A stretch of DNA of 64,000 nt, taken from Hyphomicrobiaceae bacterium. GTDB taxonomy: Bacteria; Pseudomonadota; Alphaproteobacteria; Rhizobiales; Hyphomicrobiaceae. The stretch is taken from positions 1-64,000 of the forward strand of contig JAEUMD010000024.1 in assembly GCA_016793635.1 (NCBI GenBank), given 5' to 3'. Made by a program: the position numbers and the translations under genes. Below the pieces are notes generated by a model that made no database searches, was not told the origin of the DNA, and saw only the letters and a program-made list of their open reading frames with translations. This document shows positions 1 through 64,000 of the stretch, piece by piece. Each line of letters starts with the position of its first letter. Within the stretch, counting starts at the first letter, position 1.

Positions 1-272
1 CATGAGTTCATTGTCGGAAAGCGACGCGCAATTCCAAGGATAATAAATCGGTTTTCGTTAAGTAATTTGGATCCGCATATACAATTGTTGCGAATGAACA
101 TCGAAAACGGTCTGCGACGGCGACGAAATCCGTGTCGCGACCGTATGTTCCCATTTCCTCCTGATACGTTGGACGAAGCCGATAGATATAATTGAAGAGT
201 ACGAGATCAGGGAGACGTGCGGTATTGAGCGGGGTCAAATACTCTCGGCTGGGCCGCCGGTGAAATGGAAAT
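1..272. other. Left-edge region without a recognised gene
   Basis: This stretch is AT-richer than the rest of the chromosome. A 76-codon minus-strand frame (8-238) is open, but I see no convincing ribosome binding site, no family motif and no codon pattern like that of the neighbours. It may be intergenic, or the remnant of a gene continuing outside the window. I do not call a gene here. Confidence 0.4.
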
Positions 273-297
273 CGGCCAGCCCTTGAGGGGCTGGCCG
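273..297 (-). terminator. Hairpin terminator after the PfkB kinase gene
   Basis: A perfect 10-bp stem (273-282 pairing with 288-297) with a 5-base loop lies just downstream of the minus-strand kinase stop codon at 308. In the direction of transcription it is followed by a T-rich but interrupted tail, so it is a plausible but not textbook intrinsic terminator. Confidence 0.6.
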
Positions 298-307
298 GTG
301 AGGTACA

Positions 308-1306
308 TCAAATCTTCAGGCCATTTTTTCGCGCCAACAATTGAAGCGACTGCAAGGGCCGGGCACCGACGTGCGATATGACCTCGGCTGCCGCGATGCT
401 TCCGAGCCGGCCGGATGTTTCGAGGTCGTGACCGTGGGCGATACCGTAAAGGAAGCCCGCGGCGTAGAGATCGCCCGCGCCCGTGGTGTCCTCGAGCTTT
501 TCGATGGGGACCGCTGCCACCTCGACGCGCTGGCCGCCCGAAAGGATCACCGAGCCCTTGGCACTGCGCGTCAGGGCGACAAGCCTGGCGTCCCGCTCGA
601 CATGGGTCGCGGCATTTTCGAAGTCGTCCGTCTCATAGAGCGATTTGATCTCGCTCTCGTTCGCGAAAAGGATGTCGACGCCATTCCGGATGAGGTCGAG
701 GAATTCGGCGCGATGGCGATCGACGCAGAAGCCGTCGGAAAGGGTGAGTGCGACCTTGCGGCCGGCTTTCCGCGCGATCTCCGCGGCCAGCCGAAATGCG
801 GCTTTGGCCTCCGGGCGATCGAAGAGGTAGCCTTCGAGATAGACGATCGCGGATGACGCGATGACGCCGGCATCGATTTCGCCCTGGTCGAGCTCAGTGC
901 TGATTCCGAGGAAGGTATTCATCGTGCGCTCGCCGTCGGGCGTGACGAGAATGAGAGACCTGGCGGTCGGCACCCCGCCATTCTTCTTGGTTCCATGAAA
1001 GTCGACCGAAGCGGCGCGGATATCGTGCGCGAAAATTCGGCCGAATTCGTCATCGGCCACCTTTCCAATAAAGGCAGCAGAGCCGCCGAACGATGCGACG
1101 CCGACCAAGGTGTTCGCCGCCGATCCGCCGGAGATCTCGGTCGCGGGCCCCATGCTGTCGTAGAGCCGTGTCACGGTATCGGCATCCACCAGCCGCATGT
1201 GTCCCTTGGGTGCGCCGTGGGCGGCGAGAAAGGCGTCGTCACAACGGCCGATGATATCGACGATGGCATTGCCGATGCCGACGACGTCGTAGCGGGTGTC
1301 TGTCAT
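308..1306 (-). CDS. PfkB-family carbohydrate/nucleoside kinase, probable adenosine kinase
   Basis: A 332-residue cytoplasmic kinase of the ribokinase (PfkB) superfamily. It has the N-terminal PfkB signature GGSAANT at residues 60-66 and the C-terminal signature DTTGAGD at 273-279. Asp279 is the expected catalytic base, and GAGD forms the anion hole for ATP phosphate transfer. Members of this type in Hyphomicrobiales are annotated as adenosine kinases and salvage adenosine to AMP; the family and fold are clear, but the exact substrate is inferred. I start the gene at the ATG at 1306 (MTDTRYDVVG). A longer in-frame start at 1414 would add 36 residues of unlikely sequence. It is transcribed alone and ends in a hairpin at 273-297. 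Confidence 0.85.
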   Translation of the reverse strand: MTDTRYDVVGIGNAIVDIIGRCDDAFLAAHGAPKGHMRLVDADTVTRLYDSMGPATEISGGSAANTLVGVASFGGSAAFIGKVADDEFGRIFAHDIRAASVDFHGTKKNGGVPTARSLILVTPDGERTMNTFLGISTELDQGEIDAGVIASSAIVYLEGYLFDRPEAKAAFRLAAEIARKAGRKVALTLSDGFCVDRHRAEFLDLIRNGVDILFANESEIKSLYETDDFENAATHVERDARLVALTRSAKGSVILSGGQRVEVAAVPIEKLEDTTGAGDLYAAGFLYGIAHGHDLETSGRLGSIAAAEVISHVGARPLQSLQLLARKNGLKI

Positions 1307-1592
1307 AGGGTCCTCGGTGTTATGGCGCGTACCGGTGTTCGCGCATGCACGGTCGGGCGGATTGCAGGGCCGCACGAGGGATAGGGCGGGCGCACTATAG
1401 GGCCGCCACGCCACCCTTCAAGCCAGGGGAGAACGGCTGCCGGACCCCAAATGGCAGCGAGCTGGATGAGGGGTGACGCATCCTCGCGGGCGGATCACGA
1501 GCGCTTGAACGAGGGACTTGAAACGCCCTGTCGGCGCCTTTCGTAGCGGCCGATAAGAAAAACCAATCAGCCCGCCCCAGCCGAGGAACCCG

Positions 1593-2498
1593 ATGTCCAG
1601 TGCCGTCCCCACAATTGCTCTCGCCCGCAGTCGTCCGTGGCCGCCTCGCACGCGGACGCTGACCGGATTGCTCGCCGCCACCGCGACCGCTCTTCTAGCC
1701 TTCGGTACAGGCGCGCTCGCCGACGACGTGACGACGAAGTTTTCGGCACATGCAGCCGGCTCCACGGCGACGGTGGACCACAGCGCGTGGGGCCGCCTGC
1801 TGGCGACCTACGTCAAGCCTACGCCCCACGGCCTCAACCAGGTCGATTACAAGGCCTTCAAGGCGTCGGGTCAGCGCGAGCTCAAGGATTATGTCGCCCG
1901 CCTCGAGGCAAGCGATCCTGCGAAGCTCGACAGGCCCGAGCAGTTCGCATTCTGGGCCAACCTGTATAACGCCAAGACCATCGACATCGTGCTCGACCAC
2001 TATCCGGTCGGCTCGATCCGCGAGATCGAGATCGGCGGTGGATTGTTCGGGCTCATCAAGAAGTCGGTCGGCGCGGGCGGACCGTGGAAGGCGCAGGTGC
2101 TGAAGGTTTCGGGTGCGCCGCTGTCGCTCGACGATATCGAGCACAAAATCCTGAGGCCCGTGTTCAAGGACCCGCGGGTCCACTACTCGGTGAATTGCGC
2201 GTCGCGTGGTTGCCCCAACCTCGGCACCGAAGCCTTCACGGGAGCGACAATCGACGCGCAGCTCGACGCGGGGGCGCGGGCCTTCGTCAATCACCCCCGC
2301 GGTATCGCCGTCACTGGCGACTCCATCACCGCCTCGTCGATCTACGACTGGTTCCAGAGCGATTTCGGTGGCAGCGCCGCGGGCGTACTGGAGCACGTGC
2401 GCAAGTATGCGGCGCCGGAATTGGCGCAGAGGCTCAGCGGGCTTTCGTCAATTGCATCGTACGACTACGATTGGAAGCTCAATGACATTGCCCGCTGA
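1593..2498 (+). CDS. Exported DUF547 domain protein
   Basis: A 301-residue protein with an N-terminal hydrophobic segment at about residues 24-43 ending in Ala-Leu-Ala, which looks like a signal peptide for Sec export to the periplasm. The rest matches the DUF547 family: a central segment with FWANLYNA, a Cys-containing stretch with NCASRGCPNL, and the closing YDYDWKLN motif. DUF547 proteins are widespread and their biochemical role is not established; the conserved Cys, His and Asn residues suggest an enzymatic or thioredoxin-linked function, but I do not infer one. The gene stands alone, with about 80 bases before the next gene on the same strand, so co-transcription with the TVP38-type gene is possible. 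Confidence 0.8.
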   Translation: MSSAVPTIALARSRPWPPRTRTLTGLLAATATALLAFGTGALADDVTTKFSAHAAGSTATVDHSAWGRLLATYVKPTPHGLNQVDYKAFKASGQRELKDYVARLEASDPAKLDRPEQFAFWANLYNAKTIDIVLDHYPVGSIREIEIGGGLFGLIKKSVGAGGPWKAQVLKVSGAPLSLDDIEHKILRPVFKDPRVHYSVNCASRGCPNLGTEAFTGATIDAQLDAGARAFVNHPRGIAVTGDSITASSIYDWFQSDFGGSAAGVLEHVRKYAAPELAQRLSGLSSIASYDYDWKLNDIAR

Positions 2499-2577
2499 CG
2501 CGACCGTGACGAGTATTTTTCCGATGAGAAATCATGACAATCCCTTTTTTCCCTCGTGACGAGGCGGGAGCACTTCA

Positions 2578-3405
2578 ATGTCGACCAATCAAATGAAGAA
2601 GCCGGGGTCCGCGAATGCGGCGGCCGGTACGAGCTCTGACGGGGGCCAGGGAGCGCTACGCCGCTGGGCACCGCTCATCGTGCTCGCAGCCCTCATGGCA
2701 CTGGTGTTCGCCATGGGCTGGCACAAGTACCTCTCGTTCAAGACCATCGGTCTCAACTACGAAACGCTGCGCGGCTTCATCGCCGACAATCTGATCGTTT
2801 CCGTCCTTGCTTATATGGCTCTCTACGTGGCCGTCATCGCGCTGTCGCTTCCGGGCGGCCTCATCATGACGTTGTCGGGCGGACTGCTATTCGGCTGGGC
2901 GGTCGGCGCGCCCGCGACCGTGGTGGCGGCGACGGTCGGAGCGACCATCATCTTCCTCGTCGCCCGCACGTCCTTCGGTGAGAGCATGGCAGCTCGCGCC
3001 GGACCGTGGATTGCCAAACTGCGCGCGGGTTTCCAGGAGGACGCACTGAGCTATCTCCTGTTCCTGCGGCTGGTGCCGGCGTTCCCCTTCTTCGTCGTCA
3101 ATCTGGCGCCGGCGCTGCTCGGTGTGCCGCTCCGGACCTACGTCATCGGCACATTGCTCGGCATCGTTCCAGCGACCACGGCCTTCTCGGTGCTCGGCGC
3201 CGGTCTCGGCAGCGCCGTCGAAAGCCAGAATGCGATCTACAACTCGTGTCTCGCCCAGCACGGTACGCGCGGCGCTGATGCCTGCACCTATTCTATCGAC
3301 ACCAAAGCGCTGGTAACTCCGGAGTTGCTGGCGGCGTTCGCGCTGCTCGGAGTGGTCGCGCTCATCCCCGTAGTGATCAAGAAATTCAAGTCCAGGAGCA
3401 ATTGA
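2578..3405 (+). CDS. TVP38/TMEM64 (VTT domain) membrane protein
   Basis: A 275-residue integral membrane protein of the TVP38/TMEM64/DedA-related VTT family. Hydrophobic segments occur near residues 30-48, 65-110, 150-190 and 245-265. The family hallmarks are visible: a LPGGLIMTLSGGLLFG re-entrant-loop segment, a SFGES motif, and LRLVPAFPFFVVNLAPALLGVP in the second half. VTT proteins in bacteria and eukaryotes are linked to lipid scrambling or transport in the cytoplasmic membrane. A Cys-containing periplasmic loop (SCLAQHGTRGADACTYS) sits before the last helix. The stop is one base from the start of the flavin reductase gene, so the two are surely one operon, a pairing seen repeatedly in proteobacteria. 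Confidence 0.88.
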   Translation: MSTNQMKKPGSANAAAGTSSDGGQGALRRWAPLIVLAALMALVFAMGWHKYLSFKTIGLNYETLRGFIADNLIVSVLAYMALYVAVIALSLPGGLIMTLSGGLLFGWAVGAPATVVAATVGATIIFLVARTSFGESMAARAGPWIAKLRAGFQEDALSYLLFLRLVPAFPFFVVNLAPALLGVPLRTYVIGTLLGIVPATTAFSVLGAGLGSAVESQNAIYNSCLAQHGTRGADACTYSIDTKALVTPELLAAFALLGVVALIPVVIKKFKSRSN

Positions 3406-3406
3406 T

Positions 3407-4849
3407 ATGGCAACGCCTGAGGCGACAAAAAATGCGATCGACGCCGATATGTGCGTGATCGGTGCGGGCTCCGGTGGCCTCTCCGTGGCCGCTGCCGCCG
3501 CCGCCTTCGGACAACGCGTGGTGCTGATCGAAAAGGGCCGCATGGGTGGCGATTGCTTGAACTACGGCTGCGTTCCGTCGAAGGCGATGATCGCCTCGGC
3601 CCGGCGCGCGCATCAGATGCGCACATCCGCGCCGTTCGGCATCGAGGCAGTGGAACCTGTGGTGGACTGGAGCGCGGTGCACGATCATGTGCACAGCGTC
3701 ATCGCTGCCATCGCGCCGAACGATAGCGTCGAGCGGTTCCGTGGCCTCGGCGTCACCGTGATCGAGGCGGCCGGCCGGTTCGTCGACCGAAAAACGGTCG
3801 TGGCGGGCGATCATCGCATCACCGCCCGCAAGTTCGTCATCGCAACTGGCTCTTCGCCCGTCGTTCCGCCCGTTCCGGGGCTTGCCGGCACGCCGTATTT
3901 CACCAACGAGACGATCTTCGACAACCGCGATCCGATCGGACATCTCATCGTGATCGGCGGTGGGCCGATCGGCATGGAGCTCGCGCAGGCGCATCGGCGG
4001 CTCGGCGCCAAAGTCACCGTGCTCGAGGGTATGAAGGCGCTCGGCAAGGACGATCCCGAGATGACGAAGGTGGTGCTCACCCACCTTGCGGACGAAGGCA
4101 TCGACATCCGCGAAGGTGCCAAGGCATCGAAGGTCGAGGGCGAGGTGGGCCGCGTGCGGGTCACGATCGGCGAAGGCGCCGGGGCCGAGGTGGTCGAAGG
4201 CACGCACTTGCTCGTGGCTGCGGGCCGCAGGGCCAATACCGATGGTCTCGGGCTCGACGCAGCGGGGATCAAGTTCGACAAGCGCGGTATCACGGTTTCG
4301 GCCGGCCTCGTCACTTCGAACCCGAACGTATTCGCGATAGGCGATGTGACCGGCGGCCTTCAGTTCACGCACGTCGCCAACTATCACGCTGGCATCGTCA
4401 TCCGCCGCGCCCTGTTTCGTTTGCCCGCCAAGGCCGATACCACCGTGGTGCCGTGGGTGACGTATACGGAGCCGGAACTCGCGCACGTCGGTCTCACCGA
4501 GGACCAGGCACGCGGGAAGTACGGCAAAGTCGGTGTTTTGCGCTGGCCGTTCCATGAAAACGACCGTGCACAGGCCGAGCACGCCATCTCGGGACATGTC
4601 AAGGTCGTGGTGGATGGCAAGGGGCGCATTCTCGGCGCCAGCGTCGTCGGCGAGCAGGCGGGCGAGATCATCCAGATGTGGGTGCTGGCCATCTCACAGA
4701 AGCTGAATATCAAGGCCATGACCGGCTTCATTTCACCGTATCCGACGTTGTCGGAGGTGAACAAGCGGGCCGCCATCCGTCATTACGCCACCGTTCCCGG
4801 TAAACCTCTCGTACGTAAGGTGATCGGCTTGCTCGCCAAACTCGGTTAA
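3407..4849 (+). CDS. FAD-dependent pyridine nucleotide-disulfide oxidoreductase (MerA/Lpd-like, atypical)
   Basis: A 480-residue class I flavoprotein. It shows an N-terminal FAD-binding GAGSGG (19-24), the redox-active Cys50-x4-Cys55 in GGDCLNYGCVPSK, a central NAD-binding GGGPIGMELA, the FAIGDV segment and a C-terminal dimerisation domain. It resembles mercuric reductases and dihydrolipoamide dehydrogenases, but two key features of those enzymes are absent. The His of the interface HPT motif is replaced (here PYPTLSEV), and there is no C-terminal Cys pair or N-terminal metal-binding domain. Mercury reduction or lipoamide oxidation should therefore not be assumed. Its partner is the VTT membrane protein one base upstream, which suggests a shared, perhaps membrane-linked, redox role. 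Confidence 0.85.
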   Translation: MATPEATKNAIDADMCVIGAGSGGLSVAAAAAAFGQRVVLIEKGRMGGDCLNYGCVPSKAMIASARRAHQMRTSAPFGIEAVEPVVDWSAVHDHVHSVIAAIAPNDSVERFRGLGVTVIEAAGRFVDRKTVVAGDHRITARKFVIATGSSPVVPPVPGLAGTPYFTNETIFDNRDPIGHLIVIGGGPIGMELAQAHRRLGAKVTVLEGMKALGKDDPEMTKVVLTHLADEGIDIREGAKASKVEGEVGRVRVTIGEGAGAEVVEGTHLLVAAGRRANTDGLGLDAAGIKFDKRGITVSAGLVTSNPNVFAIGDVTGGLQFTHVANYHAGIVIRRALFRLPAKADTTVVPWVTYTEPELAHVGLTEDQARGKYGKVGVLRWPFHENDRAQAEHAISGHVKVVVDGKGRILGASVVGEQAGEIIQMWVLAISQKLNIKAMTGFISPYPTLSEVNKRAAIRHYATVPGKPLVRKVIGLLAKLG

Positions 4850-4898
4850 GAAGAGGAGCGACGTCTCGGCGGTCGCGAGGTTCGACCAGGAAAGCGAA

Positions 4899-6416
4899 GT
4901 GGACATCAAGAGCCACGAGCAGTTCAGATCCGGTAAGGCTGCGGCCGATGTGGCGCGCGGCTCGGTGAGGCGCGTGGTCGAGGCCTCGCGGCGGCGGTGG
5001 TTGCGCCTCGGCCTTCCAGCCAAGCTGCTTCTGCTGACCGCAGCGTTCGTCATGATGGCGGAAATACTGATCTTCGTGCCGTCGGTCGCCAACTACCGAG
5101 TCTCGTGGTTGAGCGACCGGCTGACGGCGGCGCAGATCGCGGCACTGGCGGCCGAGTCAGTTCCAGGCGGTGCTGTGCCGCCAAAGGTTCGCGCCGAGCT
5201 GCTACGTACGGCACAGGTGAAGGCCGTCGCTATCAAACGCGGCGGGCTGCGCCGCGTGGTGCTGCCCGCGGAAGAGTCGTTGGAGATCGACGACTATTAC
5301 GATTTGCGGCCGGTTCACAACGGCGACGGCAGTGGCGTCTTCAATCGCCTCAGCCTGATTGGTGATGCGTTCGTCACGTTCATGAGCGCGGATCGCATCA
5401 TTCGCGTTACGGGGCCGGTCGGCTCCAATCCGGCCGACTTCATCGAGATCGTCATACCGGAAGCGCCGTTGAAGCATGTGATGATCCGCTACGGCTTGAA
5501 CATACTTGCGCTGTCGATCCTCATCTCCCTCATAACCGCCGCGCTGGTCTATTTCGCGCTCTCCTATTTGCTGGTCCGTCCGATGATGCGCATCACGCGC
5601 AACATGGTGCGGTTCTCCGAAAATCCCGAGGACCCCGAGCGCATCATCGCGCCATCCGACCGTGCCGACGAGATCGGGGTCGCGGAACGCCAGCTTGCGA
5701 GCATGCAGCGGGATCTGTCGCAACTCTTTCTGCAGAAGAACCGTCTGGCGCAGCTCGGCCTTGCGGTGAGCAAGGTCAATCACGATCTGCGCAACATGCT
5801 CGCCAACGCCCAGCTCATATCGGACCGCTTGACCTCGGTGCCCGACCCGACGGTGCAGCGCTTCGCGCCAAAGCTCATCGCGTCGCTCGATCGCGCCATC
5901 AACTTCTGCAACGACTCGCTCAGGTTCGGGCGCGCAGAGGAAGCACAGCCGCGGCGGGAGCTACTGCGATTGAAGCCGCTGGTGGAAGACGTCGGCGATG
6001 GTCTTGGCCTGCCGCGGGAAGGTCAGATTGCCTGGACCGTCGACATGGACGAAAATCTGCGCATCGACGTCGATCGCGAGCATCTATTTCGCGTGTTGAG
6101 CAATCTCGTTCGTAATGCGACCCAAGCCATAGAAGGGCAGGAGGATCGCGCGCTTCCGGGACACGTCGAAGTCCGCGCGTGGCGCGACGGCCGCAAGGTT
6201 TGGATGGAAGTCCGCGACGACGGGCCGGGTGTACCGCCGCGTGCGCGTGAAAACCTGTTCCGAGCATTCCAGGGCGTGCGCAAGGGTGGCACTGGCCTCG
6301 GGCTCGCTATCGCAGCTGAACTCGTCGCAGCGCACGGCGGAAAGTTGCGTCTGCTCGATGAGGGGCCAGGCGCGACGTTTGTGATCGAATTGCCCGATCG
6401 CGCTATTCATGCGTGA
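4899..6416 (+). CDS. Membrane-bound sensor histidine kinase with HAMP domain
   Basis: A 505-residue sensor kinase that starts with GTG preceded by AGGAAAG. A first transmembrane helix lies at about residues 42-62, an extracytoplasmic sensing domain at 63-195, and a second helix at about 198-225. A HAMP linker follows, then a HisKA dimerisation helix with the phospho-acceptor His295 in NHDLRN, and an HATPase domain with N-box NLVRNATQAIEG and G-boxes DDGPGVP and GTGLGLAIA. It should autophosphorylate on His295 and pass phosphate to a response regulator, but none is encoded next to it, so it is an orphan kinase here. It lies 49 bases after the flavin reductase and 47 bases before the copper chaperone gene. 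Confidence 0.9.
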   Translation: MDIKSHEQFRSGKAAADVARGSVRRVVEASRRRWLRLGLPAKLLLLTAAFVMMAEILIFVPSVANYRVSWLSDRLTAAQIAALAAESVPGGAVPPKVRAELLRTAQVKAVAIKRGGLRRVVLPAEESLEIDDYYDLRPVHNGDGSGVFNRLSLIGDAFVTFMSADRIIRVTGPVGSNPADFIEIVIPEAPLKHVMIRYGLNILALSILISLITAALVYFALSYLLVRPMMRITRNMVRFSENPEDPERIIAPSDRADEIGVAERQLASMQRDLSQLFLQKNRLAQLGLAVSKVNHDLRNMLANAQLISDRLTSVPDPTVQRFAPKLIASLDRAINFCNDSLRFGRAEEAQPRRELLRLKPLVEDVGDGLGLPREGQIAWTVDMDENLRIDVDREHLFRVLSNLVRNATQAIEGQEDRALPGHVEVRAWRDGRKVWMEVRDDGPGVPPRARENLFRAFQGVRKGGTGLGLAIAAELVAAHGGKLRLLDEGPGATFVIELPDRAIHA

Positions 6417-6463
6417 CGGGTCGAATGTACCCACGCAACCAAAAAGAGGACCAGGAAACGGCC

Positions 6464-6997
6464 ATGTCGCACAAGCTTCCAACGATCGTCGGCGCGCTGG
6501 CGCTCCTGCTCACGTTCCCGGGCGCCGATATCGCCGGCGCACACGAGTACACTGCCAAGACTGTCACGGTATCGCATCCATGGGCGCGCGCGACGCCGCC
6601 CGGCGCCACGGTCGGCGCGGCCTATCTCGAGATCGCAGCATCGAAGAAGGGTGACGACAAGTTGGTTGGCGGGCGCAGTGAGATCGCCGGGCGCGTTGAA
6701 ATCCACACCCACGAGCGCGACGGCGACGTGATGAAGATGAAGCAGGTTGCGGCGCTGCCGGTGCCGGCAGGTAAGTCGGTGGTGTTGAAGCCGTCCGGCG
6801 ATCACGTCATGTTGATGGATCTCAAGCGGCCGCTTGTGGAGGGTGACCTCCTCAAGCTGACGCTGACATTCGAGAAGGCGGGCGACGTCGAGATTGAGGC
6901 GACGGTCGAGCCGATCGGCGCGAAGGGCCCGCACGGCATGGATCATCAGCCGGGACACGAGCCAGATCACAGCGGACACGGTGCGCACAAGCACTGA
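6464..6997 (+). CDS. PCu(A)C periplasmic copper chaperone
   Basis: A 177-residue exported protein with a signal peptide (about 1-25, ending near AGA) and the PCu(A)C fold. The Cu(I) ligands of the family are visible as His81/His83, Met90/Met92, His114 and Met116/Met118. The C-terminal tail is rich in His, Asp and Gly (HGMDHQPGHEPDHSGHGAHKH region) and probably binds further metal. The family delivers copper to the CuA or CuB centre of cytochrome c oxidase. I choose the ATG at 6464, preceded by an AGGA-type ribosome binding site; a longer frame from 6413 would overlap the kinase gene and spoil the signal peptide. No SCO gene is adjacent. Confidence 0.88.
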   Translation: MSHKLPTIVGALALLLTFPGADIAGAHEYTAKTVTVSHPWARATPPGATVGAAYLEIAASKKGDDKLVGGRSEIAGRVEIHTHERDGDVMKMKQVAALPVPAGKSVVLKPSGDHVMLMDLKRPLVEGDLLKLTLTFEKAGDVEIEATVEPIGAKGPHGMDHQPGHEPDHSGHGAHKH

Positions 6998-7122
6998 GTG
7001 CCTGCCGAATAACCGGGCCTCGGCGAAGCGGCAGAAGGGTTGATGCACCGCAAAGCGGAGCATGTCGGAGGGTCGCATTGCTGCGGCCGCAACCGATCCA
7101 CGCACGCTCCGAGGTCCTCGAC

Positions 7123-7689
7123 ATGCGACTGCCTCACCGCTCCCCCGTCTGGTATCTGCGTCCGCTGCACTGGTGGCAAACCCACGTGCACGGCGAGGTG
7201 CTGGAGCCGACGGCGCTGTGGTCGTACCGGCCACAGGCGTTGCTGACCTTTCTGGCGATGTTCTCGCGTTTGCGGACGCGCCGTTCACCCGTGGCCGCCG
7301 ATCTTCGCTCGCTCGTCGGCCTGCGCGTATCGCAGGTGACGAAGTGTGCGTTCTGCATCGATCTCAATGCATCGATGCTGACGGCGGCGGGGGTAACTCA
7401 GGCGAAGGCGATGGCGCTCGCGAACTGGAGGTACGACGCGGCATTCAGCGACACCGAGCGCCTCGTACTCGAATATGCCGAAGCCGTCTCCACGACGCCC
7501 TGCGTGGTGAGTGACGAATTGTTCGAGCGCATGCGTGCGTCATTTGCTGACGAAGCCATCGTCGAGCTGACGGCGGTTGCCGCGTTCCAGAACATGTCGG
7601 CGAGATTCAATGCGGCGCTCGACGCACAGGCGCACGGCTTCTGCGGGCTGCCATCGCGGCTCTCCGATGCCGCCAAGGCGGCGCAATAG
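7123..7689 (+). CDS. Carboxymuconolactone decarboxylase (AhpD-like) family protein
   Basis: A 188-residue cytoplasmic protein of the AhpD/CMD superfamily. The redox-active pair Cys75-x-x-Cys78 lies in KCAFCIDLNA and is followed by the conserved helices with ALANWRYDAAFSDTERLVLEYAEA. Proteins with this CxxC act as disulfide-dependent peroxidases or alkylhydroperoxidase partners; the substrate here is unknown. I start at the ATG at 7123 (MRLPHRSPVW); a TTG-type start at 7078 is also in frame but lacks a better binding site. The gene is convergent with the metallophosphoesterase gene, whose stop is only four bases away. Confidence 0.82.
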   Translation: MRLPHRSPVWYLRPLHWWQTHVHGEVLEPTALWSYRPQALLTFLAMFSRLRTRRSPVAADLRSLVGLRVSQVTKCAFCIDLNASMLTAAGVTQAKAMALANWRYDAAFSDTERLVLEYAEAVSTTPCVVSDELFERMRASFADEAIVELTAVAAFQNMSARFNAALDAQAHGFCGLPSRLSDAAKAAQ

Positions 7690-7692
7690 GTA

Positions 7693-8619
7693 TCAGCTTG
7701 CGCAGCAGCCTGCTCCCTTTCGGGCCTCGGCCGTTACGATCTCGGGCCAGAGAATTTCGCAATGCGTTGCGTCTCCTGGGCGCCAGCCGACCGAACCGGG
7801 TTCCAGGCGGCGACCCTGCATGGCCGTTTCGAATGCAGGTAGCACATCGCAATTCGGCCAGTTTCCAGATGCCAGCGATGAGCGATATTCGGCCGGCAAA
7901 CCAGCTTCCGACATGGCCGTCTGGGCCGCACCGTAATCGTAGTCGAGCGAACGGTGCTCGATGATCACGTCGCCGCTGTCGACTCGGAGAAGGCTGAACC
8001 ATACACGCGGTGTGCCGTCGTTGGCCGGCATGCCCGCCACACCTGCGTTGTGCCACAAGCGTCCATCGACGATCTCGGTGAACGGGAGGCCGCAATGTCC
8101 GCCGACGACTCCGTCGCAGTCCGTCAGCGCTAGCTCGGCCCGCTTGGCTTCAACTGCCGTTGTTGCAAAGACGAACTGGTTGATCCGCGAAATGCTGCCG
8201 TGGATCACCAGGAGGCGCGCGATGCCGAGATCGATGGTGATGCGGGGTGGCAGGCCGCCGAGCCAGTCACGCCGCGCGCGGTCGGTCGCGGCACTCGCAT
8301 GGGCGAACCAGGCCGCTGAAAGTCGGTCACACTGCGTTCCGTCGCCGAACCCGCAGCCGCAGTCCTCCGCATTGTTGGCGAGCTGCTCGTCGCAGTTTCC
8401 CGCAATCACGTTGATGCCGCTCGCGCGGACGAGATCAATGGTTTCGACCGGAGAGCCGCAGTAGGCGGCAAGATCGCCCGTGCAGACCACGTGATCCGCC
8501 GGCACTCCAAGCCGCTTCGCTTCGTCCAGCACTGCCGCTGTCGCCTGCAGGTTGCTGTAGGGCCCACCGAAGATGAGGACGGGCCCCATCGCAGTCAGGA
8601 CATCGGCGGATCGTGTCAT
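7693..8619 (-). CDS. Metallophosphoesterase-like protein lacking the DxH motif
   Basis: A 308-residue protein of the calcineurin-like metallophosphoesterase superfamily. It keeps the GD motif (CTGDLAAYCG, Asp49), the GNCD motif (74-77), a later VIHG, and GHCGLP in place of the usual GHTHxP. The first metal-binding motif, normally GDxHxN near the N-terminus, reads GGPYSN at 18-23, so both the Asp and the His are lost. The protein also has a Cys-rich acidic insert (DCGCGFGDGTQCD) and ends in GCCAS. Altered metal binding or a non-catalytic role is likely. It is divergently oriented to the phnDEC-type importer, sharing a 124-base intergenic region, which may mean a functional link to a phosphorus compound or oxyanion. 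Confidence 0.72.
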   Translation of the reverse strand: MTRSADVLTAMGPVLIFGGPYSNLQATAAVLDEAKRLGVPADHVVCTGDLAAYCGSPVETIDLVRASGINVIAGNCDEQLANNAEDCGCGFGDGTQCDRLSAAWFAHASAATDRARRDWLGGLPPRITIDLGIARLLVIHGSISRINQFVFATTAVEAKRAELALTDCDGVVGGHCGLPFTEIVDGRLWHNAGVAGMPANDGTPRVWFSLLRVDSGDVIIEHRSLDYDYGAAQTAMSEAGLPAEYRSSLASGNWPNCDVLPAFETAMQGRRLEPGSVGWRPGDATHCEILWPEIVTAEARKGAGCCAS

Positions 8620-8743
8620 CGGAGCCTCACATGCGGCGGCGTGGCTTGTCGTTGTCGCTGCGATCGAATTCTATGCGGTCTACGGAGGTCGACGCGGATT
8701 TGTAACAGTCGTTGGCGCATGCGCGTAGGTCGAGCTGAACGGA

Positions 8744-9652
8744 GTGGGGTCAACGCCAGCCAGTCAGGTGTCACACGTGGTCAAGAGCATTTCCTGGAAG
8801 TATCTTCGGCTCGCTCTAACGATAATGGTCGTCGCCGCGGCACTCGCAGCGCCGACGTTTGCGCAAGAGAAGTTGCGCTTCGCGGTCGGGCCGTTCCAGC
8901 CGTCGCCGAGTGATACCCGCAAGGCCTATGAGCCGTTTTTCAAGCACATTGCCGAGCAGCTTGGCCGTCCCTACGAGCTGGTCGTCACCAACGACTGGGC
9001 AGGTATCTCGATTGCCTTGACGAATGGGCAGGCCGATGTCGCTTGGATGGGGCCATGGGGCTACATGCTCGCGCATCACCAGGGCGGCGCCGAAGCCATC
9101 GCGACGGTGAAATACGATGGCCGCCCGTTCTATCACGCGATCATCCTGTCGCGTCCGGGGCTGTCGGTCGCCAGGTGGCCTGATGATGCAAAGGGCCTGA
9201 AACTCTCTCTGGCCGACGTCGGCTCGACCTCGGGGTGGCTGATACCGACGCACTATTTCATGATGCAGGGCATCGACCCGAAGACGTACTTCCAATACCG
9301 CGACGGCGCTTCCCATGCGGCGAACGTCACGGCGGTCGCTACCGGGCAAGTCGATCTCGCATCCGACTACGATCGCAATTTCAACGCCATGGTGGAGAAG
9401 GGCATCGTCAAGCGCGAAGACGTGAACATTGCATGGACGTCCGATCCGCTGCCCAACGATCCGCTGGTGGTGCGCAAGGGCTTCGATGCCGATCTGACCG
9501 CGAAACTGCGCCAGGTGCTTCTTTCGATCTCCGAAGAGCAGGCGAAGTCACTGATGCCCAACCACTACACCGGCTGGATCGCGGCCGATCACGCGAGCTA
9601 CAAGCTGATAGAGGATGCCGGCATAGCGGTTGGCAAGATCAAGAAGCCCTGA
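8744..9652 (+). CDS. phnD: Phosphonate-type ABC transporter substrate-binding protein
   Basis: A periplasmic solute-binding protein of the PhnD family. After a signal peptide (cleavage near PTFAQ) come the typical LRFAVGPFQPS opening, DWAGISIALTNGQADVAWMGPWGY, a VGSTSGWLIPTHYF hinge loop (the phosphonate-anchoring helix start in PhnD proteins) and VATGQVDLASDYDRNF. It should capture a phosphonate, phosphite or related ligand for the permease encoded 44 bases downstream. The start is uncertain: GTG at 8744 gives 302 residues, but GTG at 8768 or 8777 would give a more normal-length signal peptide. There are no C-P lyase genes in the window, so the actual ligand is unresolved. Confidence 0.85.
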   Translation: MGSTPASQVSHVVKSISWKYLRLALTIMVVAAALAAPTFAQEKLRFAVGPFQPSPSDTRKAYEPFFKHIAEQLGRPYELVVTNDWAGISIALTNGQADVAWMGPWGYMLAHHQGGAEAIATVKYDGRPFYHAIILSRPGLSVARWPDDAKGLKLSLADVGSTSGWLIPTHYFMMQGIDPKTYFQYRDGASHAANVTAVATGQVDLASDYDRNFNAMVEKGIVKREDVNIAWTSDPLPNDPLVVRKGFDADLTAKLRQVLLSISEEQAKSLMPNHYTGWIAADHASYKLIEDAGIAVGKIKKP

Positions 9653-9695
9653 TGCGCCGGTCGAACGGACGCGCCTCGCGTAGCGGGAGATCCCC

Positions 9696-10508
9696 ATGAG
9701 CGTACCGCAGACGAGTGCACTCGACAGCATCGCCATGAGGCCGCGCCCATTGTTGGCGCGGCTCCGTTTCGCCGCGCTGCTGCTCGCCGGCGCCGCGCTC
9801 TATGCTGTTTCCCTCAACGTCGCCGACGTGAGCCCGGCACGGCTCCTCGAGGGCCTGCCACGTCTCGCGGGCTGGGCAGCGAAGGCGTGGCCACCGGACT
9901 TCAGCGAGATCTCCGTGCTGACGTATCGCGCCGCCGAGACGATGGCGATGGCGACCGTCGGTGTTTCCTTCGGAGCAGTGATTGCGTTGCCGCTCTGCTT
10001 GCTAGGAGCGCGCAACACGGCGCCCTCGTTCTGGCTGTATCATCCGGCGCGGTTTCTTTTGGACATGCTGCGGGGCATCGATTCCTTCGTATTCGCGCTG
10101 ATCTTCGTCGCGGCGGTCGGACTTGGTCCCTTCGCCGGTGTGCTTGGTATCGCGCTGCACTCGGCGGGCTCCATCGCCAAGCTCTGGGCGGAGGCCATCG
10201 AGACGGCGGAGCCGGGCCCGCTCGAGGCGGCGGCGATGACGGGCGCGAGCCGGCTGAAGGTCGTGCTTTATGCCTTGCTGCCGGATGTCCTGCCCGCGTT
10301 CACCTCGATCCTGCTCTACATGTGGGAATTCAACATTCGGGCATCGACGGTGCTCGGCATCGTCGGTGCCGGCGGCATCGGCCAGGAGCTCAAGAACAGC
10401 ATCGACCTGCTGCAATTCGATCGGGTGCTGGCGATTCTGCTCATCATTCTCGCCATGGTGACGACCATCGACAAGCTCAGCGCCTGGCTGCGCCGGAGGC
10501 TCTCATGA
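9696..10508 (+). CDS. phnE: Phosphonate-type ABC transporter permease
   Basis: A 270-residue inner-membrane permease with about six hydrophobic helices and the EAA-type loop for contact with the ATPase (EAIETAEPGPLEAAAMTGAS). The MWEFNIRASTVLGIVGAGGIG segment near the C-terminus is characteristic of PhnE proteins. One permease gene is present, so the transporter presumably uses a PhnE homodimer. The start ATG at 9696 follows a GGGAGA-type ribosome binding site. The stop overlaps the ATG of the ATPase gene (ATGA), indicating translational coupling. Confidence 0.88.
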   Translation: MSVPQTSALDSIAMRPRPLLARLRFAALLLAGAALYAVSLNVADVSPARLLEGLPRLAGWAAKAWPPDFSEISVLTYRAAETMAMATVGVSFGAVIALPLCLLGARNTAPSFWLYHPARFLLDMLRGIDSFVFALIFVAAVGLGPFAGVLGIALHSAGSIAKLWAEAIETAEPGPLEAAAMTGASRLKVVLYALLPDVLPAFTSILLYMWEFNIRASTVLGIVGAGGIGQELKNSIDLLQFDRVLAILLIILAMVTTIDKLSAWLRRRLS

Positions 10509-11239
10509 GCCAGGGGCTGCGCACGGTCGCGCTTTCGAAAAGCTACGGTCACGTTTCGGCTCTCCGTGGGGTTTCGCTCGCCGTATCGCCAGGTGAGCTC
10601 GTCGTGGTGCTGGGGCCGAGTGGTTCGGGCAAGTCGACGCTGTTTCGCTGCATCACGCGCCTGACAGAGCCGGACGGGGGCGAGGTCTACGTCGGTGACA
10701 GGGCGGTCCATGGGCTCGAGGGACCGGCGCTCGCCGAGGTGAGGCGCGAAATTGGTGTCGTCTTTCAGCAGTTCAACCTGGTGCGCCGGAGGACAGCGCT
10801 CGAAAACGTGCTCGCCGGTCGGCTCGGTTCGGCGCCGCTGTGGCGGGTCGCGGCAGGGCGGTTCAGTCGGGCGGATTTGGCGCGAGCGGCGGCAGCCCTG
10901 CGCTCGGTCGGTCTCGAACGGCAGGCGCACCAGCGGGCCGACACGCTCTCCGGCGGCCAGCAACAGCGCGTCGCCATCGCGCGAGCGCTCGCTCAAGAGA
11001 GTCGGGTGCTTCTGGCCGATGAACCAGTGGCCAGCCTCGATCCCGATTCGGCGACCGCCGTCCTCGAGCTGATGCGCGGGCTCACCCGATCCGCCGGTCT
11101 CGCCGTGCTGTGCACGCTGCACCAGCCGCACCTCGCCGAGCGGTTTGCCGATCGCGTGCTGAGGATGGAGGAGGGGCGCCTCCTCGGAGATGCCGGGCGC
11201 CGGCCGGCCGCGAGTCAGGCTGTCGAACGGGCCTTGTGA
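10505..11239 (+). CDS. phnC: Phosphonate-type ABC transporter ATP-binding protein
   Basis: A 244-residue ABC ATPase. It has Walker A GPSGSGKST (37-45), a Q-loop in VVFQQFNLV, the signature LSGGQQQR, Walker B VLLADEP and the switch His in CTLHQP. The VRRRTALENVLAGRLG stretch after the Q-loop is typical of PhnC. It powers import through the permease it overlaps by four bases. The gene order D-E-C differs from the enterobacterial C-D-E order. No phosphonate-degrading gene follows; a 274-base non-coding stretch separates it from sdhC. Confidence 0.88.
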   Translation: MSQGLRTVALSKSYGHVSALRGVSLAVSPGELVVVLGPSGSGKSTLFRCITRLTEPDGGEVYVGDRAVHGLEGPALAEVRREIGVVFQQFNLVRRRTALENVLAGRLGSAPLWRVAAGRFSRADLARAAAALRSVGLERQAHQRADTLSGGQQQRVAIARALAQESRVLLADEPVASLDPDSATAVLELMRGLTRSAGLAVLCTLHQPHLAERFADRVLRMEEGRLLGDAGRRPAASQAVERAL

Positions 11240-11513
11240 CCGATCCGTCGCTCTCGGGCCGGGGCGATGGCTCGGCGCCTGCCCGCTGGCATGGCAGCCC
11301 CGCTTTGCGTGCGCTGCCCGATCACGGCATTCCAGGTGGTCCGAGATGACGAGCGCAAATCATTGATCTAGCGAAAGGAAGGGCCCGAAGGTTTCGTCGA
11401 GTCCGAGGCTGGGCACGGTCGCCCCGCAGCATGCCAAATTATGTCGTTCGACGAATTGCCGCGGTGCAATGCGCGCGCTACAAGCGGGGTGCACCTTCGT
11501 CGAGGAACCATCA

Positions 11514-11957
11514 ATGGCCGAAGCCAAATCGACACGCGGGGCCCGTATCGAGCGCCCGCTTTCACCGCATTTGCAGATCTATTCGCCGCTCATCAACATG
11601 ACGATGTCGATCCTGCATCGCATCACCGGCGCGGCGCTCTATTTCGGCTCCCTCTTGCTGGCGTGGTGGCTGGTCGCCGCGGCCTCGGGGCCCGGATACT
11701 TCGCCTTCGTCAACGACATCATGGGCTCGCTGCTCGGACGCCTCGTCCTGCTCGGCTTCACTTGGGCGCTCATTAACCACGCGCTGGGCGGCATCCGCCA
11801 CTTCATCTGGGATACCGGCCGCGGCTTCGATCTCAAGACCATCGATCTGCTGTCGTGGGGAACCGCGTTGCTCGGTATCGCGACCACCCTCGCGATCTGG
11901 GCCTTCACCGGCCAGCTCGGCATCCTCGTCGCGAAAGCGACAGCCCTCTTCCATTGA
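11514..11957 (+). CDS. sdhC: Succinate dehydrogenase cytochrome b556 subunit
   Basis: A 147-residue membrane subunit of complex II with three hydrophobic helices. The family motifs RPLSPHLQIY and SILHRITGAAL are present (the Ser and Arg help form the quinone site), as is HALGGIRHFIWD with the axial haem-ligand His. With SdhD it anchors the flavoprotein and iron-sulfur subunits and carries electrons from succinate to ubiquinone. The ATG at 11514 follows GAGGAACC; an upstream in-frame start at 11469 lacks support. It is the first gene of sdhC-sdhD-sdhA. Confidence 0.93.
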   Translation: MAEAKSTRGARIERPLSPHLQIYSPLINMTMSILHRITGAALYFGSLLLAWWLVAAASGPGYFAFVNDIMGSLLGRLVLLGFTWALINHALGGIRHFIWDTGRGFDLKTIDLLSWGTALLGIATTLAIWAFTGQLGILVAKATALFH

Positions 11958-11973
11958 ATGGTGGCGTGATCCC

Positions 11974-12369
11974 ATGACGACGGAAAACAAGAGAATGCGC
12001 ACGCCGCTGAAGAAGGCCAGATACCTCGGCTCCGCCAAGGAAGGCGCCGACCACTTCTGGAAGCAGCGCGTCACGGCCGTTGCGAACCTCGTTCTTACCG
12101 GATTTCTGGTCTGGCTCGTGGTGTCGCTGATCGGCGCCGACTACGCCACTGTGAAGGCGACGATCGGTCGCCCGCTCGTGGCGCTGCCCCTCATCCTGCT
12201 CGCCGTATCGGCCGCCATCCACATGCGCCTCGGCATGCAGGTCATCATCGAGGACTACGTCCACGGTGAGGGTAAGAAGATTGTCTATCTGATGCTGAAC
12301 ACCTTCTTCGCCATCCTCGTCGGCGCGTCGATCGTGTTCGCGGTACTCAAGCTGAGCTTTGGAGCATAA
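11974..12369 (+). CDS. sdhD: Succinate dehydrogenase hydrophobic membrane anchor subunit
   Basis: A 131-residue subunit with three membrane helices. The haem ligand and quinone-site region is visible in [15 protein letters not shown], matching alphaproteobacterial SdhD. The gene starts 16 bases after sdhC and ends five bases before sdhA, so the three are co-transcribed. Confidence 0.93.
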
Positions 12370-12374
12370 GCGCG

Positions 12375-14213
12375 ATGGCGAAGACCTCGAACGGTTCCTC
12401 GGCGGGCCCGGCCATCAACGGCAGAGCATATCCTGTCCAGCATCACACGTATGACGTCGTTGTCGTCGGTGCCGGTGGCGCCGGATTGCGTGCCACGCTC
12501 GGCTGCGCGGAAGCTGGTCTCAAGACGGCGTGCGTCACGAAGGTGTTTCCGACACGGTCGCACACGGTTGCCGCGCAGGGCGGCGTCGCGGCGTCGCTCG
12601 GCAACATGGGGCCGGACAATTGGCGCTGGCATATGTACGACACGGTCAAAGGGTCCGACTGGCTCGGCGACCAGGACGCCATCGAATATCTCTGCCGTCA
12701 CGCGCCCGACGCGGTTTATGAGCTCGAGCACTACGGCGTGCCGTTCTCGCGCACCGAGGACGGCAAGATCTACCAGCGTCCGTTCGGCGGCATGACGACG
12801 GAGTTCGGCGAAGGCCCGCCCGCGCAGCGCACCTGCGCCGCGGCCGACCGCACCGGCCACGCCATGCTGCACACGCTCTACGGCCAGTCGCTGCGCCACT
12901 CGGCCGAGTTCTTCATCGAGTATTTCGCCATCGACCTGATGATGGACCAGGACGGCGCCTGCCGCGGTGTCGTCGCCATCAGCCTGGACGACGGCTCGAT
13001 CCACGCCTTCCGCGCCAAGCGCACCATTCTGGCGACGGGCGGTTACGGCCGCGCCTACTTCTCGTGCACGTCGGCGCACACCTGCACCGGCGACGGCAAT
13101 GCCATGGTGCTCCGCGCCGGTCTGCCGCTGCAGGACATGGAGTTCGTGCAGTTCCACCCGACCGGCATCTACGGCGCGGGCGTGCTCATCACGGAAGGTG
13201 CACGCGGCGAGGGCGGCTACCTCACCAACTCGAAGGGCGAGCGCTTCATGGAGCGTTACGCGCCGCACGCCAAGGATCTCGCCTCGCGTGACGTTGTCTC
13301 GCGTTCGATGACGGTCGAGATCCGCGAGGGTCGTGGCGTCGGCTCCGAGGCCGACCACATCCACCTCCACCTCGATCACCTCGATCCGAAGATCCTCGCT
13401 GAGCGCCTGCCAGGCATCACCGAGAGCGCGAAGATCTTTGCCGGCGTCGATCTGCGCCGCCAGCCGATCCCCGTCATCCCGACGGTTCACTACAACATGG
13501 GCGGCATCCCGACGAACTATCACGGCGAGGTGCTGACGCTCCGCAATGGCGATCCCGACACCGTGGTTCCGGGCCTGATGGCCATCGGCGAGGCCGCGTG
13601 CGTGTCGGTGCATGGCGCCAACCGTCTCGGCTCGAACTCGCTGATCGATCTTGTCGTGTTCGGCCGCGCGGCTGGTCTGCGTTGCGCCGAGGTGATCGAA
13701 TCGCGCGAGCGACAAGCGGAGCTTCCGGCGGAATCCGTCGAGCTCGCGCTGTCGCGGCTCGATCGGTTCCGCTATGCCAACGGCGAGAAGTCGACCGCCG
13801 AACTGCGCCTCAGAATGCAGAAGGTCATGCAGACCAACTGCGCGGTTTTCCGCGATGGTCCGGTGCTGCAGGAAGGCGTGCAGAAGATCAACCAGATCTG
13901 GGCCGATTCCGACGCGATCCGCGTCAGCGATCGCTCGCTGATTTGGAACTCGGACCTCATCGAGGCGCTCGAGTACGACAACCTCATCGTGCAGGCGGCC
14001 GTCACGGTCACCGGCGCGGAAGCGCGCAAGGAGAGCCGCGGCGCTCACGCTCGCGAGGACTTCCCCAAGCGCGACGACGTCAATTGGATGAAGCACACGC
14101 TCGCCTTCGTCGACGGCGAGAAGAAGGCCGTTCGTTTGGACGAGCGCCCGGTGCACAATTACACGCTGACGAACGAGATGAAGTACATCGAGCCGAAAGC
14201 CCGCGTGTACTGA
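12375..14213 (+). CDS. sdhA: Succinate dehydrogenase flavoprotein subunit
   Basis: A 612-residue flavoprotein that oxidises succinate to fumarate in the TCA cycle. The dinucleotide-binding GAGGAGL is at 32-38. The covalent FAD ligand is His63 in [10 protein letters not shown], and the catalytic region includes HPTGIYGAG and the REGRG segment. The C-terminal fumarate-reductase-type domain ends in [17 protein letters not shown]. Length and motifs are normal. It is the last gene of the operon and is followed by a strong terminator. The partner iron-sulfur subunit gene is not here but at 56468-57247 on the other strand. Confidence 0.96.
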
Positions 14214-14236
14214 TCTGGCGTAGAGCGAACTCCAGG

Positions 14237-14266
14237 GGTCCGGCCGGTGGAACCGCTGGCCGGACC
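14237..14266 (+). terminator. Intrinsic terminator of sdhCDA
   Basis: A 9-bp perfect stem (14237-14245 with 14258-14266), with a second small stem possible in the loop, is followed by TTTGCGTTTT. It lies 24 bases after the sdhA stop, so it explains why no sdhB follows in this transcript. Confidence 0.8.
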
Positions 14267-14351
14267 TTTGCGTTTTGAGCGGGCGTCGCGATGCGAGGGC
14301 GATGCAAAAAAGTCCATTTTCCCTTTTGCGCACTCGCGATAGACTCATACG

Positions 14352-15530
14352 ATGATCAACGCCCCGGCACAGCCCTTTGCAGGTGCACCCTCGCGTTCGT
14401 CGAAGGCGAGACCAAGCATCTCGAGCAAGGTACGCCGCGTCGGCGCGATGCTCGCCGGTTGCCTTGCCGTCGTCACCGCCGCAGTTACTCTCTCGGCCTG
14501 CAGGACCGAGCAAAAGGCCGTGGTCGCACTTCCCGCGCTCGGCGCTATTCTCGTAGAGACCACCGTTTCGGGCATATCATCCGGTGCGTACATGGCCGGA
14601 CAGTTCCAACTCGCACATGGCGATATCGTCGTCGGTGCCGGTATCATTGCCGGCGGTCCGTTCGGCTGTGCGGAAAGTCTCTACGCCGACCTGATGCCGG
14701 GCCCCGCCACCGCACTCGTCAACGCGACAAAGGCGATTAACGGCTGCATGCTGAACGCCATGCAGTTGTGGGGCGTGCCCAACCCGCCAATGCTCGCCCG
14801 AAAGGCCGCGGCGCTTGCAGCCGGAGGCGAAATCGCGCCTTTGATGAGCGTGGTGCAGGACCGCGTTTATCTTTTCACCGGCCGTTCCGATCGCACCGTG
14901 ATGCCTGCGATCGTGTATGCGGCGGCGGAATTCTATCGACGTCTCGGTGTTCCCGAACAGCAGGTAAAACTGGTCGCCACGCTTGACGCCGGCCATGCCT
15001 TCGTCACCGAAAGCGAGGGGCAGGCGTGTGACGTCACGGGCAAGCCCTACATCGTCGATTGCGACTACGATCAAGCCGGCGACATGCTCAATTTCATCCT
15101 CGGTCCACTACAACGCCCGGCGCCGGCCGTCACGGGCGCACTGATGGACTTCGACCAGCGCCCCTTCACCGGTGATCTCGCCCATCATGGAATGGCCGAT
15201 TTCGGAGCGGTTTACCTACCGAAGGCGTGCGCAGGACCGAGCAGCGATCCGGCAAACCGTTGTCGCGTGCACATCGCGTTTCACGGCTGCGGGCAGAACC
15301 GCGAGCTGGTCGGGGATGCGTTCATCCGTAGCACCGGATTCGGGCGCTGGGCCGATACGAACCGGCTCATCGTGCTTTTTCCGCAGACCACGACCAGTCC
15401 GTTCAATCCGCAAGCGTGCTGGGACTGGTGGGGCTATACGGGTCGCGACTACCTGACCCGGTCGGCGCCGCAAACCACCGCGGTGAGACGCATGCTCGAT
15501 CGCCTGTCATCGGTCGACCGGCCGTCTTGA
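14352..15530 (+). CDS. Polyhydroxybutyrate depolymerase, predicted lipoprotein
   Basis: A 392-residue alpha/beta hydrolase of the short-chain PHA depolymerase type (type 2 catalytic domain). The nucleophile is probably Ser76 in GISSG, close to the N-terminus of the mature chain as in this circularly arranged group. The later conserved segments DAGHAFVTESEG, HIAFHGCGQN and WDWWGYTG contain the Asp/His and disulfide-forming Cys residues expected. A hydrophobic segment ends in LSAC (Cys50), a good lipobox, so the enzyme may be anchored to a membrane on the periplasmic side instead of being secreted. It would hydrolyse poly(3-hydroxybutyrate) to oligomers. It is monocistronic, starting after the sdh terminator. 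Confidence 0.85.
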   Translation: MINAPAQPFAGAPSRSSKARPSISSKVRRVGAMLAGCLAVVTAAVTLSACRTEQKAVVALPALGAILVETTVSGISSGAYMAGQFQLAHGDIVVGAGIIAGGPFGCAESLYADLMPGPATALVNATKAINGCMLNAMQLWGVPNPPMLARKAAALAAGGEIAPLMSVVQDRVYLFTGRSDRTVMPAIVYAAAEFYRRLGVPEQQVKLVATLDAGHAFVTESEGQACDVTGKPYIVDCDYDQAGDMLNFILGPLQRPAPAVTGALMDFDQRPFTGDLAHHGMADFGAVYLPKACAGPSSDPANRCRVHIAFHGCGQNRELVGDAFIRSTGFGRWADTNRLIVLFPQTTTSPFNPQACWDWWGYTGRDYLTRSAPQTTAVRRMLDRLSSVDRPS

Positions 15531-15665
15531 GGTCGACGGGCATGCGGATGGCGTTTTCCCCCATGCGCCCAGCGAAGTGGACGGGGCGCCTTCAATCCTG
15601 TAGCTGGGACGACAGGGACGCGCGCTGGCGCTGATCGCGCGCCGCGATACACCGGGGGGTGATCC

Positions 15666-16685
15666 GTGAGTTCTTGCGAGAACACGCTTAGTCCGGCTGC
15701 TGGCTCGCCGCGATGGAATTGGCGCGGCGGTCGCTTCACCGACGCGGCAATGGGTTTGACGGCAATCGCCGCCATCCTCGTGTCGAGCGCCGTCGATCTG
15801 ATGCCGATGAGCGATGCGCCCAACACTCCGGCGGGTGCGGCCACGGGCACCGCAATTCACGGCGCGCGCAGCGAGCAGCAGCGGTTCCTCGATCGAGAAA
15901 AGGTTGCGAGTTTCTACCTCGCCCAGCCCTGGTATCACCGCAGCGATACCAAGATGCAGCGCAACGACGGAACCGATCTCACGCTGAAGAACATGGGTTG
16001 GGATGGCGATATGCTGATGCCGCCCATCGACGGCGGCGTGCGCTACATCGATTGGTTCGGGCCTGCGGGCTTCATGATCGATTTCCTGCACAACAAGGCA
16101 GTGGCGCGACTCGGCAAGGGTGCGCACGGCCGCAGGATATCGAACCCCGTGATCGAAACGGTGGATGCGGAGGGCACGCTGAAGGGTGCGCCCGCTCCGG
16201 CCAAGCTGAAACTCACCGACTTGTTCGATCGCTTCGAGTTCACCCACGGCCAGAACATGCTGCTGTTCGGCGGCGCGCTGCGATTCTCGGGTCTGTCGTC
16301 GCGGGTCAGGCCATACGTCGCCCTCGGCGGCGGCGTCGCGGTGCCACACGTCGAGGTCTGGTTCAAAGGAGAGAAACTCGAAAACCGCACCAACGAGTAT
16401 CAGTACGTCGGCCCCGCCGCGAGCGCGATGGCGGGGCTCGAGCTGCGCGTCGGCCGCATCTCCTACTATCTCGAGTACAAGCTCTCGTGGGCCTCGATCT
16501 CGGGCCTTTTGACGGGTGACGAGAGTTGGAAGAACTTCAATCTGCCGGGCGATCTTCTGCGCCAGTTCCGGCGGTGGTGGAGCGGCGACACGGCAGCTTA
16601 TGGAAGCTTCTCGACGACGCTGACCGCGCATCAGGTCGTGATCGGTGGCGGCTGGCGCCTCACACCCACGCCCGCCGCGCCATGA
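15666..16685 (+). CDS. Predicted outer-membrane beta-barrel protein
   Basis: A 339-residue protein of unknown function. A hydrophobic N-terminal segment (about residues 28-46) could be a signal anchor or signal peptide. The second half alternates in the manner of outer-membrane strands: MLLFGGALRFSGL, VRPYVALGGGVAVPHVEVWF, SAMAGLELRVGRISYYLEYKLSW and HQVVIGGGWRL. Aromatic residues are spaced along predicted strands and Gly-rich turns between them. The PYVALGGGV pattern is common in OmpA/OmpW-like 8-strand barrels. The start codon is probably GTG at 15666. I cannot name a substrate or partner; gene neighbours give no clear clue. Confidence 0.65.
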   Translation: MSSCENTLSPAAGSPRWNWRGGRFTDAAMGLTAIAAILVSSAVDLMPMSDAPNTPAGAATGTAIHGARSEQQRFLDREKVASFYLAQPWYHRSDTKMQRNDGTDLTLKNMGWDGDMLMPPIDGGVRYIDWFGPAGFMIDFLHNKAVARLGKGAHGRRISNPVIETVDAEGTLKGAPAPAKLKLTDLFDRFEFTHGQNMLLFGGALRFSGLSSRVRPYVALGGGVAVPHVEVWFKGEKLENRTNEYQYVGPAASAMAGLELRVGRISYYLEYKLSWASISGLLTGDESWKNFNLPGDLLRQFRRWWSGDTAAYGSFSTTLTAHQVVIGGGWRLTPTPAAP

Positions 16686-16858
16686 GGCGCGGCTATCAGT
16701 TGGTGATGTAAGGTCTGCGCGCCCCTGCATCGCGGTCAGCTGTAAGACATCCTCTCCGTGACATCCACGCTGGATGCGCCTCGACCTCAAGGACGAGTGC
16801 TTCCCTGCCTCGCTTTGCCCAGAGCGATGGCCCGCCGCCCCTTCATCACCTGCGCCGT

Positions 16859-17266
16859 TCAACCGGCGATCAGTCGGAAGGCCCAATAGCATCCGATCGC
16901 CATTTGTATCGCAAAAGCTGAAAACCGAAGCGTTACGGCGTGCGGTGAAATCGAGATCAGATGGATCGCCGATTGAACCACCCTTGCACCAAGAAAGATG
17001 TGCGCCAGAGGGTCGGTCACATGGCTGCGGTTCGAAATGATGGCGATCACCATCAGGCCGCCGAAAATCGGAAGGCCTTCGATACAATTCGCATGGGCTC
17101 GGGCCAAGCGCTGCATGAACGGCGATAGGTTGGCGTTGTCGGGCACGAAGCCATTGGGAGCAACCTTCCTGGTCATCACGAGCCATGTTCTCACGGCCTC
17201 CATGAGAACCAGCAGCGCAAGTGACCAGACGACGAAACCGGTGAGAGCTGTGGTGGTTGGCGACAT
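16859..17266 (-). CDS. MAPEG family membrane protein
   Basis: A 135-residue, four-helix membrane protein. The segment RLARAHANCIEGLPIFGGLMVIA matches the MAPEG signature (Arg/His-Asn-x-x-Glu), and the end WAFRLI is also typical. Eukaryotic MAPEG members act in eicosanoid and glutathione metabolism; bacterial members are mostly uncharacterised glutathione-transferase-like membrane proteins. It stands alone on the minus strand between the barrel protein and the exopolysaccharide locus. Confidence 0.82.
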   Translation of the reverse strand: MSPTTTALTGFVVWSLALLVLMEAVRTWLVMTRKVAPNGFVPDNANLSPFMQRLARAHANCIEGLPIFGGLMVIAIISNRSHVTDPLAHIFLGARVVQSAIHLISISPHAVTLRFSAFAIQMAIGCYWAFRLIAG

Positions 17267-17700
17267 GGGAGCGGGCTCCTTAGCAAGAGTCTCTATCCAG
17301 GCTCACGCGCGAGAGTAACTGGTGCAGCCGGCGCTTTCACAGCCCAAGACTGAATTTTCGGATTGGATCGTTCCCGTCATTGGTCCGCGACCGAGTGAGG
17401 CCGAGCAGCAGCGGGAAGGCGCCTGACACGCGTTCCAGGGTGGCAATTCAGACCATAGGAACTGGTGGTGACAGCGGTTCCGCGCGGCACCACTCAGGAA
17501 GCGTGACAAGCGGTCAGGTCGAACAAACGAGCCGGCACGCGCGGTCCTCCGGCCCTCCCTTTTTGTTGGTTAATGGTAAACGGAGCGGATCGTTGACGAC
17601 ACATCATCCCTAATCAAGTCTTAACAGCGAGATCTGTTCGGACATGATGCGGCGCACCGATCGGCGTCATACTTAGCCCATTGTTTTCAGGAGTTTGGGA
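17267..17700. promoter_or_regulatory. Upstream region of the exopolysaccharide locus
   Basis: A 434-base gap with no credible gene. It holds a TTGGTTAATGGTAAAC element at 17566-17581, which read on the other strand is two tandem TTtACCA/TTAACCA units, then a second TTAA-bearing segment (TAATCAAGTCTTAACAG, 17611-17627). CAGGAG, just before 17701, is the ribosome binding site of the epimerase gene. Such TTAACC elements resemble CtrA half-sites and other alphaproteobacterial regulatory sites; the regulator is not determined from sequence alone. Confidence 0.5.
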
Positions 17701-18744
17701 ATGGCACGAACGGCATTGATATGCGGCGCTGGCGGGTTTATCGGTTCCCATCTCGTAAAGCGCCTCAAACGCGAGGGCTTTTGGGTTCGCGGCGTTGATC
17801 TGAAGTTTCCCGAATTCTCCGAGACCGAGGCGGACGATTTTGTGATCGCTGATCTCCGCGATCAGAAGAACTGCTCCGCGGTGATCGACCGTCGTTTCGA
17901 TGAAGTCTATCAGCTCGCCGCCGACATGGGCGGCGCCGGTTATATTTTCACCGGCGAGCACGACGCCGCCATCATGCACAACTCCGCCTCGATCAATCTA
18001 AACGTTTTAGAAGGGTGCAAGAACCGCGCAATCAAGCACGTATTCTACTCGTCGTCCGCTTGCATCTATCCCGCGCACAACCAGACGGATCCCAACGATC
18101 CGTTCACCCGGGAGGACAGCGCCTATCCGGCCAACCCCGATAGCGACTACGGGTGGGAAAAGCTGTTCAGCGAACGGCTCTACCTGTCCTACAACCGAAA
18201 TTACGGCATGCAGTGCCGCGTCGCTCGATACCACAACATTTTCGGGCCGGAAGGCACGTGGACTGGCGGGCGTGAGAAAGCCCCGGCAGCTATCTGCCGA
18301 AAGATTGCGGCTGCCGCCGATGGTGATGCGATCGAAGTCTGGGGCGATGGCCTGCAGACACGTTCGTTCCTCTATATCGATGAATGCATCGACGGAACGC
18401 TCCGACTTGCACGGTCCACCGTCAACGTGCCGGTGAACATCGGCTCCGACGAAATGGTTTCGATCAACGAGCTTGTCTCGATGGTGATGGCGCTTGCCGG
18501 CAAGCAACTCGAGGTGCGTCATATACCCGGGCCCATGGGGGTTCGAGGCCGCACCTCCCACAACGAGCTGATTGCGAAGCTTCTCGGCTGGCGTCCGAGT
18601 GCGCCGCTTATGCAGGGGCTTCAGGAAACCTACCCCTGGATCGAAAGTCAGGTCATGCGCTCACGAGGCTCGAACGCGCGCCCTTACGTAGGGACCGCTC
18701 CTCGCGCCGTTGCGCAATCACACGGGCACCAGATCGGCGCCTGA
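17701..18744 (+). CDS. GDP-mannose 3,5-epimerase-like NAD-dependent epimerase
   Basis: A 347-residue extended short-chain dehydrogenase/reductase. It has the NAD-binding GAGGFIGSH at the N-terminus, Tyr150-x3-Lys154 (YGWEK), and signature stretches shared with plant GDP-mannose 3,5-epimerase: SSACIYP, RYHNIFGPEGTWTGGREKAPAA, VWGDGLQTRSFLYIDEC and NIGSDEMVSINE. The acid/base pair of the plant enzyme (Cys145 and Lys217) is matched by Cys121 and Lys193, with the same spacing to the catalytic Tyr (29 and 43 residues). It probably makes GDP-L-galactose or GDP-L-gulose for the polysaccharide assembled by the downstream genes. ATG at 17701 with CAGGAG upstream is the best start. Confidence 0.82.
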   Translation: MARTALICGAGGFIGSHLVKRLKREGFWVRGVDLKFPEFSETEADDFVIADLRDQKNCSAVIDRRFDEVYQLAADMGGAGYIFTGEHDAAIMHNSASINLNVLEGCKNRAIKHVFYSSSACIYPAHNQTDPNDPFTREDSAYPANPDSDYGWEKLFSERLYLSYNRNYGMQCRVARYHNIFGPEGTWTGGREKAPAAICRKIAAAADGDAIEVWGDGLQTRSFLYIDECIDGTLRLARSTVNVPVNIGSDEMVSINELVSMVMALAGKQLEVRHIPGPMGVRGRTSHNELIAKLLGWRPSAPLMQGLQETYPWIESQVMRSRGSNARPYVGTAPRAVAQSHGHQIGA

Positions 18745-18775
18745 TGCGCTGCCCCGTCCCAATCGGGAGGAGTTG

Positions 18776-20068
18776 ATGCGAAAGTCTCCGCTTCTCGAAG
18801 CTCTGATTTCACCGCTCGTGTTCCTTCTTCTGGTGTTTCCAGCTCAGGCAGGAGGGCCGACGGATCTCGGGACGTACAAGATTTCCGCCGGGGATCGCGT
18901 GGCGGTAACCGTCTTCGGGCAACCAGACCTTTCCGGTGATTTCGCAGTCGACGGCGCAGGTCAGATACTGCTGCCCTTGCTCGGCCTGGTGCCGGTCGTC
19001 GACATGACGGCCGCCCAGATTCAGGAAAAGGTGGTGCAGCTCCTGGCGGACGGAATTCTGCGGCAGCCGGCTGTCAGCGTGCGCATCGCGGAGGTGCGGC
19101 CTCTCAACGTTCTCGGCGATGTGCGTACCCCCGGCGTGTTTCCCTATCGCTTCGGCAGCATCGTCAAGAATGCCATCGCGCAAGCCGGGGGCTACGGCAT
19201 GGGTGAAGCGATGCCCGGCTCTGCTGCATCAGAATTGCTTCAGGCAGAAGAACGTATCCGCGTGTTGCGAGCCGAACGTACGCGCCTGCGCTTGAAAGAG
19301 AGTCGCCTCGAAGCGCAACGCGATGGACGCAAGGAGTTCGAGCCGCGCCTCACGGCTGATGATTTGGAGGACCCCGGCGCCCAACTCCTGGTCGAGCAGG
19401 AAAAGCATGCGTTGACGGTGGAGACCACGGCGCTCGACCAGCAGATCGAAAGCATCGCTTCGCAGCGCCCGCAATTTCTGAGCGAGAGGGACGCACTGCA
19501 GGGCCAGATCGACTCGGAGAACAAGCAGCTCGAACTCGTGCAGTCGCAGATGACGGGTTACGAGAAGCTGGTTTCAAAGGGTCTAGGCCGCAGCGCGTCG
19601 ATGGTCGAGCTTCAAATCGGCGAAGCCGGGAAGCGCACGAACATCTACCGCCTGATGGCCGATCAGTCCCGGTTGCGCAATCAGCTCGTCGCTCTCGACA
19701 TCCAAATGGCGGACGTCACGAGCAAGTACAAACAACGCGTGCAATCAGACCTCCAGACCGTGCAGCAGCGCCTACATGATCTCGAGACGACGATACCTCA
19801 AGCCAAGAAAATCCGAGATCTCAAGGCCAAGCTCGCCGGGCGGCATTTCGACGGATTCCTACGAACGATCTCGATCACGCGTATGAAAGACGGCGTAGCG
19901 TCGGTGTTCGAAGCCGCCGACACAGCCTTTCTGGAACCCGGCGACATTATCGAGGTGCGTACGACGGAGACGGACCTGCGTTCGACCGCCGCACTCAACA
20001 CCGTCGGCGCAAAAGGCGCTGTAGCGAACGATAGGGAGGCAGCGGCACATGCGCGGAAAGCGCCATAA
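18776..20068 (+). CDS. Polysaccharide export protein (Wza/ExoF-type) with long coiled coil
   Basis: A 430-residue periplasmic or outer-membrane export protein. It has a signal peptide (1-25, no lipobox Cys), then a polysaccharide-export (Poly_export) domain at about 32-115 (YKISAGDRVAVTVFGQPDLSG), and an SLBB-type beta-grasp segment RPLNVLGDVRTPGVFPYR. A long charged helical region follows at about 155-355, rich in Glu, Gln, Arg and Leu and predicted to form a coiled coil. A final segment FLEPGDIIEVR is typical of the second SLBB domain. The combination is that of rhizobial ExoF-like exporters. ATG at 18776 follows GGGAGGAG. Confidence 0.85.
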   Translation: MRKSPLLEALISPLVFLLLVFPAQAGGPTDLGTYKISAGDRVAVTVFGQPDLSGDFAVDGAGQILLPLLGLVPVVDMTAAQIQEKVVQLLADGILRQPAVSVRIAEVRPLNVLGDVRTPGVFPYRFGSIVKNAIAQAGGYGMGEAMPGSAASELLQAEERIRVLRAERTRLRLKESRLEAQRDGRKEFEPRLTADDLEDPGAQLLVEQEKHALTVETTALDQQIESIASQRPQFLSERDALQGQIDSENKQLELVQSQMTGYEKLVSKGLGRSASMVELQIGEAGKRTNIYRLMADQSRLRNQLVALDIQMADVTSKYKQRVQSDLQTVQQRLHDLETTIPQAKKIRDLKAKLAGRHFDGFLRTISITRMKDGVASVFEAADTAFLEPGDIIEVRTTETDLRSTAALNTVGAKGAVANDREAAAHARKAP

Positions 20069-21107
20069 CCGGCGCAAAGAGATCGCCGCAGTGCGCAAGC
20101 CCCCCGCGACGCCACTACGGGAAACCATCGTGTCACACCAGTTCCATGAGGCCGAGGAGTTCATACCGAATCCTGTAACCGCTCCGTTGACGAGAACCGT
20201 CAACGGGATCGTCCGAAATACGCGGCTCATCGTCGGCTTGCCGGTAGCGGCGATGATTCTCACAGCGACGGCGGTTGGCCTGAGCGCCCCGCGCTACGTG
20301 GCAACTGCGATGCTCCAGGTGGGGCTGGTCGAGACCGAGCGTGCTGCGGGGACCAAAACGGACTCTAACCAGCAACTCAGTCCTGAAGCACTCTCGAATC
20401 TTGAAATCCGAGACACGCGGATTTTGCGATCCGATGGTTTGGCAAACAAGGTCGTTGCGCGACTGGGCCTCGACAAGCTCGTCGGACGCTCTCGCACGCA
20501 GCAGCTACAGGCCCTGTTCGGGATTGAACTCAACCCAGAGGCGTTCGAGCGCGATAGGCTGAACCGGGCTACGGCCGACCTGACGAGTCGACTCGACGTC
20601 AAGAACGAAGCCCGCACCAACCTCATCCAGGTGTCCGTTGCCGACACGGTGCCGGAACGTGCTGCACAGATTGTGAACGCGTTGGTAGCGGAGTTCGTCC
20701 TGGCTCAGCGCCTGAAAAAGTATTCCGCAAATGCTGCGTTGTCGCGCTCGATCCTCACCGATGCACTCCTCGTCTACGGTGATCGCCATCCAACCATCGT
20801 CGCCGCAAGAGCGCATCTGGCTCTGGAAGAAAAGCGTCTGGAGCGAGCGCTCCAGTCAAACCCGCCGGGCGCCGAGGAGCTCACTGCGACGGGCTATGTC
20901 GATCTCGCGCGTCCGCCGACGCGGAGCGCAGGCCCCGGACTCTTGGCGCTGCTGTTCCTTGCGCTACTCGGGGGCTTCACGGTCGCCGTCGGTATAGCGG
21001 TCGCTCTTGAATGGCAGGTCATGGCGCACCTCATTCGCCATCCCGTTTTCAATCGATCCAGCCCACTGCCTTGGATGCGGCAGAATAGCGAGCGAGAGGC
21101 ATGCTGA
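20049..21107 (+). CDS. Wzz-type polysaccharide co-polymerase (no kinase domain)
   Basis: A 352-residue inner-membrane protein. The first transmembrane helix is at about residues 60-80, a helical periplasmic domain follows (ATAMLQVG, LIQVSVADTVPERAAQIVNALVAEF), and the second helix is at about 297-320 after a Pro-rich ARPPTRSAGPG, as in chain-length determinants. Rhizobial and enterobacterial PCP2 proteins often carry a C-terminal tyrosine kinase; this one ends about 30 residues after the second helix, so it has none. It probably controls polymer length together with the Wzy-like protein. It overlaps the upstream gene by 20 bases and the downstream one by 7. Confidence 0.82.
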   Translation: MRGKRHNRRKEIAAVRKPPATPLRETIVSHQFHEAEEFIPNPVTAPLTRTVNGIVRNTRLIVGLPVAAMILTATAVGLSAPRYVATAMLQVGLVETERAAGTKTDSNQQLSPEALSNLEIRDTRILRSDGLANKVVARLGLDKLVGRSRTQQLQALFGIELNPEAFERDRLNRATADLTSRLDVKNEARTNLIQVSVADTVPERAAQIVNALVAEFVLAQRLKKYSANAALSRSILTDALLVYGDRHPTIVAARAHLALEEKRLERALQSNPPGAEELTATGYVDLARPPTRSAGPGLLALLFLALLGGFTVAVGIAVALEWQVMAHLIRHPVFNRSSPLPWMRQNSEREAC

Positions 21108-22486
21108 CGGCCTTCTACGCGCTGGTGATCGCGATCTGGTTTTCGGTCGCCTACGTGTCGCTGCCGCACCGCCGACGTATAGGGTTGCTCGACTCAGCTG
21201 CTCCGATACCCGCGGTCCTGCTCCTGGCGTACTTCAATCTTCCGTTCCTTTTTCTGGTCGAGCGGACGAATGGCACGGCGGTGTTGGAGCAGGGATTGTC
21301 GATTTCCAACCTGCTGGCAATCGCCGTCGTCGGACTCTCGGTCATCTATCTAGCCCGCGTGGCATGGAACGACGGCGGCATCCTGCACCTGCCCTCGGAC
21401 CGCATCGTATTTCCCTTCAGCCTCGCGATAGCGTTTGCGTTCGTGACGACGCTCTGGTCTGTCGTACCAGCTTACACGCTCTACCGAGCGACCGAACTCG
21501 CAACGCTCTTCGCGATTTGCTTTCTGCTCCTCGATCGGGAACGCTTCGGTCCTGTCTTCATCGCCTTTTTTGCGATCTTCATCGCGACGTGGCTGCTCGG
21601 CAGTCTGGACACGATCGCATCCCATCTCGCCTCCGGCATCTTCGTATCTTCGGCGAAAAACAACATGACGCCGCTGATGTGCCTGTCGGCTCTCTTGTAT
21701 CTCTACTTGTTCCCGGAGACGATCCGCCACCGCAACGCCGTAGCGCTGTTGTTTGTCGTCGGTTTCGTTGCCGGTGGATCTGCGGCCACGACGGCTGCAG
21801 TACCCTTGATCCTCACCGGCCTGATGGCGGCATCGTCGAACCCCGTCGTACGCCGGATCGGATGGTTCGCCACGATCGCCTACTTCGCTCTCATCATCTT
21901 TTTGCTCGGCTCGCTGAGACAATTCCCAGAAATCATGGAGGGCATATCGCAACTTCTGCAGAAGCCGATTGCCGAACTCGAAAAGAACACTGGGCGCTCG
22001 GAGTTCTGGCCAGCGTATATTGAAGCTGGGAGCGGGCGGCTGTTCGGCGCCGGATTCGCAGCCGGAGAACGCTTCATTCAACTCGTCGACGCCGATGCGA
22101 CCCGACGGGTACTCGGCGATGTCGACCAATTGATCCGCTCGGCCCACAACACGTTCATCGGAGCCTGGATCACGATGGGCTGGGTAGGCATCTGCCTCCT
22201 CAATCTCGTACTTGGCAGCGCCGTGATCACCGCGTCGCGGCTCGACAACCGCTCCCGTGCATTCGTCTATGGCGTGGTTTTCTTGCTCGCCGCAAACGGC
22301 ATGACAACGCCCGGAGTGCTCAGCGAATTCAACGAGCACACCATGACGCTCGCCGCCGTTCTCGCATTTCTTCGCAATCGCCTAGTCCGGCCGGAAGCGC
22401 TTGAGCATCCGTGCTCTCCGGCGTTCCCAAACGGCCCGGCCCCCTCCAATTCGCGCCTCCACATTCGTCCGGTCGGAAACTTGTAG
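21101..22486 (+). CDS. Wzy-like polysaccharide polymerase / O-antigen ligase family
   Basis: A 461-residue polytopic protein with about 11-12 hydrophobic helices and a larger periplasmic loop at about 285-345. The loop contains NTGRSEFWPAYIEAG and SAHNTFIGAWITMGWVG, whose RxxxW and HNxF motifs are typical of the Wzy_C/O-antigen ligase superfamily. It should polymerise lipid-linked repeat units in the periplasm. A ligase role is possible, but the position between the co-polymerase and the WecG-type gene favours polymerase. The C-terminal 30 residues are Pro-rich and cytoplasmic. Confidence 0.82.
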   Translation: MLTAFYALVIAIWFSVAYVSLPHRRRIGLLDSAAPIPAVLLLAYFNLPFLFLVERTNGTAVLEQGLSISNLLAIAVVGLSVIYLARVAWNDGGILHLPSDRIVFPFSLAIAFAFVTTLWSVVPAYTLYRATELATLFAICFLLLDRERFGPVFIAFFAIFIATWLLGSLDTIASHLASGIFVSSAKNNMTPLMCLSALLYLYLFPETIRHRNAVALLFVVGFVAGGSAATTAAVPLILTGLMAASSNPVVRRIGWFATIAYFALIIFLLGSLRQFPEIMEGISQLLQKPIAELEKNTGRSEFWPAYIEAGSGRLFGAGFAAGERFIQLVDADATRRVLGDVDQLIRSAHNTFIGAWITMGWVGICLLNLVLGSAVITASRLDNRSRAFVYGVVFLLAANGMTTPGVLSEFNEHTMTLAAVLAFLRNRLVRPEALEHPCSPAFPNGPAPSNSRLHIRPVGNL

Positions 22487-22499
22487 AGGAGTTCGTGTC

Positions 22500-23288
22500 A
22501 TGACCGATCGCTCCAGCGTTCCCTTCGTACCGATTCTTGGAATCGAGGTGAGCGATCTGGACACCGCGCGCACCATCGACACCATCCGCGGTTGGATCGA
22601 TCGGCGAGAGTCGCATTACATCTGTGCCATCGACGTCTTCAATTTGATGCTCGCGCGCTCTAATTCCCAACATCGCTCCTCGCTCATGAACGCGAGCATG
22701 GTCACACCGGACGGCACACCGATCTCCTGGGTCGGGCGCCTCAAGGGACGCACGGGAATGCGGCGCGTCTGCGGACCCGACCTCATGATAGAAGTTTGCC
22801 GCCAATCAGTGGCGTCCGGCTGGCGCCATTACTTCTATGGTGGCGTCGACGGCGTGGCCGGTAAGCTCGCGAGCGGGCTCCAGTCCCGCTTCCCGGGTCT
22901 CGTCGTCGCCGGTTACGAGACGCCACCTTTCCGGCCGCTAACGACCGACGAGCACGCCGCCATGATCGAACGCCTCTCGGCGGCCAAGCCCGATATCATC
23001 TGGGTCGGCCTCGGATGTCCCAAGCAAGAAGCATGGATGCGCGACAACGTCGGCAGGATGGGCGCGGCCGTCCTTATCGGCGTCGGAGCAGCATTCGATT
23101 TCCACACAGGTCGCGTACCACGGGCACCCACGTGGATGCGCGATAACGGACTTGAATGGCTGCATCGGCTGACCTCAGAACCGAGACGGCTGTGGCGGCG
23201 ATATCTCGTGTCTGCACCCCGCTTTGTCGCACTATCGATGGCGGAGCTGTTGCTCGAACGATTTCACAAGCAGGTACCGAAGGCATGA
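22500..23288 (+). CDS. WecG/TagA/CpsF family glycosyltransferase
   Basis: A 262-residue cytoplasmic GT26-family transferase. The hallmarks are VTPDGTPISWVGRL, RVCGPDLM, FYGGVDGVAGKL, PDIIWVGLGCPKQEAWM and AVLIGVGAAFDFHTG. Family members add ManNAcA, ManNAc or another sugar as the second residue of a lipid-linked unit. No initiating polyprenyl-phosphate sugar transferase is encoded in this locus, so the acceptor is made elsewhere. The start is the ATG at 22500, preceded by AGAGGA; longer frames overlap the polymerase. Confidence 0.9.
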   Translation: MTDRSSVPFVPILGIEVSDLDTARTIDTIRGWIDRRESHYICAIDVFNLMLARSNSQHRSSLMNASMVTPDGTPISWVGRLKGRTGMRRVCGPDLMIEVCRQSVASGWRHYFYGGVDGVAGKLASGLQSRFPGLVVAGYETPPFRPLTTDEHAAMIERLSAAKPDIIWVGLGCPKQEAWMRDNVGRMGAAVLIGVGAAFDFHTGRVPRAPTWMRDNGLEWLHRLTSEPRRLWRRYLVSAPRFVALSMAELLLERFHKQVPKA

Positions 23289-23308
23289 GCCACCGCATTC
23301 GAGTGGCC

Positions 23309-24343
23309 TCAGTGTGCCCTTACTGCGCGTCCGGCACGTCTGGCGAACATGCCAGCGCGCTCCAACAGAGAAGCGGCATTCCCATGTCGCACGAGCTCTG
23401 ATGTGCGCCAGACCTGATGCCACGCGCCAGTGCCGCGATGCCATCCTTCGGCAAGGTTGCGACCGTGCCGCGCTTGCATTTCTTCTTCCACAAATGCTGC
23501 GACCGAGCGCTGCAGTTCGCTCCTGGTGGCGAGCCACCATTCGTGGACGAGACGTTGCAGCCGGTCGAGCTTTGCCTTGTCTGCTGCCATCTCTTCGACG
23601 AAACCGCGTGCTGCTGTCCACGACGTGAAGCTCGGCAGCGGATGTCCCGGGAGCAGGCGATCGTAATACGGCATCCACGGTCGCTGTTCGATCAGCGGGA
23701 TCGCGCCCATTTCCAGCGACTCGTATACACGGAATGTTTCGAGCACCACATTCCCCATGGGGCACGGCGAAAAAACCGTATCCGCCAGGAGAGCTTTGAA
23801 GGCTTGGCGATCGAGCGGAGGTGTCTCGCCCGTCCGAAGATTGTACCAGAACCACCGGTTGGGACCGAGCGACTCGAAGGCACGGAACATGCGCATACGT
23901 GCTGCGGTTTTGGTGCCAGAGAACGACCAGAGGTACTGGCGGGAGGAAGATGGCGCGATCGATCCCTCGTTCATGCCTCCATTAGTCAGGCCGAGCGGCA
24001 GCGACTTGATTCCGGGGCGTGCGAAGATGCGGCTATCATAGTTTCGCAGCACGAAATCGAAGTGCCCGTAGAACTCGTACCCACCGGAATACCACTCATC
24101 TGACAGATGGAAGAGCCCCTTGCCGTCGCGCAGCGAGACGCCACGAAGAAAGCTCTCGGGTAGCGATCCCAGAGGATGGAAGTTGCTGCTCAAGACGTAG
24201 ACAGCACGGTCCTTGAACGCATCAAGATCGGGTGCGTAGATCTCGGTGACGTCGAAATCAGAGAATAGCCAGCGGATCCATTCCTGCTCCCAAAGGTAGC
24301 CCTTCGGCAGGCACCATATGAGGTTGAGAGTCTGCCGCTGCAT
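23309..24343 (-). CDS. Exostosin/RXYLT1-like glycosyltransferase
   Basis: A 344-residue cytoplasmic protein with N-terminal WCLPKGYLWEQEWIRWLF, a central GLFHLSDEW, LRNYDS and LPLGLTNG, and a C-terminal half with SFSGTK, FSPCPMGNVVLETFRVYESLEMGAIPLIE. The last stretch is the nucleotide-sugar-binding pattern of exostosin and RXYLT1-type transferases. It probably adds a sugar to the repeat unit; donor and linkage are unknown. It is encoded opposite to its neighbours, with convergent stop codons 20 bases apart from the WecG-type gene. I start it at the ATG at 24343 (MQRQTLNLIW). Confidence 0.7.
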   Translation of the reverse strand: MQRQTLNLIWCLPKGYLWEQEWIRWLFSDFDVTEIYAPDLDAFKDRAVYVLSSNFHPLGSLPESFLRGVSLRDGKGLFHLSDEWYSGGYEFYGHFDFVLRNYDSRIFARPGIKSLPLGLTNGGMNEGSIAPSSSRQYLWSFSGTKTAARMRMFRAFESLGPNRWFWYNLRTGETPPLDRQAFKALLADTVFSPCPMGNVVLETFRVYESLEMGAIPLIEQRPWMPYYDRLLPGHPLPSFTSWTAARGFVEEMAADKAKLDRLQRLVHEWWLATRSELQRSVAAFVEEEMQARHGRNLAEGWHRGTGAWHQVWRTSELVRHGNAASLLERAGMFARRAGRAVRAH

Positions 24344-24449
24344 CACACGCTCCGCCGGACGGGAACACCGTCTCACTATGTCGCGACTGCGGGCCGGCGC
24401 AAGGAACCGACGTGGAATCCGTAAATGCGGTCGGAAGGCGCCGCCGGAC

Positions 24450-24456
24450 TTAACCA
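24450..24456. promoter_or_regulatory. TTAACCA motif between divergent polysaccharide genes
   Basis: The heptamer TTAACCA (TGGTTAA on the other strand) lies in the 191-base region between the divergent glycosyltransferase (start 24343) and beta-helix (start 24535) genes. It matches the core of the TTGGTTAA elements at 17566, 29987 and 32756. It may be a shared regulatory site. Confidence 0.35.
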
Positions 24457-24534
24457 TCGAGAGCTTTTGGACGCTTGGGAATTCGAGCCTTCATTAAACT
24501 CGCGATCATTTATCGCCTTTTCGGTAGGACACCC

Positions 24535-26553
24535 GTGGCCGCCCTCATCCGCTTCGCCGTGGTCGCAACATGGGTCTTTGCAACCGTCGCTGCCCACGAC
24601 CGGGTAAGCGCGCGCGAACATGTTGAGACGGTCATCCGAATTGTGCCCGCGCTCGCCGGCAACTCATCGCAGGACACAATTGAGCGTGCGCTCGATCAAG
24701 CGGCACGGGCCCTCGACCGAAAAGGGGCGGGTGTCGTTGTGGAGCTTGGTCCGGGGCTCTACCGTCTCGAACGGCCCTTGCACCTCGGCGCGCGGTTGTC
24801 GGGCAAGCCTGGCCAGCCGTTCGTGATACGCGGCAGTGGCGATGCGCGAATTACCGGCAGCCAAGTCTTGCCGCTTAGTTCCGAGCGTTCGGATAAGTCC
24901 CAGCTCCTTGCAAGCGTTCCGGCTTCCGTACGCACCGAAGTCGTCATCTACGACCTTCCACCATCAGTCCGCGCGATGGATAGCGCACTCATCCCGCGTG
25001 CGGCCGCATTCAAGACATCGCCAACACCATTCGAGATTTTCGATTCTGCAGGTGCGCTTCGCCCTGCGCAATGGCCGAACGGCGCCGCCGCCACGACGAC
25101 GGATGAAGAAGATGCAAGCTTATCACTCGATCCTGGCACCGTCGCGCGCTGGCACGGGGAACGCGATCTGTGGGCCGCTGGTCAGTTCTGGTCCTATGAG
25201 GTTCTGAACATTCGCTCTGCCGATCCCGTGACGGGCCGGCTGCGATTGTACCCGCCCTCTCCTCTCGGTATCGCCAAGGCGGCGCCGGTCCATATCGTCC
25301 ATGCTGCTTCCGAGCTGGATGCTCCTGGTGAATGGTACCGCACCCCTGATCGCAAGACGTTGCTCGTGCTTCCTCGAAGTAGTGACCCCATCGAGATGTC
25401 GCGCGCGGAATCGCTCCTCGTCGCAAACGGCGTCAAGAACGCGGTCATCACAAACCTTACATTCGAGCACTCCCGCGGTGACGCCATCGTCCTGCGCGAG
25501 TCGGAGGACCTCATCATTCGCAACGTCTCGATCCGTTGGACCGGAGGGCGCGCGGTTTCGATTCGTGGTGGGCGGCGCAACGGTGTCGAGCACGCGGGAA
25601 TAGAGGATACCGGCGATGGCGGGATCGACATCGTCGGCGGGAACCGTCAAACCCTCGAGCCGGGCGGCCACTTCGTTCGCCGATCACTGATCCGCCGCTT
25701 CCAACGCCTGACCCGCTCGTATCGGGGCGCCATCGACCTCGGCGGTGTCGGCAACGAGGCCGTCGCCAACTTCATTTCGGATGGCCAGCACTACGCCATT
25801 CGCTTCCAGGGTAACAATCACACGATTTCGTTCAACGAGATCGAACGCGTCGCCAACGACACCAACGACATGGGCGCGATCTATACAGGACGGGACTTCG
25901 CCACGCGCGGCAACACCGTCAGTCACAACTTCATACATCACATTGGCGATCCTACCGGCCAGCGCGAGACGAAAGGAATTTATCTCGACGACAGCGCGAG
26001 CGGTACGACGCTGAAGGGCAATGTCTTCGTCAAGACGCAACAGCCGGTGTTCATCGGCGGTGGCCTCGACAACGTCGTTGAAGGCAATGTCTTCCTCGCG
26101 TCGGAGCCTGGGGTATTCCTCGATGGTAGAGGCCTGACATGGGCGCGTACCGCTCTCGCCGACCGTTCGAGCGAGATTTGGCAGAGACTCTACTCTGTTC
26201 CGTTCCGGTCCGCGGCCTGGGAGCGTGCATATCCGGAGCTCATGACGATCGAGCATTCCGATCCCGGCACACCTCAACGCAACGTGATCCGAAACAATGT
26301 CGCAATTGGCGGCACGGACCTCGTGGTGCTTCCGGAGGTTCCCCTCGAAAAGCAAACGATCATTGGCAATACGGGCTACGGCAAACTCGAGCCCGAGCGC
26401 AGTAGGCTGGCGAAAGAGGTCGACGGCATCGAACGTCCGGACCAACTTGCCCGCGGTGAGTTTCGAGAGCAAATCGCCGCTGCGATCCCTGCCCCGGTTC
26501 TCGAGCGGATGAGCGCTACAAAGGCAAACGCCGGGTGGCTCCATGCAGATTGA
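24535..26553 (+). CDS. Exported right-handed beta-helix protein
   Basis: A 672-residue protein with an N-terminal signal sequence (AALIRFAVVATWVFATVAAHDRVSA). Next comes a segment with VVELGPGLYRLERPLHLGAR, typical of the entry to a parallel beta-helix. Repeating turns rich in Asn, Gly, Val and Ile fill residues 300-560 (NAVITNLTFEHSRGDAI, LIIRNVSIRWTGGRAVSI, HTISFNEIERVANDTNDMGAIY, NTVSHNFIHHIGD). The fold is shared by polysaccharide lyases, C5-epimerases and related enzymes. Its place in the locus suggests it modifies or trims the polymer in the periplasm, but catalytic residues cannot be assigned. I prefer GTG at 24535, seven bases after a GGTAGGA site, over TTG at 24475. Confidence 0.72.
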   Translation: MAALIRFAVVATWVFATVAAHDRVSAREHVETVIRIVPALAGNSSQDTIERALDQAARALDRKGAGVVVELGPGLYRLERPLHLGARLSGKPGQPFVIRGSGDARITGSQVLPLSSERSDKSQLLASVPASVRTEVVIYDLPPSVRAMDSALIPRAAAFKTSPTPFEIFDSAGALRPAQWPNGAAATTTDEEDASLSLDPGTVARWHGERDLWAAGQFWSYEVLNIRSADPVTGRLRLYPPSPLGIAKAAPVHIVHAASELDAPGEWYRTPDRKTLLVLPRSSDPIEMSRAESLLVANGVKNAVITNLTFEHSRGDAIVLRESEDLIIRNVSIRWTGGRAVSIRGGRRNGVEHAGIEDTGDGGIDIVGGNRQTLEPGGHFVRRSLIRRFQRLTRSYRGAIDLGGVGNEAVANFISDGQHYAIRFQGNNHTISFNEIERVANDTNDMGAIYTGRDFATRGNTVSHNFIHHIGDPTGQRETKGIYLDDSASGTTLKGNVFVKTQQPVFIGGGLDNVVEGNVFLASEPGVFLDGRGLTWARTALADRSSEIWQRLYSVPFRSAAWERAYPELMTIEHSDPGTPQRNVIRNNVAIGGTDLVVLPEVPLEKQTIIGNTGYGKLEPERSRLAKEVDGIERPDQLARGEFREQIAAAIPAPVLERMSATKANAGWLHAD

Positions 26554-27760
26554 TGCTCGGAACGAAGCGGCGCCCTGCGGGTCGGTCTCGAATGCCCGGT
26601 CGATCGCATATCCGACAACCCGCGATCGTGTGCGTATCGCGATCATCACCGGCGCCATCGCGCCCTACACCAACCGCCTTTTCGATTCCGCCGCCTCGCA
26701 GCTCGATGTCCAAATCGAAGTTCTGGCCTGCGAGACGATCGAGCCGCAACGCAAGTGGCTGTTGCCCGAACCCGAGCACTACACGCTCACACGTCTCCCC
26801 GGCCTGCGCTACCATGTGAGCTACACCAGTCACATCTACTTCAACCCGGCGGTAGTTGGACGGCTCCGTCGATCGCGTCCCGATATCGTGTTTCTCGACG
26901 GATTTTCGCCGACAGTCCTCCTTGCGGCGTTGTGGGCATTCCGCGCGCGGGTGCCTGTCGCTGTGATGACCGATGGTTCGTGTGAGACCGATCCCGGATC
27001 TCGCTCCCGAATTCATCGCTTGATGCGGGAGATTTTGATACCTCGCGCCAGCATAGGAATCGGCGCCAGCGAGGATAGCCTCGAGTTGCTCCAGCTCTAC
27101 GGCCTGCCGCGGGATCGCGGTATCGTTTTGCCGATCAACTCGGCCTGGGACGGACCGCGCGTTCCCCCGAGTTTCGGTGACCGCCCATTCGATATTCTGT
27201 TCAGCGGTTCGATCGACGACAACCGCAAGGGGGCTCTGTTCTTCGCAGAGGTTATCGAGCGGATGGCGGCAATCGGCCAGCGGCCAACGGTGCGCGTGGT
27301 TGGCGACGGACCGTTGCGCGAGACGCTAAGGGACCGCTTCGAAGCGTCCGGTATCGCTGCCCACTTCGACGGCTTCCTGCAACAGAATGACTTACCCGCA
27401 GCCTATTCTTCTGCGAAACTTCTGCTGTTTCCCTCGCGCGGCGATCCGTGGGGTCTCGTCGCAAACGAGGCCTTGCTATGCGGCACACCGGTCATCGGGT
27501 CTCCGCACGCCGTCTCCACTGTCGAATTGGTCGAGCGATTTGGCGTGGGGATCATGCTCCCGCTAGAAGCCGACGCATGGGCGGCAGCGGCTTTGCGCCT
27601 CACACGCGAACCCGCTGCTTGGGCCGCACTTCAGGAAAGGCACGCCGAAGCCTGCAAGTCATTCTCGATGCCCACCTGCCTGGAAGCGCTGCGAGAGGGC
27701 ATCGCTCTCGCGACCGGTCGCGATGTCGGCACACCGAAAGATGTGGGGGCCATCAGATGA
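26543..27760 (+). CDS. Glycosyltransferase family 4-type protein
   Basis: A 405-residue cytoplasmic GT-B transferase. The N-terminal domain starts at about residue 32 (RIAIITGAIAPYTNRLFD). The C-terminal Rossmann domain has DILFSGSIDDNRKGALFF, RVVGDGPLRE, FDGFLQQNDLPAAYSSAKLLLFPSRGDPWGLVANEALLCGTPVIGSP, which is the GT4 donor-binding pattern with the E-x7-E motif altered. It should transfer a nucleotide sugar to the lipid-linked intermediate. It overlaps the beta-helix gene by 11 bases and the deacetylase gene by four (ATGA), so all three are one transcript. Confidence 0.87.
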   Translation: MQIDARNEAAPCGSVSNARSIAYPTTRDRVRIAIITGAIAPYTNRLFDSAASQLDVQIEVLACETIEPQRKWLLPEPEHYTLTRLPGLRYHVSYTSHIYFNPAVVGRLRRSRPDIVFLDGFSPTVLLAALWAFRARVPVAVMTDGSCETDPGSRSRIHRLMREILIPRASIGIGASEDSLELLQLYGLPRDRGIVLPINSAWDGPRVPPSFGDRPFDILFSGSIDDNRKGALFFAEVIERMAAIGQRPTVRVVGDGPLRETLRDRFEASGIAAHFDGFLQQNDLPAAYSSAKLLLFPSRGDPWGLVANEALLCGTPVIGSPHAVSTVELVERFGVGIMLPLEADAWAAAALRLTREPAAWAALQERHAEACKSFSMPTCLEALREGIALATGRDVGTPKDVGAIR

Positions 27761-28548
27761 AGAGCGCCATCTTCAACGGCATTCGTGCTCTGCATGTTCA
27801 CACGGCGTTGCGTCCCCCGCCGGAGCGGCTCGCTATCTACTTCCACGAATTGGAAGAGCACCAATGGCCTGCGTTTGCCGCGGCCATCAAGCAGCTTACC
27901 GGGTCGGGATATCGACCTACCGATCCGGACACATTCGTCGCGTCGACCGATGGCACCGGCCATTTGTTCGTCTCTTTCGACGACAATTACGCGAGCTGGC
28001 ACCGGGCCATGCCGCTCCTGGCCGAGCTGGGACTGACTGCCACCTTCTACGTCAACACGCTACCGCTAGCTCCCGGCTTTTCGGGCGAGACGCATCGCGG
28101 ATTTTTTGATCGCATTGCGCACATGGGTGAACGCAAGGCGCTCTCGACCAGTATGCTGCGAGAGATCCGTGCGCGCGGGCATACGATCGGCTGCCACACG
28201 CATTCACATTTGGTCCTCGCGACCCTGCCCCGCAACCGCTGGGACGGGGAGATTGCGCGATCGAAGGCCATGCTGGAGGACATCCTCGGCGAGGAGATCG
28301 CTCACTTCTCCTACCCCTACGGAATGCGTCGCTTCTTCTCTCCAGCGCTCGCGGACTATTGCCGTGGGCTCGGGTTCCGTACCATCGCAACCGGTATTCC
28401 GGGTTTGCAGGCCGGCGGCCCACCCGCACGTTACGCTCTTCACCGCACGCGATGGAACCTGTCGGCTCCGCTCGCACGCAATCTCACCGACATTCGTATC
28501 GATGGTCGGCTGTTCGAACGCCTGACCGGACGAAGCGCTATCGGTTAA
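27757..28548 (+). CDS. Polysaccharide deacetylase (NodB homology, CE4)
   Basis: A 263-residue CE4-family deacetylase. Motif 1 is FDDNYAS with Asp75/Asp76, motif 2 is the metal-binding His147-x3-His151 (HTHSH), and motif 3 is FSYPYGMRR. It lacks a signal peptide, so it probably acts in the cytoplasm on a lipid-linked or nucleotide-bound sugar, removing N- or O-acetyl groups. The catalytic motifs look intact. It is translationally coupled to the upstream glycosyltransferase, which suggests that deacetylation and transfer occur in the same branch of synthesis. Confidence 0.87.
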   Translation: MKSAIFNGIRALHVHTALRPPPERLAIYFHELEEHQWPAFAAAIKQLTGSGYRPTDPDTFVASTDGTGHLFVSFDDNYASWHRAMPLLAELGLTATFYVNTLPLAPGFSGETHRGFFDRIAHMGERKALSTSMLREIRARGHTIGCHTHSHLVLATLPRNRWDGEIARSKAMLEDILGEEIAHFSYPYGMRRFFSPALADYCRGLGFRTIATGIPGLQAGGPPARYALHRTRWNLSAPLARNLTDIRIDGRLFERLTGRSAIG

Positions 28549-28549
28549 C

Positions 28550-29569
28550 TCACCTGGCCCGTGGAAGCTTCCGCATGGAGCGCAAATAGGTCGAACGTAT
28601 ATGGTGAGCGACCTTGCGCAATGCCGGCCGGGCAGCAATCCACCTGCGCGAGCGGATCATCAGGCCATCGATGGCCATAAGTGCCCTACCGACCGCATCG
28701 AAAGCAACGAACGTGTCGAACATCGGGATTTCATCAGGGTGCCATAACGCCTTGTGGCTGCCTTCGCCCGGACCAAAATCCCAGTGGGCGGCGCCGAGCT
28801 GACATTGACGCGCCATGAGATCGTGAATCAGCAGTTGGGCCAGTGACCAACGGCGCAGCGGCGTTTCTGCGATCGATCCGTTGATGTGATAGAAGCGGTC
28901 CTTGTAACGGATGCCACTGAGGGTCGAGAGCACATGACCTCCGGCATCCAGGTATCCGATCTCGAGCCGGACACCTTCCATCTCATCTCTCGCCAGTTGA
29001 CGATGGAATGCAATCAGCGCGGGGTGATCGATCAGGTTCGGCAGGCCGGCTTCCTCTATCTGCCGCGTCTTCTGCGCGATGGATGTTTCGACCATGAGCT
29101 CGCGTGTTTCACGGTCGAAGGGAAGGCCGACGGCCAGATCACACTGCTCCGAGACCCTGCGCTGCTGGCGCCGTAAATCCTGTCGTTTGTCACTGCTCAG
29201 CTGCTTTCCGACGACTCTTTCGAAGGGCCCACTGAGCGGCACCTCGAAACAACTTCCCCTCGGAGCGCGCCCAACCCGAATAAAAGGGTTCTCGTTTCCG
29301 CCCCACCGTTCCGGCTGACCGAGAAACCATCCGGCATGTACGCCGGGCACGGCAGATCGGACTACCGCAAGAGTTTCTTGGAGCAGGGCGCCGTCGAGCG
29401 AGTTGGCGATATCCTTTCGGTAGAGGCCCATGTTGTAGGCCGATTGCGATTGCGCCAGCCATGTGAGGACGCCGATACCCATGCGGCGCACCAGAACCGC
29501 AAACGGAAACAGAAATGCCGGCGTACCAGCTGCATCCCTTCCGAGTACGATGATGGGCCTCTCACCCAT
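28550..29569 (-). CDS. FemAB/CelD-like acyltransferase (GNAT fold); true start lies further upstream
   Basis: At least 339 residues of a CelD/BcsL (Acetyltransf_6) protein. The core has KQLSSDKRQDLRRQQRR, LEIGYLDAGGHVLSTLSGIRY, FYHINGSI and LAQLLIHDLMARQCQLGAAHWDFGPGEG, typical of acyl-CoA-dependent transfer onto exopolysaccharide sugars. Coding clearly continues upstream of the ATG at 29569: the same frame stays open to 29833 and reads PEDVADAWRFLEAEGG then TVFQSYGWASAWCQ, the expected family N-terminus. That stretch has no in-frame ATG, GTG or TTG. The real start may be a rarer codon, or a frameshift may separate the gene from its start. The stop is next to the deacetylase stop. Confidence 0.78.
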   Translation of the reverse strand: MGERPIIVLGRDAAGTPAFLFPFAVLVRRMGIGVLTWLAQSQSAYNMGLYRKDIANSLDGALLQETLAVVRSAVPGVHAGWFLGQPERWGGNENPFIRVGRAPRGSCFEVPLSGPFERVVGKQLSSDKRQDLRRQQRRVSEQCDLAVGLPFDRETRELMVETSIAQKTRQIEEAGLPNLIDHPALIAFHRQLARDEMEGVRLEIGYLDAGGHVLSTLSGIRYKDRFYHINGSIAETPLRRWSLAQLLIHDLMARQCQLGAAHWDFGPGEGSHKALWHPDEIPMFDTFVAFDAVGRALMAIDGLMIRSRRWIAARPALRKVAHHIRSTYLRSMRKLPRAR

Positions 29570-29986
29570 TCCGCCGGCCGCGGACTGACACCACGCTGAG
29601 GCCCATCCGTAGGATTGAAAGACGGTCGAGCCACCCTCGGCTTCAAGGAAGCGCCACGCATCGGCGACGTCCTCAGGGTGGCTGTGTAGACTAATTCGAA
29701 AGCGTGCCTCGCCCGAACCGACCCATGCAACATCTGCTGAGGACGGCCCGACGGGGTGGTGGTCAGCCTCGCTGGTGCGTTCCAGATTTAGTCGAACAGC
29801 CGAAGTGGGAATGGCCGATCCTCCAGCGGGAGTTCAGTTCCAATTCAATGTTGGTAGCGCCGCCGAAAACCTTTTGATTAGGGCTCCTCGGCAAACCCCT
29901 GCGCCTCGATCCGGCACCGATCGGCGGTCCGTGCCTAACGAGCATTCTACGGTCTCGAGGAGCGCGCGTGCACGGTTCGACGGGCG

Positions 29987-29994
29987 TTGGTTAA
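29987..29994. promoter_or_regulatory. TTGGTTAA motif upstream of a glycosyltransferase gene
   Basis: TTGGTTAA followed by CCCTGCGCCATTACC lies about 100 bases before the glycosyltransferase start at 30095. The same octamer occurs in the two other long intergenic regions of the polysaccharide locus. Around it, 29834-30094 contains no other gene I can support. Confidence 0.4.
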
Positions 29995-30094
29995 CCCTGC
30001 GCCATTACCATGGGAGGCGAAGATGCTCTCCGCGCGCACGGGCCAGGATAAGTTCTCACCGACAGCCGCAGAAAGTTGACGCGTTCTTGTGCTC

Positions 30095-31216
30095 ATGCCG
30101 CGTACCGTACTTCTCCTCGCCCAAGTCCCGCCGCCGGTACATGGCGTCACCGTCGTGACACGTCACGTGTGCGACGCGTTGCGCGAAATGAAGGGAGTGA
30201 GCGTCGAGCAGCAATGGGCAGGAGGTGCGGCGCGTCTCGAGGATGTTGGCCGTGGCTCACTCGGCAAAGCGATACAATTCGTAAGCTTCGTTATTTCTCT
30301 TGCGATCAGAGCCCTGGCCCAGCCGAAGGTGGACGTCGCCTATTTGACGCTGGCGCCGTGGGCGACGACCGCCATTCGCGATGCCATCCTTGCGGCCTGT
30401 GCCAAGCGCCTGTCACGGCGCATCCTCGTCCACGTGCACGGTGAGGGATTGGATGTGATACTCGCAGACACCTCATTGCGCGCTCGCCTGATTCGTCGAT
30501 TTCTGGCGGGGACCGAACTCGTCGCGATCACCACGCGATGCCGCGACACCGGCGCGCGTTCAAAACTTTTCACGCGCACCTGGTCCTTGCCCAACGGCTC
30601 GCCCGATCCGGGCCCACGTCCTGACACCGCGAGCCGCACGGGTTCATACGGCGTCCTCTGTGGCACGCTTGGCAACCTCGATCCACGCAAGGGTGTGTTG
30701 AGGTTCGTCGATGCGATCTCGGCGGCGAAAGCGGCCGGCATCCCTGTCCTGGGGCGCATCGTTGGCGATCGCACACCGCACCTTTCGCCCGAGGGCCTAG
30801 CCGATCTGATCAACGCCAAGGGGCTCGAGGGCGCCATTTGTGTCGAGGGACCAAAGTACGCGGAGGAGAAGACCGATTTCCTCCACGAACTGGACGTTTT
30901 TCTCTATCTGAGCAGACACGACCACGCGCCACTCGTTCTCATCGAAGCGATGGCCCATGGAGCGGTTCCGATTTGCCTCGACACCGGCGGGATCGGCGAG
31001 ATCATGGGCGCGGCTTTGGCGCCAAACCTGATCCCGAGTGACACCGACGACAGAGATATCCAGTCGCGGGTCCTGAGCCGTCTCGCCCATTACGCTTCCG
31101 ACCCCAAGGCGTTGGCGACGGATCGCCAGGCCGCTTATCGCCGCTATCTCGAAGCGTATACGGAGCCTGCGTTCGCATCGTCGCTCGCTGCGATCATTGG
31201 CGAAGAAACAGCGTGA
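30095..31216 (+). CDS. Glycosyltransferase, GT-B fold (family 4-like)
   Basis: A 373-residue GT-B enzyme. The N-terminal PPPVHGVTVVTRHVCDAL is a nucleotide-sugar transferase opening common in polysaccharide loci. It is followed by ILVHVHGEGLDV, LPNGSPDP, GTLGNLDPRKGVLRFVDAI and the donor-binding FLYLSRHDHAPLVLIEAMAHGAVPICLDTGGIGEIM, with the Glu-x7-Gly pattern of GT4. It probably adds one sugar of the repeat unit. The start is ATG at 30095 (MPRTVLLLAQ); a GTG two codons upstream is also possible. It is the only gene in this orientation between two minus-strand genes. Confidence 0.85.
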   Translation: MPRTVLLLAQVPPPVHGVTVVTRHVCDALREMKGVSVEQQWAGGAARLEDVGRGSLGKAIQFVSFVISLAIRALAQPKVDVAYLTLAPWATTAIRDAILAACAKRLSRRILVHVHGEGLDVILADTSLRARLIRRFLAGTELVAITTRCRDTGARSKLFTRTWSLPNGSPDPGPRPDTASRTGSYGVLCGTLGNLDPRKGVLRFVDAISAAKAAGIPVLGRIVGDRTPHLSPEGLADLINAKGLEGAICVEGPKYAEEKTDFLHELDVFLYLSRHDHAPLVLIEAMAHGAVPICLDTGGIGEIMGAALAPNLIPSDTDDRDIQSRVLSRLAHYASDPKALATDRQAAYRRYLEAYTEPAFASSLAAIIGEETA

Positions 31217-31324
31217 CCGAGAGTGCGTAGAGGTCGAACGTTTGCCGCCTGACCGACCTCGCGTATCTCTCCCTCCCCGGCATCGGATGCTGCCGCCAAC
31301 TTCCCGCGACAGAGCGGACGACGG

Positions 31325-32569
31325 TCAGCCGATGCGCGAGACCTTAGCCTTCACGGCTGGCGCCGATAACGGCCGTCCAAGATGCGTGGCAAGCTTCACG
31401 ATGCCGTAGACGGTCATGGCCACAAAGGACAGCGTGATCGCTAGCACGGCGGCGATTATGCCCAGCCACGCGTAGGTTGCGAAATAGACCCCGATCGCGA
31501 CGACCGCCCCGAGGATCGATTGGCGGAAGACGCTGTCGGATCGGCCGAGCACATTGAGATAGTGGTTCACGAACGCGAGCAGCATGCTGGCGATATAAGC
31601 GACGGCCCAGACCGCACCGAGGCCCGCCGGGTATACCTTTCCGGTCACGACCGGAAAAAGGAGGATCGCCCCCGTCCAGATGAGTACCATGCCGACGGTC
31701 AGAAGCGCCGCAATCGCGAGCCCCGCGCGCAGCAACATCGCTCCGTGACCGGGCCGCGCTTCTCGTTCGAGATCTGCGAAAAGACGCGGCAGGAAGTAGT
31801 TCAGCGACATCTTCAGCGGATTGACGGCGCTGAAGGGCAACTCGGCGGCGCGCAACGTGCCCATTCCGACAGCTCCGAAATGCGAGGCCGCGAGCATCTG
31901 GATCGCCGAGCCATGGAATAGGCTGATCAGCATCGAAGGAAGCAGATATCGCGCGACGGCGGCGTGCCGGCGCGTGACCCATGCGAGGCGATTGAAGCGC
32001 GCTTGCCACCCCATCGCAACGACGACGAGGATACAAGCGCCCACTCCTACAAGACCGCTGATCAACACAATCGTAGTCAGATTGGCGCCACCCGCCGCGA
32101 TCGCGATTGCGATACTTACGAACAGCGCCGCTTGGCGTAGAGCCTCTATCTTGAGAACGACGGCCGAGCGGCCATCCGAAATGGCCTGGAGCTTCAGGCT
32201 GTCGGTCGCGATGTTAGAAATCGTGAAAAGCACGATCGCCGACAGACCAATATTGCTGCTGATCTCATCAAGCTGGCTGACGCCTGTAACCGTCAAAATG
32301 ACAGTGCCGGTCAGGATGAGGATGCTGAAGCCGTTGAACTGATCGGAATAGCCCCGCCGGATGAGACGCAGCCGCGTGACGTTGAGGCTGTAGACGTAGC
32401 TGCTGATCGACCAGCACACGGAACTCGCGAAGGACGCGATCAGATAGAGATACGCATAGACGCCGAAATTGTCGAGTGGGAGCACGCGCAGAATGAGCAC
32501 GGAGACCGCAAAATTGCCGGCGGACGCCAGTGCCTGCGTGAGGACCGCTTCGCTGATTCCACGGATCAT
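31325..32569 (-). CDS. Wzx-type polysaccharide flippase
   Basis: A 414-residue polytopic protein of the MATE/Wzx (polysaccharide transport) superfamily with about 12 hydrophobic helices. The opening ISEAVLTQALASAGNFAVSVLILRVLPLDNFGVYAYLYLIA is characteristic of flippases. Pro, Arg and charged residues within the helical core (for example ARYLLPSMLISLFHGSAIQML) fit a substrate path. It should translocate lipid-linked repeat units to the periplasmic face for the Wzy-like polymerase. I start at ATG 32569, preceded by GGCGAG; a start at 32608 would only add a short hydrophilic tail. Confidence 0.85.
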   Translation of the reverse strand: MIRGISEAVLTQALASAGNFAVSVLILRVLPLDNFGVYAYLYLIASFASSVCWSISSYVYSLNVTRLRLIRRGYSDQFNGFSILILTGTVILTVTGVSQLDEISSNIGLSAIVLFTISNIATDSLKLQAISDGRSAVVLKIEALRQAALFVSIAIAIAAGGANLTTIVLISGLVGVGACILVVVAMGWQARFNRLAWVTRRHAAVARYLLPSMLISLFHGSAIQMLAASHFGAVGMGTLRAAELPFSAVNPLKMSLNYFLPRLFADLEREARPGHGAMLLRAGLAIAALLTVGMVLIWTGAILLFPVVTGKVYPAGLGAVWAVAYIASMLLAFVNHYLNVLGRSDSVFRQSILGAVVAIGVYFATYAWLGIIAAVLAITLSFVAMTVYGIVKLATHLGRPLSAPAVKAKVSRIG

Positions 32570-33108
32570 CTCGCCGACGCCCTCGCACGTCCGGTAGGCA
32601 AAGTGCACGCTTCCGCGATCGGCCCTCCAGGTTGCTCTCGTCTCGACACTCGTCGATCGACGGTTTCGCCTGCAGAGGCGCGACGGCCTCGACCGAAACT
32701 TCTCACTCAGACAGTTGCAGCATCCGGCCCGGTGCGTCTCGCGGCCACATGATGATTGGTTAAAGACCGCGGGCGCCGTCTATGGTGCCGCCTCTGCGGA
32801 AGGCGCGCGTCACACCGCGCGGTCCACGGGCGCCTTTGGCCGATGCGTCGAAGCGTTCAATCGGCGGCGAGCAACCTGGGAAACTCGGCCAGGTTGCGGG
32901 CGATCGAGCAACACGACCAGCATGTCCCGGGGGCCGCCGGATCAGAATTCACGTGGGGTAGATCGCGATGACGACGACCGTCGATTGGAGGCTGGCCCAT
33001 TTCAAACCGTACAGGTTTGGACGCAATAACTACGCCGGTGGAACCACCCAACGCGACCTGTGACCCGAGTGCGACCCCAGCTCCAGCGGCGATGATTCGT
33101 TCGAAATT
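32570..33108. other. Non-coding stretch between the flippase gene and the mobile element
   Basis: About 540 bases of host DNA without a credible gene. It contains the TTGGTTAA motif at 32756-32763, about 190 bases from the flippase start, and so probably the flippase promoter. Open frames of 60-100 codons here overlap each other and lack ribosome binding sites. Confidence 0.5.
32756..32763. promoter_or_regulatory. TTGGTTAA motif upstream of the flippase gene
   Basis: The octamer TTGGTTAA followed by AGACCGCG lies in the promoter region of the minus-strand flippase gene. It is the third exact copy within the polysaccharide locus. Confidence 0.35.
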
Positions 33109-33171
33109 TAAGTCGTTGATTTTGTGGTGCCGCTTGCGTGACTCGAACACGCGACCCCATCATTACGAATG
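33109..33171. repeat. Left attachment site (tRNA-Thr 3' fragment)
   Basis: Sixty-three bases identical to 48041-48103. They comprise the 3' portion of tRNA-Thr(CGT), from the acceptor end to the 3' side of the anticodon arm, plus 16 bases past the tRNA 3' end. The copy here cannot form a tRNA because the 5' half is missing. This is the signature of site-specific integration by a tyrosine recombinase. Confidence 0.95.
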
Positions 33172-33195
33172 CCGAAACTGATGATGTTTTGTGAT

Positions 33196-33220
33196 GTCGG
33201 TAAACGTTAAGTAAACCGAC
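33196..33220. promoter_or_regulatory. GTCGGT-N13-ACCGAC dyad upstream of the integrase
   Basis: An inverted repeat of 6 bp with 13-base spacing, containing GTAAAC twice in direct orientation 11 bp apart. The 11-mer GTCGGTAAACG (33196-33206) recurs exactly at 35822-35832, in the region before the RepA-like gene. The arrangement fits an operator, or an integrase/excisionase arm site. Confidence 0.45.
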
Positions 33221-33265
33221 TTAATGATCTGGATCGCTTACTCTTTCTTCGATGACGCCGGTAAT

Positions 33266-33300
33266 TCGGGCGACGTGCAAATGCAATTCGCGTCGCCCGA
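33266..33300. promoter_or_regulatory. Long inverted repeat in the integrase leader
   Basis: Ten perfect base pairs (33266-33275 with 33291-33300) around a 15-base loop, extendable outward with mismatches (CGGTAA against TTTACCCCGG). It sits 37 bases before the integrase start, so it could form a hairpin in the mRNA leader that limits integrase expression, or serve as a terminator against read-through from the host. Confidence 0.5.
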
Positions 33301-33336
33301 TAATTTACCCCGGCATTACCCGAACGGAGCGATCCC

Positions 33337-34701
33337 ATGACGAAACGGCAGGCGAGACAGCGCATCACCGAACGCATGGTTTCGAAGTGGTGCAGGAAGC
33401 CCGCGCACGCGGCGGCGCGTGATTATTTCGACTCCGACGTTGTTGGGCTCTGTCTCAAAGTGCAGCCGACCGGCGCGGCGTCGTGGTGCTTCCGTTATGT
33501 CATCGGCAAGACGCAGCGGCGCCTGACACTCGGCGACGCCAAGGGGCTATCCGTCGAGGGCGCCCGAAAAGCCGCGCGGGTCACACTGGCGGTGATCGCC
33601 GAGGGGCGTGATCCAGCGGCCGAGAAACAGGCCCGCCGCCACGCCGAACGCGAGTCAACCGTCCATTATCCTGCAATGGTCGAGCTGTTCATACGCCGCC
33701 ACGGCATGGTCAAGAATCGCCGTTGGCGCGATCAGGCGCGGACGCTCGGCTTGCGGCTCACGTGGATCTCGGCGCGGCGCTTGAATGATCCCAGACCCGG
33801 CGACCCGGCTCCCGAGTTCGAGCCCGTCGCGGGCTCTCTGGCCGAGCGCTGGCTTCGGACGCCGGTCCGCGAGATCACCCGTGCCGACATCGCGGCAGCG
33901 GTGCAGGATGCGATGGCGCTCGGCGACGGGAAGGGCGCTGCCGCCAATACGCGGTTGGCGCAACTCAAGAGCCTCTTTAGCTGGCTGCACGCGCAAGGCT
34001 TCGTCGACGCGCATCCGTGCGAGATGCTGCCTCCTCCGGCGCCGCACAACGAGCGGGAGCGCGTCCTATCGCTCGATGAGATCCGGGCGCTATGGGCCGC
34101 GACGGCGGCGCTCGAAGCGCCCTACCGGCAATTCGTTCGGGTTTTGGCGCTCACCGGACAGCGGCGCTCCGAGGTTGCTCAGATGCGCTGGGCGGAGATC
34201 GCGGGCGATACATGGATAATCCCGGCGGCACGCGCAAAGAACGGCGACGCTCATGCCGTGACGCTATCGCCGCTCGTGCTGGCCGAGCTGGCGTCGCTGT
34301 CGAAGAACGGCCCGCACGTCTTCACGTCGAGCCCGACCGGCGCGACGGCGATACAAAATTTCTCGGACATTAAAGAAGCTCTCGATCGCAACATGCCTCC
34401 TCCGCGGGCCAATGACGACGGCGAGGAAATCGGCTGGACGTTTCACGATCTTCGCCGGACCGCGGCAACCGGCATGGCTGATCTCGGCGTGCTGCCGCAT
34501 GTGATCGAGGCCGTCTTGAACCATCGCTCGGGCCGCGTCTCAGGAATTGCCCGCACCTACAATCGCAACCCGTATGAGCGCGAGAAGCGAGCGGCGCTCG
34601 ACGCATGGGCCGCACGTGTCGCCGAGATCGTCAGGGGTGCTGGCGGCGTGCGCTTGGTGCCTTCAAACATCGTAGCGCTGGGCCGATCGGCATCGGCATA
34701 G
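33337..34701 (+). CDS. int: Tyrosine-type site-specific integrase
   Basis: A 454-residue integrase. The N-terminal arm-binding DUF4102-type domain (about 25-95) has YFDSDVVGLCLKVQPTG and RRLTLGDAKGLSVEGARKAA. A core-binding SAM-like domain follows, and then the catalytic domain with Arg276/277 (TGQRRSEV), His370-x-x-Arg373 (FHDLRR), His396 (LNHRSG) and the nucleophile Tyr408 (ARTYNRN). All catalytic residues are present, so the enzyme looks active. It would recombine the 63-bp sites at the tRNA-Thr gene. It lies beside the truncated tRNA copy, not the intact one. No excisionase is recognised; the neighbouring winged-helix gene may serve that role. Confidence 0.95.
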   Translation: MTKRQARQRITERMVSKWCRKPAHAAARDYFDSDVVGLCLKVQPTGAASWCFRYVIGKTQRRLTLGDAKGLSVEGARKAARVTLAVIAEGRDPAAEKQARRHAERESTVHYPAMVELFIRRHGMVKNRRWRDQARTLGLRLTWISARRLNDPRPGDPAPEFEPVAGSLAERWLRTPVREITRADIAAAVQDAMALGDGKGAAANTRLAQLKSLFSWLHAQGFVDAHPCEMLPPPAPHNERERVLSLDEIRALWAATAALEAPYRQFVRVLALTGQRRSEVAQMRWAEIAGDTWIIPAARAKNGDAHAVTLSPLVLAELASLSKNGPHVFTSSPTGATAIQNFSDIKEALDRNMPPPRANDDGEEIGWTFHDLRRTAATGMADLGVLPHVIEAVLNHRSGRVSGIARTYNRNPYEREKRAALDAWAARVAEIVRGAGGVRLVPSNIVALGRSASA

Positions 34702-34946
34702 CGCGCGTCTGTTGCGTCTCGCTTCTCGTCTGAGTTTCCAAAACAGAAACCCCGGCCGTTGAGGACCGGGGCGCTGTAGGACCGAGCGAATCGCATCGAT
34801 CGTCGTGTGGCAACGCGATCAGATGCGATTCGCATCGATTCTGCAAGAGGTCGAGGCTTGCCCAATCCCCGGAACGACGCTTTCCGAGGCACGGGAGAGC
34901 TTTGCTCGGCGCCCTTCCTTCGCGGCTCACAACGCGAGGAATGCAC

Positions 34947-35609
34947 ATGCAACAACTCGGAAACCTCTTCTCTCCCGCCACGCCGCGGCCGTCACGCTGG
35001 GAGCGCAATCGCTTCCGCAACGGGGCGCAATTCATCGACCCGGCCGCCGTCGCCACGCCGCTCGATCGGAACCAGCGGGCGAAGCTGATCTATCTGGCCG
35101 AAGCTCTTGAGAGGCGCACAAAGCCTCGTGGAAGGCGAAACGGCGTGCTCGGGTACATCGGCCTCGCCGTGTTGAAGGCGCTGCTACTGCGCTTCGCCAA
35201 CGCGAAGACCGGCGCTTGCTATCCGTCAATCACACAGCTCTGCGCAGTCACCGGGTTATGCCGTGCGGCCGTCTGTGACGCGCTCGCCAGATTGGAGCGG
35301 TGCGGCATCATCAGAATAACTCGCAGGATCGTTCGCACGGCAATTGAGCGCGTATCGCCCGTGACAGGTGCGCTTCAGAAATTCGTCGGCGTCGTTCAAA
35401 CAAGCAACGCCTACAGTTTCTCCGTGGATGCACATTCGGACATGGCAGCTGAAGCCGTGGAGATGCTGCCGCCAGCGAATGGGCGGCCGTTTCCTGCTAG
35501 GCGCCAACGCTCGCTTCTCGATAATCTGTTGAACAGTCTAGCCGAGTCGTCCTGGAAGGGTGGAACAGACAAATCGGTTTCCGAGAGAAGAAGAAAGTCG
35601 CCAGATTAA
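34947..35609 (+). CDS. Winged-helix DNA-binding protein, putative replication or control protein
   Basis: A 220-residue protein. The central part (about 60-125) reads as a winged helix: GVLGYIGLAVLKALLL, CYPSITQLCAVTGLCRAAVCDALARLERCGIIRITRRIV. The helix-turn-helix with a two-strand wing resembles the N-terminal domains of phage replication protein O-type and plasmid Rep proteins (HTH_36-like). The C-terminal third is basic and low in structure. The ATG at 34947 follows GAGGA at 34936-34940. Its place before an AT-rich region and an AAA ATPase gene suggests a replication initiator or its regulator. Confidence 0.6.
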   Translation: MQQLGNLFSPATPRPSRWERNRFRNGAQFIDPAAVATPLDRNQRAKLIYLAEALERRTKPRGRRNGVLGYIGLAVLKALLLRFANAKTGACYPSITQLCAVTGLCRAAVCDALARLERCGIIRITRRIVRTAIERVSPVTGALQKFVGVVQTSNAYSFSVDAHSDMAAEAVEMLPPANGRPFPARRQRSLLDNLLNSLAESSWKGGTDKSVSERRRKSPD

Positions 35610-36023
35610 AACGCGATTATTTATTCATCGACGATTTCGGCCATCCGGCGGGAATAATTTTCCCGACCGCAACAGTCGCGCGTGCGGATCATTGCGTCTG
35701 GAGTTCTTATTTATTCATGTCTGTTCAAGGGCTTAATATCGTCTGTTCCGTAAATTCAACTCGCGTGACTCGAATTGACGTGTTACAACATCCATTACCG
35801 AAACAACGAAAAGCCGCCCTCGTCGGTAAACGAAGGCGGCGAAAAGTTGGGTTCGGTTCGAGTGGGAGCTAAGCCGCGGCCACGGCCTATCCCCCGAAAA
35901 TGAAGTCATGCAAGTTCATTTATAGAGACAAATCGCCGGCAAGGCAACTTCATTCTCGGATACTAGATTTCGTGCCGCGCTCCTGCTCGATCCCCCCAGA
36001 TCGAGTATTCAGGAGACGTGTAA
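35610..36023. promoter_or_regulatory. AT-rich control region before the RepA-like gene
   Basis: A 414-base gap with no gene. The 12-mer TTATTTATTCAT occurs twice (35617-35628 and 35707-35718, 90 bases apart). A hairpin at 35813-35840 (10 bp with one mismatch) carries in its left arm and loop the 11-mer GTCGGTAAACG, also found upstream of the integrase. The region is much AT-richer than its flanks. It may hold the rep promoter and its operators, or a replication origin. Confidence 0.5.
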
Positions 36024-37649
36024 ATGAACGCGAGTAATTCACTTACGCCTATGCCGCACATCGGCATCGATATCGCCGCGGGCGAGGCACTGAACCACAT
36101 ATCACCCCGCCTGTTTAGTGATTTTCGGCGGCTGTGCTGGGATCGAGAAGAGCGACATTTCCCACAAACCGTGCTTGAAGCGCGCAACGCACTCAAGACC
36201 GTCTATGGCGACGGCGAGGACGGCTTTGAGAGATACCGGAGCTGGTTGCGGCGCGACGGCGAACTCTTCGACAAGTTGGGGGGCGATATCGGTATCAGCG
36301 CCTCATGGAAACGCGCATCCGGCCCCGCCTACACGCAAGCCGAAGCGTTTGACCAGATCGACAAGCTCGCCGCCGCCTCGCTCGACGTTCTCGACTTCAA
36401 GGTCAACGATGAGCGCCAGAAGCAAGCTGAAGCCGAGCAGGTTGAGGCGCAGAAATGGCTTGCCGCGAACCCGGAAGAATTGCTGGCCTACGACGACGAA
36501 ACCGGCGAATCGTTCGCATGGCGTTTGAAAGCCCCGGCGAATGACACGGCGCCCGAGCCGACGTACGGATCGCGCCGCATGTCTGATATCGAAGAAAAGC
36601 CGATTAGTTGGCTTTGGGAAGATCGCATCGCGCGGGGCAAGATCACCCTCATAGGCGGCGTCCCGAAACTGGGAAAGTCGCAGCTCTCATGCGCATTCAC
36701 AGCGGCCGTGACGACCGCGGGACTATGGCCGGATGGAACACGCGCGCCGCTTGGATCTGTCGTGCTCATAACCGCCGAAGACGATGCCGCCGATACGATC
36801 CGGCCGCGGCTTCGAGCTGTTGGGGCCGATCTTAGCCGGGTGCATCTGTTCGACTACGCCGTCCGGGGAGGAAAGAATCAGCAGTTCGATATCGGGGCTC
36901 ACACGGGCAATCTTCGGGCGATGATCAAGGATATCGGCGACGTGAAACTCGTCGTGATCGACCCGGTGCTGGCCTATATGGGCAAGGCGGACAGCCACAA
37001 AAACGCGGACGTTCGCGGCGCTCTTGTCGGGCTTCAGACCCTCGCCGCGGAGCTGGGGATCGCCGTCATTCTGATCACTCACACTAACAAGAACGACGCT
37101 GGCGGGCAGTCCGCTATGAACCGGCTTTCAGCTTCGGGCGCGTTCTCCGGCGTCGCGCGGGGCATTTGGCTCGGCGTGAAAGATCCAGACGATGAGACCG
37201 GCGAGCGTCGTCTGTTCGTGCCCGTTGGCGCCAACATTGGCAACGATCGCGAGGGCTTCGCCTTCAGGATCGAAAGTGTCGACCTTGGGAATGGTATCAA
37301 GACGTCGAGAGTGGTCTTCGAGGCCGCGGCTGTTCAGGTCGACGCCGACGAGCTTGTCTCAGCGCAGCGGCGGGACGGAGCAGCCGCAGAGGCAGAGACG
37401 CTGCTTCGGGCCGAGCTGGCGAACGGGGAGCGGCCGGAGAAGGCGCTCCGAGAAATTGCTGACCAAGAGGGAATTTCCCTGATCACGCTACGCCGAGCTG
37501 CGAAGAAAATCGGCGTGCTGAAGCGCAAGCCGGGAAAAAATTGGCTCTGGAAATTGCCTTCCACCGGGGCGTCGGACCCGTCCGAGGAATTTTCGGAGTT
37601 AATTCGGGAGGCCGAAGAGGAACACGGTGATCATAATCCTACGTTGTGA
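36024..37649 (+). CDS. RepA-like AAA ATPase (hexameric helicase type)
   Basis: A 541-residue protein. An N-terminal region of about 190 residues has no motif I recognise. A RecA-like AAA_25 ATPase domain follows: Walker A GGVPKLGKS (211-219), VVLITAEDD, and Walker B LVVIDP with Asp313. A conserved ILITHTNK (sensor-like) and ASGAFSGVARGIW complete the core. The C-terminal region has a basic helix-turn-helix-like stretch (LREIADQEGISLITLRRAAKKIGV). Such proteins act as replicative helicases of plasmids (RSF1010 RepA) and of phage satellites. The last codons run into the TGATCA repeats. Confidence 0.85.
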   Translation: MNASNSLTPMPHIGIDIAAGEALNHISPRLFSDFRRLCWDREERHFPQTVLEARNALKTVYGDGEDGFERYRSWLRRDGELFDKLGGDIGISASWKRASGPAYTQAEAFDQIDKLAAASLDVLDFKVNDERQKQAEAEQVEAQKWLAANPEELLAYDDETGESFAWRLKAPANDTAPEPTYGSRRMSDIEEKPISWLWEDRIARGKITLIGGVPKLGKSQLSCAFTAAVTTAGLWPDGTRAPLGSVVLITAEDDAADTIRPRLRAVGADLSRVHLFDYAVRGGKNQQFDIGAHTGNLRAMIKDIGDVKLVVIDPVLAYMGKADSHKNADVRGALVGLQTLAAELGIAVILITHTNKNDAGGQSAMNRLSASGAFSGVARGIWLGVKDPDDETGERRLFVPVGANIGNDREGFAFRIESVDLGNGIKTSRVVFEAAAVQVDADELVSAQRRDGAAAEAETLLRAELANGERPEKALREIADQEGISLITLRRAAKKIGVLKRKPGKNWLWKLPSTGASDPSEEFSELIREAEEEHGDHNPTL

Positions 37650-37754
37650 TTATGATCATCTATGATCATCTATGATCTTCAAGCAGTGTGCTGACGATGA
37701 TGATGATCAATGGTGATCAATGGTGATCATGATCAATGGACGTGATGATGATCA
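37628..37754. repeat. TGATCA repeat array, candidate iterons/replication origin
   Basis: Eight TGATCA hexamers begin at 37628, 37653, 37663, 37704, 37714, 37724, 37730 and 37749. Two sets are exactly 10 bp apart (37653-37663, continued by TGATCT at 37673; and 37704-37714-37724), so the sites face the same side of the helix. The first set has the unit TATGATCATC and the second has TGGTGATCAA variants. The array overlaps the end of the RepA-like gene, a usual place for plasmid and satellite origins. Confidence 0.65.
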
Positions 37755-37806
37755 CCATCCCGAGCCCCGGCGAAAATCAATAAATTAAATTCGCGGCGCG
37801 TGAGCT

Positions 37807-38343
37807 TTATTCTTTTTTGCTGAAGCCGGCAACCGCCCAGTAGACGGCAGAACCGAGCAAGAGGACGATCAACGGTGGAACAACGCCTGTCGCTACGCTG
37901 ATTGCGACCAATCGAAATGGCTTCGCTGGGTCCGAAATGTAGACCGGCGATCTTTCAGCATAATCAATTTGCTGGTGATAAATTAACCGATCAGCGAATG
38001 TTGCACTCGCCCCCGGCGGAGGCGGGATGTGCGTTTCGGAGAGTAGCTTTCTGATCGCCTCCCGGTCCACAGCCGGATGTTGAAGCGGCGCGGCAACTTG
38101 TTTCATGATGTCGATCAGGTCGGTTAACAAGGGTTTTCGGGCGGCGTCTTCGATCATCCCTCGGAGGGTGTTTTCATCGACGTCGAGGGGCTTGAACACC
38201 TTCCGCGATAGGGCAAGCTTTTCTTCCGCACGGAGAGCGGAGAACTCGTCGACGACCTTCGGAATGAAAGCTATGCCCGCAATGGCGATCCAAAGCGCAC
38301 TGGCAACGAGCCACAGTCTCGATAGTCCCCGCTTCATATTCAT
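37807..38343 (-). CDS. Small two-helix membrane protein of unknown function
   Basis: A 178-residue protein with a transmembrane helix near the N-terminus (LWLVASALWIAIAGIAFIP, about 8-26) and another at the C-terminus (GVVPPLIVLLLGSAVYWAVAGF). Between them lies a charged periplasmic or cytoplasmic domain of about 120 residues. The basic opening MNMKRGLSRLW and the closing FSKKE resemble small membrane proteins common in rhizobial accessory DNA, for which no function is known. I start at ATG 38343; a longer frame to 38427 has a poor start. It is the only minus-strand gene in the element, so it may be a lysogeny-time (moron or exclusion) function; this is a guess from orientation. Confidence 0.65.
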   Translation of the reverse strand: MNMKRGLSRLWLVASALWIAIAGIAFIPKVVDEFSALRAEEKLALSRKVFKPLDVDENTLRGMIEDAARKPLLTDLIDIMKQVAAPLQHPAVDREAIRKLLSETHIPPPPGASATFADRLIYHQQIDYAERSPVYISDPAKPFRLVAISVATGVVPPLIVLLLGSAVYWAVAGFSKKE

Positions 38344-38518
38344 CTGATCCGCTCGTGCGCCGTTGTCGCCGATTGATCCTGCCTCGCTTTCGCTTGCTTC
38401 GTAAGCGGCGGCAGGGCATCCATCCACTGCCTTCAGCCGATGTGGCCGTTAGCGGCTTTCCCTCGCTTGGAGCCGCGTCCGTGGTGTGCTTGACCCAAGT
38501 GGGCCGGGAGAAGTGATC

Positions 38519-38815
<297 letters not shown>

Positions 38816-39414
38816 GGCGACCCATACTCAACTCCCGGCGCGCGAACCCCTCTCGATGAGGCCAGAGGCGCGGATGCAGTTGTGATAATACCACAGACCG
38901 GCTCAAGAGCAGATGACGATGAGCCAACACTTTCAGATGCAACTTCTATCGATTGCAATGCATTGACGAATAGCAGGAAAATTTAGCACTTTGCCATAAT
39001 GTCAATTACGCGAATGCCTCTCCGCACCCGGACAGACCGCACGAGCTACCGAGCCAATCAGCGCCCCGCCGTCTGTTAGTCTGTTGAAATCCATACATAA
39101 TCTCTCCACACCCGGCGCTCGATGCACTCGGGTGTTGTGTCGATGGCTGCTCGGCAACTGGAGATATAATTGAACGCCGATCACTGATCTGTTGTCTGTG
39201 CAAGGTGGCACCACCCCCTTGGCTCGCCGGTTCCCGCCCCGGTGCTCGAATCATACGCGGCGCGGTCGATCTGTTTCACACGCCGTCCAACGGACAGCGC
39301 CGCCGTCCAACTCGACCGCCCGTGCATGTGTCACAGACCCGCCGAAGTGATTCGAAAGTAGTCGTCAAGCACAATCTGTTGACTTGCGTTCGTGTTGCAT
39401 GTATAACGGCAGAT
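38816..39414. promoter_or_regulatory. Control region of the terminase-like operon
   Basis: A 599-base gap with no supported gene. Near its end an 11-mer CGCCGTCCAAC is repeated at 39281-39291 and 39301-39311, a spacing of 20 bases or two helical turns, as for a cooperative regulator. About 70 bases further on is a near-consensus sigma-70 promoter (39379-39407). The region is AT-richer up to about 39010. Confidence 0.55.
39379..39407 (+). promoter_or_regulatory. Strong sigma-70-type promoter, probably giving a leaderless mRNA
   Basis: TTGACT (39379-39384) and TATAAC (39402-39407) are separated by exactly 17 bases. Transcription should start near 39413-39415, at or next to the ATG at 39415, and no ribosome binding site precedes that ATG. 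The mRNA is therefore predicted to be leaderless. Confidence 0.7.
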
Positions 39415-40188
39415 ATGGACAGCAACGTGAAAGATGAGCTGGCGACGGCCGGCCAAAATCAGAAAGTATTCGATGCAGACGAGGCGGCGGCTCTGCTTGA
39501 GCTTAGCCAGATGCAACGGAAATTTGCTGACGCGGTGCTGAGGGGAGCCACCTACGTAAAAGCCGCTAAGCTTGCCGGATACTCTGGCGAGGGAAATAAC
39601 CTTCGTTCTACTGCAAGTAAAGTCGCGAAGTCGCCGGCCGTCCGGCAGTACATGGCGCTGGCGAAGTCCGGCGGCGCCGCCGTCCCCGACGATCCCGCGG
39701 ACCGCGAAGAGCTGAAGCGCACGCTCAGTCGGCACTTGCGAGGCGGTGACAAGGCGACGTCGATCCGCGCCGCCGAAGTGATCCATCGAATTAACGCGGC
39801 CGAGCTGGAAGAGAAATCCAAAGCCCCGGACCCTCCCGACGTTGTTCTCGACAAATTAAGCGAACTCGGAGAGCTGGGCTGCTGCATCGCCGTCCTACTC
39901 GCCCGGAAACATCGGCTCGCCTGGAACCCGCCGACCGCGCTCGCGCCCGATGCCGAGAAGCGCATGGTGGCGGAGCTGAAGACCCAAATGACCGAGGCGG
40001 ACCGCCGCCGCGTCGAGCACTTCGCCGACTTGCAGAACAATTTCTCTCAGAATTTCCGCGCCAACGACGATGGCTCCTCGGAAGGCGCGGAACAAGGCCG
40101 GGCGTCGGGGCGAGGGGCGGTTCCTGCCTCGACCCCGGCGCCTGGGCCTGTTGGTCACCCTCAATTCAGAAAGTCGTACCTCCGATGA
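39415..40188 (+). CDS. Terminase small subunit-like protein
   Basis: A 257-residue protein. Residues about 30-80 read like the DNA-binding domain of phage small terminases: MQRKFADAVLRGATYVKAAKLAGYSG, then SKVAKSPAVRQYMALAKSGG. It is followed by a helical pair resembling the region in which small terminases oligomerise (ELKRTLSRHLRGGDKATSIRAAEVIHRINAAELEE). The C-terminal 60 residues are Ser-, Gly- and Pro-rich. A small terminase selects the DNA to be packaged and needs a large terminase, which is not encoded here. The assignment rests on pattern likeness only; a general wHTH regulator is the alternative. Its stop overlaps the next start. Confidence 0.6.
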   Translation: MDSNVKDELATAGQNQKVFDADEAAALLELSQMQRKFADAVLRGATYVKAAKLAGYSGEGNNLRSTASKVAKSPAVRQYMALAKSGGAAVPDDPADREELKRTLSRHLRGGDKATSIRAAEVIHRINAAELEEKSKAPDPPDVVLDKLSELGELGCCIAVLLARKHRLAWNPPTALAPDAEKRMVAELKTQMTEADRRRVEHFADLQNNFSQNFRANDDGSSEGAEQGRASGRGAVPASTPAPGPVGHPQFRKSYLR

Positions 40189-40526
40189 GACAGCTCAAGA
40201 TCCGCGTCCCGCAGCAAAAGCAGGACATGAATTCCACCTTCGAAGGCAGGGCGCCCGTCGACCCGGCGCAGCCCCGCGGCAGCTTGCCCAAGCATCTGGC
40301 CGCCGTGAGGCTCCCGAACGGCCGGACGCTCGGACAGCTCAGCGGGGCCGATATCGCTCGGCTCCTACAGCTCGCGGGCGTCCCCGGCGCCGATCGAGCA
40401 CCCGAGATGGGGCGGCAACAGCTCGCCGAGCTGATGACGAGCACGCTGGACAGCATCGGCCGGGAAGCGGCGGAACGCGCCATCGCGAATTGGCTGAACC
40501 AGAATTTCGCGGAGGTTCTTCGATGA
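40185..40526 (+). CDS. Unknown small protein of the phage-like operon
   Basis: A 113-residue protein whose ATG overlaps the previous stop (ATGA). The C-terminal half is helical (LSGADIARLLQLAGVPG, LAELMTSTLDSIGREAAERAIANWLNQNF). I do not recognise a family. Position after a terminase-like gene suggests a packaging or head-assembly accessory. Confidence 0.6.
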   Translation: MRQLKIRVPQQKQDMNSTFEGRAPVDPAQPRGSLPKHLAAVRLPNGRTLGQLSGADIARLLQLAGVPGADRAPEMGRQQLAELMTSTLDSIGREAAERAIANWLNQNFAEVLR

Positions 40527-40765
40527 GCCTCCGGCGCCTCGACGGATTGCCCGATGATGCCCGGCCGTCGATCGACGGAGCGGACTTCGCCGAGATCGTC
40601 GAGAGCCATCGCCGGTTTCATCGGGACATCTACAGTCATGCGGAACGCCATGATCTCGACCGGCGCCGCTACCGCACTGTGATCGAGAAGAGCCGCGAAG
40701 CCTCAGCCGATGCAATCGATCTGTTGCTTCGCATGTGGGTTCCAGACCCCGACTGGCCCAATTGA
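40523..40765 (+). CDS. Unknown small charged protein of the phage-like operon
   Basis: An 80-residue, charge-rich, mostly helical protein (FAEIVESHRRFHRDIYSHAERHDLDRRRYRTVIEK) ending LLLRMWVPDPDWPN. Its ATG overlaps the previous stop, so it is translationally coupled. No family recognised. A longer frame that runs through it from 40070 overlaps the upstream genes and is not credible. Confidence 0.6.
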   Translation: MSLRRLDGLPDDARPSIDGADFAEIVESHRRFHRDIYSHAERHDLDRRRYRTVIEKSREASADAIDLLLRMWVPDPDWPN

Positions 40766-40778
40766 GAAGGGTTACGAC

Positions 40779-41891
40779 ATGGGAATCGGAGACGGCTTCT
40801 TTGATGGCTTCTTTCTCGGCGGTGTTCAAGAGGGCATGTCCGAGCGCCGGGAATTCGAGCAAAAGAAGGCTATCCAAGACGCGGCGAATGCTCGCGCCAA
40901 GGAAGAGCTTGGATTGAGCAAGAAGAAGTTCGCCCATGCACGGCAACAGGCCGAACAGGCGGCGAAGCTCGAAATGAAGGATCGATCCGAGAAGCACTTG
41001 AGCGCAATGCTCGCCGACATTGAAGAGACGACGAAAGCCCTACGGCAAGCTGGCGCCAGTCAGGATCAGATTGAACAGACCCTCGCGCCCTACGCGACGA
41101 AGGCTCTTCAGTTCGGCACGAAGTTCGGCGCCGATCCTGAACTACTCGGCGCACGTCTCGGCGCGATCGTCAGTCGCCCGGCCGCCCCGCAGACCGATAT
41201 CGGAAAGCTCGAAGCGGATCGCCGCGCCGGCTACATCGACGAAGCGACCTATCGCAAGAAGCTCGACGCGATCGGCTCCGGCGGGATCACGATCAACACC
41301 GGAGAGAAGGGCGCGAACAAGTTCGCCGAAGAGCTGAATAAGGGCATCGCTGGCGAGTTCATCGAGAAGCGCAAGAGCGCAATCGACGCCATCGCGTCGA
41401 TGCAATCGACCGCCGAGGCCCGGAAGCTGCTCGATGCCGGCATCATCACAGGCACGGGCGCCGACTATATCTTGCAGTTCGGTAAGTCGCTGCAAACCGC
41501 GGGCGTCACTCTGGCGCCGGAAGCGATCGCCAACACGGAAGCATTCGTCGCCACGCGTGCCGCCGAAGTTGGCCGGATCATCAAACTGTTTGGCGCCGGC
41601 ACTGGTCTGAGCGACGCCGATCGCGAGTTTGCTACGCGAGCCGCGGCAGGATCGATCACGCTCACCGAAGCCTCGATCAAGCGCGTGCTCGAAATCAATC
41701 TGCGGGCGAGCCGCAACGTCATCAAGGCTTACAACGCCGACGTATCGCAGCTCGATCCGTCGATCCTCCCGTTCGATCTTCGCTTGCCCGAAGCGCCGGC
41801 CGCCGCAACCGGCGAAGCTCCGATCCGCAAGACCATCAACGGCGTGACATACGAGAAGCGCGACGGCACTTGGTTTACCGTCAGCAAGTGA
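40779..41891 (+). CDS. Putative phage structural/DNA-ejection protein, 370 aa
   Basis: An Ala-rich, largely helical protein. It opens with a Gly-Phe-rich segment (MGIGDGFFDGFFLGG), then a charged coiled-coil-like region at about 22-110. The C-terminal third has FGAGTGLSDADREFATRAAAGSITLTEASIKRVLEINLRASRN, a pattern seen in virion-associated proteins of podovirus-like prophages. The end NGVTYEKRDGTWFTVSK is also a common ending of such proteins. I infer a virion-internal or head-vertex role, with modest confidence. ATG 40779 is preceded by GAGAAGG. It lies 13 bases after the previous gene and 9 before the next. Confidence 0.55.
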   Translation: MGIGDGFFDGFFLGGVQEGMSERREFEQKKAIQDAANARAKEELGLSKKKFAHARQQAEQAAKLEMKDRSEKHLSAMLADIEETTKALRQAGASQDQIEQTLAPYATKALQFGTKFGADPELLGARLGAIVSRPAAPQTDIGKLEADRRAGYIDEATYRKKLDAIGSGGITINTGEKGANKFAEELNKGIAGEFIEKRKSAIDAIASMQSTAEARKLLDAGIITGTGADYILQFGKSLQTAGVTLAPEAIANTEAFVATRAAEVGRIIKLFGAGTGLSDADREFATRAAAGSITLTEASIKRVLEINLRASRNVIKAYNADVSQLDPSILPFDLRLPEAPAAATGEAPIRKTINGVTYEKRDGTWFTVSK

Positions 41892-41900
41892 GGTCGGCAC

Positions 41901-43853
41901 ATGGACACTCGTGAAGCCCCCGGAGGGCGCGTTACAGACCCGAAGCTGATCGAGCAACTGGAAAGCGCCGCCCTCGGCGAACCCGTTCAGGACGAGCAAT
42001 TGATTCGTCAGCTCGAAGGGCTGGCGCCGATCACTCCCGCCGATCGAGACATGAACGATCAGCAAGAGTTTTTCGCGCGTGCCCGTCGCCAGATCAAAGG
42101 TGAGGAACCGCCGACCGTCGACCCGATGGACCCGAAGACGGGTAGCACACTCGCCGCGCCCAAGCGCATCATCAGCGCGGCGACCGAGGCGGCGAAAGAA
42201 GCCTTCACGGAAGGCGGCGAGCTTGGCATCGATGACGCCGGCAACGTCATCGTGAAAGCGGGCTCTGCATTGGCCGATGCGGTCTTGCGGAGCGTGAACG
42301 CAGTTGTACGCGGCGGCGCTGCGGCAGCCGGGCAGACGGCTCGCGAGGCGGGCGCTTCGCAGGGTATGGCGGCACGCCTGGAACGCGATCTCGTCGGCAT
42401 GACGGAAAGCACCGCGGGTGCCACGCCTGGTGCTGCACTCAAAGTCACGCCGAAGACCGCCACGGGCGCCAGCTCTGCGGCACGTGCGGCCGATGACACT
42501 CAGTCCGCTTTGCGCGCTGCGGAACGCCTGGGCGTGGAAGTTCCAACCGGCGCCGTTGGCAACATCAAGCCGCGTGTTGCCGGTGCTCTCGCGGACACCC
42601 CTGTAGTTGGGGCCTCGCTCGCCAACGCGGCGAAAACGGCAACAGACACACTCGAAGGGACTGTTGCTCGCATCGCCGATGAGCTGGGCGGTGCCACGAT
42701 CGCGAGCGCTGGCGACACTACGAAGGACTCACTCGTAACCTGGGTGCAGGAAGTCTCGAAGAAGCGTGCCGCTGAAATCTTCGCACCCGTTGAAGCGCTC
42801 GTGAAGGACACGCGAGCGCCGCTCACTCGCACGGGCGTTGCGCTTCGTGATCTCACGAAGCAAGCGAAGGCGTCGGGCCTTCCGCCGCCGTCGATCGTCG
42901 ATCAGTTCCAGGACGTGCTCGACGCCGCGCAAGAGGCCGGCGGCATGACGTGGAGTGGAATGCAAAGGCTTCGCACCGAGATTGGCGACCGTCTGAGCGG
43001 CAACATCGTGCCAGAGCCCGGTCTGTCGAAACGCGCGTTGAAGGCCGTCTATGCGGCGCTGAGCGATGATATCGAGTTCCTGACGCGCAAGGCCGGCGGC
43101 CCGGCTGGCGTGGCAGAGTGGAAGAATGCGAACGAGCTGTTCAAGTCGGACGTCGCCACGCGCCGGAGTGCCATCGAGAAGATCGTCGGCAAGAACGGCG
43201 ATGCTTCCGCCGAGACGGTTGCGGAACGCATTCTCACGATGGCCAGCGACAAGCGCGGCGCCGATCTGGAACGGCTTCTCGACGTGCGCTCGACGCTCGA
43301 CAACGCCACATGGGATCAGCTCGCATCGGCGGCGCTGGGGCGCATGGGACAAGGCAAGGATGGTTTCAGTCTTGCGGCGTGGCGGACGGCTTACGCTAAG
43401 TTGAGCGACCCTGGTAAGAAGCTTCTCTTCTCCGATGATCACCGCGCCGCGCTCGACGATATCGACGAGGTTGGCCGCGTCTTCGAGCGCCTGACGAGGC
43501 TCGGGAACCCTTCCGGCACTGGCCGCATGAACGCGGTCATCGGCGGCGCGTCTCTCGCGTCGATCAATCCGCTGTACCTGCTCGGAACCGTGTTGACCGG
43601 CGCCGCTATGTCGAAGCTGCTCGCGCGACCGGCGACCGCAAAGGCGGCTGCCGATTGGAGCAAAGCCTACGCCAACGCCGCGGGCAAGACGATCACCGAA
43701 GACACCTTCAACGCGGTCAAACGTGCGGGCCTCAGGTTGCGCTCTGTGCTCGACGCGGAAGGCATCGAAGTGCTCGCGGTTCATCCTGGGATGGCCGCCG
43801 GTCCGGCGATCAGATCGTTCAACGAAACCCCCGAAAGCGAAGAGCAGGAGTAA
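41901..43853 (+). CDS. Large putative DNA-ejection protein, 650 aa
   Basis: A 650-residue Ala-, Ala-Gly- and Asp-rich protein, mostly helical. A short acidic N-terminus (DPKLIEQLESAAL and DEQLIRQLEGLAP) holds two related 12-residue motifs. Long amphipathic helices fill the middle. A membrane-compatible stretch near the C-terminus (GGASLASINPLYLLGTVLTGAAMSKLLARPATAKAAADW) is typical of podovirus DNA-transfer or ejection proteins that enter the host envelope. Homology is inferred from composition and these motifs, not from an alignment. It is the largest gene of the element. Confidence 0.55.
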   Translation: MDTREAPGGRVTDPKLIEQLESAALGEPVQDEQLIRQLEGLAPITPADRDMNDQQEFFARARRQIKGEEPPTVDPMDPKTGSTLAAPKRIISAATEAAKEAFTEGGELGIDDAGNVIVKAGSALADAVLRSVNAVVRGGAAAAGQTAREAGASQGMAARLERDLVGMTESTAGATPGAALKVTPKTATGASSAARAADDTQSALRAAERLGVEVPTGAVGNIKPRVAGALADTPVVGASLANAAKTATDTLEGTVARIADELGGATIASAGDTTKDSLVTWVQEVSKKRAAEIFAPVEALVKDTRAPLTRTGVALRDLTKQAKASGLPPPSIVDQFQDVLDAAQEAGGMTWSGMQRLRTEIGDRLSGNIVPEPGLSKRALKAVYAALSDDIEFLTRKAGGPAGVAEWKNANELFKSDVATRRSAIEKIVGKNGDASAETVAERILTMASDKRGADLERLLDVRSTLDNATWDQLASAALGRMGQGKDGFSLAAWRTAYAKLSDPGKKLLFSDDHRAALDDIDEVGRVFERLTRLGNPSGTGRMNAVIGGASLASINPLYLLGTVLTGAAMSKLLARPATAKAAADWSKAYANAAGKTITEDTFNAVKRAGLRLRSVLDAEGIEVLAVHPGMAAGPAIRSFNETPESEEQE

Positions 43854-43858
43854 CAGAC

Positions 43859-44164
43859 GTGGCAAAGAGCAAATTCGGCGAGTCCCTGGAAGGCTTGAGC
43901 GGCGATCAGTTCGCTCGCGTGCAAGCCGAGATCATCGCCGAGGCCACCCGCCGCGGCACGTCGGCAACCGATTGGGACCGCGTGGCGCACATGAGCGAGC
44001 ACGAGTTCAGCAACTTCGTGCAGCGCGCATATCAGTCTAACGAAGTCGGCCGTGCAACCCGCGAGCTGGAACGCGCGGCGAAGGCGCACGGCAAGGTGCT
44101 CGCAGATCCGACGCCGGCCGCGACCGAGAAGAAGACCGAGGATGACCATGGCGACTCCGAATAA
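43859..44164 (+). CDS. Unknown small protein of the phage-like operon, GTG start
   Basis: A 101-residue protein (VAKSKFGESLEGLSGDQF) with a GTG start preceded by GGAG at 43847-43850. It is helical and charged, with an acidic C-terminal tail (KKTEDDHGDSE). Its end overlaps the next gene by 17 bases. No family recognised. Confidence 0.6.
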   Translation: MAKSKFGESLEGLSGDQFARVQAEIIAEATRRGTSATDWDRVAHMSEHEFSNFVQRAYQSNEVGRATRELERAAKAHGKVLADPTPAATEKKTEDDHGDSE

Positions 44165-44921
44165 CGAAACCCCGGCTGGCCCGGACATTGCAAGCCCGGC
44201 GGCCCCGCAACAGAGCGCCCCAACAGACGATCTTGATGGGCTGTTGCGGGAGTTCGACTCGGGCTCTGGGAGCGCGAAGGCGCCGCAGGGCGGATCAACC
44301 GCACGTGCGGCGCCTGAGCCGGTATCGCCGGGCAACGCTCTGGAAACGCCGCCGACCTTCGCCGATCGGATCTTGCAGCTCGCGACGGAGCACGATCGCC
44401 GTCTCGCAGAAGCGCTCTCCGGCGTGCGTCACGATGCCGACGAGAGCGCCGCCGAGCGCAGCGACCGTCTCACTCAGTTGGAACAGTTCGCCGCCGGCAT
44501 CGAGCACGAGCGTTTCGTTCAGCGCGAGCGCGCCGACGCCGAGGCGGTGTTTTCCCATGGATCTGAGATCCTGGGAGAAGTCGCGCCGTGGCTACCCGGC
44601 GACTACGCGAAGACTTGGTTGCTCAACGAAGCTCGGACAGACGGCGATCTCGCCGAAGCCTGGGAAAGCCGGTACGAATCACCCGAGCACGCGGCCCGTG
44701 CGCGGCAGGAGATCGGCCGGGCGATGAAGCGCTTCAATGCCCATCTTCGCAGCCTCCCTGACCCCGTGTTGACGAGCCAACGCGAGATCGTCTCCGCGTC
44801 TGTCCGCGGCGCCGCTCTCGATAAGGCCCCGAAACCGGCGCCGCTTCGTTTCGACGGAATGAGCGATTACGACTTCGCCGGCACGATCGAGAAGAAGTTC
44901 GGCTTCAGGCCAAGGGTGTAA
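44148..44921 (+). CDS. Putative assembly/scaffold-like protein
   Basis: A 257-residue protein with a disordered, Pro/Ala/Ser-rich N-terminal 65 residues. A charged coiled-coil-like region follows (TFADRILQLATEHDRRLAEALSG through FVQRERADAEAVF), then WLPGDYAKTWLLNEARTDGDLAEAWESRYESPEHAARARQEIGRAMKRF. The end, MSDYDFAGTIEKKFGF, is a helical tail of the kind seen in capsid-assembly proteins. I cannot confirm this. ATG 44148 follows CGAGG; ATG 44142 is two codons earlier. Confidence 0.5.
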   Translation: MATPNNETPAGPDIASPAAPQQSAPTDDLDGLLREFDSGSGSAKAPQGGSTARAAPEPVSPGNALETPPTFADRILQLATEHDRRLAEALSGVRHDADESAAERSDRLTQLEQFAAGIEHERFVQRERADAEAVFSHGSEILGEVAPWLPGDYAKTWLLNEARTDGDLAEAWESRYESPEHAARARQEIGRAMKRFNAHLRSLPDPVLTSQREIVSASVRGAALDKAPKPAPLRFDGMSDYDFAGTIEKKFGFRPRV

Positions 44922-44930
44922 GGCAACAAG

Positions 44931-45215
44931 ATGAGCATTCGCACGCGATCGGTCACACTCTGCGCTGAGCACTGGACACCGCTCCACACGGGCACATCGG
45001 CCCTCGTGCAGTTCGGCGCCGCTGGCACCATGCTTCTCCGCGTGTGTCCGGCCGGAGATCCGGCGCCGGCCGGATCGGGGCGCTCAGGGTCACTCGTAAT
45101 CGTTGGTCACGAGGGCAACGGCATGGCTCCGATTATCCAGATCGCACTGCACCCTGGCGACACGGCGTATGGTCGCCTCGTTTCCGGCGAAGGGTCTGTG
45201 ACGATCTGCGGATGA
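44931..45215 (+). CDS. Small beta-rich protein, possibly a decoration protein
   Basis: A 94-residue protein with alternating hydrophobic stretches and Gly/Pro turns (GTSALVQFGAAGTMLLRVCPAGD, GSLVIVGHEGN, IIQIALHPGDTAYGRLVSGEGSVTICG). These suggest a compact beta fold such as head-decoration or fibre-type proteins. It has no assigned family. It closes the operon; a GTTGA/TCAAC hairpin with an A-rich loop follows immediately after the stop (45216-45232). Confidence 0.45.
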   Translation: MSIRTRSVTLCAEHWTPLHTGTSALVQFGAAGTMLLRVCPAGDPAPAGSGRSGSLVIVGHEGNGMAPIIQIALHPGDTAYGRLVSGEGSVTICG

Positions 45216-45361
45216 GTTGACGAAAAATCAACGCCGCGTTGAGTTTCAAGAAACGCTCGTAAAAACAATAGCTTCTTGCGTTTTGTCGATACCATTTCTC
45301 AACAAATCAGAGTAAACAATAAGCATGTTCTGAAACCCGACCGAGAAATGGAGCCACGACA

Positions 45362-45601
45362 ATGAACCTCGAATTCGCTTTCGCCCCGAACCCGCGGGAT
45401 TGGTCTTTCGGGTACTGCACCGCTTTCGCCGATCTCGGCATGGCGTCGCTGGTCATCGGCCCGTTGCACGTGCAATTCGGCTGTGACGTCGACCGGGCCG
45501 AAGAGCTGGCGCCTGCACTGAGATCCCCGCGGACGGCGCTGCGGGCGTGGATGGCAGAGCGCTGGGCGCCGTCCGGCCGCGGAGCCCAGGAAATGTCCTA
45601 G
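45362..45601 (+). CDS. Unknown small protein upstream of parA
   Basis: A 79-residue protein (MNLEFAFAPNPRDWSFGYCTAFADLG) with a GGAG site before its ATG. The sequence is not repetitive and has the codon bias of the element. I recognise no family. Its end runs into the first CTAG motif. The AT-rich 45216-45361 before it may hold its promoter. Confidence 0.5.
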   Translation: MNLEFAFAPNPRDWSFGYCTAFADLGMASLVIGPLHVQFGCDVDRAEELAPALRSPRTALRAWMAERWAPSGRGAQEMS

Positions 45602-45685
45602 GATATAATCCTAGTATTTACTGTCTCAAAACTACAAATCGATATAGGATTGATCCCTAGGACTAGCACCTAGGGATTTTTCCTA
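45596..45685. promoter_or_regulatory. CTAG-motif cluster 1: parA operator/centromere candidate
   Basis: Within 90 bases directly before and over the parA start are CTAG cores at 45598, 45611, 45657, 45663 and 45670, mostly in TCCTAGGA or CCTAGGGA palindromes, plus half-sites ATAGGAT (45644-45650) and TCCTA (45681-45685). CTAG is rare in bacterial DNA, so the cluster is not chance. It is a likely binding site for the ribbon-helix-helix partner encoded after parA, acting as operator and perhaps as parS. Confidence 0.7.
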
Positions 45686-46374
45686 TGAAAACGCCGATGC
45701 CGGATCGCCAGTGCCGTGTCATCGCATTAGCCAGCGCCAAGGGCGGCACGGGCAAGACGACGTTGACCGCTTGCCTCGCCGTCGAAGCCGCCAAGTCGGG
45801 GCGCGTGGTCATGATCGACGCCGACCCGCAACAGTCGCTCACGCTCTGGCACCGCGCCCGCTTGGCCAACGATGACGAGGGCGAGAACCCCGGCTTGATG
45901 CGCGCTGGAACAGAGCCGCTGGCCGAGAAAGTCGAGCTTCTGCGGAAGGCAGGCGCCGATTGGGTGTTAATCGATCTGCCGCCCGGAGACGTTGACTTGC
46001 TCGAAGCCGGGATTGCGGCGGCGGATTATATCGTCATCCCGATCCGCGCCAGCAGTCTCGACGTCCAGGCGATCGGCCCCACCACCGATCTCTGCAGCGA
46101 CTACGTGCGACCGTTCGGGATCGTCACCAACGCCGTGGAGCCGAGCTGGAAGATCAGCTCAACAGTCGCCCCGTTCTGCAAGGCGGCGGCTCTTCATCTG
46201 TTGAAGGCGACGGTCACTCAACGCCAAGCCTACACGGGCGCAATGGTGGCCGGCGCCACCGGCCCCGAATATCACGATGCCCGACAAGCGAAAGTCTGTG
46301 CGACCGAGATCAAAGTCCTATGGGATGAGATCCGCGCCGAAGTCCTAGCATTGTGTCCTAGCAATAATTCCTAG
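45685..46374 (+). CDS. parA: ParA-family partition ATPase
   Basis: A 229-residue ParA of the small (type Ib-like) class. It has the deviant Walker A KGGTGKTTL near residues 20-28, switch DADPQQS, VLIDLPPGDVD (Walker B) and IPIRASSLD. It lacks the N-terminal helix-turn-helix of type Ia ParA, so regulation should come from the small downstream DNA-binding protein. It would move or segregate the extrachromosomal form of the element, implying that the element exists as a plasmid at times. Confidence 0.88.
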   Translation: MKTPMPDRQCRVIALASAKGGTGKTTLTACLAVEAAKSGRVVMIDADPQQSLTLWHRARLANDDEGENPGLMRAGTEPLAEKVELLRKAGADWVLIDLPPGDVDLLEAGIAAADYIVIPIRASSLDVQAIGPTTDLCSDYVRPFGIVTNAVEPSWKISSTVAPFCKAAALHLLKATVTQRQAYTGAMVAGATGPEYHDARQAKVCATEIKVLWDEIRAEVLALCPSNNS

Positions 46375-46493
46375 GAAGTATCGAGCCATGAAAGTGAAGA
46401 CGCCTCAACAGGATGATCTGACCCAACTGCTGAACCTAGGATTTAGTCCTAGGGCTTCGCTGGGCAACACTACCAAGGACCGGAAGGCTCTAG
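46343..46493. promoter_or_regulatory. CTAG-motif cluster 2: end of parA and start of its partner gene
   Basis: CTAG cores occur at 46345, 46358, 46371 (within TTCCTAGGAA spanning the parA stop), 46436, 46449 and 46490. The motifs continue into the first 110 bases of the ribbon-helix-helix gene and so are embedded in coding sequence. Together with cluster 1 they flank parA on both sides. Confidence 0.6.
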
Positions 46494-46699
46494 CCGGTAG
46501 CCGTGCGATCCCTGCCGGGGACAAGCGCCGGAAGCCCGCCGAGCAACGCCGCGACGTTCAGATCAACTTCAATGGCACCGCGGACCTTCGCGACCTGATC
46601 GCCGACTTGGCACAGCAACACAAGTGCAGCCGAGCCGAGCTGATCGATCGCGCCGTGCGGGCGTTCGCCGGGAAAGGCCAGGGGAAGCGCCAACCATGA
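46388..46699 (+). CDS. Ribbon-helix-helix DNA-binding protein, putative ParB-type partner
   Basis: A 103-residue protein with a flexible basic N-terminus of about 55 residues. Next is a ribbon-helix-helix domain: the strand RRDVQINFNG, then TADLRDLIADLAQQHKCSRAELIDRAVRAFA. The architecture (basic arm plus RHH) is that of ParG/omega-type centromere-binding proteins encoded after small ParA ATPases. It probably binds the CTAG sites and represses the operon. Its stop overlaps the next start (ATGA). Confidence 0.78.
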   Translation: MKVKTPQQDDLTQLLNLGFSPRASLGNTTKDRKALAGSRAIPAGDKRRKPAEQRRDVQINFNGTADLRDLIADLAQQHKCSRAELIDRAVRAFAGKGQGKRQP

Positions 46700-47853
46700 T
46701 CCGAACCCTTTTGCTCGCCTTCGGTCTGATCGGCGGTGCCGTTGTCGTGGCGCTGGTCGCCCGGCACGGCTTCCTGACCGCAGACACCCCCCTGGACGGC
46801 TATGCGCTTGCGGCGCTGTTGTCGCTCATAGCGATCGGCGGGCTCGTTGGACACGCCGTCGCGGCGCATCTGTGGCCGGTCAGCCGGGGAGCTGCGGCGG
46901 GCGTATTCCTGCTTGCCACGGCCGCTCTGTTGCTGAACCTCTCGACGTCGTTCGAAGCGATCATCGGGCGGGCGGCAACCGGCGAAGCCGAGCGTTCGCA
47001 GCGGATCAAAGACCGGGCCGCCGCGGAACGCGAGCTGGCCACGCTCTCGGCTGAGCTGTCCGGTTTGCGGGATCATGTGCCCGTGTCCGCCGACGCTGCG
47101 AAGGCGGCTCGTGACCGGGCGACGGCGGCGGCCGAACAGCGCGAAGCCGAGTGCGCCAAGCGTGGCAACAGGTGCCGCGACCGGGAAGCCGACGAACGGG
47201 CAGCGCTCGAAACGCTGGCGACGATCGAGCGCGACCGCGCATTCTCGATCCGCCGGGCCGATCTGGAAAGCCGCACGGCGAAGCTCAGAACGTCGCTGGC
47301 CGAGATCCCGGCGACCGGGCACCCCAACGTCATGGCAGCCGGCATCGCCCGTCTGTTCCGTCTCCCTGAAGCCGATGCGCTGAGCGCCGCGACGTGGCAC
47401 AAGCTGGCCATCGCCGGTTTGGTCGAGCTGCTGATCGCAGCAGCGTTCTTCGCAGCCGAGGTTTCGCGGAATGGGAGTGCAACCAACCGGCCCGAACAGA
47501 CGCTCGATCGGCCGGAGTTCACGCAAAATCATTCCCCGGCCCTAACCCCGGCGCCGATCGTCGAGCCGGCGCCCGTGAAAGAGATCGACCCTAAGCCGGT
47601 GATCGCGTTCCTCGCCGATCGCGTCGAAGCGCGCCGGGGCAGCCGTGTCAGTCTCGCCGACCTTTACCGGGCGTATGTGGCGAGCGAGGCGGACAGGGCG
47701 CTCGGAGCTGCCGAGTTCGCAGCGGCGCTGCGGACGATCTGTGACCATGCCAATTGGGACTTCGAGGCGGGCGACGGGGATATGATCTTCCTCGCCGGAC
47801 GGCGGTTGCGTCCTACCCGTCCCGCCTTAGAGCATGTGAGACGCGCCAGCTAG
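46696..47853 (+). CDS. Membrane protein with coiled coil and C-terminal winged-helix-like domain
   Basis: A 385-residue protein. Three hydrophobic helices lie near residues 2-22, 38-58 and 65-85. A long Ala/Arg/Glu coiled coil follows at about 95-190, including a CAKRGNRC pair. A fourth helix is at about 262-282 (LAIAGLVELLIAAAFFAAEV). A C-terminal domain of about 80 residues (VSLADLYRAYVASEADRALGAAEFAAALRTIC) resembles the winged helix at the end of D5-type replication proteins. Translational coupling to the partition genes suggests a membrane tether for the element's replication or segregation. That is inference. Confidence 0.6.
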   Translation: MIRTLLLAFGLIGGAVVVALVARHGFLTADTPLDGYALAALLSLIAIGGLVGHAVAAHLWPVSRGAAAGVFLLATAALLLNLSTSFEAIIGRAATGEAERSQRIKDRAAAERELATLSAELSGLRDHVPVSADAAKAARDRATAAAEQREAECAKRGNRCRDREADERAALETLATIERDRAFSIRRADLESRTAKLRTSLAEIPATGHPNVMAAGIARLFRLPEADALSAATWHKLAIAGLVELLIAAAFFAAEVSRNGSATNRPEQTLDRPEFTQNHSPALTPAPIVEPAPVKEIDPKPVIAFLADRVEARRGSRVSLADLYRAYVASEADRALGAAEFAAALRTICDHANWDFEAGDGDMIFLAGRRLRPTRPALEHVRRAS

Positions 47854-47866
47854 AGGGAGAAGGGCC

Positions 47867-47941
47867 ATGCACGAAGACGACGAAGACGCAATCATCGCAC
47901 TGGACGGGGGCTTTCCGGGGGACGATGAAGCTGCCGAGTGA
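47867..47941 (+). CDS. Possible 24-residue acidic protein at the end of the element
   Basis: A short frame (MHEDDEDAIIALDGGFPGDD, 24 residues) preceded by GAGGGAGAAGG, an almost perfect ribosome binding site, 13 bases after the previous stop. It is strongly acidic, as are several phage anti-host or DNA-mimic peptides. It may be a real small gene but could be chance. Confidence 0.4.
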   Translation: MHEDDEDAIIALDGGFPGDDEAAE

Positions 47942-48040
47942 CGCCGCCGAGTGAATCACCTAACCTGCCACGAGGCGCCCCGCGGCTGGTTTTACCCCAA
48001 GTGGCGCTCAGGGTAAGAAATCCAGGGTCTATGGTTCGGA

Positions 48041-48103
48041 TAAGTCGTTGATTTTGTGGTGCCGCTTGCGTGACTCGAACACGCGACCCCATCATTACGA
48101 ATG
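48041..48103. repeat. Right attachment site (overlaps tRNA-Thr)
   Basis: The second copy of the 63-bp repeat, identical to 33109-33171. It covers the 3' half of the intact tRNA-Thr gene and 16 bases beyond its 3' end. The tRNA is intact at this junction, so insertion does not destroy it. Confidence 0.95.
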
Positions 48104-48132
48104 ATGTGCTCTACCGGCTGAGCTAAAGCGGC
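48057..48132 (-). tRNA. tRNA-Thr (anticodon CGT)
   Basis: A 76-nt cloverleaf. The acceptor stem GCCGCTT pairs with AAGCGGC, and CCA is encoded. The D-arm has GCTC-AGCCGGTAG-AGC, and the anticodon stem CATCA/TGATG holds the loop TTCGTAA with anticodon CGT. The T-arm is CGTGT-TCGAGTC-ACG. It reads ACG codons for threonine. The gene is the integration site of the element, which lies on its 3' side. Confidence 0.96.
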
Positions 48133-48238
48133 TTATCGACGGAACGTCGAGGCGGACCAGATAGCCTGCTCGCGCCCCGATTGCAAGGTCTTATGCGGCC
48201 CGTTCGCGCCGGGCCGGAGTAGCCAGGAACACAGGCGT

Positions 48239-48260
48239 CCGAAGGCTTGGAAGCCTTCGG
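48239..48260 (-). terminator. Hairpin downstream of hemY
   Basis: CCGAAGGC and GCCTTCGG form an 8-bp stem around a TTGGAA loop, about 60 bases past the hemY stop on the minus strand. No T-run follows, so it may be a processed or rho-assisted end of the heme operon transcript. Confidence 0.45.
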
Positions 48261-48320
48261 CCATTCGCCGTCGGCAATGCAGGCGGCCTGGCTACACGGG
48301 CACGGCCAGGGGCGCGCCCG

Positions 48321-50276
48321 TCAGAGCTGCGTGCCGTAGCGCGGTCGCATCGTCGGCAAGTCCTCCACGTCGCCGCTGTCCGGACCCGGATCATCGGGCG
48401 CGCGCGGCGAAATGAAGATCTTCGGCTCGACAATAGGCTTTGTTGCCGGCGTCCGTTTGCCAACCGCCGGCTCGGCGGGCTGGGCCGCCGCGGCGCGCTT
48501 GGGTTCGGCCGGCACCGCGGAAGCGGGCTCAGTGCGTGTTGCCGTCACAGCGTGCGTGGCGGTTCGCGTCGCATTCACTTCTGGCTGGGCTGGCGCTGGG
48601 GCAGGGGCTGCTATCTGGTCCGCCGGCGCGGCCACCACGGCCGCCGGCGGGGTGGGCGACGCGGCAGGCGCCACGACCGATACGGGAGCCGTAGCGGTGG
48701 CCTGCGTGTCGGCTGTCGTCTGCGCCGGAGCGGATGTTGGCACGGGTGCGGCGCGCGCGGCGGATGGCTCCGCCGCAGCGACGGGAGCAGCCGTCGCGTC
48801 GATAACGGTATTGGCGGATGCCGGTTTTGCCGCGCTGGTCGGCGCAGGTGCCACCTTGTCGACGGTGGCGGTCACGTCTTTCGCCCGTTCCGCTGCATCG
48901 TCGGCCATCGGTGCCGGGCGTGCATCGCGCGGGGCGCCGAGCGTCGCGTACTTCTCGATCTGCTGGGCGATCAGCTCGCCTTCTGCCGAGGACAGCGTCT
49001 CCACTGGCACCTTCCACTCGAACGCATCGAGCTGTCCGGTGACGGGCGACGCCGGGGCCCAGCTTTCGCAGACGACACCGTCCGCAATCCACGCGGGATC
49101 ACGCGGGGCGTTGACGGCACGGGCCAGCCACTCGCGCACACGGCCTTTATCGCCGTGCTGTTCGGCCTCGATGCGCGCCATCAGCGTGGCGACGCGCTGT
49201 GTCAGGCGGCCGTCGAGCAGCGGTTCGAGGGCATATCGCGCGGCATCATAGTCACGCGCGTCGATAGCGGTGCGGGCGACGGCGATCGGGCTCTCGATGG
49301 AGTTCGACGTCAGCGCTGCGAGCTGGCGTACGCGCTCGAGACGGTCACGCGGGCTGTCGCCGACGCGGGCGTAGGCATAGGCCTGAGCAAGGTCGGGATG
49401 CGGCGACTTGAGCCACGTCTTCTGAATGATCTTCGCGGCCTTGGAGGTGTTGCCCCGTGCGGCGAGCAGGCGGGCGGCGATGGCGGCGGCCGGTACCAGG
49501 CCGGGCGCGAGGCCGTGGGCCTCGATGGCGAGCGTCATCGCCTTTTCTGATTCCGAATCCTCGAGGGCCTGGGCCTGCGCCGTCAGCAATACGGCACGGC
49601 GGCGGTCGGCGACCTGCTTCTCGACATGCCCGTGCTTCTTCGCCGAGGCGAGTGAAGTGAGCGCACCCGGCCAGTCACCCTGCTTGCACTGGAGATCGAA
49701 CAGCGCTTCCGCCGACCACGCGAGCTGCGGGTTGAGCGCCAAAGCGCGCTCGGCAAACTGGCGCGCCGCTTCCGTTTCGCCTTCGCGCTGCGCCTCGAGA
49801 AACAGGCCGCGCAGGCCGAGCTGCTCGGTGTCGGGCTGTGCGAGCATCGATTCGAAAATGCGCCGCGACGTCGCCTTGTCGCCCGTGAGTTGGGCCGCCT
49901 GAGCTCGCAGCAGATGTGTCAACGGCTCGTTCGGCAGTGTCTTGCGCGCCTGGACCGCGTAGCGCATGGCGTTGGCCTTGTCGCCGGCGCCGATGGCGAT
50001 CATGCCCGATGACAGCGCATCGAGGCCCCGCTTCTGTCGGCGGCGGAAGAAGTAGCGGCCGAGCACCGCCGGCCCGATCCAGACCGAGCGGATCAGCGAC
50101 CAGATGAACATGGCGATGCCGAGCAGCAACGTGAACGCGACGACAGCGTGGAACACGCTGATCTCGCCCTCGTAGCCTTCCCAGTTGAACACGATCTGGC
50201 CGGGCCGGTCGGCGAGCCACGAGAGTCCAGTGGCGAGAGCGACGACGCCGAGCAGAAAAAGAACGAGACGCAACAT
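48321..50276 (-). CDS. hemY: HemY-family protein with long Ala/Pro-rich tail
   Basis: A 651-residue membrane protein. Two helices at the N-terminus (about 1-18 and 42-65) are followed by the HemY N-terminal domain (VLGRYFFRRRQKRGLDALSSGMIAIGAGD) and TPR-like helical repeats (MRYAVQARKTLPNEPLTHLLRAQAAQLTGD and similar) to about 430. From about 460 on it is low-complexity and rich in Ala, Pro, Thr and Val, probably disordered. The alphaproteobacterial gene lies in the heme cluster and is called HemY by position and domain; it is not the protoporphyrinogen oxidase of the same name, and its role is unclear. It is the last gene of the mic60-hemD-hemC cluster. Confidence 0.85.
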   Translation of the reverse strand: MLRLVLFLLGVVALATGLSWLADRPGQIVFNWEGYEGEISVFHAVVAFTLLLGIAMFIWSLIRSVWIGPAVLGRYFFRRRQKRGLDALSSGMIAIGAGDKANAMRYAVQARKTLPNEPLTHLLRAQAAQLTGDKATSRRIFESMLAQPDTEQLGLRGLFLEAQREGETEAARQFAERALALNPQLAWSAEALFDLQCKQGDWPGALTSLASAKKHGHVEKQVADRRRAVLLTAQAQALEDSESEKAMTLAIEAHGLAPGLVPAAAIAARLLAARGNTSKAAKIIQKTWLKSPHPDLAQAYAYARVGDSPRDRLERVRQLAALTSNSIESPIAVARTAIDARDYDAARYALEPLLDGRLTQRVATLMARIEAEQHGDKGRVREWLARAVNAPRDPAWIADGVVCESWAPASPVTGQLDAFEWKVPVETLSSAEGELIAQQIEKYATLGAPRDARPAPMADDAAERAKDVTATVDKVAPAPTSAAKPASANTVIDATAAPVAAAEPSAARAAPVPTSAPAQTTADTQATATAPVSVVAPAASPTPPAAVVAAPADQIAAPAPAPAQPEVNATRTATHAVTATRTEPASAVPAEPKRAAAAQPAEPAVGKRTPATKPIVEPKIFISPRAPDDPGPDSGDVEDLPTMRPRYGTQL

Positions 50277-50288
50277 GCCGAGGCTCCC

Positions 50289-52145
50289 TTACCGCATGGC
50301 CGGCGCCGCGGCGGCACTGCTGCCGAGCGACGTCTTCAGCTGGCTCTCGATCTCGCCGAGTGCCTTGTCGACGGCGTGGCGTGCCTCGACCTTCTGCATG
50401 AACGAAGCGGCCGGTGCGAGAGCCGCAGGAGAGAGTTTGGCCCGAAGCGCCATGAAGTCGCCGATGCGGCCGTCATCCAGCGCCTTGTCCATGCGGCCGA
50501 CGACGGCCTCGACGCTGTCGTCGTCGCTGTTGTGGTTCACCTTGCGAACGCGCACGACCGATTTGGCACCCGCGAGCAGGCGATCGACCACACCACCATT
50601 CTCCGGCTGCGCGGCCGCGTCGATGATGGCGTGCGCGAGCGGTTGGAATTTCTTCTGCAACTCGGTGAGCGTGGGCACGCCCTCGCTCTTGTACTTTTCG
50701 AGTGCGCCGAGCTCGACTTTGCCGGCCGCCGCCTTCTTAACCTGGGCCAGCTCGTCGGAGTAGGCGAGGCCGCGATCGACGACGCGCTTCAGGTTCGCGA
50801 GCTCGAGCGACAGAACGATGCGTTCGGCGTTGGCCTTGCGGTTGTCCTCGGCCGTGACGACCTTCTGCACGTTCGTTTCGAGCTCGCCGATGCGTGCTGT
50901 AACGGGCGCAATGGCGGTGGCCACGTCGTCAGGCTTGGCGAACGTCTTGAAGCGCTGCGTCACGTCACCCTTGAGCGCATCGATGGCGCTCGCCACCTTG
51001 CCGGTCTCTTCCTGCGCGATGCGCAAAGTCTCGGCGACGCGGGCATCCTCGGACTTCATGGCTTCGAGCCGCTGCGTGATGCGCGCGTTGTCAGACTTGA
51101 TGTCGGACAGCTCGCGGTCGATGCGCTGCGTGCCAGAACGAGCAGCCTCGGACGCTTCCGCCACGCGCGAGATGCGCGTGTCGATTTCCTCGCTGACGCT
51201 CTTGCGAAGCGAAGCGAGCTGGTTGGCGACGGTCGATTGGAGATCGGCGACACGCCCCGTCACGGCGGCGAGCTGCGGGATTGCGGCGGCACCCTGGCTG
51301 CCCTCGGCGGCCTTGCTCAACAACTGGAGCTGCTGCTCGAGCTTGGCGATGCGCTCGGCGTCCACCGCACTACCTTCGGCGGCATTCACCTTCTTCGACA
51401 CCGCCTCGGCCTCGGCCCGCAACTTGCCCTGGCCTTCCGTTACGGCGGCGAGCTTCGCGTCGATGCCGTCGAACTTGGCGAGACGCGCAGTCATAGAGGC
51501 GACTTTCTCCGCGAGGTCGGCATCGGCCGCCGACTTGGCGGATTGCTGCGCCTTTTCCAGCGCAGCGAGGCGGTTCTTGAGGTCACCCGCCTCCTGGCCG
51601 CCGCCCGAAAGGCCGACGGGCAGGCCGAGTTCACGAAGCTGGGGGGCGAGGGCATCCGCCCCGAGCAGTGCGATGAAGCCGCCAACCAATCCCGCGGTCG
51701 TATGGGAGAGAATGCGGCCGATGGTCGATCCGCCCCGCTTCGGTGTGGGAGGGAGTGCGGCGCCGTCGGTAGCGGCGGCCGAAGGGTTGCCGGAGGCCGC
51801 TGCCGACTGTGCGCCGGCCGATTTGGTGGCGCTCGCGGCAGGTTTGGTGCCGGCCGCGGAAGCGGTCGCGCCCGTCGTCGGGGGCACCGAGCCACCGGAT
51901 GCCGAGGCACCCGCCGTGGCGCCAGCTTTCGCCTCGCCCGACTTCGCTTCGGTGGCCTTCACGTCGGCAGGCTTGCCCTCGGCGCTCTTCGTGTCGCCGG
52001 GCTTCGTGTCACCTGTCTTCGCCTCGGCCGCCTTGGCGCCGGCATCCTTGATCTCGACGGCCTTGAGGTCCAGCGTCGCATGCGGACGCTTGGGATCGCC
52101 CTGGCGCAGGGGGTCCTTCCTGCCATCGTCCTTCGGGCTGGTCAT
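50289..52145 (-). CDS. Mitofilin-like inner-membrane protein (bacterial Mic60, COG4223)
   Basis: A 618-residue protein. A disordered Ala/Lys/Gly/Thr-rich cytoplasmic N-terminus (about 1-135) is followed by one transmembrane helix (IGRILSHTTAGLVGGFIALLGADAL) and a long periplasmic coiled coil of about 350 residues. The C-terminus has the mitofilin signature (VPTLTELQKKFQPLAHAIID through HAVDKALGEIESQLKTSL). Alphaproteobacterial Mic60 homologues were described as the ancestors of the mitochondrial cristae-organising Mic60 and typically lie beside heme genes, as here (Munoz-Gomez and colleagues, from memory). It is 12 bases upstream of hemY and follows hemD. Confidence 0.85.
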   Translation of the reverse strand: MTSPKDDGRKDPLRQGDPKRPHATLDLKAVEIKDAGAKAAEAKTGDTKPGDTKSAEGKPADVKATEAKSGEAKAGATAGASASGGSVPPTTGATASAAGTKPAASATKSAGAQSAAASGNPSAAATDGAALPPTPKRGGSTIGRILSHTTAGLVGGFIALLGADALAPQLRELGLPVGLSGGGQEAGDLKNRLAALEKAQQSAKSAADADLAEKVASMTARLAKFDGIDAKLAAVTEGQGKLRAEAEAVSKKVNAAEGSAVDAERIAKLEQQLQLLSKAAEGSQGAAAIPQLAAVTGRVADLQSTVANQLASLRKSVSEEIDTRISRVAEASEAARSGTQRIDRELSDIKSDNARITQRLEAMKSEDARVAETLRIAQEETGKVASAIDALKGDVTQRFKTFAKPDDVATAIAPVTARIGELETNVQKVVTAEDNRKANAERIVLSLELANLKRVVDRGLAYSDELAQVKKAAAGKVELGALEKYKSEGVPTLTELQKKFQPLAHAIIDAAAQPENGGVVDRLLAGAKSVVRVRKVNHNSDDDSVEAVVGRMDKALDDGRIGDFMALRAKLSPAALAPAASFMQKVEARHAVDKALGEIESQLKTSLGSSAAAAPAMR

Positions 52146-52290
52146 GCTTGAGGCTCCACTTCACGCGCTACGCGGCCAAATCGCGAGGCCCGGGCCTGCG
52201 ATCCGCCGTTCAAGAAATTCCGGTTGGCTCGGATCTGATTGTCGAAGGCCGTCGCCGAATTGGTTTTTTGGCTGTTCCGGAGTGCGAGGC

Positions 52291-53040
52291 TCATCTGAAT
52301 TCTGCCGCCAGTTCACGAACCAACGCAACCGTTTCTTCGATGTTCGGCCGTGCCGCCACCTTCACCCTGGCTTCGCCGAGCGCAACCAAGCACTTCGCTA
52401 TGCCTTTGGAAAGGCAGAGGTATGTCGGATGCCGCGCCGCCACGGACAAACCATTTACCGCGACAACGTGAAGATATGCTTCAGCGGTCGCGGGGGACAT
52501 CAGAACCACGGCGTCGTACGCCTCGCGCCGCAGCCCGTCGAGGGCCTCGGGGGTGAGACCTTCTGCGATATGCGACCGGTAGACGATCCGCCGCTCGAGC
52601 GCGATGCCGGCCTCAGCGAGCGGCGGGGCGAGATCAAACGATAGCTTGTCGCCCGAAACGTGCAGCAGCGGCCCGACAAGCCGCATGTCTCTCGCCAGCC
52701 GCGGCCATGCTTCGAGGATGACCGGCAGCAAATCCTTCGCCGCGGCCGGGCCGAGCGTGACCGAGGCGAAACCGAGATCGCGCGCCGCCCGCGCGGTGCC
52801 GGTTCCGACGACGAACAAGGGCCGTCCGAGCAGCTCCTTCAGCGCCGGATACATCGCCAGGGCCCTGAGGCCATTACGGCTGGTGACGACCAATCCGCCG
52901 ATTCCGGCGAAGACTTCCGGTGGCGGCGGCAGCAGCTCGATTTCCAGCAACGGCGAAATGTCGGCTGAATGGCCCTCGCGCACGAGCGCTTCGCGCATTT
53001 CTGTAGCGTCTGGCTCGGGGCGCGTAATCAGCAGATGCAT
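52291..53040 (-). CDS. hemD: Uroporphyrinogen-III synthase
   Basis: A 249-residue two-domain enzyme that cyclises hydroxymethylbilane to uroporphyrinogen III in heme synthesis. The start MHLLITRPEPDA and the segments GLVVTSRNGLRAL, LFVVGTGTARAARDLGF, AYDAVVLMSPATAEAYL and YLCLSKGIAKCL are typical; HemD is poorly conserved, so the position next to hemC is important support. It is 10 bases downstream of the hemC stop, so hemC-hemD are co-transcribed. It is separated from mic60 by 145 bases, which may hold a weak internal promoter. Confidence 0.88.
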   Translation of the reverse strand: MHLLITRPEPDATEMREALVREGHSADISPLLEIELLPPPPEVFAGIGGLVVTSRNGLRALAMYPALKELLGRPLFVVGTGTARAARDLGFASVTLGPAAAKDLLPVILEAWPRLARDMRLVGPLLHVSGDKLSFDLAPPLAEAGIALERRIVYRSHIAEGLTPEALDGLRREAYDAVVLMSPATAEAYLHVVAVNGLSVAARHPTYLCLSKGIAKCLVALGEARVKVAARPNIEETVALVRELAAEFR

Positions 53041-53050
53041 AGCAAAGGGC

Positions 53051-53980
53051 TCATCCCGCGGTCGTGAAGAAGCCTGGGCCAGCGCGCCCGAGCAGTTCTT
53101 CGGCGGCGGAGGTGCCGAGCAGCCCAGCGTCGCTCGCCGGCCCGCTGCGCTCGGTGGCGTGAGAGACGCGCCCGTCCGGCGTCAGGATCTCGCCACGAAA
53201 CTGGAGGCGGCCGCTCTCGAGCGTTGCGAGGCCAGCGATCGGCGTACGGCATGAGCCTTCGAGCTTGCGCAGAAACGCGCGCTCCGCTGCGACGCATACG
53301 GCCGTTTCCGCGTGGTCCAGTGGCGCGACGAGGGCAGCAGTCGCCGTATCGCCCTCGCGGATCTCGATGCCGATGGCCGCCTGGGCCACCGCTGGGAGCA
53401 TTTCGCTGGTCGGGATGGCGCGGGCGATCTGGTCGGAAAGGCCGAGCCGGTTCAAGCCGGCGCAGGCGAGGAACGTCGCCGTTGCCACGCCGTCGCGAAG
53501 TTTTTTCAGTCGCGTCTGCACATTGCCCCGGAAGCCGACCACCTCGAGGTCGGGCCGCAACCGCCTCACCTGTGCCTGACGCCGGAGCGAAGAAGTGCCC
53601 ACCACGGCACCGTGCGGCAGATCAGCGAGTGAGCGATAATCGAGGCTGATGAATGCGTCGCGGACGTCCTCGCGCGGCAAGGTCGCGCCGATCACGAGCC
53701 CCTCAGGCAGTTCCGTCTGCATGTCCTTCATGGAATGGACGGCGAGATCGACCTCGTGGGTCAACAGCGCGTCCTCGATCTCTTTCGTGAAAAGTCCCTT
53801 GCCGCCGACTTCGGCCAGAGGCCGGTCGAGGATGCGGTCGCCCGCCGTCTTGATGACGACGATTTCGAACGACGCCTCGGGGAGGCCGTGGGCTCGCATC
53901 AGGCGTTCGCGGACCTCGTAGGCCTGCGCCAGGGCCAGCGGTGAGCCGCGGGTGCCGATGCGGATGACGTTGGCTTGCAA
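53051..53980 (-). CDS. hemC: Hydroxymethylbilane synthase (porphobilinogen deaminase)
   Basis: A 309-residue cytoplasmic enzyme that joins four porphobilinogens. It has the [14 protein letters not shown] opening, [26 protein letters not shown] and [12 protein letters not shown]. The dipyrromethane-anchoring Cys is in [11 protein letters not shown]. Two starts are possible. TTG at 53980 gives the usual short N-terminus ([13 protein letters not shown]) and is preceded by CTGGAG eight bases away. ATG at 54103 would add a 41-residue Pro-rich leader and leave only two bases between the two genes' starts. I choose TTG. Confidence 0.93.
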
Positions 53981-54162
53981 GCAAATGGCTCCAGGTGCTA
54001 GGCGGTCGGGAGGTGTTCGGGCGGGCTTTTCGTCGGGCGCCGTAACGCGCGGCGCGATAACGTGAACTGCGCTCCCGGCAGGAGGTTGCGAAGGCGGCGC
54101 CATTAATGACCATTGCCGCCGCGGAACGCAAATGCTCAGGAACGGGGTCGAAGATAGCGCAG

Positions 54163-55290
54163 ATGTCCGCCTGCTTCCCATCACCACCGCGCGAGACCCT
54201 GGTTCTCGGCATCGAGACGAGCTGCGACGAGACCGCGGCGGCCATTGTCGCGCGTTCTCCCGATGGGCGCGGCCGCATCCTGGCGAATGTCGTGCGCTCG
54301 CAATGGGAGCAGCACCGGGCATTCGGCGGCGTCGTGCCGGAGATCGCGGCGCGCGCCCATGTCGAATGCCTGGATGCGCTGATCTCGGAAGCGCTCACGG
54401 CGGCGGGTGTCGGCCTCGCGGATGTCGATGCCATCGCCGCGACCGCCGGACCGGGGCTGATCGGCGGGCTCATCGTCGGGCTCGTCACCGGGAAGGCGCT
54501 CGCTCTTGCGCTCGGCAAGCCGCTGATCGCGGTCAACCACCTCGAGGCGCACGCGTTGACCGCCGGCCTCACCGATGGGCTTGCGCCCCCCTATCTGCTG
54601 CTGCTCGTCTCAGGTGGGCATACGCAACTCCTGCTTGTGGAGGACATCGGCCGCTATCGCCGGCTCGGCAGCACCATCGACGATGCGCTGGGCGAGGCGT
54701 TCGACAAAACCGCCAAGCTTCTGGGGCTCGCGATGCCCGGCGGTCCCTCGGTCGAACGCGCCGCTGCGGCGGGAGATGCCGGCCGTTTCGCGCTGCCCCG
54801 GCCGATGCTCGGCCGTCCGGAGCCGCACTTTTCGTTCGCGGGCCTCAAGACGGCCGTTCGTCAGCAAGCACTCGCCGCAGCGCCCCTCGCCGATCGTGAC
54901 GTCGCCGATTTATGCGCTTCGTTCCAGAAAGCGGTCGTGGAAACGGTGGTGGACCGCACCGCGCGTGCCATGGCGCTCGCCGAGCCGGTCCTCGAAAAGT
55001 CGGGTCGAGGACCGGGCAACCGCGCGCTGGTCGTGGCTGGCGGCGTCGCGGCCAATCAGGCAATCCGGGGAGCGTTGACGCAGCTCGCCGCTGCCAGGGG
55101 ATACACGTTCCATGCTCCGCCGTTGGCGCTTTGCGGAGATAATGCCGCCATGATTGCATGGACGGGAGCGGAACGTCTGGCGCGCGGCCTGGAGGGCCCC
55201 GCGGACGCTCCCGCTCGCCCGCGCTGGCCGCTCGATAGTGAAGCCGTCCCGGCCCTCGGCGGCGACGGACTCAAGGGCGCGAAGGCTTGA
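54163..55290 (+). CDS. tsaD: tRNA N6-adenosine threonylcarbamoyltransferase
   Basis: A 375-residue metalloenzyme that, with TsaB/TsaE, transfers threonylcarbamoyl to adenosine 37 of ANN-decoding tRNAs. It has [16 protein letters not shown], the metal-binding NHLEAHAL (His-x3-His), [31 protein letters not shown] and [11 protein letters not shown]. The start is uncertain: ATG at 54163 gives the usual short N-terminus, while ATG at 54106 adds 19 residues. It is divergent from hemC and followed 96 bases later by gpsA, a typical alphaproteobacterial pair. Confidence 0.92.
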
Positions 55291-55386
55291 TCGCGGCGGA
55301 ACGACCGGCATTACGGTTCGCATCGAACATGGTAGTTCAGTGCGGGAGGCCGCCGCGGCCCCGGTTTCACTGTTAAAGAGGCTTCC

Positions 55387-56382
55387 ATGCAGCTCGAGAG
55401 CGTCGGTGTTATCGGTGGCGGTGCCTGGGGCACGGCACTGGCGCAGACGTTGCGCCTCGCTGGCCGCCGAGTGACACTGTGGGCGCGCGAAGCGGACGTC
55501 GTCGCTGACATCAACCAGCGCCACGTCAATTCGGGCTTTCTTCCCGGCATACCGCTTGACGACCGGCTGGTGGCGACGAGCGACCTCGCAGGGATCGCGT
55601 TGTCGGACGCCATTCTCATGGTTGCGCCGGCCCAGCACGTCCGAGTGGTCGCGGCTTCGCTCAGACCGTTGCTGAAGCCGGGCCAGATCGTCGTCAACTG
55701 CGCCAAGGGTATCGAGCAGGCGACGGGCAAGCTGATGGGCGAGGTGCTGGCCGAGGCCCTGCCGGAGGCGACGCTCGCCGTGCTCTCGGGCCCGAGCTTC
55801 GCCGCAGACGTTGCGCGCGGGTTGCCGACCGCCCTCACAATCGCCACCGAGCGCGAGGATTTCGGCCGCGTGCTCGCGGAAGGCATCGGCTATCGCCAGT
55901 TCCGCCTCTACTGGACGCGCGATCGCATCGGCGTCGAGATCGGTGGCGCGGTGAAAAACGTTCTCGCCATCGCTGCCGGCATCGTCGCCGGCAAGGGCCT
56001 CGGCGCCAGTGCGCATGCGGCCCTCGTCGCGCGCGGGTTCTCCGAGTTGCGGCGGTTCGGTGCCTCGTTCGGCGCGGAGCCGGAAACGCTGATGGGGCTT
56101 TCGGGCCTCGGCGATCTGATCCTCACCTGCGGCAGTCCGCAATCGCGCAACATGAGCCTCGGGCGTTCGCTCGGCGAGGGCCGCTCCATCGAGGAAATTC
56201 TTGGCGCGCGCCGCGCTGTCACCGAGGGCGTCTGGACGGCTGCGGCCGTGGTGCGGCTTGCCCGCGAGCGGCGCATCGAGATGCCGATCGCGGAAGCGGT
56301 GAATGCCATCGTCGAAGGACGCGCCAGCGTCGACGACGCCATCGCCGCGCTCCTCTCGCGCCCGTTCAAGGCGGAGGGGTGA
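55387..56382 (+). CDS. gpsA: Glycerol-3-phosphate dehydrogenase [NAD(P)+]
   Basis: A 331-residue dehydrogenase that makes sn-glycerol 3-phosphate for phospholipids. It has the NAD-binding VIGGGAWGTALAQTL, VNCAKGIE, LSGPSFAADVARGLPTALT, EIGGAVKNVLAIAAGIVAG (catalytic Lys) and GLSGLGDLILTC. The stop codon lies inside an exact 15-base tandem duplication (56371-56400), so the 3' end of the gene has been copied past its stop. The enzyme itself is complete. Confidence 0.95.
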   Translation: MQLESVGVIGGGAWGTALAQTLRLAGRRVTLWAREADVVADINQRHVNSGFLPGIPLDDRLVATSDLAGIALSDAILMVAPAQHVRVVAASLRPLLKPGQIVVNCAKGIEQATGKLMGEVLAEALPEATLAVLSGPSFAADVARGLPTALTIATEREDFGRVLAEGIGYRQFRLYWTRDRIGVEIGGAVKNVLAIAAGIVAGKGLGASAHAALVARGFSELRRFGASFGAEPETLMGLSGLGDLILTCGSPQSRNMSLGRSLGEGRSIEEILGARRAVTEGVWTAAAVVRLARERRIEMPIAEAVNAIVEGRASVDDAIAALLSRPFKAEG

Positions 56383-56400
56383 AACGCGGAGGGGTGAAAC
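56371..56400 (+). repeat. 15-bp tandem duplication spanning the gpsA stop
   Basis: GCGGAGGGGTGAAAC occurs twice without spacing (56371-56385 and 56386-56400). The stop TGA of gpsA lies in the first copy, and the second copy is past the gene. It appears to be a recent replication-slippage product with no effect on the protein. Confidence 0.9.
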
Positions 56401-56405
56401 GGCAA

Positions 56406-56427
56406 CGGCGGACCGTGGGGTCCGCCG
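56406..56427. terminator. Hairpin between convergent gpsA and sdhB
   Basis: CGGCGGACC and GGTCCGCCG form a perfect 9-bp stem around GTGG, between the plus-strand gpsA and minus-strand sdhB stops (40 bases apart from the latter). Such a symmetric hairpin can serve both directions, though neither side has a clear T-run. Confidence 0.6.
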
Positions 56428-56467
56428 CTTCATGTCTCATCGCATCAGTCGAGCCGGTGCTGCCCGC

Positions 56468-57247
56468 TCAAACGCGTCGCTCCACCATCAGCTTCTTCAG
56501 CTCGGCGATGGCCTTGGCGGGTGAGAGGCCCTTGGGGCAGGCTTTCGCGCAGTTCATGATGGTGTGGCAGCGGTAGAGGCGGAACGGATCCTCGAGGTTG
56601 TCGAGGCGCTCGCCGGTCGCTTCGTCGCGGCTGTCGATGACCCAGCGGTAGGCTTGCAGCAGGATGGCCGGGCCAAGGTAGCGGTCCGAGTTCCACCAGT
56701 AGCTCGGGCACGAGGTCGAGCAGCAGGCGCACAGGATGCATTCGTAGAGGCCGTCGAGCTTCTCGCGGTCCTCGCGCGACTGCTTCCACTCCTTCGGCGG
56801 GGCGGGCGTATCGGTCTTCAGCCAGGGCTCGATGGAGCGGTGCTGGGCGTAGAAGTTCGTCATGTCCGGAACGAGGTCCTTGATGACGCTCATGTGCGGC
56901 AGCGGGTAGATCTTGACGGCGCCGGAGATGTCCTCGATCGCCTTGAGGCACGCCAGCGTGTTGGTGCCGTCGATGTTCATGGAGCACGAGCCGCAGATGC
57001 CCTCACGGCAAGAGCGGCGGAAGGTGAGCGAGGGGTCGATCTCGTTCTTGATCTTGAGAAGCGCGTCGAGGACCATCGGCCCGCATTCGTCGAGATTGAG
57101 ATGGTAGCTGTCGATGCGGGGATTTTCGCCAGTGTCAGGGTTCCAGCGATAGACGCGGAACTCCTTCCATTTTCCTTTGCCCGTCGGCTTATTCCACGTC
57201 TTGCCGGTCTTGTAGGTCGAGTTCTTCGGGAGTGTCAGCTGGACCAT
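56468..57247 (-). CDS. sdhB: Succinate dehydrogenase iron-sulfur subunit
   Basis: A 259-residue subunit carrying the three iron-sulfur clusters of complex II. The 2Fe-2S ligands are in [11 protein letters not shown] and the later Cys of [10 protein letters not shown]. The 4Fe-4S and 3Fe-4S ligands are in [16 protein letters not shown] and [16 protein letters not shown]. It hands electrons from the flavoprotein to the membrane anchor. It is encoded alone on the opposite strand, 42 kb from sdhCDA, where it normally follows sdhA. I start it at ATG 57247 ([10 protein letters not shown]); a frame open to 57682 has no support. Confidence 0.95.
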
Positions 57248-57428
57248 CTCGCAAACCGTCCGTTGATTGGTTCGATAACCGGCAAGCCGGATGCGTCGTT
57301 CGTGCGGGGAGCGGGTGCTCTCGCGGCGCAGCAATACCACGACGGCAGCCTCTGACTTGCTCTCTCGGAACCAAAGTGTCAACGCTACCAACGCATACCC
57401 GGACGCCCCGGCGAAGGAGGAATGAGCT

Positions 57429-58193
57429 TTGCGCCACGCCTTGTCGAGCCTCGGTCTCGTCTGCCTCTTCCATGTGACCGGATTGGTGGGACACCTATCC
57501 GCCGCCGATGATCCGCTGGCGACGCGCTGGGCGGTGGCGACCCTGGGTGGAACGGCCGCCGAGCCGGGCGGAGATATTTCATTCGAGGCTGGTGAGATCG
57601 CGGGTGCCACGGCCTGCAACCACTTCGGCGGCGGCTTCGCGCGGTCGGGTGCGGATGGGTTGACGATAACCCTCGGCCGCATGACACGGCGCGGGTGTCA
57701 TGGCGTCGCTCTTGAGCGGGAGCGACAGTTGATCGAGGCGTTGGCCGCGACTCGCGCGTTTCGGATCGAACGGGAAACGCTCGTGCTGTCCGGCGAACGC
57801 GGGACGGAACTCGCCACATTGCGGCGGGTGGGTAACGCGGGGCTCGAAGGACAGCGGCACAAGATCGTGTCGTTCCTTAAGGATGGCGGGCTGCACAGCG
57901 TCGTGTTGAGCTCGGGGGCGACGGTGGAGTTCAGGGACGGCGCCGTCGCCGGGGCAACCGGGTGCCGCGCGTTCGCCGGGCGTTACCGCATCGACGAAGG
58001 CAAACTGGCGGTCGAAGGGCTTGCCGTGACCGCCCGGACGCTCGATCCTTGTCCGCCGGAACTCGAGGAGCAGGACGCGGGTATTCTCGACGCCTTGCCT
58101 CGGGCCACAGGGTTCGATGCCGCCCGCAACCTGATCCGGTTACTAGAACCTACGAAGGGTTGGGCGGTGCTCTGGATTACGCCCGCCGATTAG
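57429..58193 (+). CDS. Exported META-domain protein with two repeats
   Basis: A 254-residue protein with a signal peptide ([25 protein letters not shown]). Two tandem META/HslJ-like domains follow, the first with [25 protein letters not shown] and the second with [32 protein letters not shown]. Each has the typical G-x-x-x-x-C-N/R-x-F/A core. META proteins sit in the periplasm or outer membrane and are linked to novobiocin and heat-shock responses (HslJ); the role here is not known. TTG at 57429 is the likely start, preceded by GGAGGAA. Confidence 0.78.
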
Positions 58194-58320
58194 CACGCTC
58201 TCGACGCAGGCCCTCGCAAATCCATGGAAAATAAACCTATGATTGCGGTTTCCACGTTTCCGCTATCTTAGCGGGATGATGCGAGGATGCTTCCCGATCA
58301 GCTGACGTGAGGGAAACGGG

Positions 58321-58542
58321 ATGACCGCCTCTGCGATTCATGTCCACGACGGTTCCGCCAGCCTGGCCGCCGCGGGTGCCGATCTGGCGCAAGGAGCAGG
58401 CTGGTTCGGTTGGCTCTGGCCGAGAAGGCCCACGCGCACGCCTGAGGCCCCGATGCTGACACCGGCGTGCCATAGGCGCATGACACGCCTCTATGGAAAC
58501 GGTCACCTGCTCGCCGAGTTCGACGGCGCCACGGGACCATAG
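58321..58542 (+). CDS. Possible small protein of unknown function
   Basis: A 73-residue frame (MTASAIHVHDGSASLAAAG) with a GAGGGA site seven bases before its ATG. The sequence contains WFGWLWPRRP and a DGATGP end, and no family is recognised. It lies between the META gene and the PilZ gene on the same strand and could be real, but coding evidence is weak. Confidence 0.35.
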   Translation: MTASAIHVHDGSASLAAAGADLAQGAGWFGWLWPRRPTRTPEAPMLTPACHRRMTRLYGNGHLLAEFDGATGP

Positions 58543-58662
58543 GCCGGCGCTGAGCCTCCCGCGACAGAAGCGCTCAATTTTCAAACGTAAATCCCGCATT
58601 AAGCAATCATGGGGCACGGTCACCTTTTCGGAACGTTAGTTCGAAAAGCGAGGCGGTACGAA

Positions 58663-58980
58663 ATGCTCCAGGTCTCCCCGAGCGAACGGCGGCGGTTCGG
58701 CAGGCGTTCATGTCGGGTGCACGGCTGGGTGCATCCCAACCGGCACACGCGCGCGCCGTGCGTCATGACCGACTATTCCCGTGGCGGCGCCAGGCTGACG
58801 CTATCTGAGGGTACGCAGCTCCCGTCGCGCTTCCAGTTGACCTTTGACGGCATGACGCGAGCCGTCGATTGCGAGCTTCGCCACGATGGTGAGAGCAACG
58901 GTATTGTCGGCGTGGAGTTCGTCGCCAACCGTGCGGAGCAGATCGCGGCTATCGATGAGTTGCTCGCCCGGTTCGCTTGA
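58663..58980 (+). CDS. PilZ domain protein
   Basis: A 105-residue protein consisting almost only of a PilZ domain. It has an Arg-rich ERRRFGRRSCR at the N-terminus and DYSRGGARLTL (D/N-x-S-x-x-G) after it. These are the RxxxR and DxSxxG c-di-GMP-binding motifs, spaced as in receptors. It may sense c-di-GMP to adjust motility or polysaccharide output, but no enzyme is adjacent. ATG at 58663 follows GAGGCGG. An in-frame ATG at 58609 would add 18 residues. Confidence 0.78.
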   Translation: MLQVSPSERRRFGRRSCRVHGWVHPNRHTRAPCVMTDYSRGGARLTLSEGTQLPSRFQLTFDGMTRAVDCELRHDGESNGIVGVEFVANRAEQIAAIDELLARFA

Positions 58981-59091
58981 GCGATAGGCGCCATCCATTG
59001 CGCCGCGTGCGCTAACGCTGACGCGCAAAAAAAATTACGAGGCCGATAGAGCGATTGGATCGACGTTGCGGCGCGCTCAGCGCGTCCGCGC

Positions 59092-59337
59092 CTACTTGCA
59101 CGTCATCTTGGTGGCGTGCAGCATCGGAGCGAAATCGTCAGGCGTGTTTCCGAAGGCGCCGTAAGACGCCCAGCCGGAGGCTTTGACGGACGCGCCGACC
59201 TTGCATTTCGAGTTGTCCGGTCCCTCGATGTGCCCGACGTTGCATTTGCCGCCGGTTTGCGTGATGCGAAATAGGAAGGCGGTCGGCTTTCCGTTCAGGT
59301 CTTTCCAGACCTTGGTCTCGGTGATGGTGCCCGTCAC
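59092..59337 (-). CDS. Small protein of unknown function
   Basis: An 81-residue, mostly beta-strand protein with three Cys (GGKCNVGHIEG, SKCKVG, KMTCK) and a central KVWKDLNGKPTAFLFRIT. No signal peptide is visible. It starts seven bases after the DUF2189 gene and so is co-transcribed with it. An OB-like or small single-domain fold is possible, but I see no named family. Confidence 0.6.
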   Translation of the reverse strand: MTGTITETKVWKDLNGKPTAFLFRITQTGGKCNVGHIEGPDNSKCKVGASVKASGWASYGAFGNTPDDFAPMLHATKMTCK

Positions 59338-59344
59338 AGTGTCC

Positions 59345-60196
59345 TTATCCGCTCGTCACTGCCGCGGGCGCGACAGCACGCCGGTAGAGGTGGAACGTCG
59401 CATGCCCCAGCACGGGCAACACGACGAAGAACGCGATGAAGCCGGATAGCATCGATATCACCATCAACCCGGCGATGATGAGGCCCCATAGCAGCATCGG
59501 GCGGAAGTTGCCCGTCACCGTGCGCACGCTCGTCACCATCGCGGTGACGAAATCGATGTCGCGGTCGTAGAGCATCGGGAACGAGATGGCGGTGAACGAG
59601 AACACGAACAGCGCGATGATCGCGCCGACCGTGTTGCCGATGGCGAGGAACAGCAGGCCAGCCGGAGTTGAAACGATCTCGCGCAGCAGCTCCGAGAGGT
59701 CGGGTGTCGCGATGCCCTGTCCGCCGAAAAATCCGAAGAACAGGAGGGCGGCGATGTCCATCCAGATGATGAGGGTGAACGCGGTGACGAGCGCCATCCA
59801 ACCCATGTCGCGGCCGCTTGCGCCGATGACGGAGCTGAACACACCACCCCACGTCAAGGGCTCGCCGCGCAACAGCTTGCGGCTGACGTCATAAAGTCCA
59901 GTCGCAATGAAAGGCGCGATGAGCACGAAGCCCATGGCCAACGGGTAAACGAGGAAGGGCAGATCGTAGAACAGCAGCAGTACGGTGATGAGAATGCCGC
60001 CGAGCGCGTAGATGCCGCCGAAAAAGAGGCCGTAACGCGGGGCCGCGCGGAAGTCGTTCAATCCAGCGGCGAGTGCCTCCACGATGTCGGAGACGGCAAG
60101 CTTGTTCACGTCCGGCCAGTCGGATTTTCGCCGCGCGGTCGCCCCGCTCCCGTCGGCCGTCGAAGCTGCCGGCCCTGCCACGGATTCTCCCGCCAT
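59345..60196 (-). CDS. DUF2189 integral membrane protein
   Basis: A 283-residue protein with a short soluble N-terminus and six hydrophobic helices from about residue 55 on. The family signature is visible at the end of the soluble part and in the helices (GLNDFRAAPRYGLFFGGIYALGGI and FVLIAPFIATGLYDVSRKLLRGEP). DUF2189 proteins often occur near cytochrome oxidase or sulfate genes; the role is unknown. Start ATG at 60196, after a GGGGGA site; longer frames to 60223 or 60265 lack such a site. Confidence 0.82.
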   Translation of the reverse strand: MAGESVAGPAASTADGSGATARRKSDWPDVNKLAVSDIVEALAAGLNDFRAAPRYGLFFGGIYALGGILITVLLLFYDLPFLVYPLAMGFVLIAPFIATGLYDVSRKLLRGEPLTWGGVFSSVIGASGRDMGWMALVTAFTLIIWMDIAALLFFGFFGGQGIATPDLSELLREIVSTPAGLLFLAIGNTVGAIIALFVFSFTAISFPMLYDRDIDFVTAMVTSVRTVTGNFRPMLLWGLIIAGLMVISMLSGFIAFFVVLPVLGHATFHLYRRAVAPAAVTSG

Positions 60197-60285
60197 TTTC
60201 GTTTCCCCCATCCCGATCTGCATTACTTTTGGGGGAATAATGTCCGAAGCGAAGGTGTGTGGCAATCAGGGTCGGGGGACCCAAC

Positions 60286-61470
60286 TCACTGGGCGGCGGG
60301 CGTGATCTTGAGAATTGCGCCGCGAGTTTCGTCAACCAGAGCGTAGATGGCGCCATCCGGTCCCTCGCGCACGTCGCGGATACGATGCCCCTCGTCGGCC
60401 AAGAGCGTTTCCTCGGATGCGACTGTTCCTCCCTCGAGTGTCAAACGAGTGATCCGCGCGCCGGCGAGCCCGCCGACCAGCACGCTACCCTTCCAGCCGG
60501 GGAAGCGGTCGCTCGTGACGAACGCGAGGCCGGACGTCGCAATCGAGGGGTCCCAATAGTAGACCGGCTGCTCCAGGCCCTCTTTGGCCGTTCCTTCGCC
60601 GATCTTGAAGCCCGTGTAGTGACGGCCATAGCTAATGATGGGCCAGCCGTAGTTCTTGCCGGCCTGCGGGTGATTGAGCTCGTCGCCGCCGCGCGCTCCG
60701 TGTTCGACGGTCCAAAGTTGGCCGGTCGCTGGATCGATCGCCGCCCCCTGCATGTTGCGGTGGCCGATCGACCAGATCTCCGGCAGCCACCCTTGCATCT
60801 TGGGATTGTCCGCGGGGGCCGAGCCATCGGCGGTGATGCGCAAGACCTTGCCCACGTGTGTGTCTGGGCGCTGCGCCAGATCGCCGTCGCCGCGATCGCC
60901 GGTGGTGACGAACAGCGAGCCGTCGGGCGCCGGAACGATGCGGGAGCCGTAATGGTGGCTGGTCGCGCGGGCCGGTTGCTGCCTGAAGATCACAACGACG
61001 TCGCTCAGGGCGCCGCCACCCTTGTCATCAAGGGTCAACTTAGCCCGCGCCACGGCGGTGGCGCTGGTACCTTCGCCGCGTGGCTCCGAAAAGGAGAAAA
61101 ATACCGTGCCAGAGGAGGAAAAATCTGGCGCGAGGCGGATATCGAGGAGGCCGCCCTGCCCGCGGGCGTGAACGGCCGGAACGCCGGAGACCGGTGCCGA
61201 GACCTTGCCCTCATGGGACACGACGCGAATGCGCCCGGGCCGCTCAGTCACAAGCAGCCGACCGTCGGGGAGGAACTGCAACCCCCACGGGTTTTCGAGG
61301 CCCTCGGCGACCGTTTCGATCTTGAGCGCTGTGCGGGTCGCGGGCGGCGCATCGGTCTGCGCGGCGCGTGACACGAGCGCCCAACCGGCGACTGTTCCGA
61401 GGAGTGAAATCGCGAGAATTGCCGTCCGCAAGTTGCGTCTGACGTGCCGGCCGGTGAACGATGCCTTCAA
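60286..61470 (-). CDS. PQQ-dependent sugar dehydrogenase family protein (soluble, YliI-like)
   Basis: A 394-residue protein with a signal peptide (cleavage near SRAAQ) and the six-bladed propeller of soluble aldose dehydrogenases. It shows ENPWGLQFLPDGRLLVTERPGRI, GQGGLLDIRLAPDF, SHHYGSRIVPAPDGSLFVTTGDRGD, EIWSIGHRNMQGAAIDP and RGGDELNHPQAGKNYGWP. It should oxidise aldoses in the periplasm with PQQ as cofactor. The DELN calcium-binding and NYGWP motifs are present. It lies alone between the DUF2189 and methyltransferase genes. Confidence 0.88.
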   Translation of the reverse strand: MKASFTGRHVRRNLRTAILAISLLGTVAGWALVSRAAQTDAPPATRTALKIETVAEGLENPWGLQFLPDGRLLVTERPGRIRVVSHEGKVSAPVSGVPAVHARGQGGLLDIRLAPDFSSSGTVFFSFSEPRGEGTSATAVARAKLTLDDKGGGALSDVVVIFRQQPARATSHHYGSRIVPAPDGSLFVTTGDRGDGDLAQRPDTHVGKVLRITADGSAPADNPKMQGWLPEIWSIGHRNMQGAAIDPATGQLWTVEHGARGGDELNHPQAGKNYGWPIISYGRHYTGFKIGEGTAKEGLEQPVYYWDPSIATSGLAFVTSDRFPGWKGSVLVGGLAGARITRLTLEGGTVASEETLLADEGHRIRDVREGPDGAIYALVDETRGAILKITPAAQ

Positions 61471-61523
61471 TCTCGTACTCCTTGCGCGACCTCATCGCCC
61501 GCACTTCCTTGGCGATTGATTTA

Positions 61524-62087
61524 TCAGCCCTTTGCAGGAGGCGTGCTTAGCCACGGATGTCGTTGTCCCACGGCAGCGATACGTTGAACCGCGCGGAACG
61601 GTTCCCCGGACCGTATATGCTCGAATGCCATGACCACGAGGCGTCCGGCCACGGCTTCGACGAGCTCACCGGGGCGCAGTAGGAACTCCGGCCGGCTCGG
61701 GCGGCCCTGATGTCCGACGGCAAACGTCTCGTAGATCAGCAATCCGTCCTCTGCGACAGCCCCGACAATGTCCGGGAGAATGGGCCGCCAGAGATAGTTG
61801 GTGACGACGACGCCCGCGAAACAGGTGCCGGACAAGGGAAACGCCGCGCCGGACTCGAGGTCCGCGGCAATCAGCCGGACGCCCGGCATGTCCACGAGGT
61901 CGCCACACCCCGCGAGATCACGGTCTATGCCGACCGCGCGGAGCCCGGCGGATAGCGCTGCCCGCAGGTGGCGCCCACCGCCGCAGGCGACATCCAGCAC
62001 CGTTCCGCCGGCCGGAACGCCATTCAGATGCCGCACGACCCACGGCGATGGGGCTATGGTGCCATGCGCACCGGCCGTGTACGGCAT
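61524..62087 (-). CDS. Class I SAM-dependent methyltransferase
   Basis: A 187-residue methyltransferase. Motif I is VLDVACGGGRHLRAAL, followed by an acidic IDRD (motif II) and YLWRPILPDIVGAVAEDGLLIYETFA. The fold and length suit a tellurite-resistance or UbiE-like small methyltransferase; substrate unknown. It is divergent from dapF, with 102 bases between the starts. Confidence 0.8.
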   Translation of the reverse strand: MPYTAGAHGTIAPSPWVVRHLNGVPAGGTVLDVACGGGRHLRAALSAGLRAVGIDRDLAGCGDLVDMPGVRLIAADLESGAAFPLSGTCFAGVVVTNYLWRPILPDIVGAVAEDGLLIYETFAVGHQGRPSRPEFLLRPGELVEAVAGRLVVMAFEHIRSGEPFRAVQRIAAVGQRHPWLSTPPAKG

Positions 62088-62189
62088 CTGGCTGTTCTCC
62101 TCCGTCCCCGGCCTTTCCAGGTCGGTTGACCGGCCCGGCGATCAAAACGGTGAATTGAGTTTTGGGGGCGCCTCGCCATATATGGGCGC

Positions 62190-63056
62190 ATGACAAGCCC
62201 ACCCACCATACCGTTCGTCAAGATGAACGGCCTCGGCAACGATTTCGTCGTCGTCGACGGCCGCGACCGGCCCGTGCACATCGGGGCCGAGGAAGCGCGC
62301 CATCTCGCCGATCGCGCGGTGGGTATCGGTTGCGATCAGGTGATCGTTCTCGAGCCGTCGCCCGATGCCGACGTCCGCATGCGCATCCTGAACGCGGATG
62401 GCTCGGAGGTTTCTGCGTGCGGAAACGCTACGCGATGCGTCGCCTGGCTGCTGGCGGACGAGACCGGAAGGCGCCACGTGACGATCGATACGGACGCAGG
62501 GTCGCTGGCGGCCGACGTGGGCGATATAGAAACGATAACGGTGGACATGGGCAGGCCCCGGTTCGGGTGGCAGGACATTCCCCTTTCTGAGCCGTTCCAC
62601 GATACACGGCAGATCGAGTTGCAGGCCGGCCCGATCGACAAGCCCGTCCTGCATTCCCCTTCGGTCGTCAACGTCGGCAATCCGCATGCCGTATTCTGGG
62701 TGGATGACGTCGACAGCATCGACCTCGGTCGCATCGGCCCGCTGCTCGAGAACCACCCGATCTTCCCGGAGCGTGCCAATATCTCTATTGCACAGGTGAC
62801 GTCGCCAACCTCGATGCGCCTCCGCACCTGGGAGCGCGGTGCGGGTCTCACCCGGGCTTGCGGAACCGCGGCCTGTGCCGCCGCCGTCTGCGCCATGCGC
62901 AAGCGGTTGACCGAGCGGAAAGTCTCTGTGACGCTTCCGGGCGGCGTTCTCGTCATCGAGTGGACGCCCGAGGATCGCATCATGATGACCGGCCCTGCCG
63001 AGCTCGAATTCAAGGGGCAATTGAAGCGGGACGGGCTGGTCCCGGCCACCGTCTGA
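62190..63056 (+). CDS. dapF: Diaminopimelate epimerase
   Basis: A 288-residue enzyme that converts LL- to meso-diaminopimelate in lysine and cell-wall synthesis. It has FVKMNGLGNDFVVVD, the first catalytic Cys in SACGNATRC, a central NVGNPHAVFWVDD, and the second catalytic Cys in TRACGTAACAAAVCA. The two cysteines act as acid and base. Length and motifs are normal. It is followed 40 bases later by mtaB, as is common in Hyphomicrobiales. Confidence 0.95.
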   Translation: MTSPPTIPFVKMNGLGNDFVVVDGRDRPVHIGAEEARHLADRAVGIGCDQVIVLEPSPDADVRMRILNADGSEVSACGNATRCVAWLLADETGRRHVTIDTDAGSLAADVGDIETITVDMGRPRFGWQDIPLSEPFHDTRQIELQAGPIDKPVLHSPSVVNVGNPHAVFWVDDVDSIDLGRIGPLLENHPIFPERANISIAQVTSPTSMRLRTWERGAGLTRACGTAACAAAVCAMRKRLTERKVSVTLPGGVLVIEWTPEDRIMMTGPAELEFKGQLKRDGLVPATV

Positions 63057-63096
63057 CCGGCGCTGGGCAACGCGAGCAGGATGACCAGCGAACACC

Positions 63097-64000
63097 ATGC
63101 ATGACACGTTCGGAAGCGCTGCACGGCACGCGGACGGCGGCATCGCCGCCAGTTCGAGTCACGTCGCGGGAGGCTGTGGCGAGGGCGCCGAGGTTCGCCA
63201 TGCGCCCGGCGGCGACGGTCCGACAATCATTACGCTCGGCTGCCGGCTCAACGCCTACGAGTCCGAAGTGATGCGCCGACACGCCCTCGATGCGGGGCTC
63301 GGCCGCGCCGTCATCGTCAACACTTGCGCGGTGACGGCCGAAGCCGTCCGTCAGGCCCAGCAGACCATCCGCCGCCTGCGCCGGGAGCAGCCGAACGCCC
63401 GCATTATCGTCACCGGCTGTGCGGCGCAGATCGAGCCCGAACGGTTCGCCGCGCTCGACGAGGTGGACCACGTTATCGGCAACGCCGAGAAGCTCGAGGC
63501 GGCAACGTTTCGCGCACTGGCGGTCGAGGAAACCCCGCGCGTGGCGGTCAACGACATCATGAGTGTCACCGAGACCGCGAGCCACATGATCGGAGGCTTC
63601 GGCAGCCGAGCGCGCGCCTATGTTCAGGTGCAGAACGGCTGCGATCACCGTTGCACGTTCTGCATCATCCCGTTCGGGCGCGGTCCGTCGCGGTCGGTGC
63701 CGGCCGGCGACGTTGTGACGGAGATCCGCAGCCTTGCCGAACGGGGCTACAACGAGGTCGTGCTGACGGGTGTCGATGTGACGTCCTATGGCGCCGATTT
63801 ACCCGGTACGCCGAGCTTCGGTCGCTTGGTCCGTCAAGTTCTGAAGCACGTTCCGGAATTGAAGCGGCTCAGGCTGTCTTCGATCGATCAGGTCGAGGCC
63901 GATGGCGAATTGCTGCGCGCGCTCGCCGAGGAGGAGCGGCTGATGCCGCATCTCCACCTCTCGATGCAGTCCGGCGACGACATGATCCTGAAGCGCATGA
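63097..64000 (+). CDS. mtaB: tRNA-t6A37 methylthiotransferase, 5' part (runs off the window)
   Basis: The first 301 residues of an MtaB-type radical-SAM enzyme; no stop is seen before the window ends. It has a Pro/Gly-rich leader of about 45 residues, then the UPF0004 domain (ITLGCRLNAYESEVM, VIVNTCAVTAEAVRQ, IIVTGCAAQIEPERF). The radical-SAM domain follows, with CDHRCTFC (Cys-x3-Cys-x2-Cys) in VQVQNGCDHRC and RLRLSSIDQVE. It turns t6A37 into ms2t6A. The ATG at 63097 is the first in-frame start after an upstream stop. It acts on the product of tsaD, encoded 9 kb away. Confidence 0.92.
   Translation, partial: MHDTFGSAARHADGGIAASSSHVAGGCGEGAEVRHAPGGDGPTIITLGCRLNAYESEVMRRHALDAGLGRAVIVNTCAVTAEAVRQAQQTIRRLRREQPNARIIVTGCAAQIEPERFAALDEVDHVIGNAEKLEAATFRALAVEETPRVAVNDIMSVTETASHMIGGFGSRARAYVQVQNGCDHRCTFCIIPFGRGPSRSVPAGDVVTEIRSLAERGYNEVVLTGVDVTSYGADLPGTPSFGRLVRQVLKHVPELKRLRLSSIDQVEADGELLRALAEEERLMPHLHLSMQSGDDMILKRM

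What the first reader, a model, noticed from the sequence alone, without database searches (positions are those of the whole stretch)
33109..48103. A 15-kb integrative element with a small-terminase-like gene but no other packaging or capsid genes
Seen: tyrosine integrase, replication-type ATPase with repeats, ParA/RHH partition genes, and a compact operon opened by a small-terminase-like protein and followed by large helical proteins, all intact. Absent: large terminase, portal, major capsid, tail, lysis and conjugation genes. Known: satellites such as PICIs and PLEs use their own terminase or capsid factors with helper structural genes. Inferred: this is a helper-dependent satellite, or a phage-plasmid hybrid, of a type I have not seen described in Hyphomicrobiales. 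Intact frames and ATGA overlaps argue against a decayed prophage.
Basis: partly seen in the sequence, partly recalled or inferred. Interest (0 to 1): 0.88.

Follow-up and report, generated by a model that had tools for sequence, protein, structure and literature searches.

The report
Phage satellite carrying its own DNA-injection proteins
A 15-kb hitch-hiking DNA element in a relative of Hyphomicrobium has no virus shell genes of its own but carries proteins of the kind a virus uses to push DNA into a cell, and related elements carry the matching part of long-tailed viruses, which suggests virus parasites that swap the injection device of the virus they ride in.

Summary
A 14,932-bp element sits in tRNA-Thr(CGT) between perfect 63-bp repeats, with integrase, iteron-like replication region, ParA, a small terminase (TerS) and a tight operon; no TerL, portal, capsid or lysis gene was found. 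Two of the 'large helical proteins' are podoviral DNA-ejection proteins: 41901-43853 matches PHROG 770 'DNA transfer protein', and 40779-41891 matches phage proteins lying just upstream of such genes. Two tRNA-integrated islands in Hyphomicrobium sp. D-2 carry the same TerS-to-ejection cassette (about 35-45% identity), again without TerL, portal or capsid. Searches with the replication and membrane genes, which are not virion genes, reached 27 loci; 10 carry a tape-measure or ejection-type protein, two a capsid gene, one a TerL, none a convincing portal. EcCIMP1, an E. coli satellite shown to be transferred by its helper, carries a similar ejection cassette, so the principle has an experimental precedent. 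Best reading: a helper-dependent satellite that borrows a helper's head, portal, TerL and tail but adds its own packaging specificity and DNA-delivery proteins. Why it brings them is inferred: bypass of superinfection exclusion is plausible but untested, and helper poisoning is the main rival. My codon-position test for purifying selection failed its control and is not used.

The parts
33109..33171 (.). attL, 63-bp direct repeat (copy of the tRNA-Thr 3' end)
33337..34701 (+). tyrosine integrase, 454 aa
   Evidence: PHROG 1 8e-50, PF13356, PF00589
34947..35609 (+). RepO-like winged-helix replication initiation protein
   Evidence: PHROG 1032 2e-6, HTH_36 (scanned from 34902)
36024..37649 (+). 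AAA_25 replication ATPase/helicase-like protein, 541 aa
   Evidence: PF13481 5e-30, PHROG 10729 2e-17; 8 other family genomes with E below 1e-40
37651..37758 (.). iteron-like TGATCA-rich direct and inverted repeats, candidate origin
37807..38343 (-). small protein with two hydrophobic segments, 178 aa, unknown
38519..38815 (+). 98-aa predicted gene with an AACGAC repeat; weak call, not scanned
39415..40188 (+). small terminase subunit (TerS), 257 aa
   Evidence: PHROG 51/641; homologues in both Hyphomicrobium D-2 islands
40185..40526 (+). small basic protein (113 aa); one or two relatives in the D-2 islands
40523..40765 (+). 80-aa protein, unknown
40779..41891 (+). ejection protein 1 (position like P22 gp20), 370 aa
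41901..43853 (+). ejection protein 2, DNA transfer protein (position like P22 gp16), 650 aa
   Evidence: PHROG 770 1e-7; Pam5 gp13 and RHph_Y1_10 injection protein
43859..44164 (+). 101-aa protein, unknown
44148..44921 (+). acidic helical protein, 257 aa, conserved in the three ejection islands; scaffold-like only in composition
44931..45215 (+). 94-aa protein; no PHROGs, Pfam or phage match
45362..45601 (+). 79-aa protein, unknown
45595..45690 (.). CCTAGG-centred inverted repeats upstream of parA (candidate par site or operator)
45685..46374 (+). ParA partition ATPase
   Evidence: PHROG 164 5e-33
   Evidence: PHROG 3887 0.001
46696..47853 (+). membrane protein, four hydrophobic segments and a C-terminal domain; relatives in other islands end in a wHTH
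48041..48103 (.). attR, 63-bp direct repeat
48057..48132 (-). tRNA-Thr(CGT), the integration target

Best explanation
An integrative, helper-dependent phage satellite with its own genome-delivery module. Shown by sequence: precise insertion into tRNA-Thr; plasmid-like replication and partition genes; a TerS plus two podoviral-type ejection proteins in open frames; no place for TerL, portal or capsid; the same cassette in two other islands; tape-measure genes in related islands. Inferred: on helper infection or induction the element excises and replicates from its iterons; its TerS directs the helper's TerL to satellite DNA; helper heads, portal and tail are used; the satellite's ejection proteins replace the helper's in those virions and build the conduit through which satellite DNA enters the next cell; ParA keeps the circle until the integrase re-inserts it. 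Most likely reason for the delivery proteins: a virion whose conduit differs from the helper's can enter cells that exclude the helper, including helper lysogens.
For: att repeats and an unoccupied locus. TerS and DNA-transfer matches. Ejection gene order in phages. The order TerS / g40185 / ej1 / ej2 / g44148 repeats in two Hyphomicrobium D-2 islands of 14,243 and 15,512 bp, the second also in tRNA-Thr(CGT) (identity of G327 with D-2 checked letter for letter over both stretches). TerS, ej1 and g44148 are open in all three islands and ej2 in two of three at 31-45% identity, while the five other frames of the window genes hold 1-26 stops each. Of 27 loci reached by non-virion markers (rep 8, membrane protein 19), 10 carry a tape-measure or ejection-type protein. 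EcCIMP1, transferred by its helper Kapi1, carries DUF2824, a gp7-position gene, an ejection protein and a transglycosylase and no other annotated virion gene (passages of PMC11773190); its transglycosylase weakly matches the window's ej2 (27.5% over 109 aa, E 6e-7 in that small comparison). Foreign E-protein sets assemble into working P22 virions, one of them (HK620) gives partial escape from SieA, and tape-measure changes escape other exclusion proteins (passages of PMC10883804). The window's own assembly holds a TerL/portal fragment of podoviral type.
Against: No excision, induction or particle data. No intact helper seen in the genome, only a 3,066-bp fragment. TerS has no match in the phage collection, so packaging compatibility is unsupported. 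None of 14 phage or prophage loci compared has detectable relatives of both ej1 and ej2, so that the two work as a matched pair is by position only. One phage contig's ej1 (L056) is as close to the satellites' (46%) as these are to each other (42-45%) and the tree does not group the satellites (supports 53-60), so the divergence may partly predate the satellites. The codon-position test is not usable: unrelated gene pairs aligned in the same way show a similar, smaller excess. No relatives of g44148 or the membrane protein, and none of ej2 as a single query, were found in IMG/VR. 17 of the 27 marker loci have no recognised tape-measure or ejection gene. One D-2 copy of ej2 is frameshifted. Three of four foreign E-protein sets did not escape SieA.
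Confidence: 0.67

Rival explanations
1. Helper-poisoning or defence island: the satellite ejection or tape-measure proteins are made to spoil helper virions, protecting the host or favouring the satellite, and do not serve delivery of the satellite itself.
For: Tail-assembly interference is described as a defence strategy, with such immune systems also found in PICIs (title and start of abstract of PMC11364771, listings). A lone tape-measure gene, as in G366, would be enough to poison.
Against: Two ejection proteins of phage-like length are kept together with a TerS; P22 work shows gp16 and gp20 must match to function (passages). EcCIMP1 has a four-gene cassette and is transferred.
Confidence: 0.17
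2. Remnant of a P22-like prophage that lost TerL, portal, capsid and tail genes by deletion.
For: TerS ... ej1-ej2 is what a deletion inside a podoprophage late operon would leave; intact podoprophages with homologous ej2 exist in the order. My test for purifying selection failed its control.
Against: The same reduced cassette occurs in three islands with diverged integrases, different replication genes and two different tRNA targets. Frames stay open at 31-45% identity, ej2 of one island excepted. Rep, ParA and iterons are plasmid-like.
Confidence: 0.11
3. Phage-plasmid or plasmid-like integrative element with incidental phage genes.
For: Iteron-like repeats, RepO/AAA_25, ParA.
Against: No capsid or tail genes, so not a phage-plasmid; no conjugation gene among the PHROGs and Pfam matches, though no conjugation-specific search was run; the TerS-ejection cassette recurs.
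Confidence: 0.05

Closest known systems
EcCIMP1, a PICI of commensal E. coli MP1 mobilised by phage Kapi1 (PMC11773190, passages read; L052)
   Same: tRNA-Thr island; int; replication gene; podoviral-type ejection genes without annotated terminase, portal or capsid; transferred by its helper.
   Different: E. coli; AlpA-type regulators; TOPRIM/DUF927 replication protein; no TerS; has a DUF2824 gene; its authors discuss three of these genes as packaging candidates. Sequence similarity is limited to a weak match of the transglycosylase to ej2.
Capsid-forming PICIs (as described in PMC10690885, passages)
   Same: Satellites that bring some virion genes of their own.
   Different: They bring heads and packaging and take tails; the islands read here mostly bring the delivery part (capsid gene in 2, TerL in 1, no convincing portal, among 27 loci).
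SaPI-type PICIs with their own TerS (as described in PMC10690885, passages)
   Same: TerS redirecting helper packaging.
   Different: No Stl, cpm or pri genes matched here (names recalled); ejection proteins and ParA present.
AH14b of Pseudomonas (PMC4936722, passages)
   Same: Small satellite with one tail-related gene (tail assembly protein I).
   Different: P4-like primase and AlpA; no TerS, tape measure or ejection gene mentioned in the passages read.
Phages RHph_Y1_10, Pam5, DSL-LC05, ppBjS10J-1 (P22-like by gene order; label recalled)
   Same: RHph_Y1_10 and Pam5 match ej2; DSL-LC05 and ppBjS10J-1 match ej1; same position in the late region.
   Different: Phages with a capsid gene annotated in all four (TerL in two and portal in three of the stretches read); none matches both ej1 and ej2.

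Membership tests
Phage satellite (general) | integrase, flanking att repeats, 7-20 kb, own replication genes (abstract of PMC13376191 in the listing) | tested here: met
   14,932 bp
Phage satellite (general) | lacks a complete set of virion genes | tested here: met
   16 of 17 genes scanned; but it carries two virion-type (ejection) proteins, which the strict wording of PMC13376191 would exclude
Phage satellite (general) | mobilised by a helper phage | not testable with these tools
   needs induction and transduction
Gram-negative PICI | AlpA master regulator | tested here: not met
   no AlpA among 16 of 17 genes in PHROGs or the 12 of 17 scanned in Pfam; genes under 60 aa not scanned
Capsid-forming PICI | capsid, protease, portal, connectors, TerS and TerL | tested here: not met
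   only TerS found
P4-like satellite | alpha primase, psu/delta/sid (recalled) | tested here: not met
   none matched; definition recalled
EcCIMP1-type satellite | podoviral-type ejection genes without head genes | tested here: met
EcCIMP1-type satellite | sequence kinship with EcCIMP1 | tested here: inconclusive
   of four EcCIMP1 cassette proteins only the transglycosylase matches, 27.5% over 109 aa of ej2, E 6e-7 against 15 window proteins
Phage-plasmid | complete virion gene set plus plasmid replication | tested here: not met

The most novel reading that the evidence does not exclude
A family of satellites in Hyphomicrobiaceae and kin, with a parallel in E. coli, whose common trait is replacing the helper virion's genome-delivery proteins (podoviral ejection proteins or long-tail tape measures), so that satellite DNA can enter cells, including helper lysogens, whose inner-membrane exclusion proteins would block the helper's own conduit.
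Probability: 0.3. Interest if true: 0.92.

Novelty: new variant of a known kind. Interest (0 to 1): 0.76.

Why it matters
Known satellites are sorted largely by how they take over heads and packaging. This points to a different step, DNA entry into the next cell, as something satellites may also bring themselves. It would explain how a parasite that needs a helper can enter cells already holding that helper, and it gives a testable use for genes in EcCIMP1 that were discussed only as packaging candidates. Of my ten literature searches, eight concerned satellites; no title or shown start of an abstract described satellites carrying tape-measure or ejection proteins as a class. Preprints and most subscription journals are not held.

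Tried and rejected
Purifying selection by codon position: one search gave second positions better conserved than third in nine pairs (P 8e-6 to 5e-20). The control shows that six unrelated gene pairs aligned in the same way give second positions 0.46-0.50 and third 0.25-0.35, so protein-guided alignment makes most of the effect and the P values are not used. What is left is that the frames stay open. For this I lowered the main confidence from a planned 0.70 to 0.67 and raised the prophage-remnant rival from 0.08 to 0.11.

Scaffold hypothesis for 44148-44921: acidic and helical, but no profile match to four phage scaffolds (hhalign probability 0.2), and the AlphaFold model is poor (pLDDT 54). 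Dropped.

Structure of ej1 (pLDDT 66): six BFVD matches at E below 0.001, five to uncharacterised phage proteins and one to a glucosamidase-like phage protein; none at that level in PDB. No PDB sequence match for ej1 or ej2 at E up to 1. The three TerS hits in PDB are to yeast Chs5 and taken as chance.

Resident helper: one match each for ej2 and ej1 in the own genome, the island itself (only 4 of 21 and 5 of 6 first-look candidates were scored). Portal and TerL searches found an RcGTA-like cluster (name recalled) and a 3,066-bp contig with two TerL ORFs and a portal start.

Membrane-protein searches: 66 of 103 family genomes hit and 70 of 397 order genomes, but many hits are proteins in frames of 400-530 aa, and at least two lie in ordinary-looking chromosomal surroundings (L152, L164), so these numbers were not used to count islands. 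I fetched and read 14 hits and 5; the rest were left out, among them strong ones (G379, G299, G352, G306, a second G297 hit and a broken G354 copy; dozens of rows). L154 was fetched and not read. Some of the 27 loci (such as L136, L137, L152, L153) may not be islands at all.

PHROGs scans were run on some proteins of 14 of the 27 loci; the other 13 were only compared with my own reference set. A 105-aa protein in L034 matched a portal PHROG at E 0.0095; too short and weak to count. The TerS hit in G355 lies among ordinary chromosomal genes and is taken as chance.

GTA as carrier: rejected because known GTA heads hold only a few kb (recalled). Plasmids: three weak ej2 hits. Near-identity DNA search of phages: none. 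G351's tape measure against phages: none. A hand-made tally (18 elements, 14 with delivery genes; 13 'unbiased', 9 with) left out marker loci without recognised genes; the report uses 10 of 27 instead.
Full report
OBSERVATION. The element runs from 33109 to 48103. Its ends are perfect 63-bp repeats, the right one overlapping tRNA-Thr(CGT); the own-genome search found no third copy. A same-genus genome, G364, has the tRNA with att joined to a weakly similar left flank and no element. The excised circle would be 14,932 bp.

GENES. Integrase, RepO-like wHTH, AAA_25 ATPase, TerS and ParA are supported by PHROGs and Pfam (for TerS the Pfam match is weak, 0.089); the partner downstream of parA has only a weak regulator match and no Pfam match. 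TGATCA-rich repeats follow the ATPase gene, and CCTAGG-centred inverted repeats precede parA. From 39415 to 45215 eight genes are packed with gaps of -17 to +13 bases. 16 of 17 predicted genes were scanned in PHROGs.

WHAT THE HELICAL PROTEINS ARE. The 650-aa protein matches PHROG 770 'DNA transfer protein' (1.2e-7), Pseudanabaena phage Pam5 gp13 (35%) and a 'putative injection protein' of Rhizobium phage RHph_Y1_10 (31%). The 370-aa protein matches ppBjS10J-1 (43% over 41% of the query) and phage DSL-LC05 (35% over 29%), where it lies directly upstream of the DNA transfer protein or the gene in that place. IMG/VR contigs and a MAG contig show ej1 after capsid and stabilisation genes. None of 14 phage or prophage loci matches both proteins at E up to 1e-3, so calling them the gp20/gp16 pair rests on position and on what I recall of P22. 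Nothing else from the late region except TerS was recognised.

THE CASSETTE RECURS. Hyphomicrobium sp. D-2 (G327; identity of the stretches checked) has two islands, 14,243 bp in tRNA-Val and 15,512 bp in tRNA-Thr(CGT). Both have TerS, g40185-like genes, a 282/283-aa protein in the gp7 position, ej1, ej2 and g44148, and no TerL, portal or capsid among the genes I called. Their integrases are 42% and 38% identical to the window's and their replication genes differ. Identities to the window are 35-44% for TerS, 40-43% for ej1 and 32-36% for g44148; ej2 is 42%. The second copy's ej2 is frameshifted. The remaining frames are open. TerS and g44148 have no convincing phage relative by tblastn, so these look like satellite genes; ej1 is different, since one phage contig's copy is as close to the satellites as they are to each other.

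OTHER ISLANDS. The window's rep has 8 strong relatives among 103 family genomes (15 at E up to 0.001 with the own genome). The membrane protein at the right end has relatives in other islands: those of the G354 tape-measure island and the two D-2 ejection islands are 35-52% identical, while the window's own version is related to these only weakly. I read 27 loci reached by these two markers: 8 by rep, 19 by the membrane protein. Ten carry a tape-measure or ejection-type protein: tape measures in L033, L034, L035, L140, L141, L145, L146 and L148; an internal virion protein with endolysin domain in L139; a transglycosylase, the weakest case, in L135. In the same 27, TerS is in 3, capsid protein in 2, head protease in 2, TerL in 1 and a convincing portal in none. 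Proteins of only 14 of the 27 were scanned in PHROGs, and not every one. Nine islands, the window included, have flanking repeats: 14,932, 14,243, 15,512, 14,403, 16,812, 11,329, 14,130, 19,834 and 8,139 bp. Eight of the nine carry a delivery gene. Four of those eight (the window, both D-2 islands and G212 C104) are the finding itself or were found by ejection or TerS queries, so only 4 of 5 (G354, G351, G366 and G370 C9 with, G344 without) are free of that bias. The cleanest case is G351: 11,329 bp in tRNA-Arg with integrase, primase-helicase, capsid protein, tape measure, TerS and membrane protein.

PRECEDENT. EcCIMP1 of E. coli MP1 lies in tRNA-Thr, circularises only when its helper Kapi1 is present and is transferred by it (passages of PMC11773190). 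Its record shows a DUF2824 protein, a protein in the gp7 position, a 'phage DNA ejection protein' and a lytic transglycosylase in a row, and no annotated terminase, portal or capsid. At least 80% of this stretch is in 69 of 5,426 complete E. coli genomes. The authors treat three of these genes as packaging candidates. The transglycosylase weakly matches the window's ej2.

MECHANISM. P22 work (passages of PMC10883804) states that gp7, gp16 and gp20 form the conduit into the cell, that SieA very likely blocks it through gp16 and gp20, that foreign sets from four phages assemble into working virions, and that gp16 and gp20 must match. One of the four sets (HK620) gave partial escape from SieA; three did not. 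It also reports that tape-measure changes escape other exclusion proteins. Podoviral ejection proteins and tape measures can therefore be seen as equivalent parts, and they are the virion parts these islands carry most often. The reading that fits best is that the satellite rides in helper particles but supplies its own packaging specificity and delivery proteins. That this serves to bypass exclusion is inference.

HELPER. No full helper was seen in the genome. An RcGTA-like cluster is present, and a 3,066-bp contig carries two TerL ORFs and a portal start (PHROG 156, 5e-37; 27% to the RHph_Y1_10 portal). Podoprophages with homologous ej2 and portal, scaffold and capsid genes occur in other genomes of the order (G075, G141).

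LIMITS. No wet data; TerS has no phage match by tblastn; the ej1 tree is unresolved; the selection test failed its control; marker loci were chosen by hit strength, mostly from one family. The most novel reading is therefore given probability 0.3.

Noticed in passing
G000:C24:1-3066 (L158): Small contig of the same assembly with two TerL ORFs and the start of a portal (PHROG 156); possible helper fragment.
   Followed up: partly
G000:C15:60000-79999 (L163): RcGTA-like cluster (name recalled): TerL, portal, capsid and a short tape-measure-like protein.
   Followed up: partly
G000:C12:462379-463737 (L164 7380-8738): Relative of the islands' membrane protein among ordinary-looking chromosomal genes; islands may have captured a host gene.
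   Followed up: partly
window 48321-50276; L038 4902-6903; L040 8133-11416: Rep-bearing stretches in G310 and G347 lie beside tRNA-Thr(CGT) and the same neighbour gene (58% and 53% identical), so this locus looks like an insertion hot spot.
   Followed up: partly
L047 12096-14053: ej2 of one Hyphomicrobium D-2 island is interrupted by a frameshift (mutation or sequencing error not distinguished).
   Followed up: partly
window 38522-38557: Six perfect AACGAC hexanucleotide repeats inside a small, weakly predicted gene.
   Followed up: no
L146, L144: Islands in G351 and G349 carry a major-head-protein gene (PHROG 10) with TerS but no recognised portal or TerL.
   Followed up: partly
window 17700-32570: Run of genes that look like a polysaccharide synthesis cluster next to attL (by eye, names recalled).
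   Followed up: no
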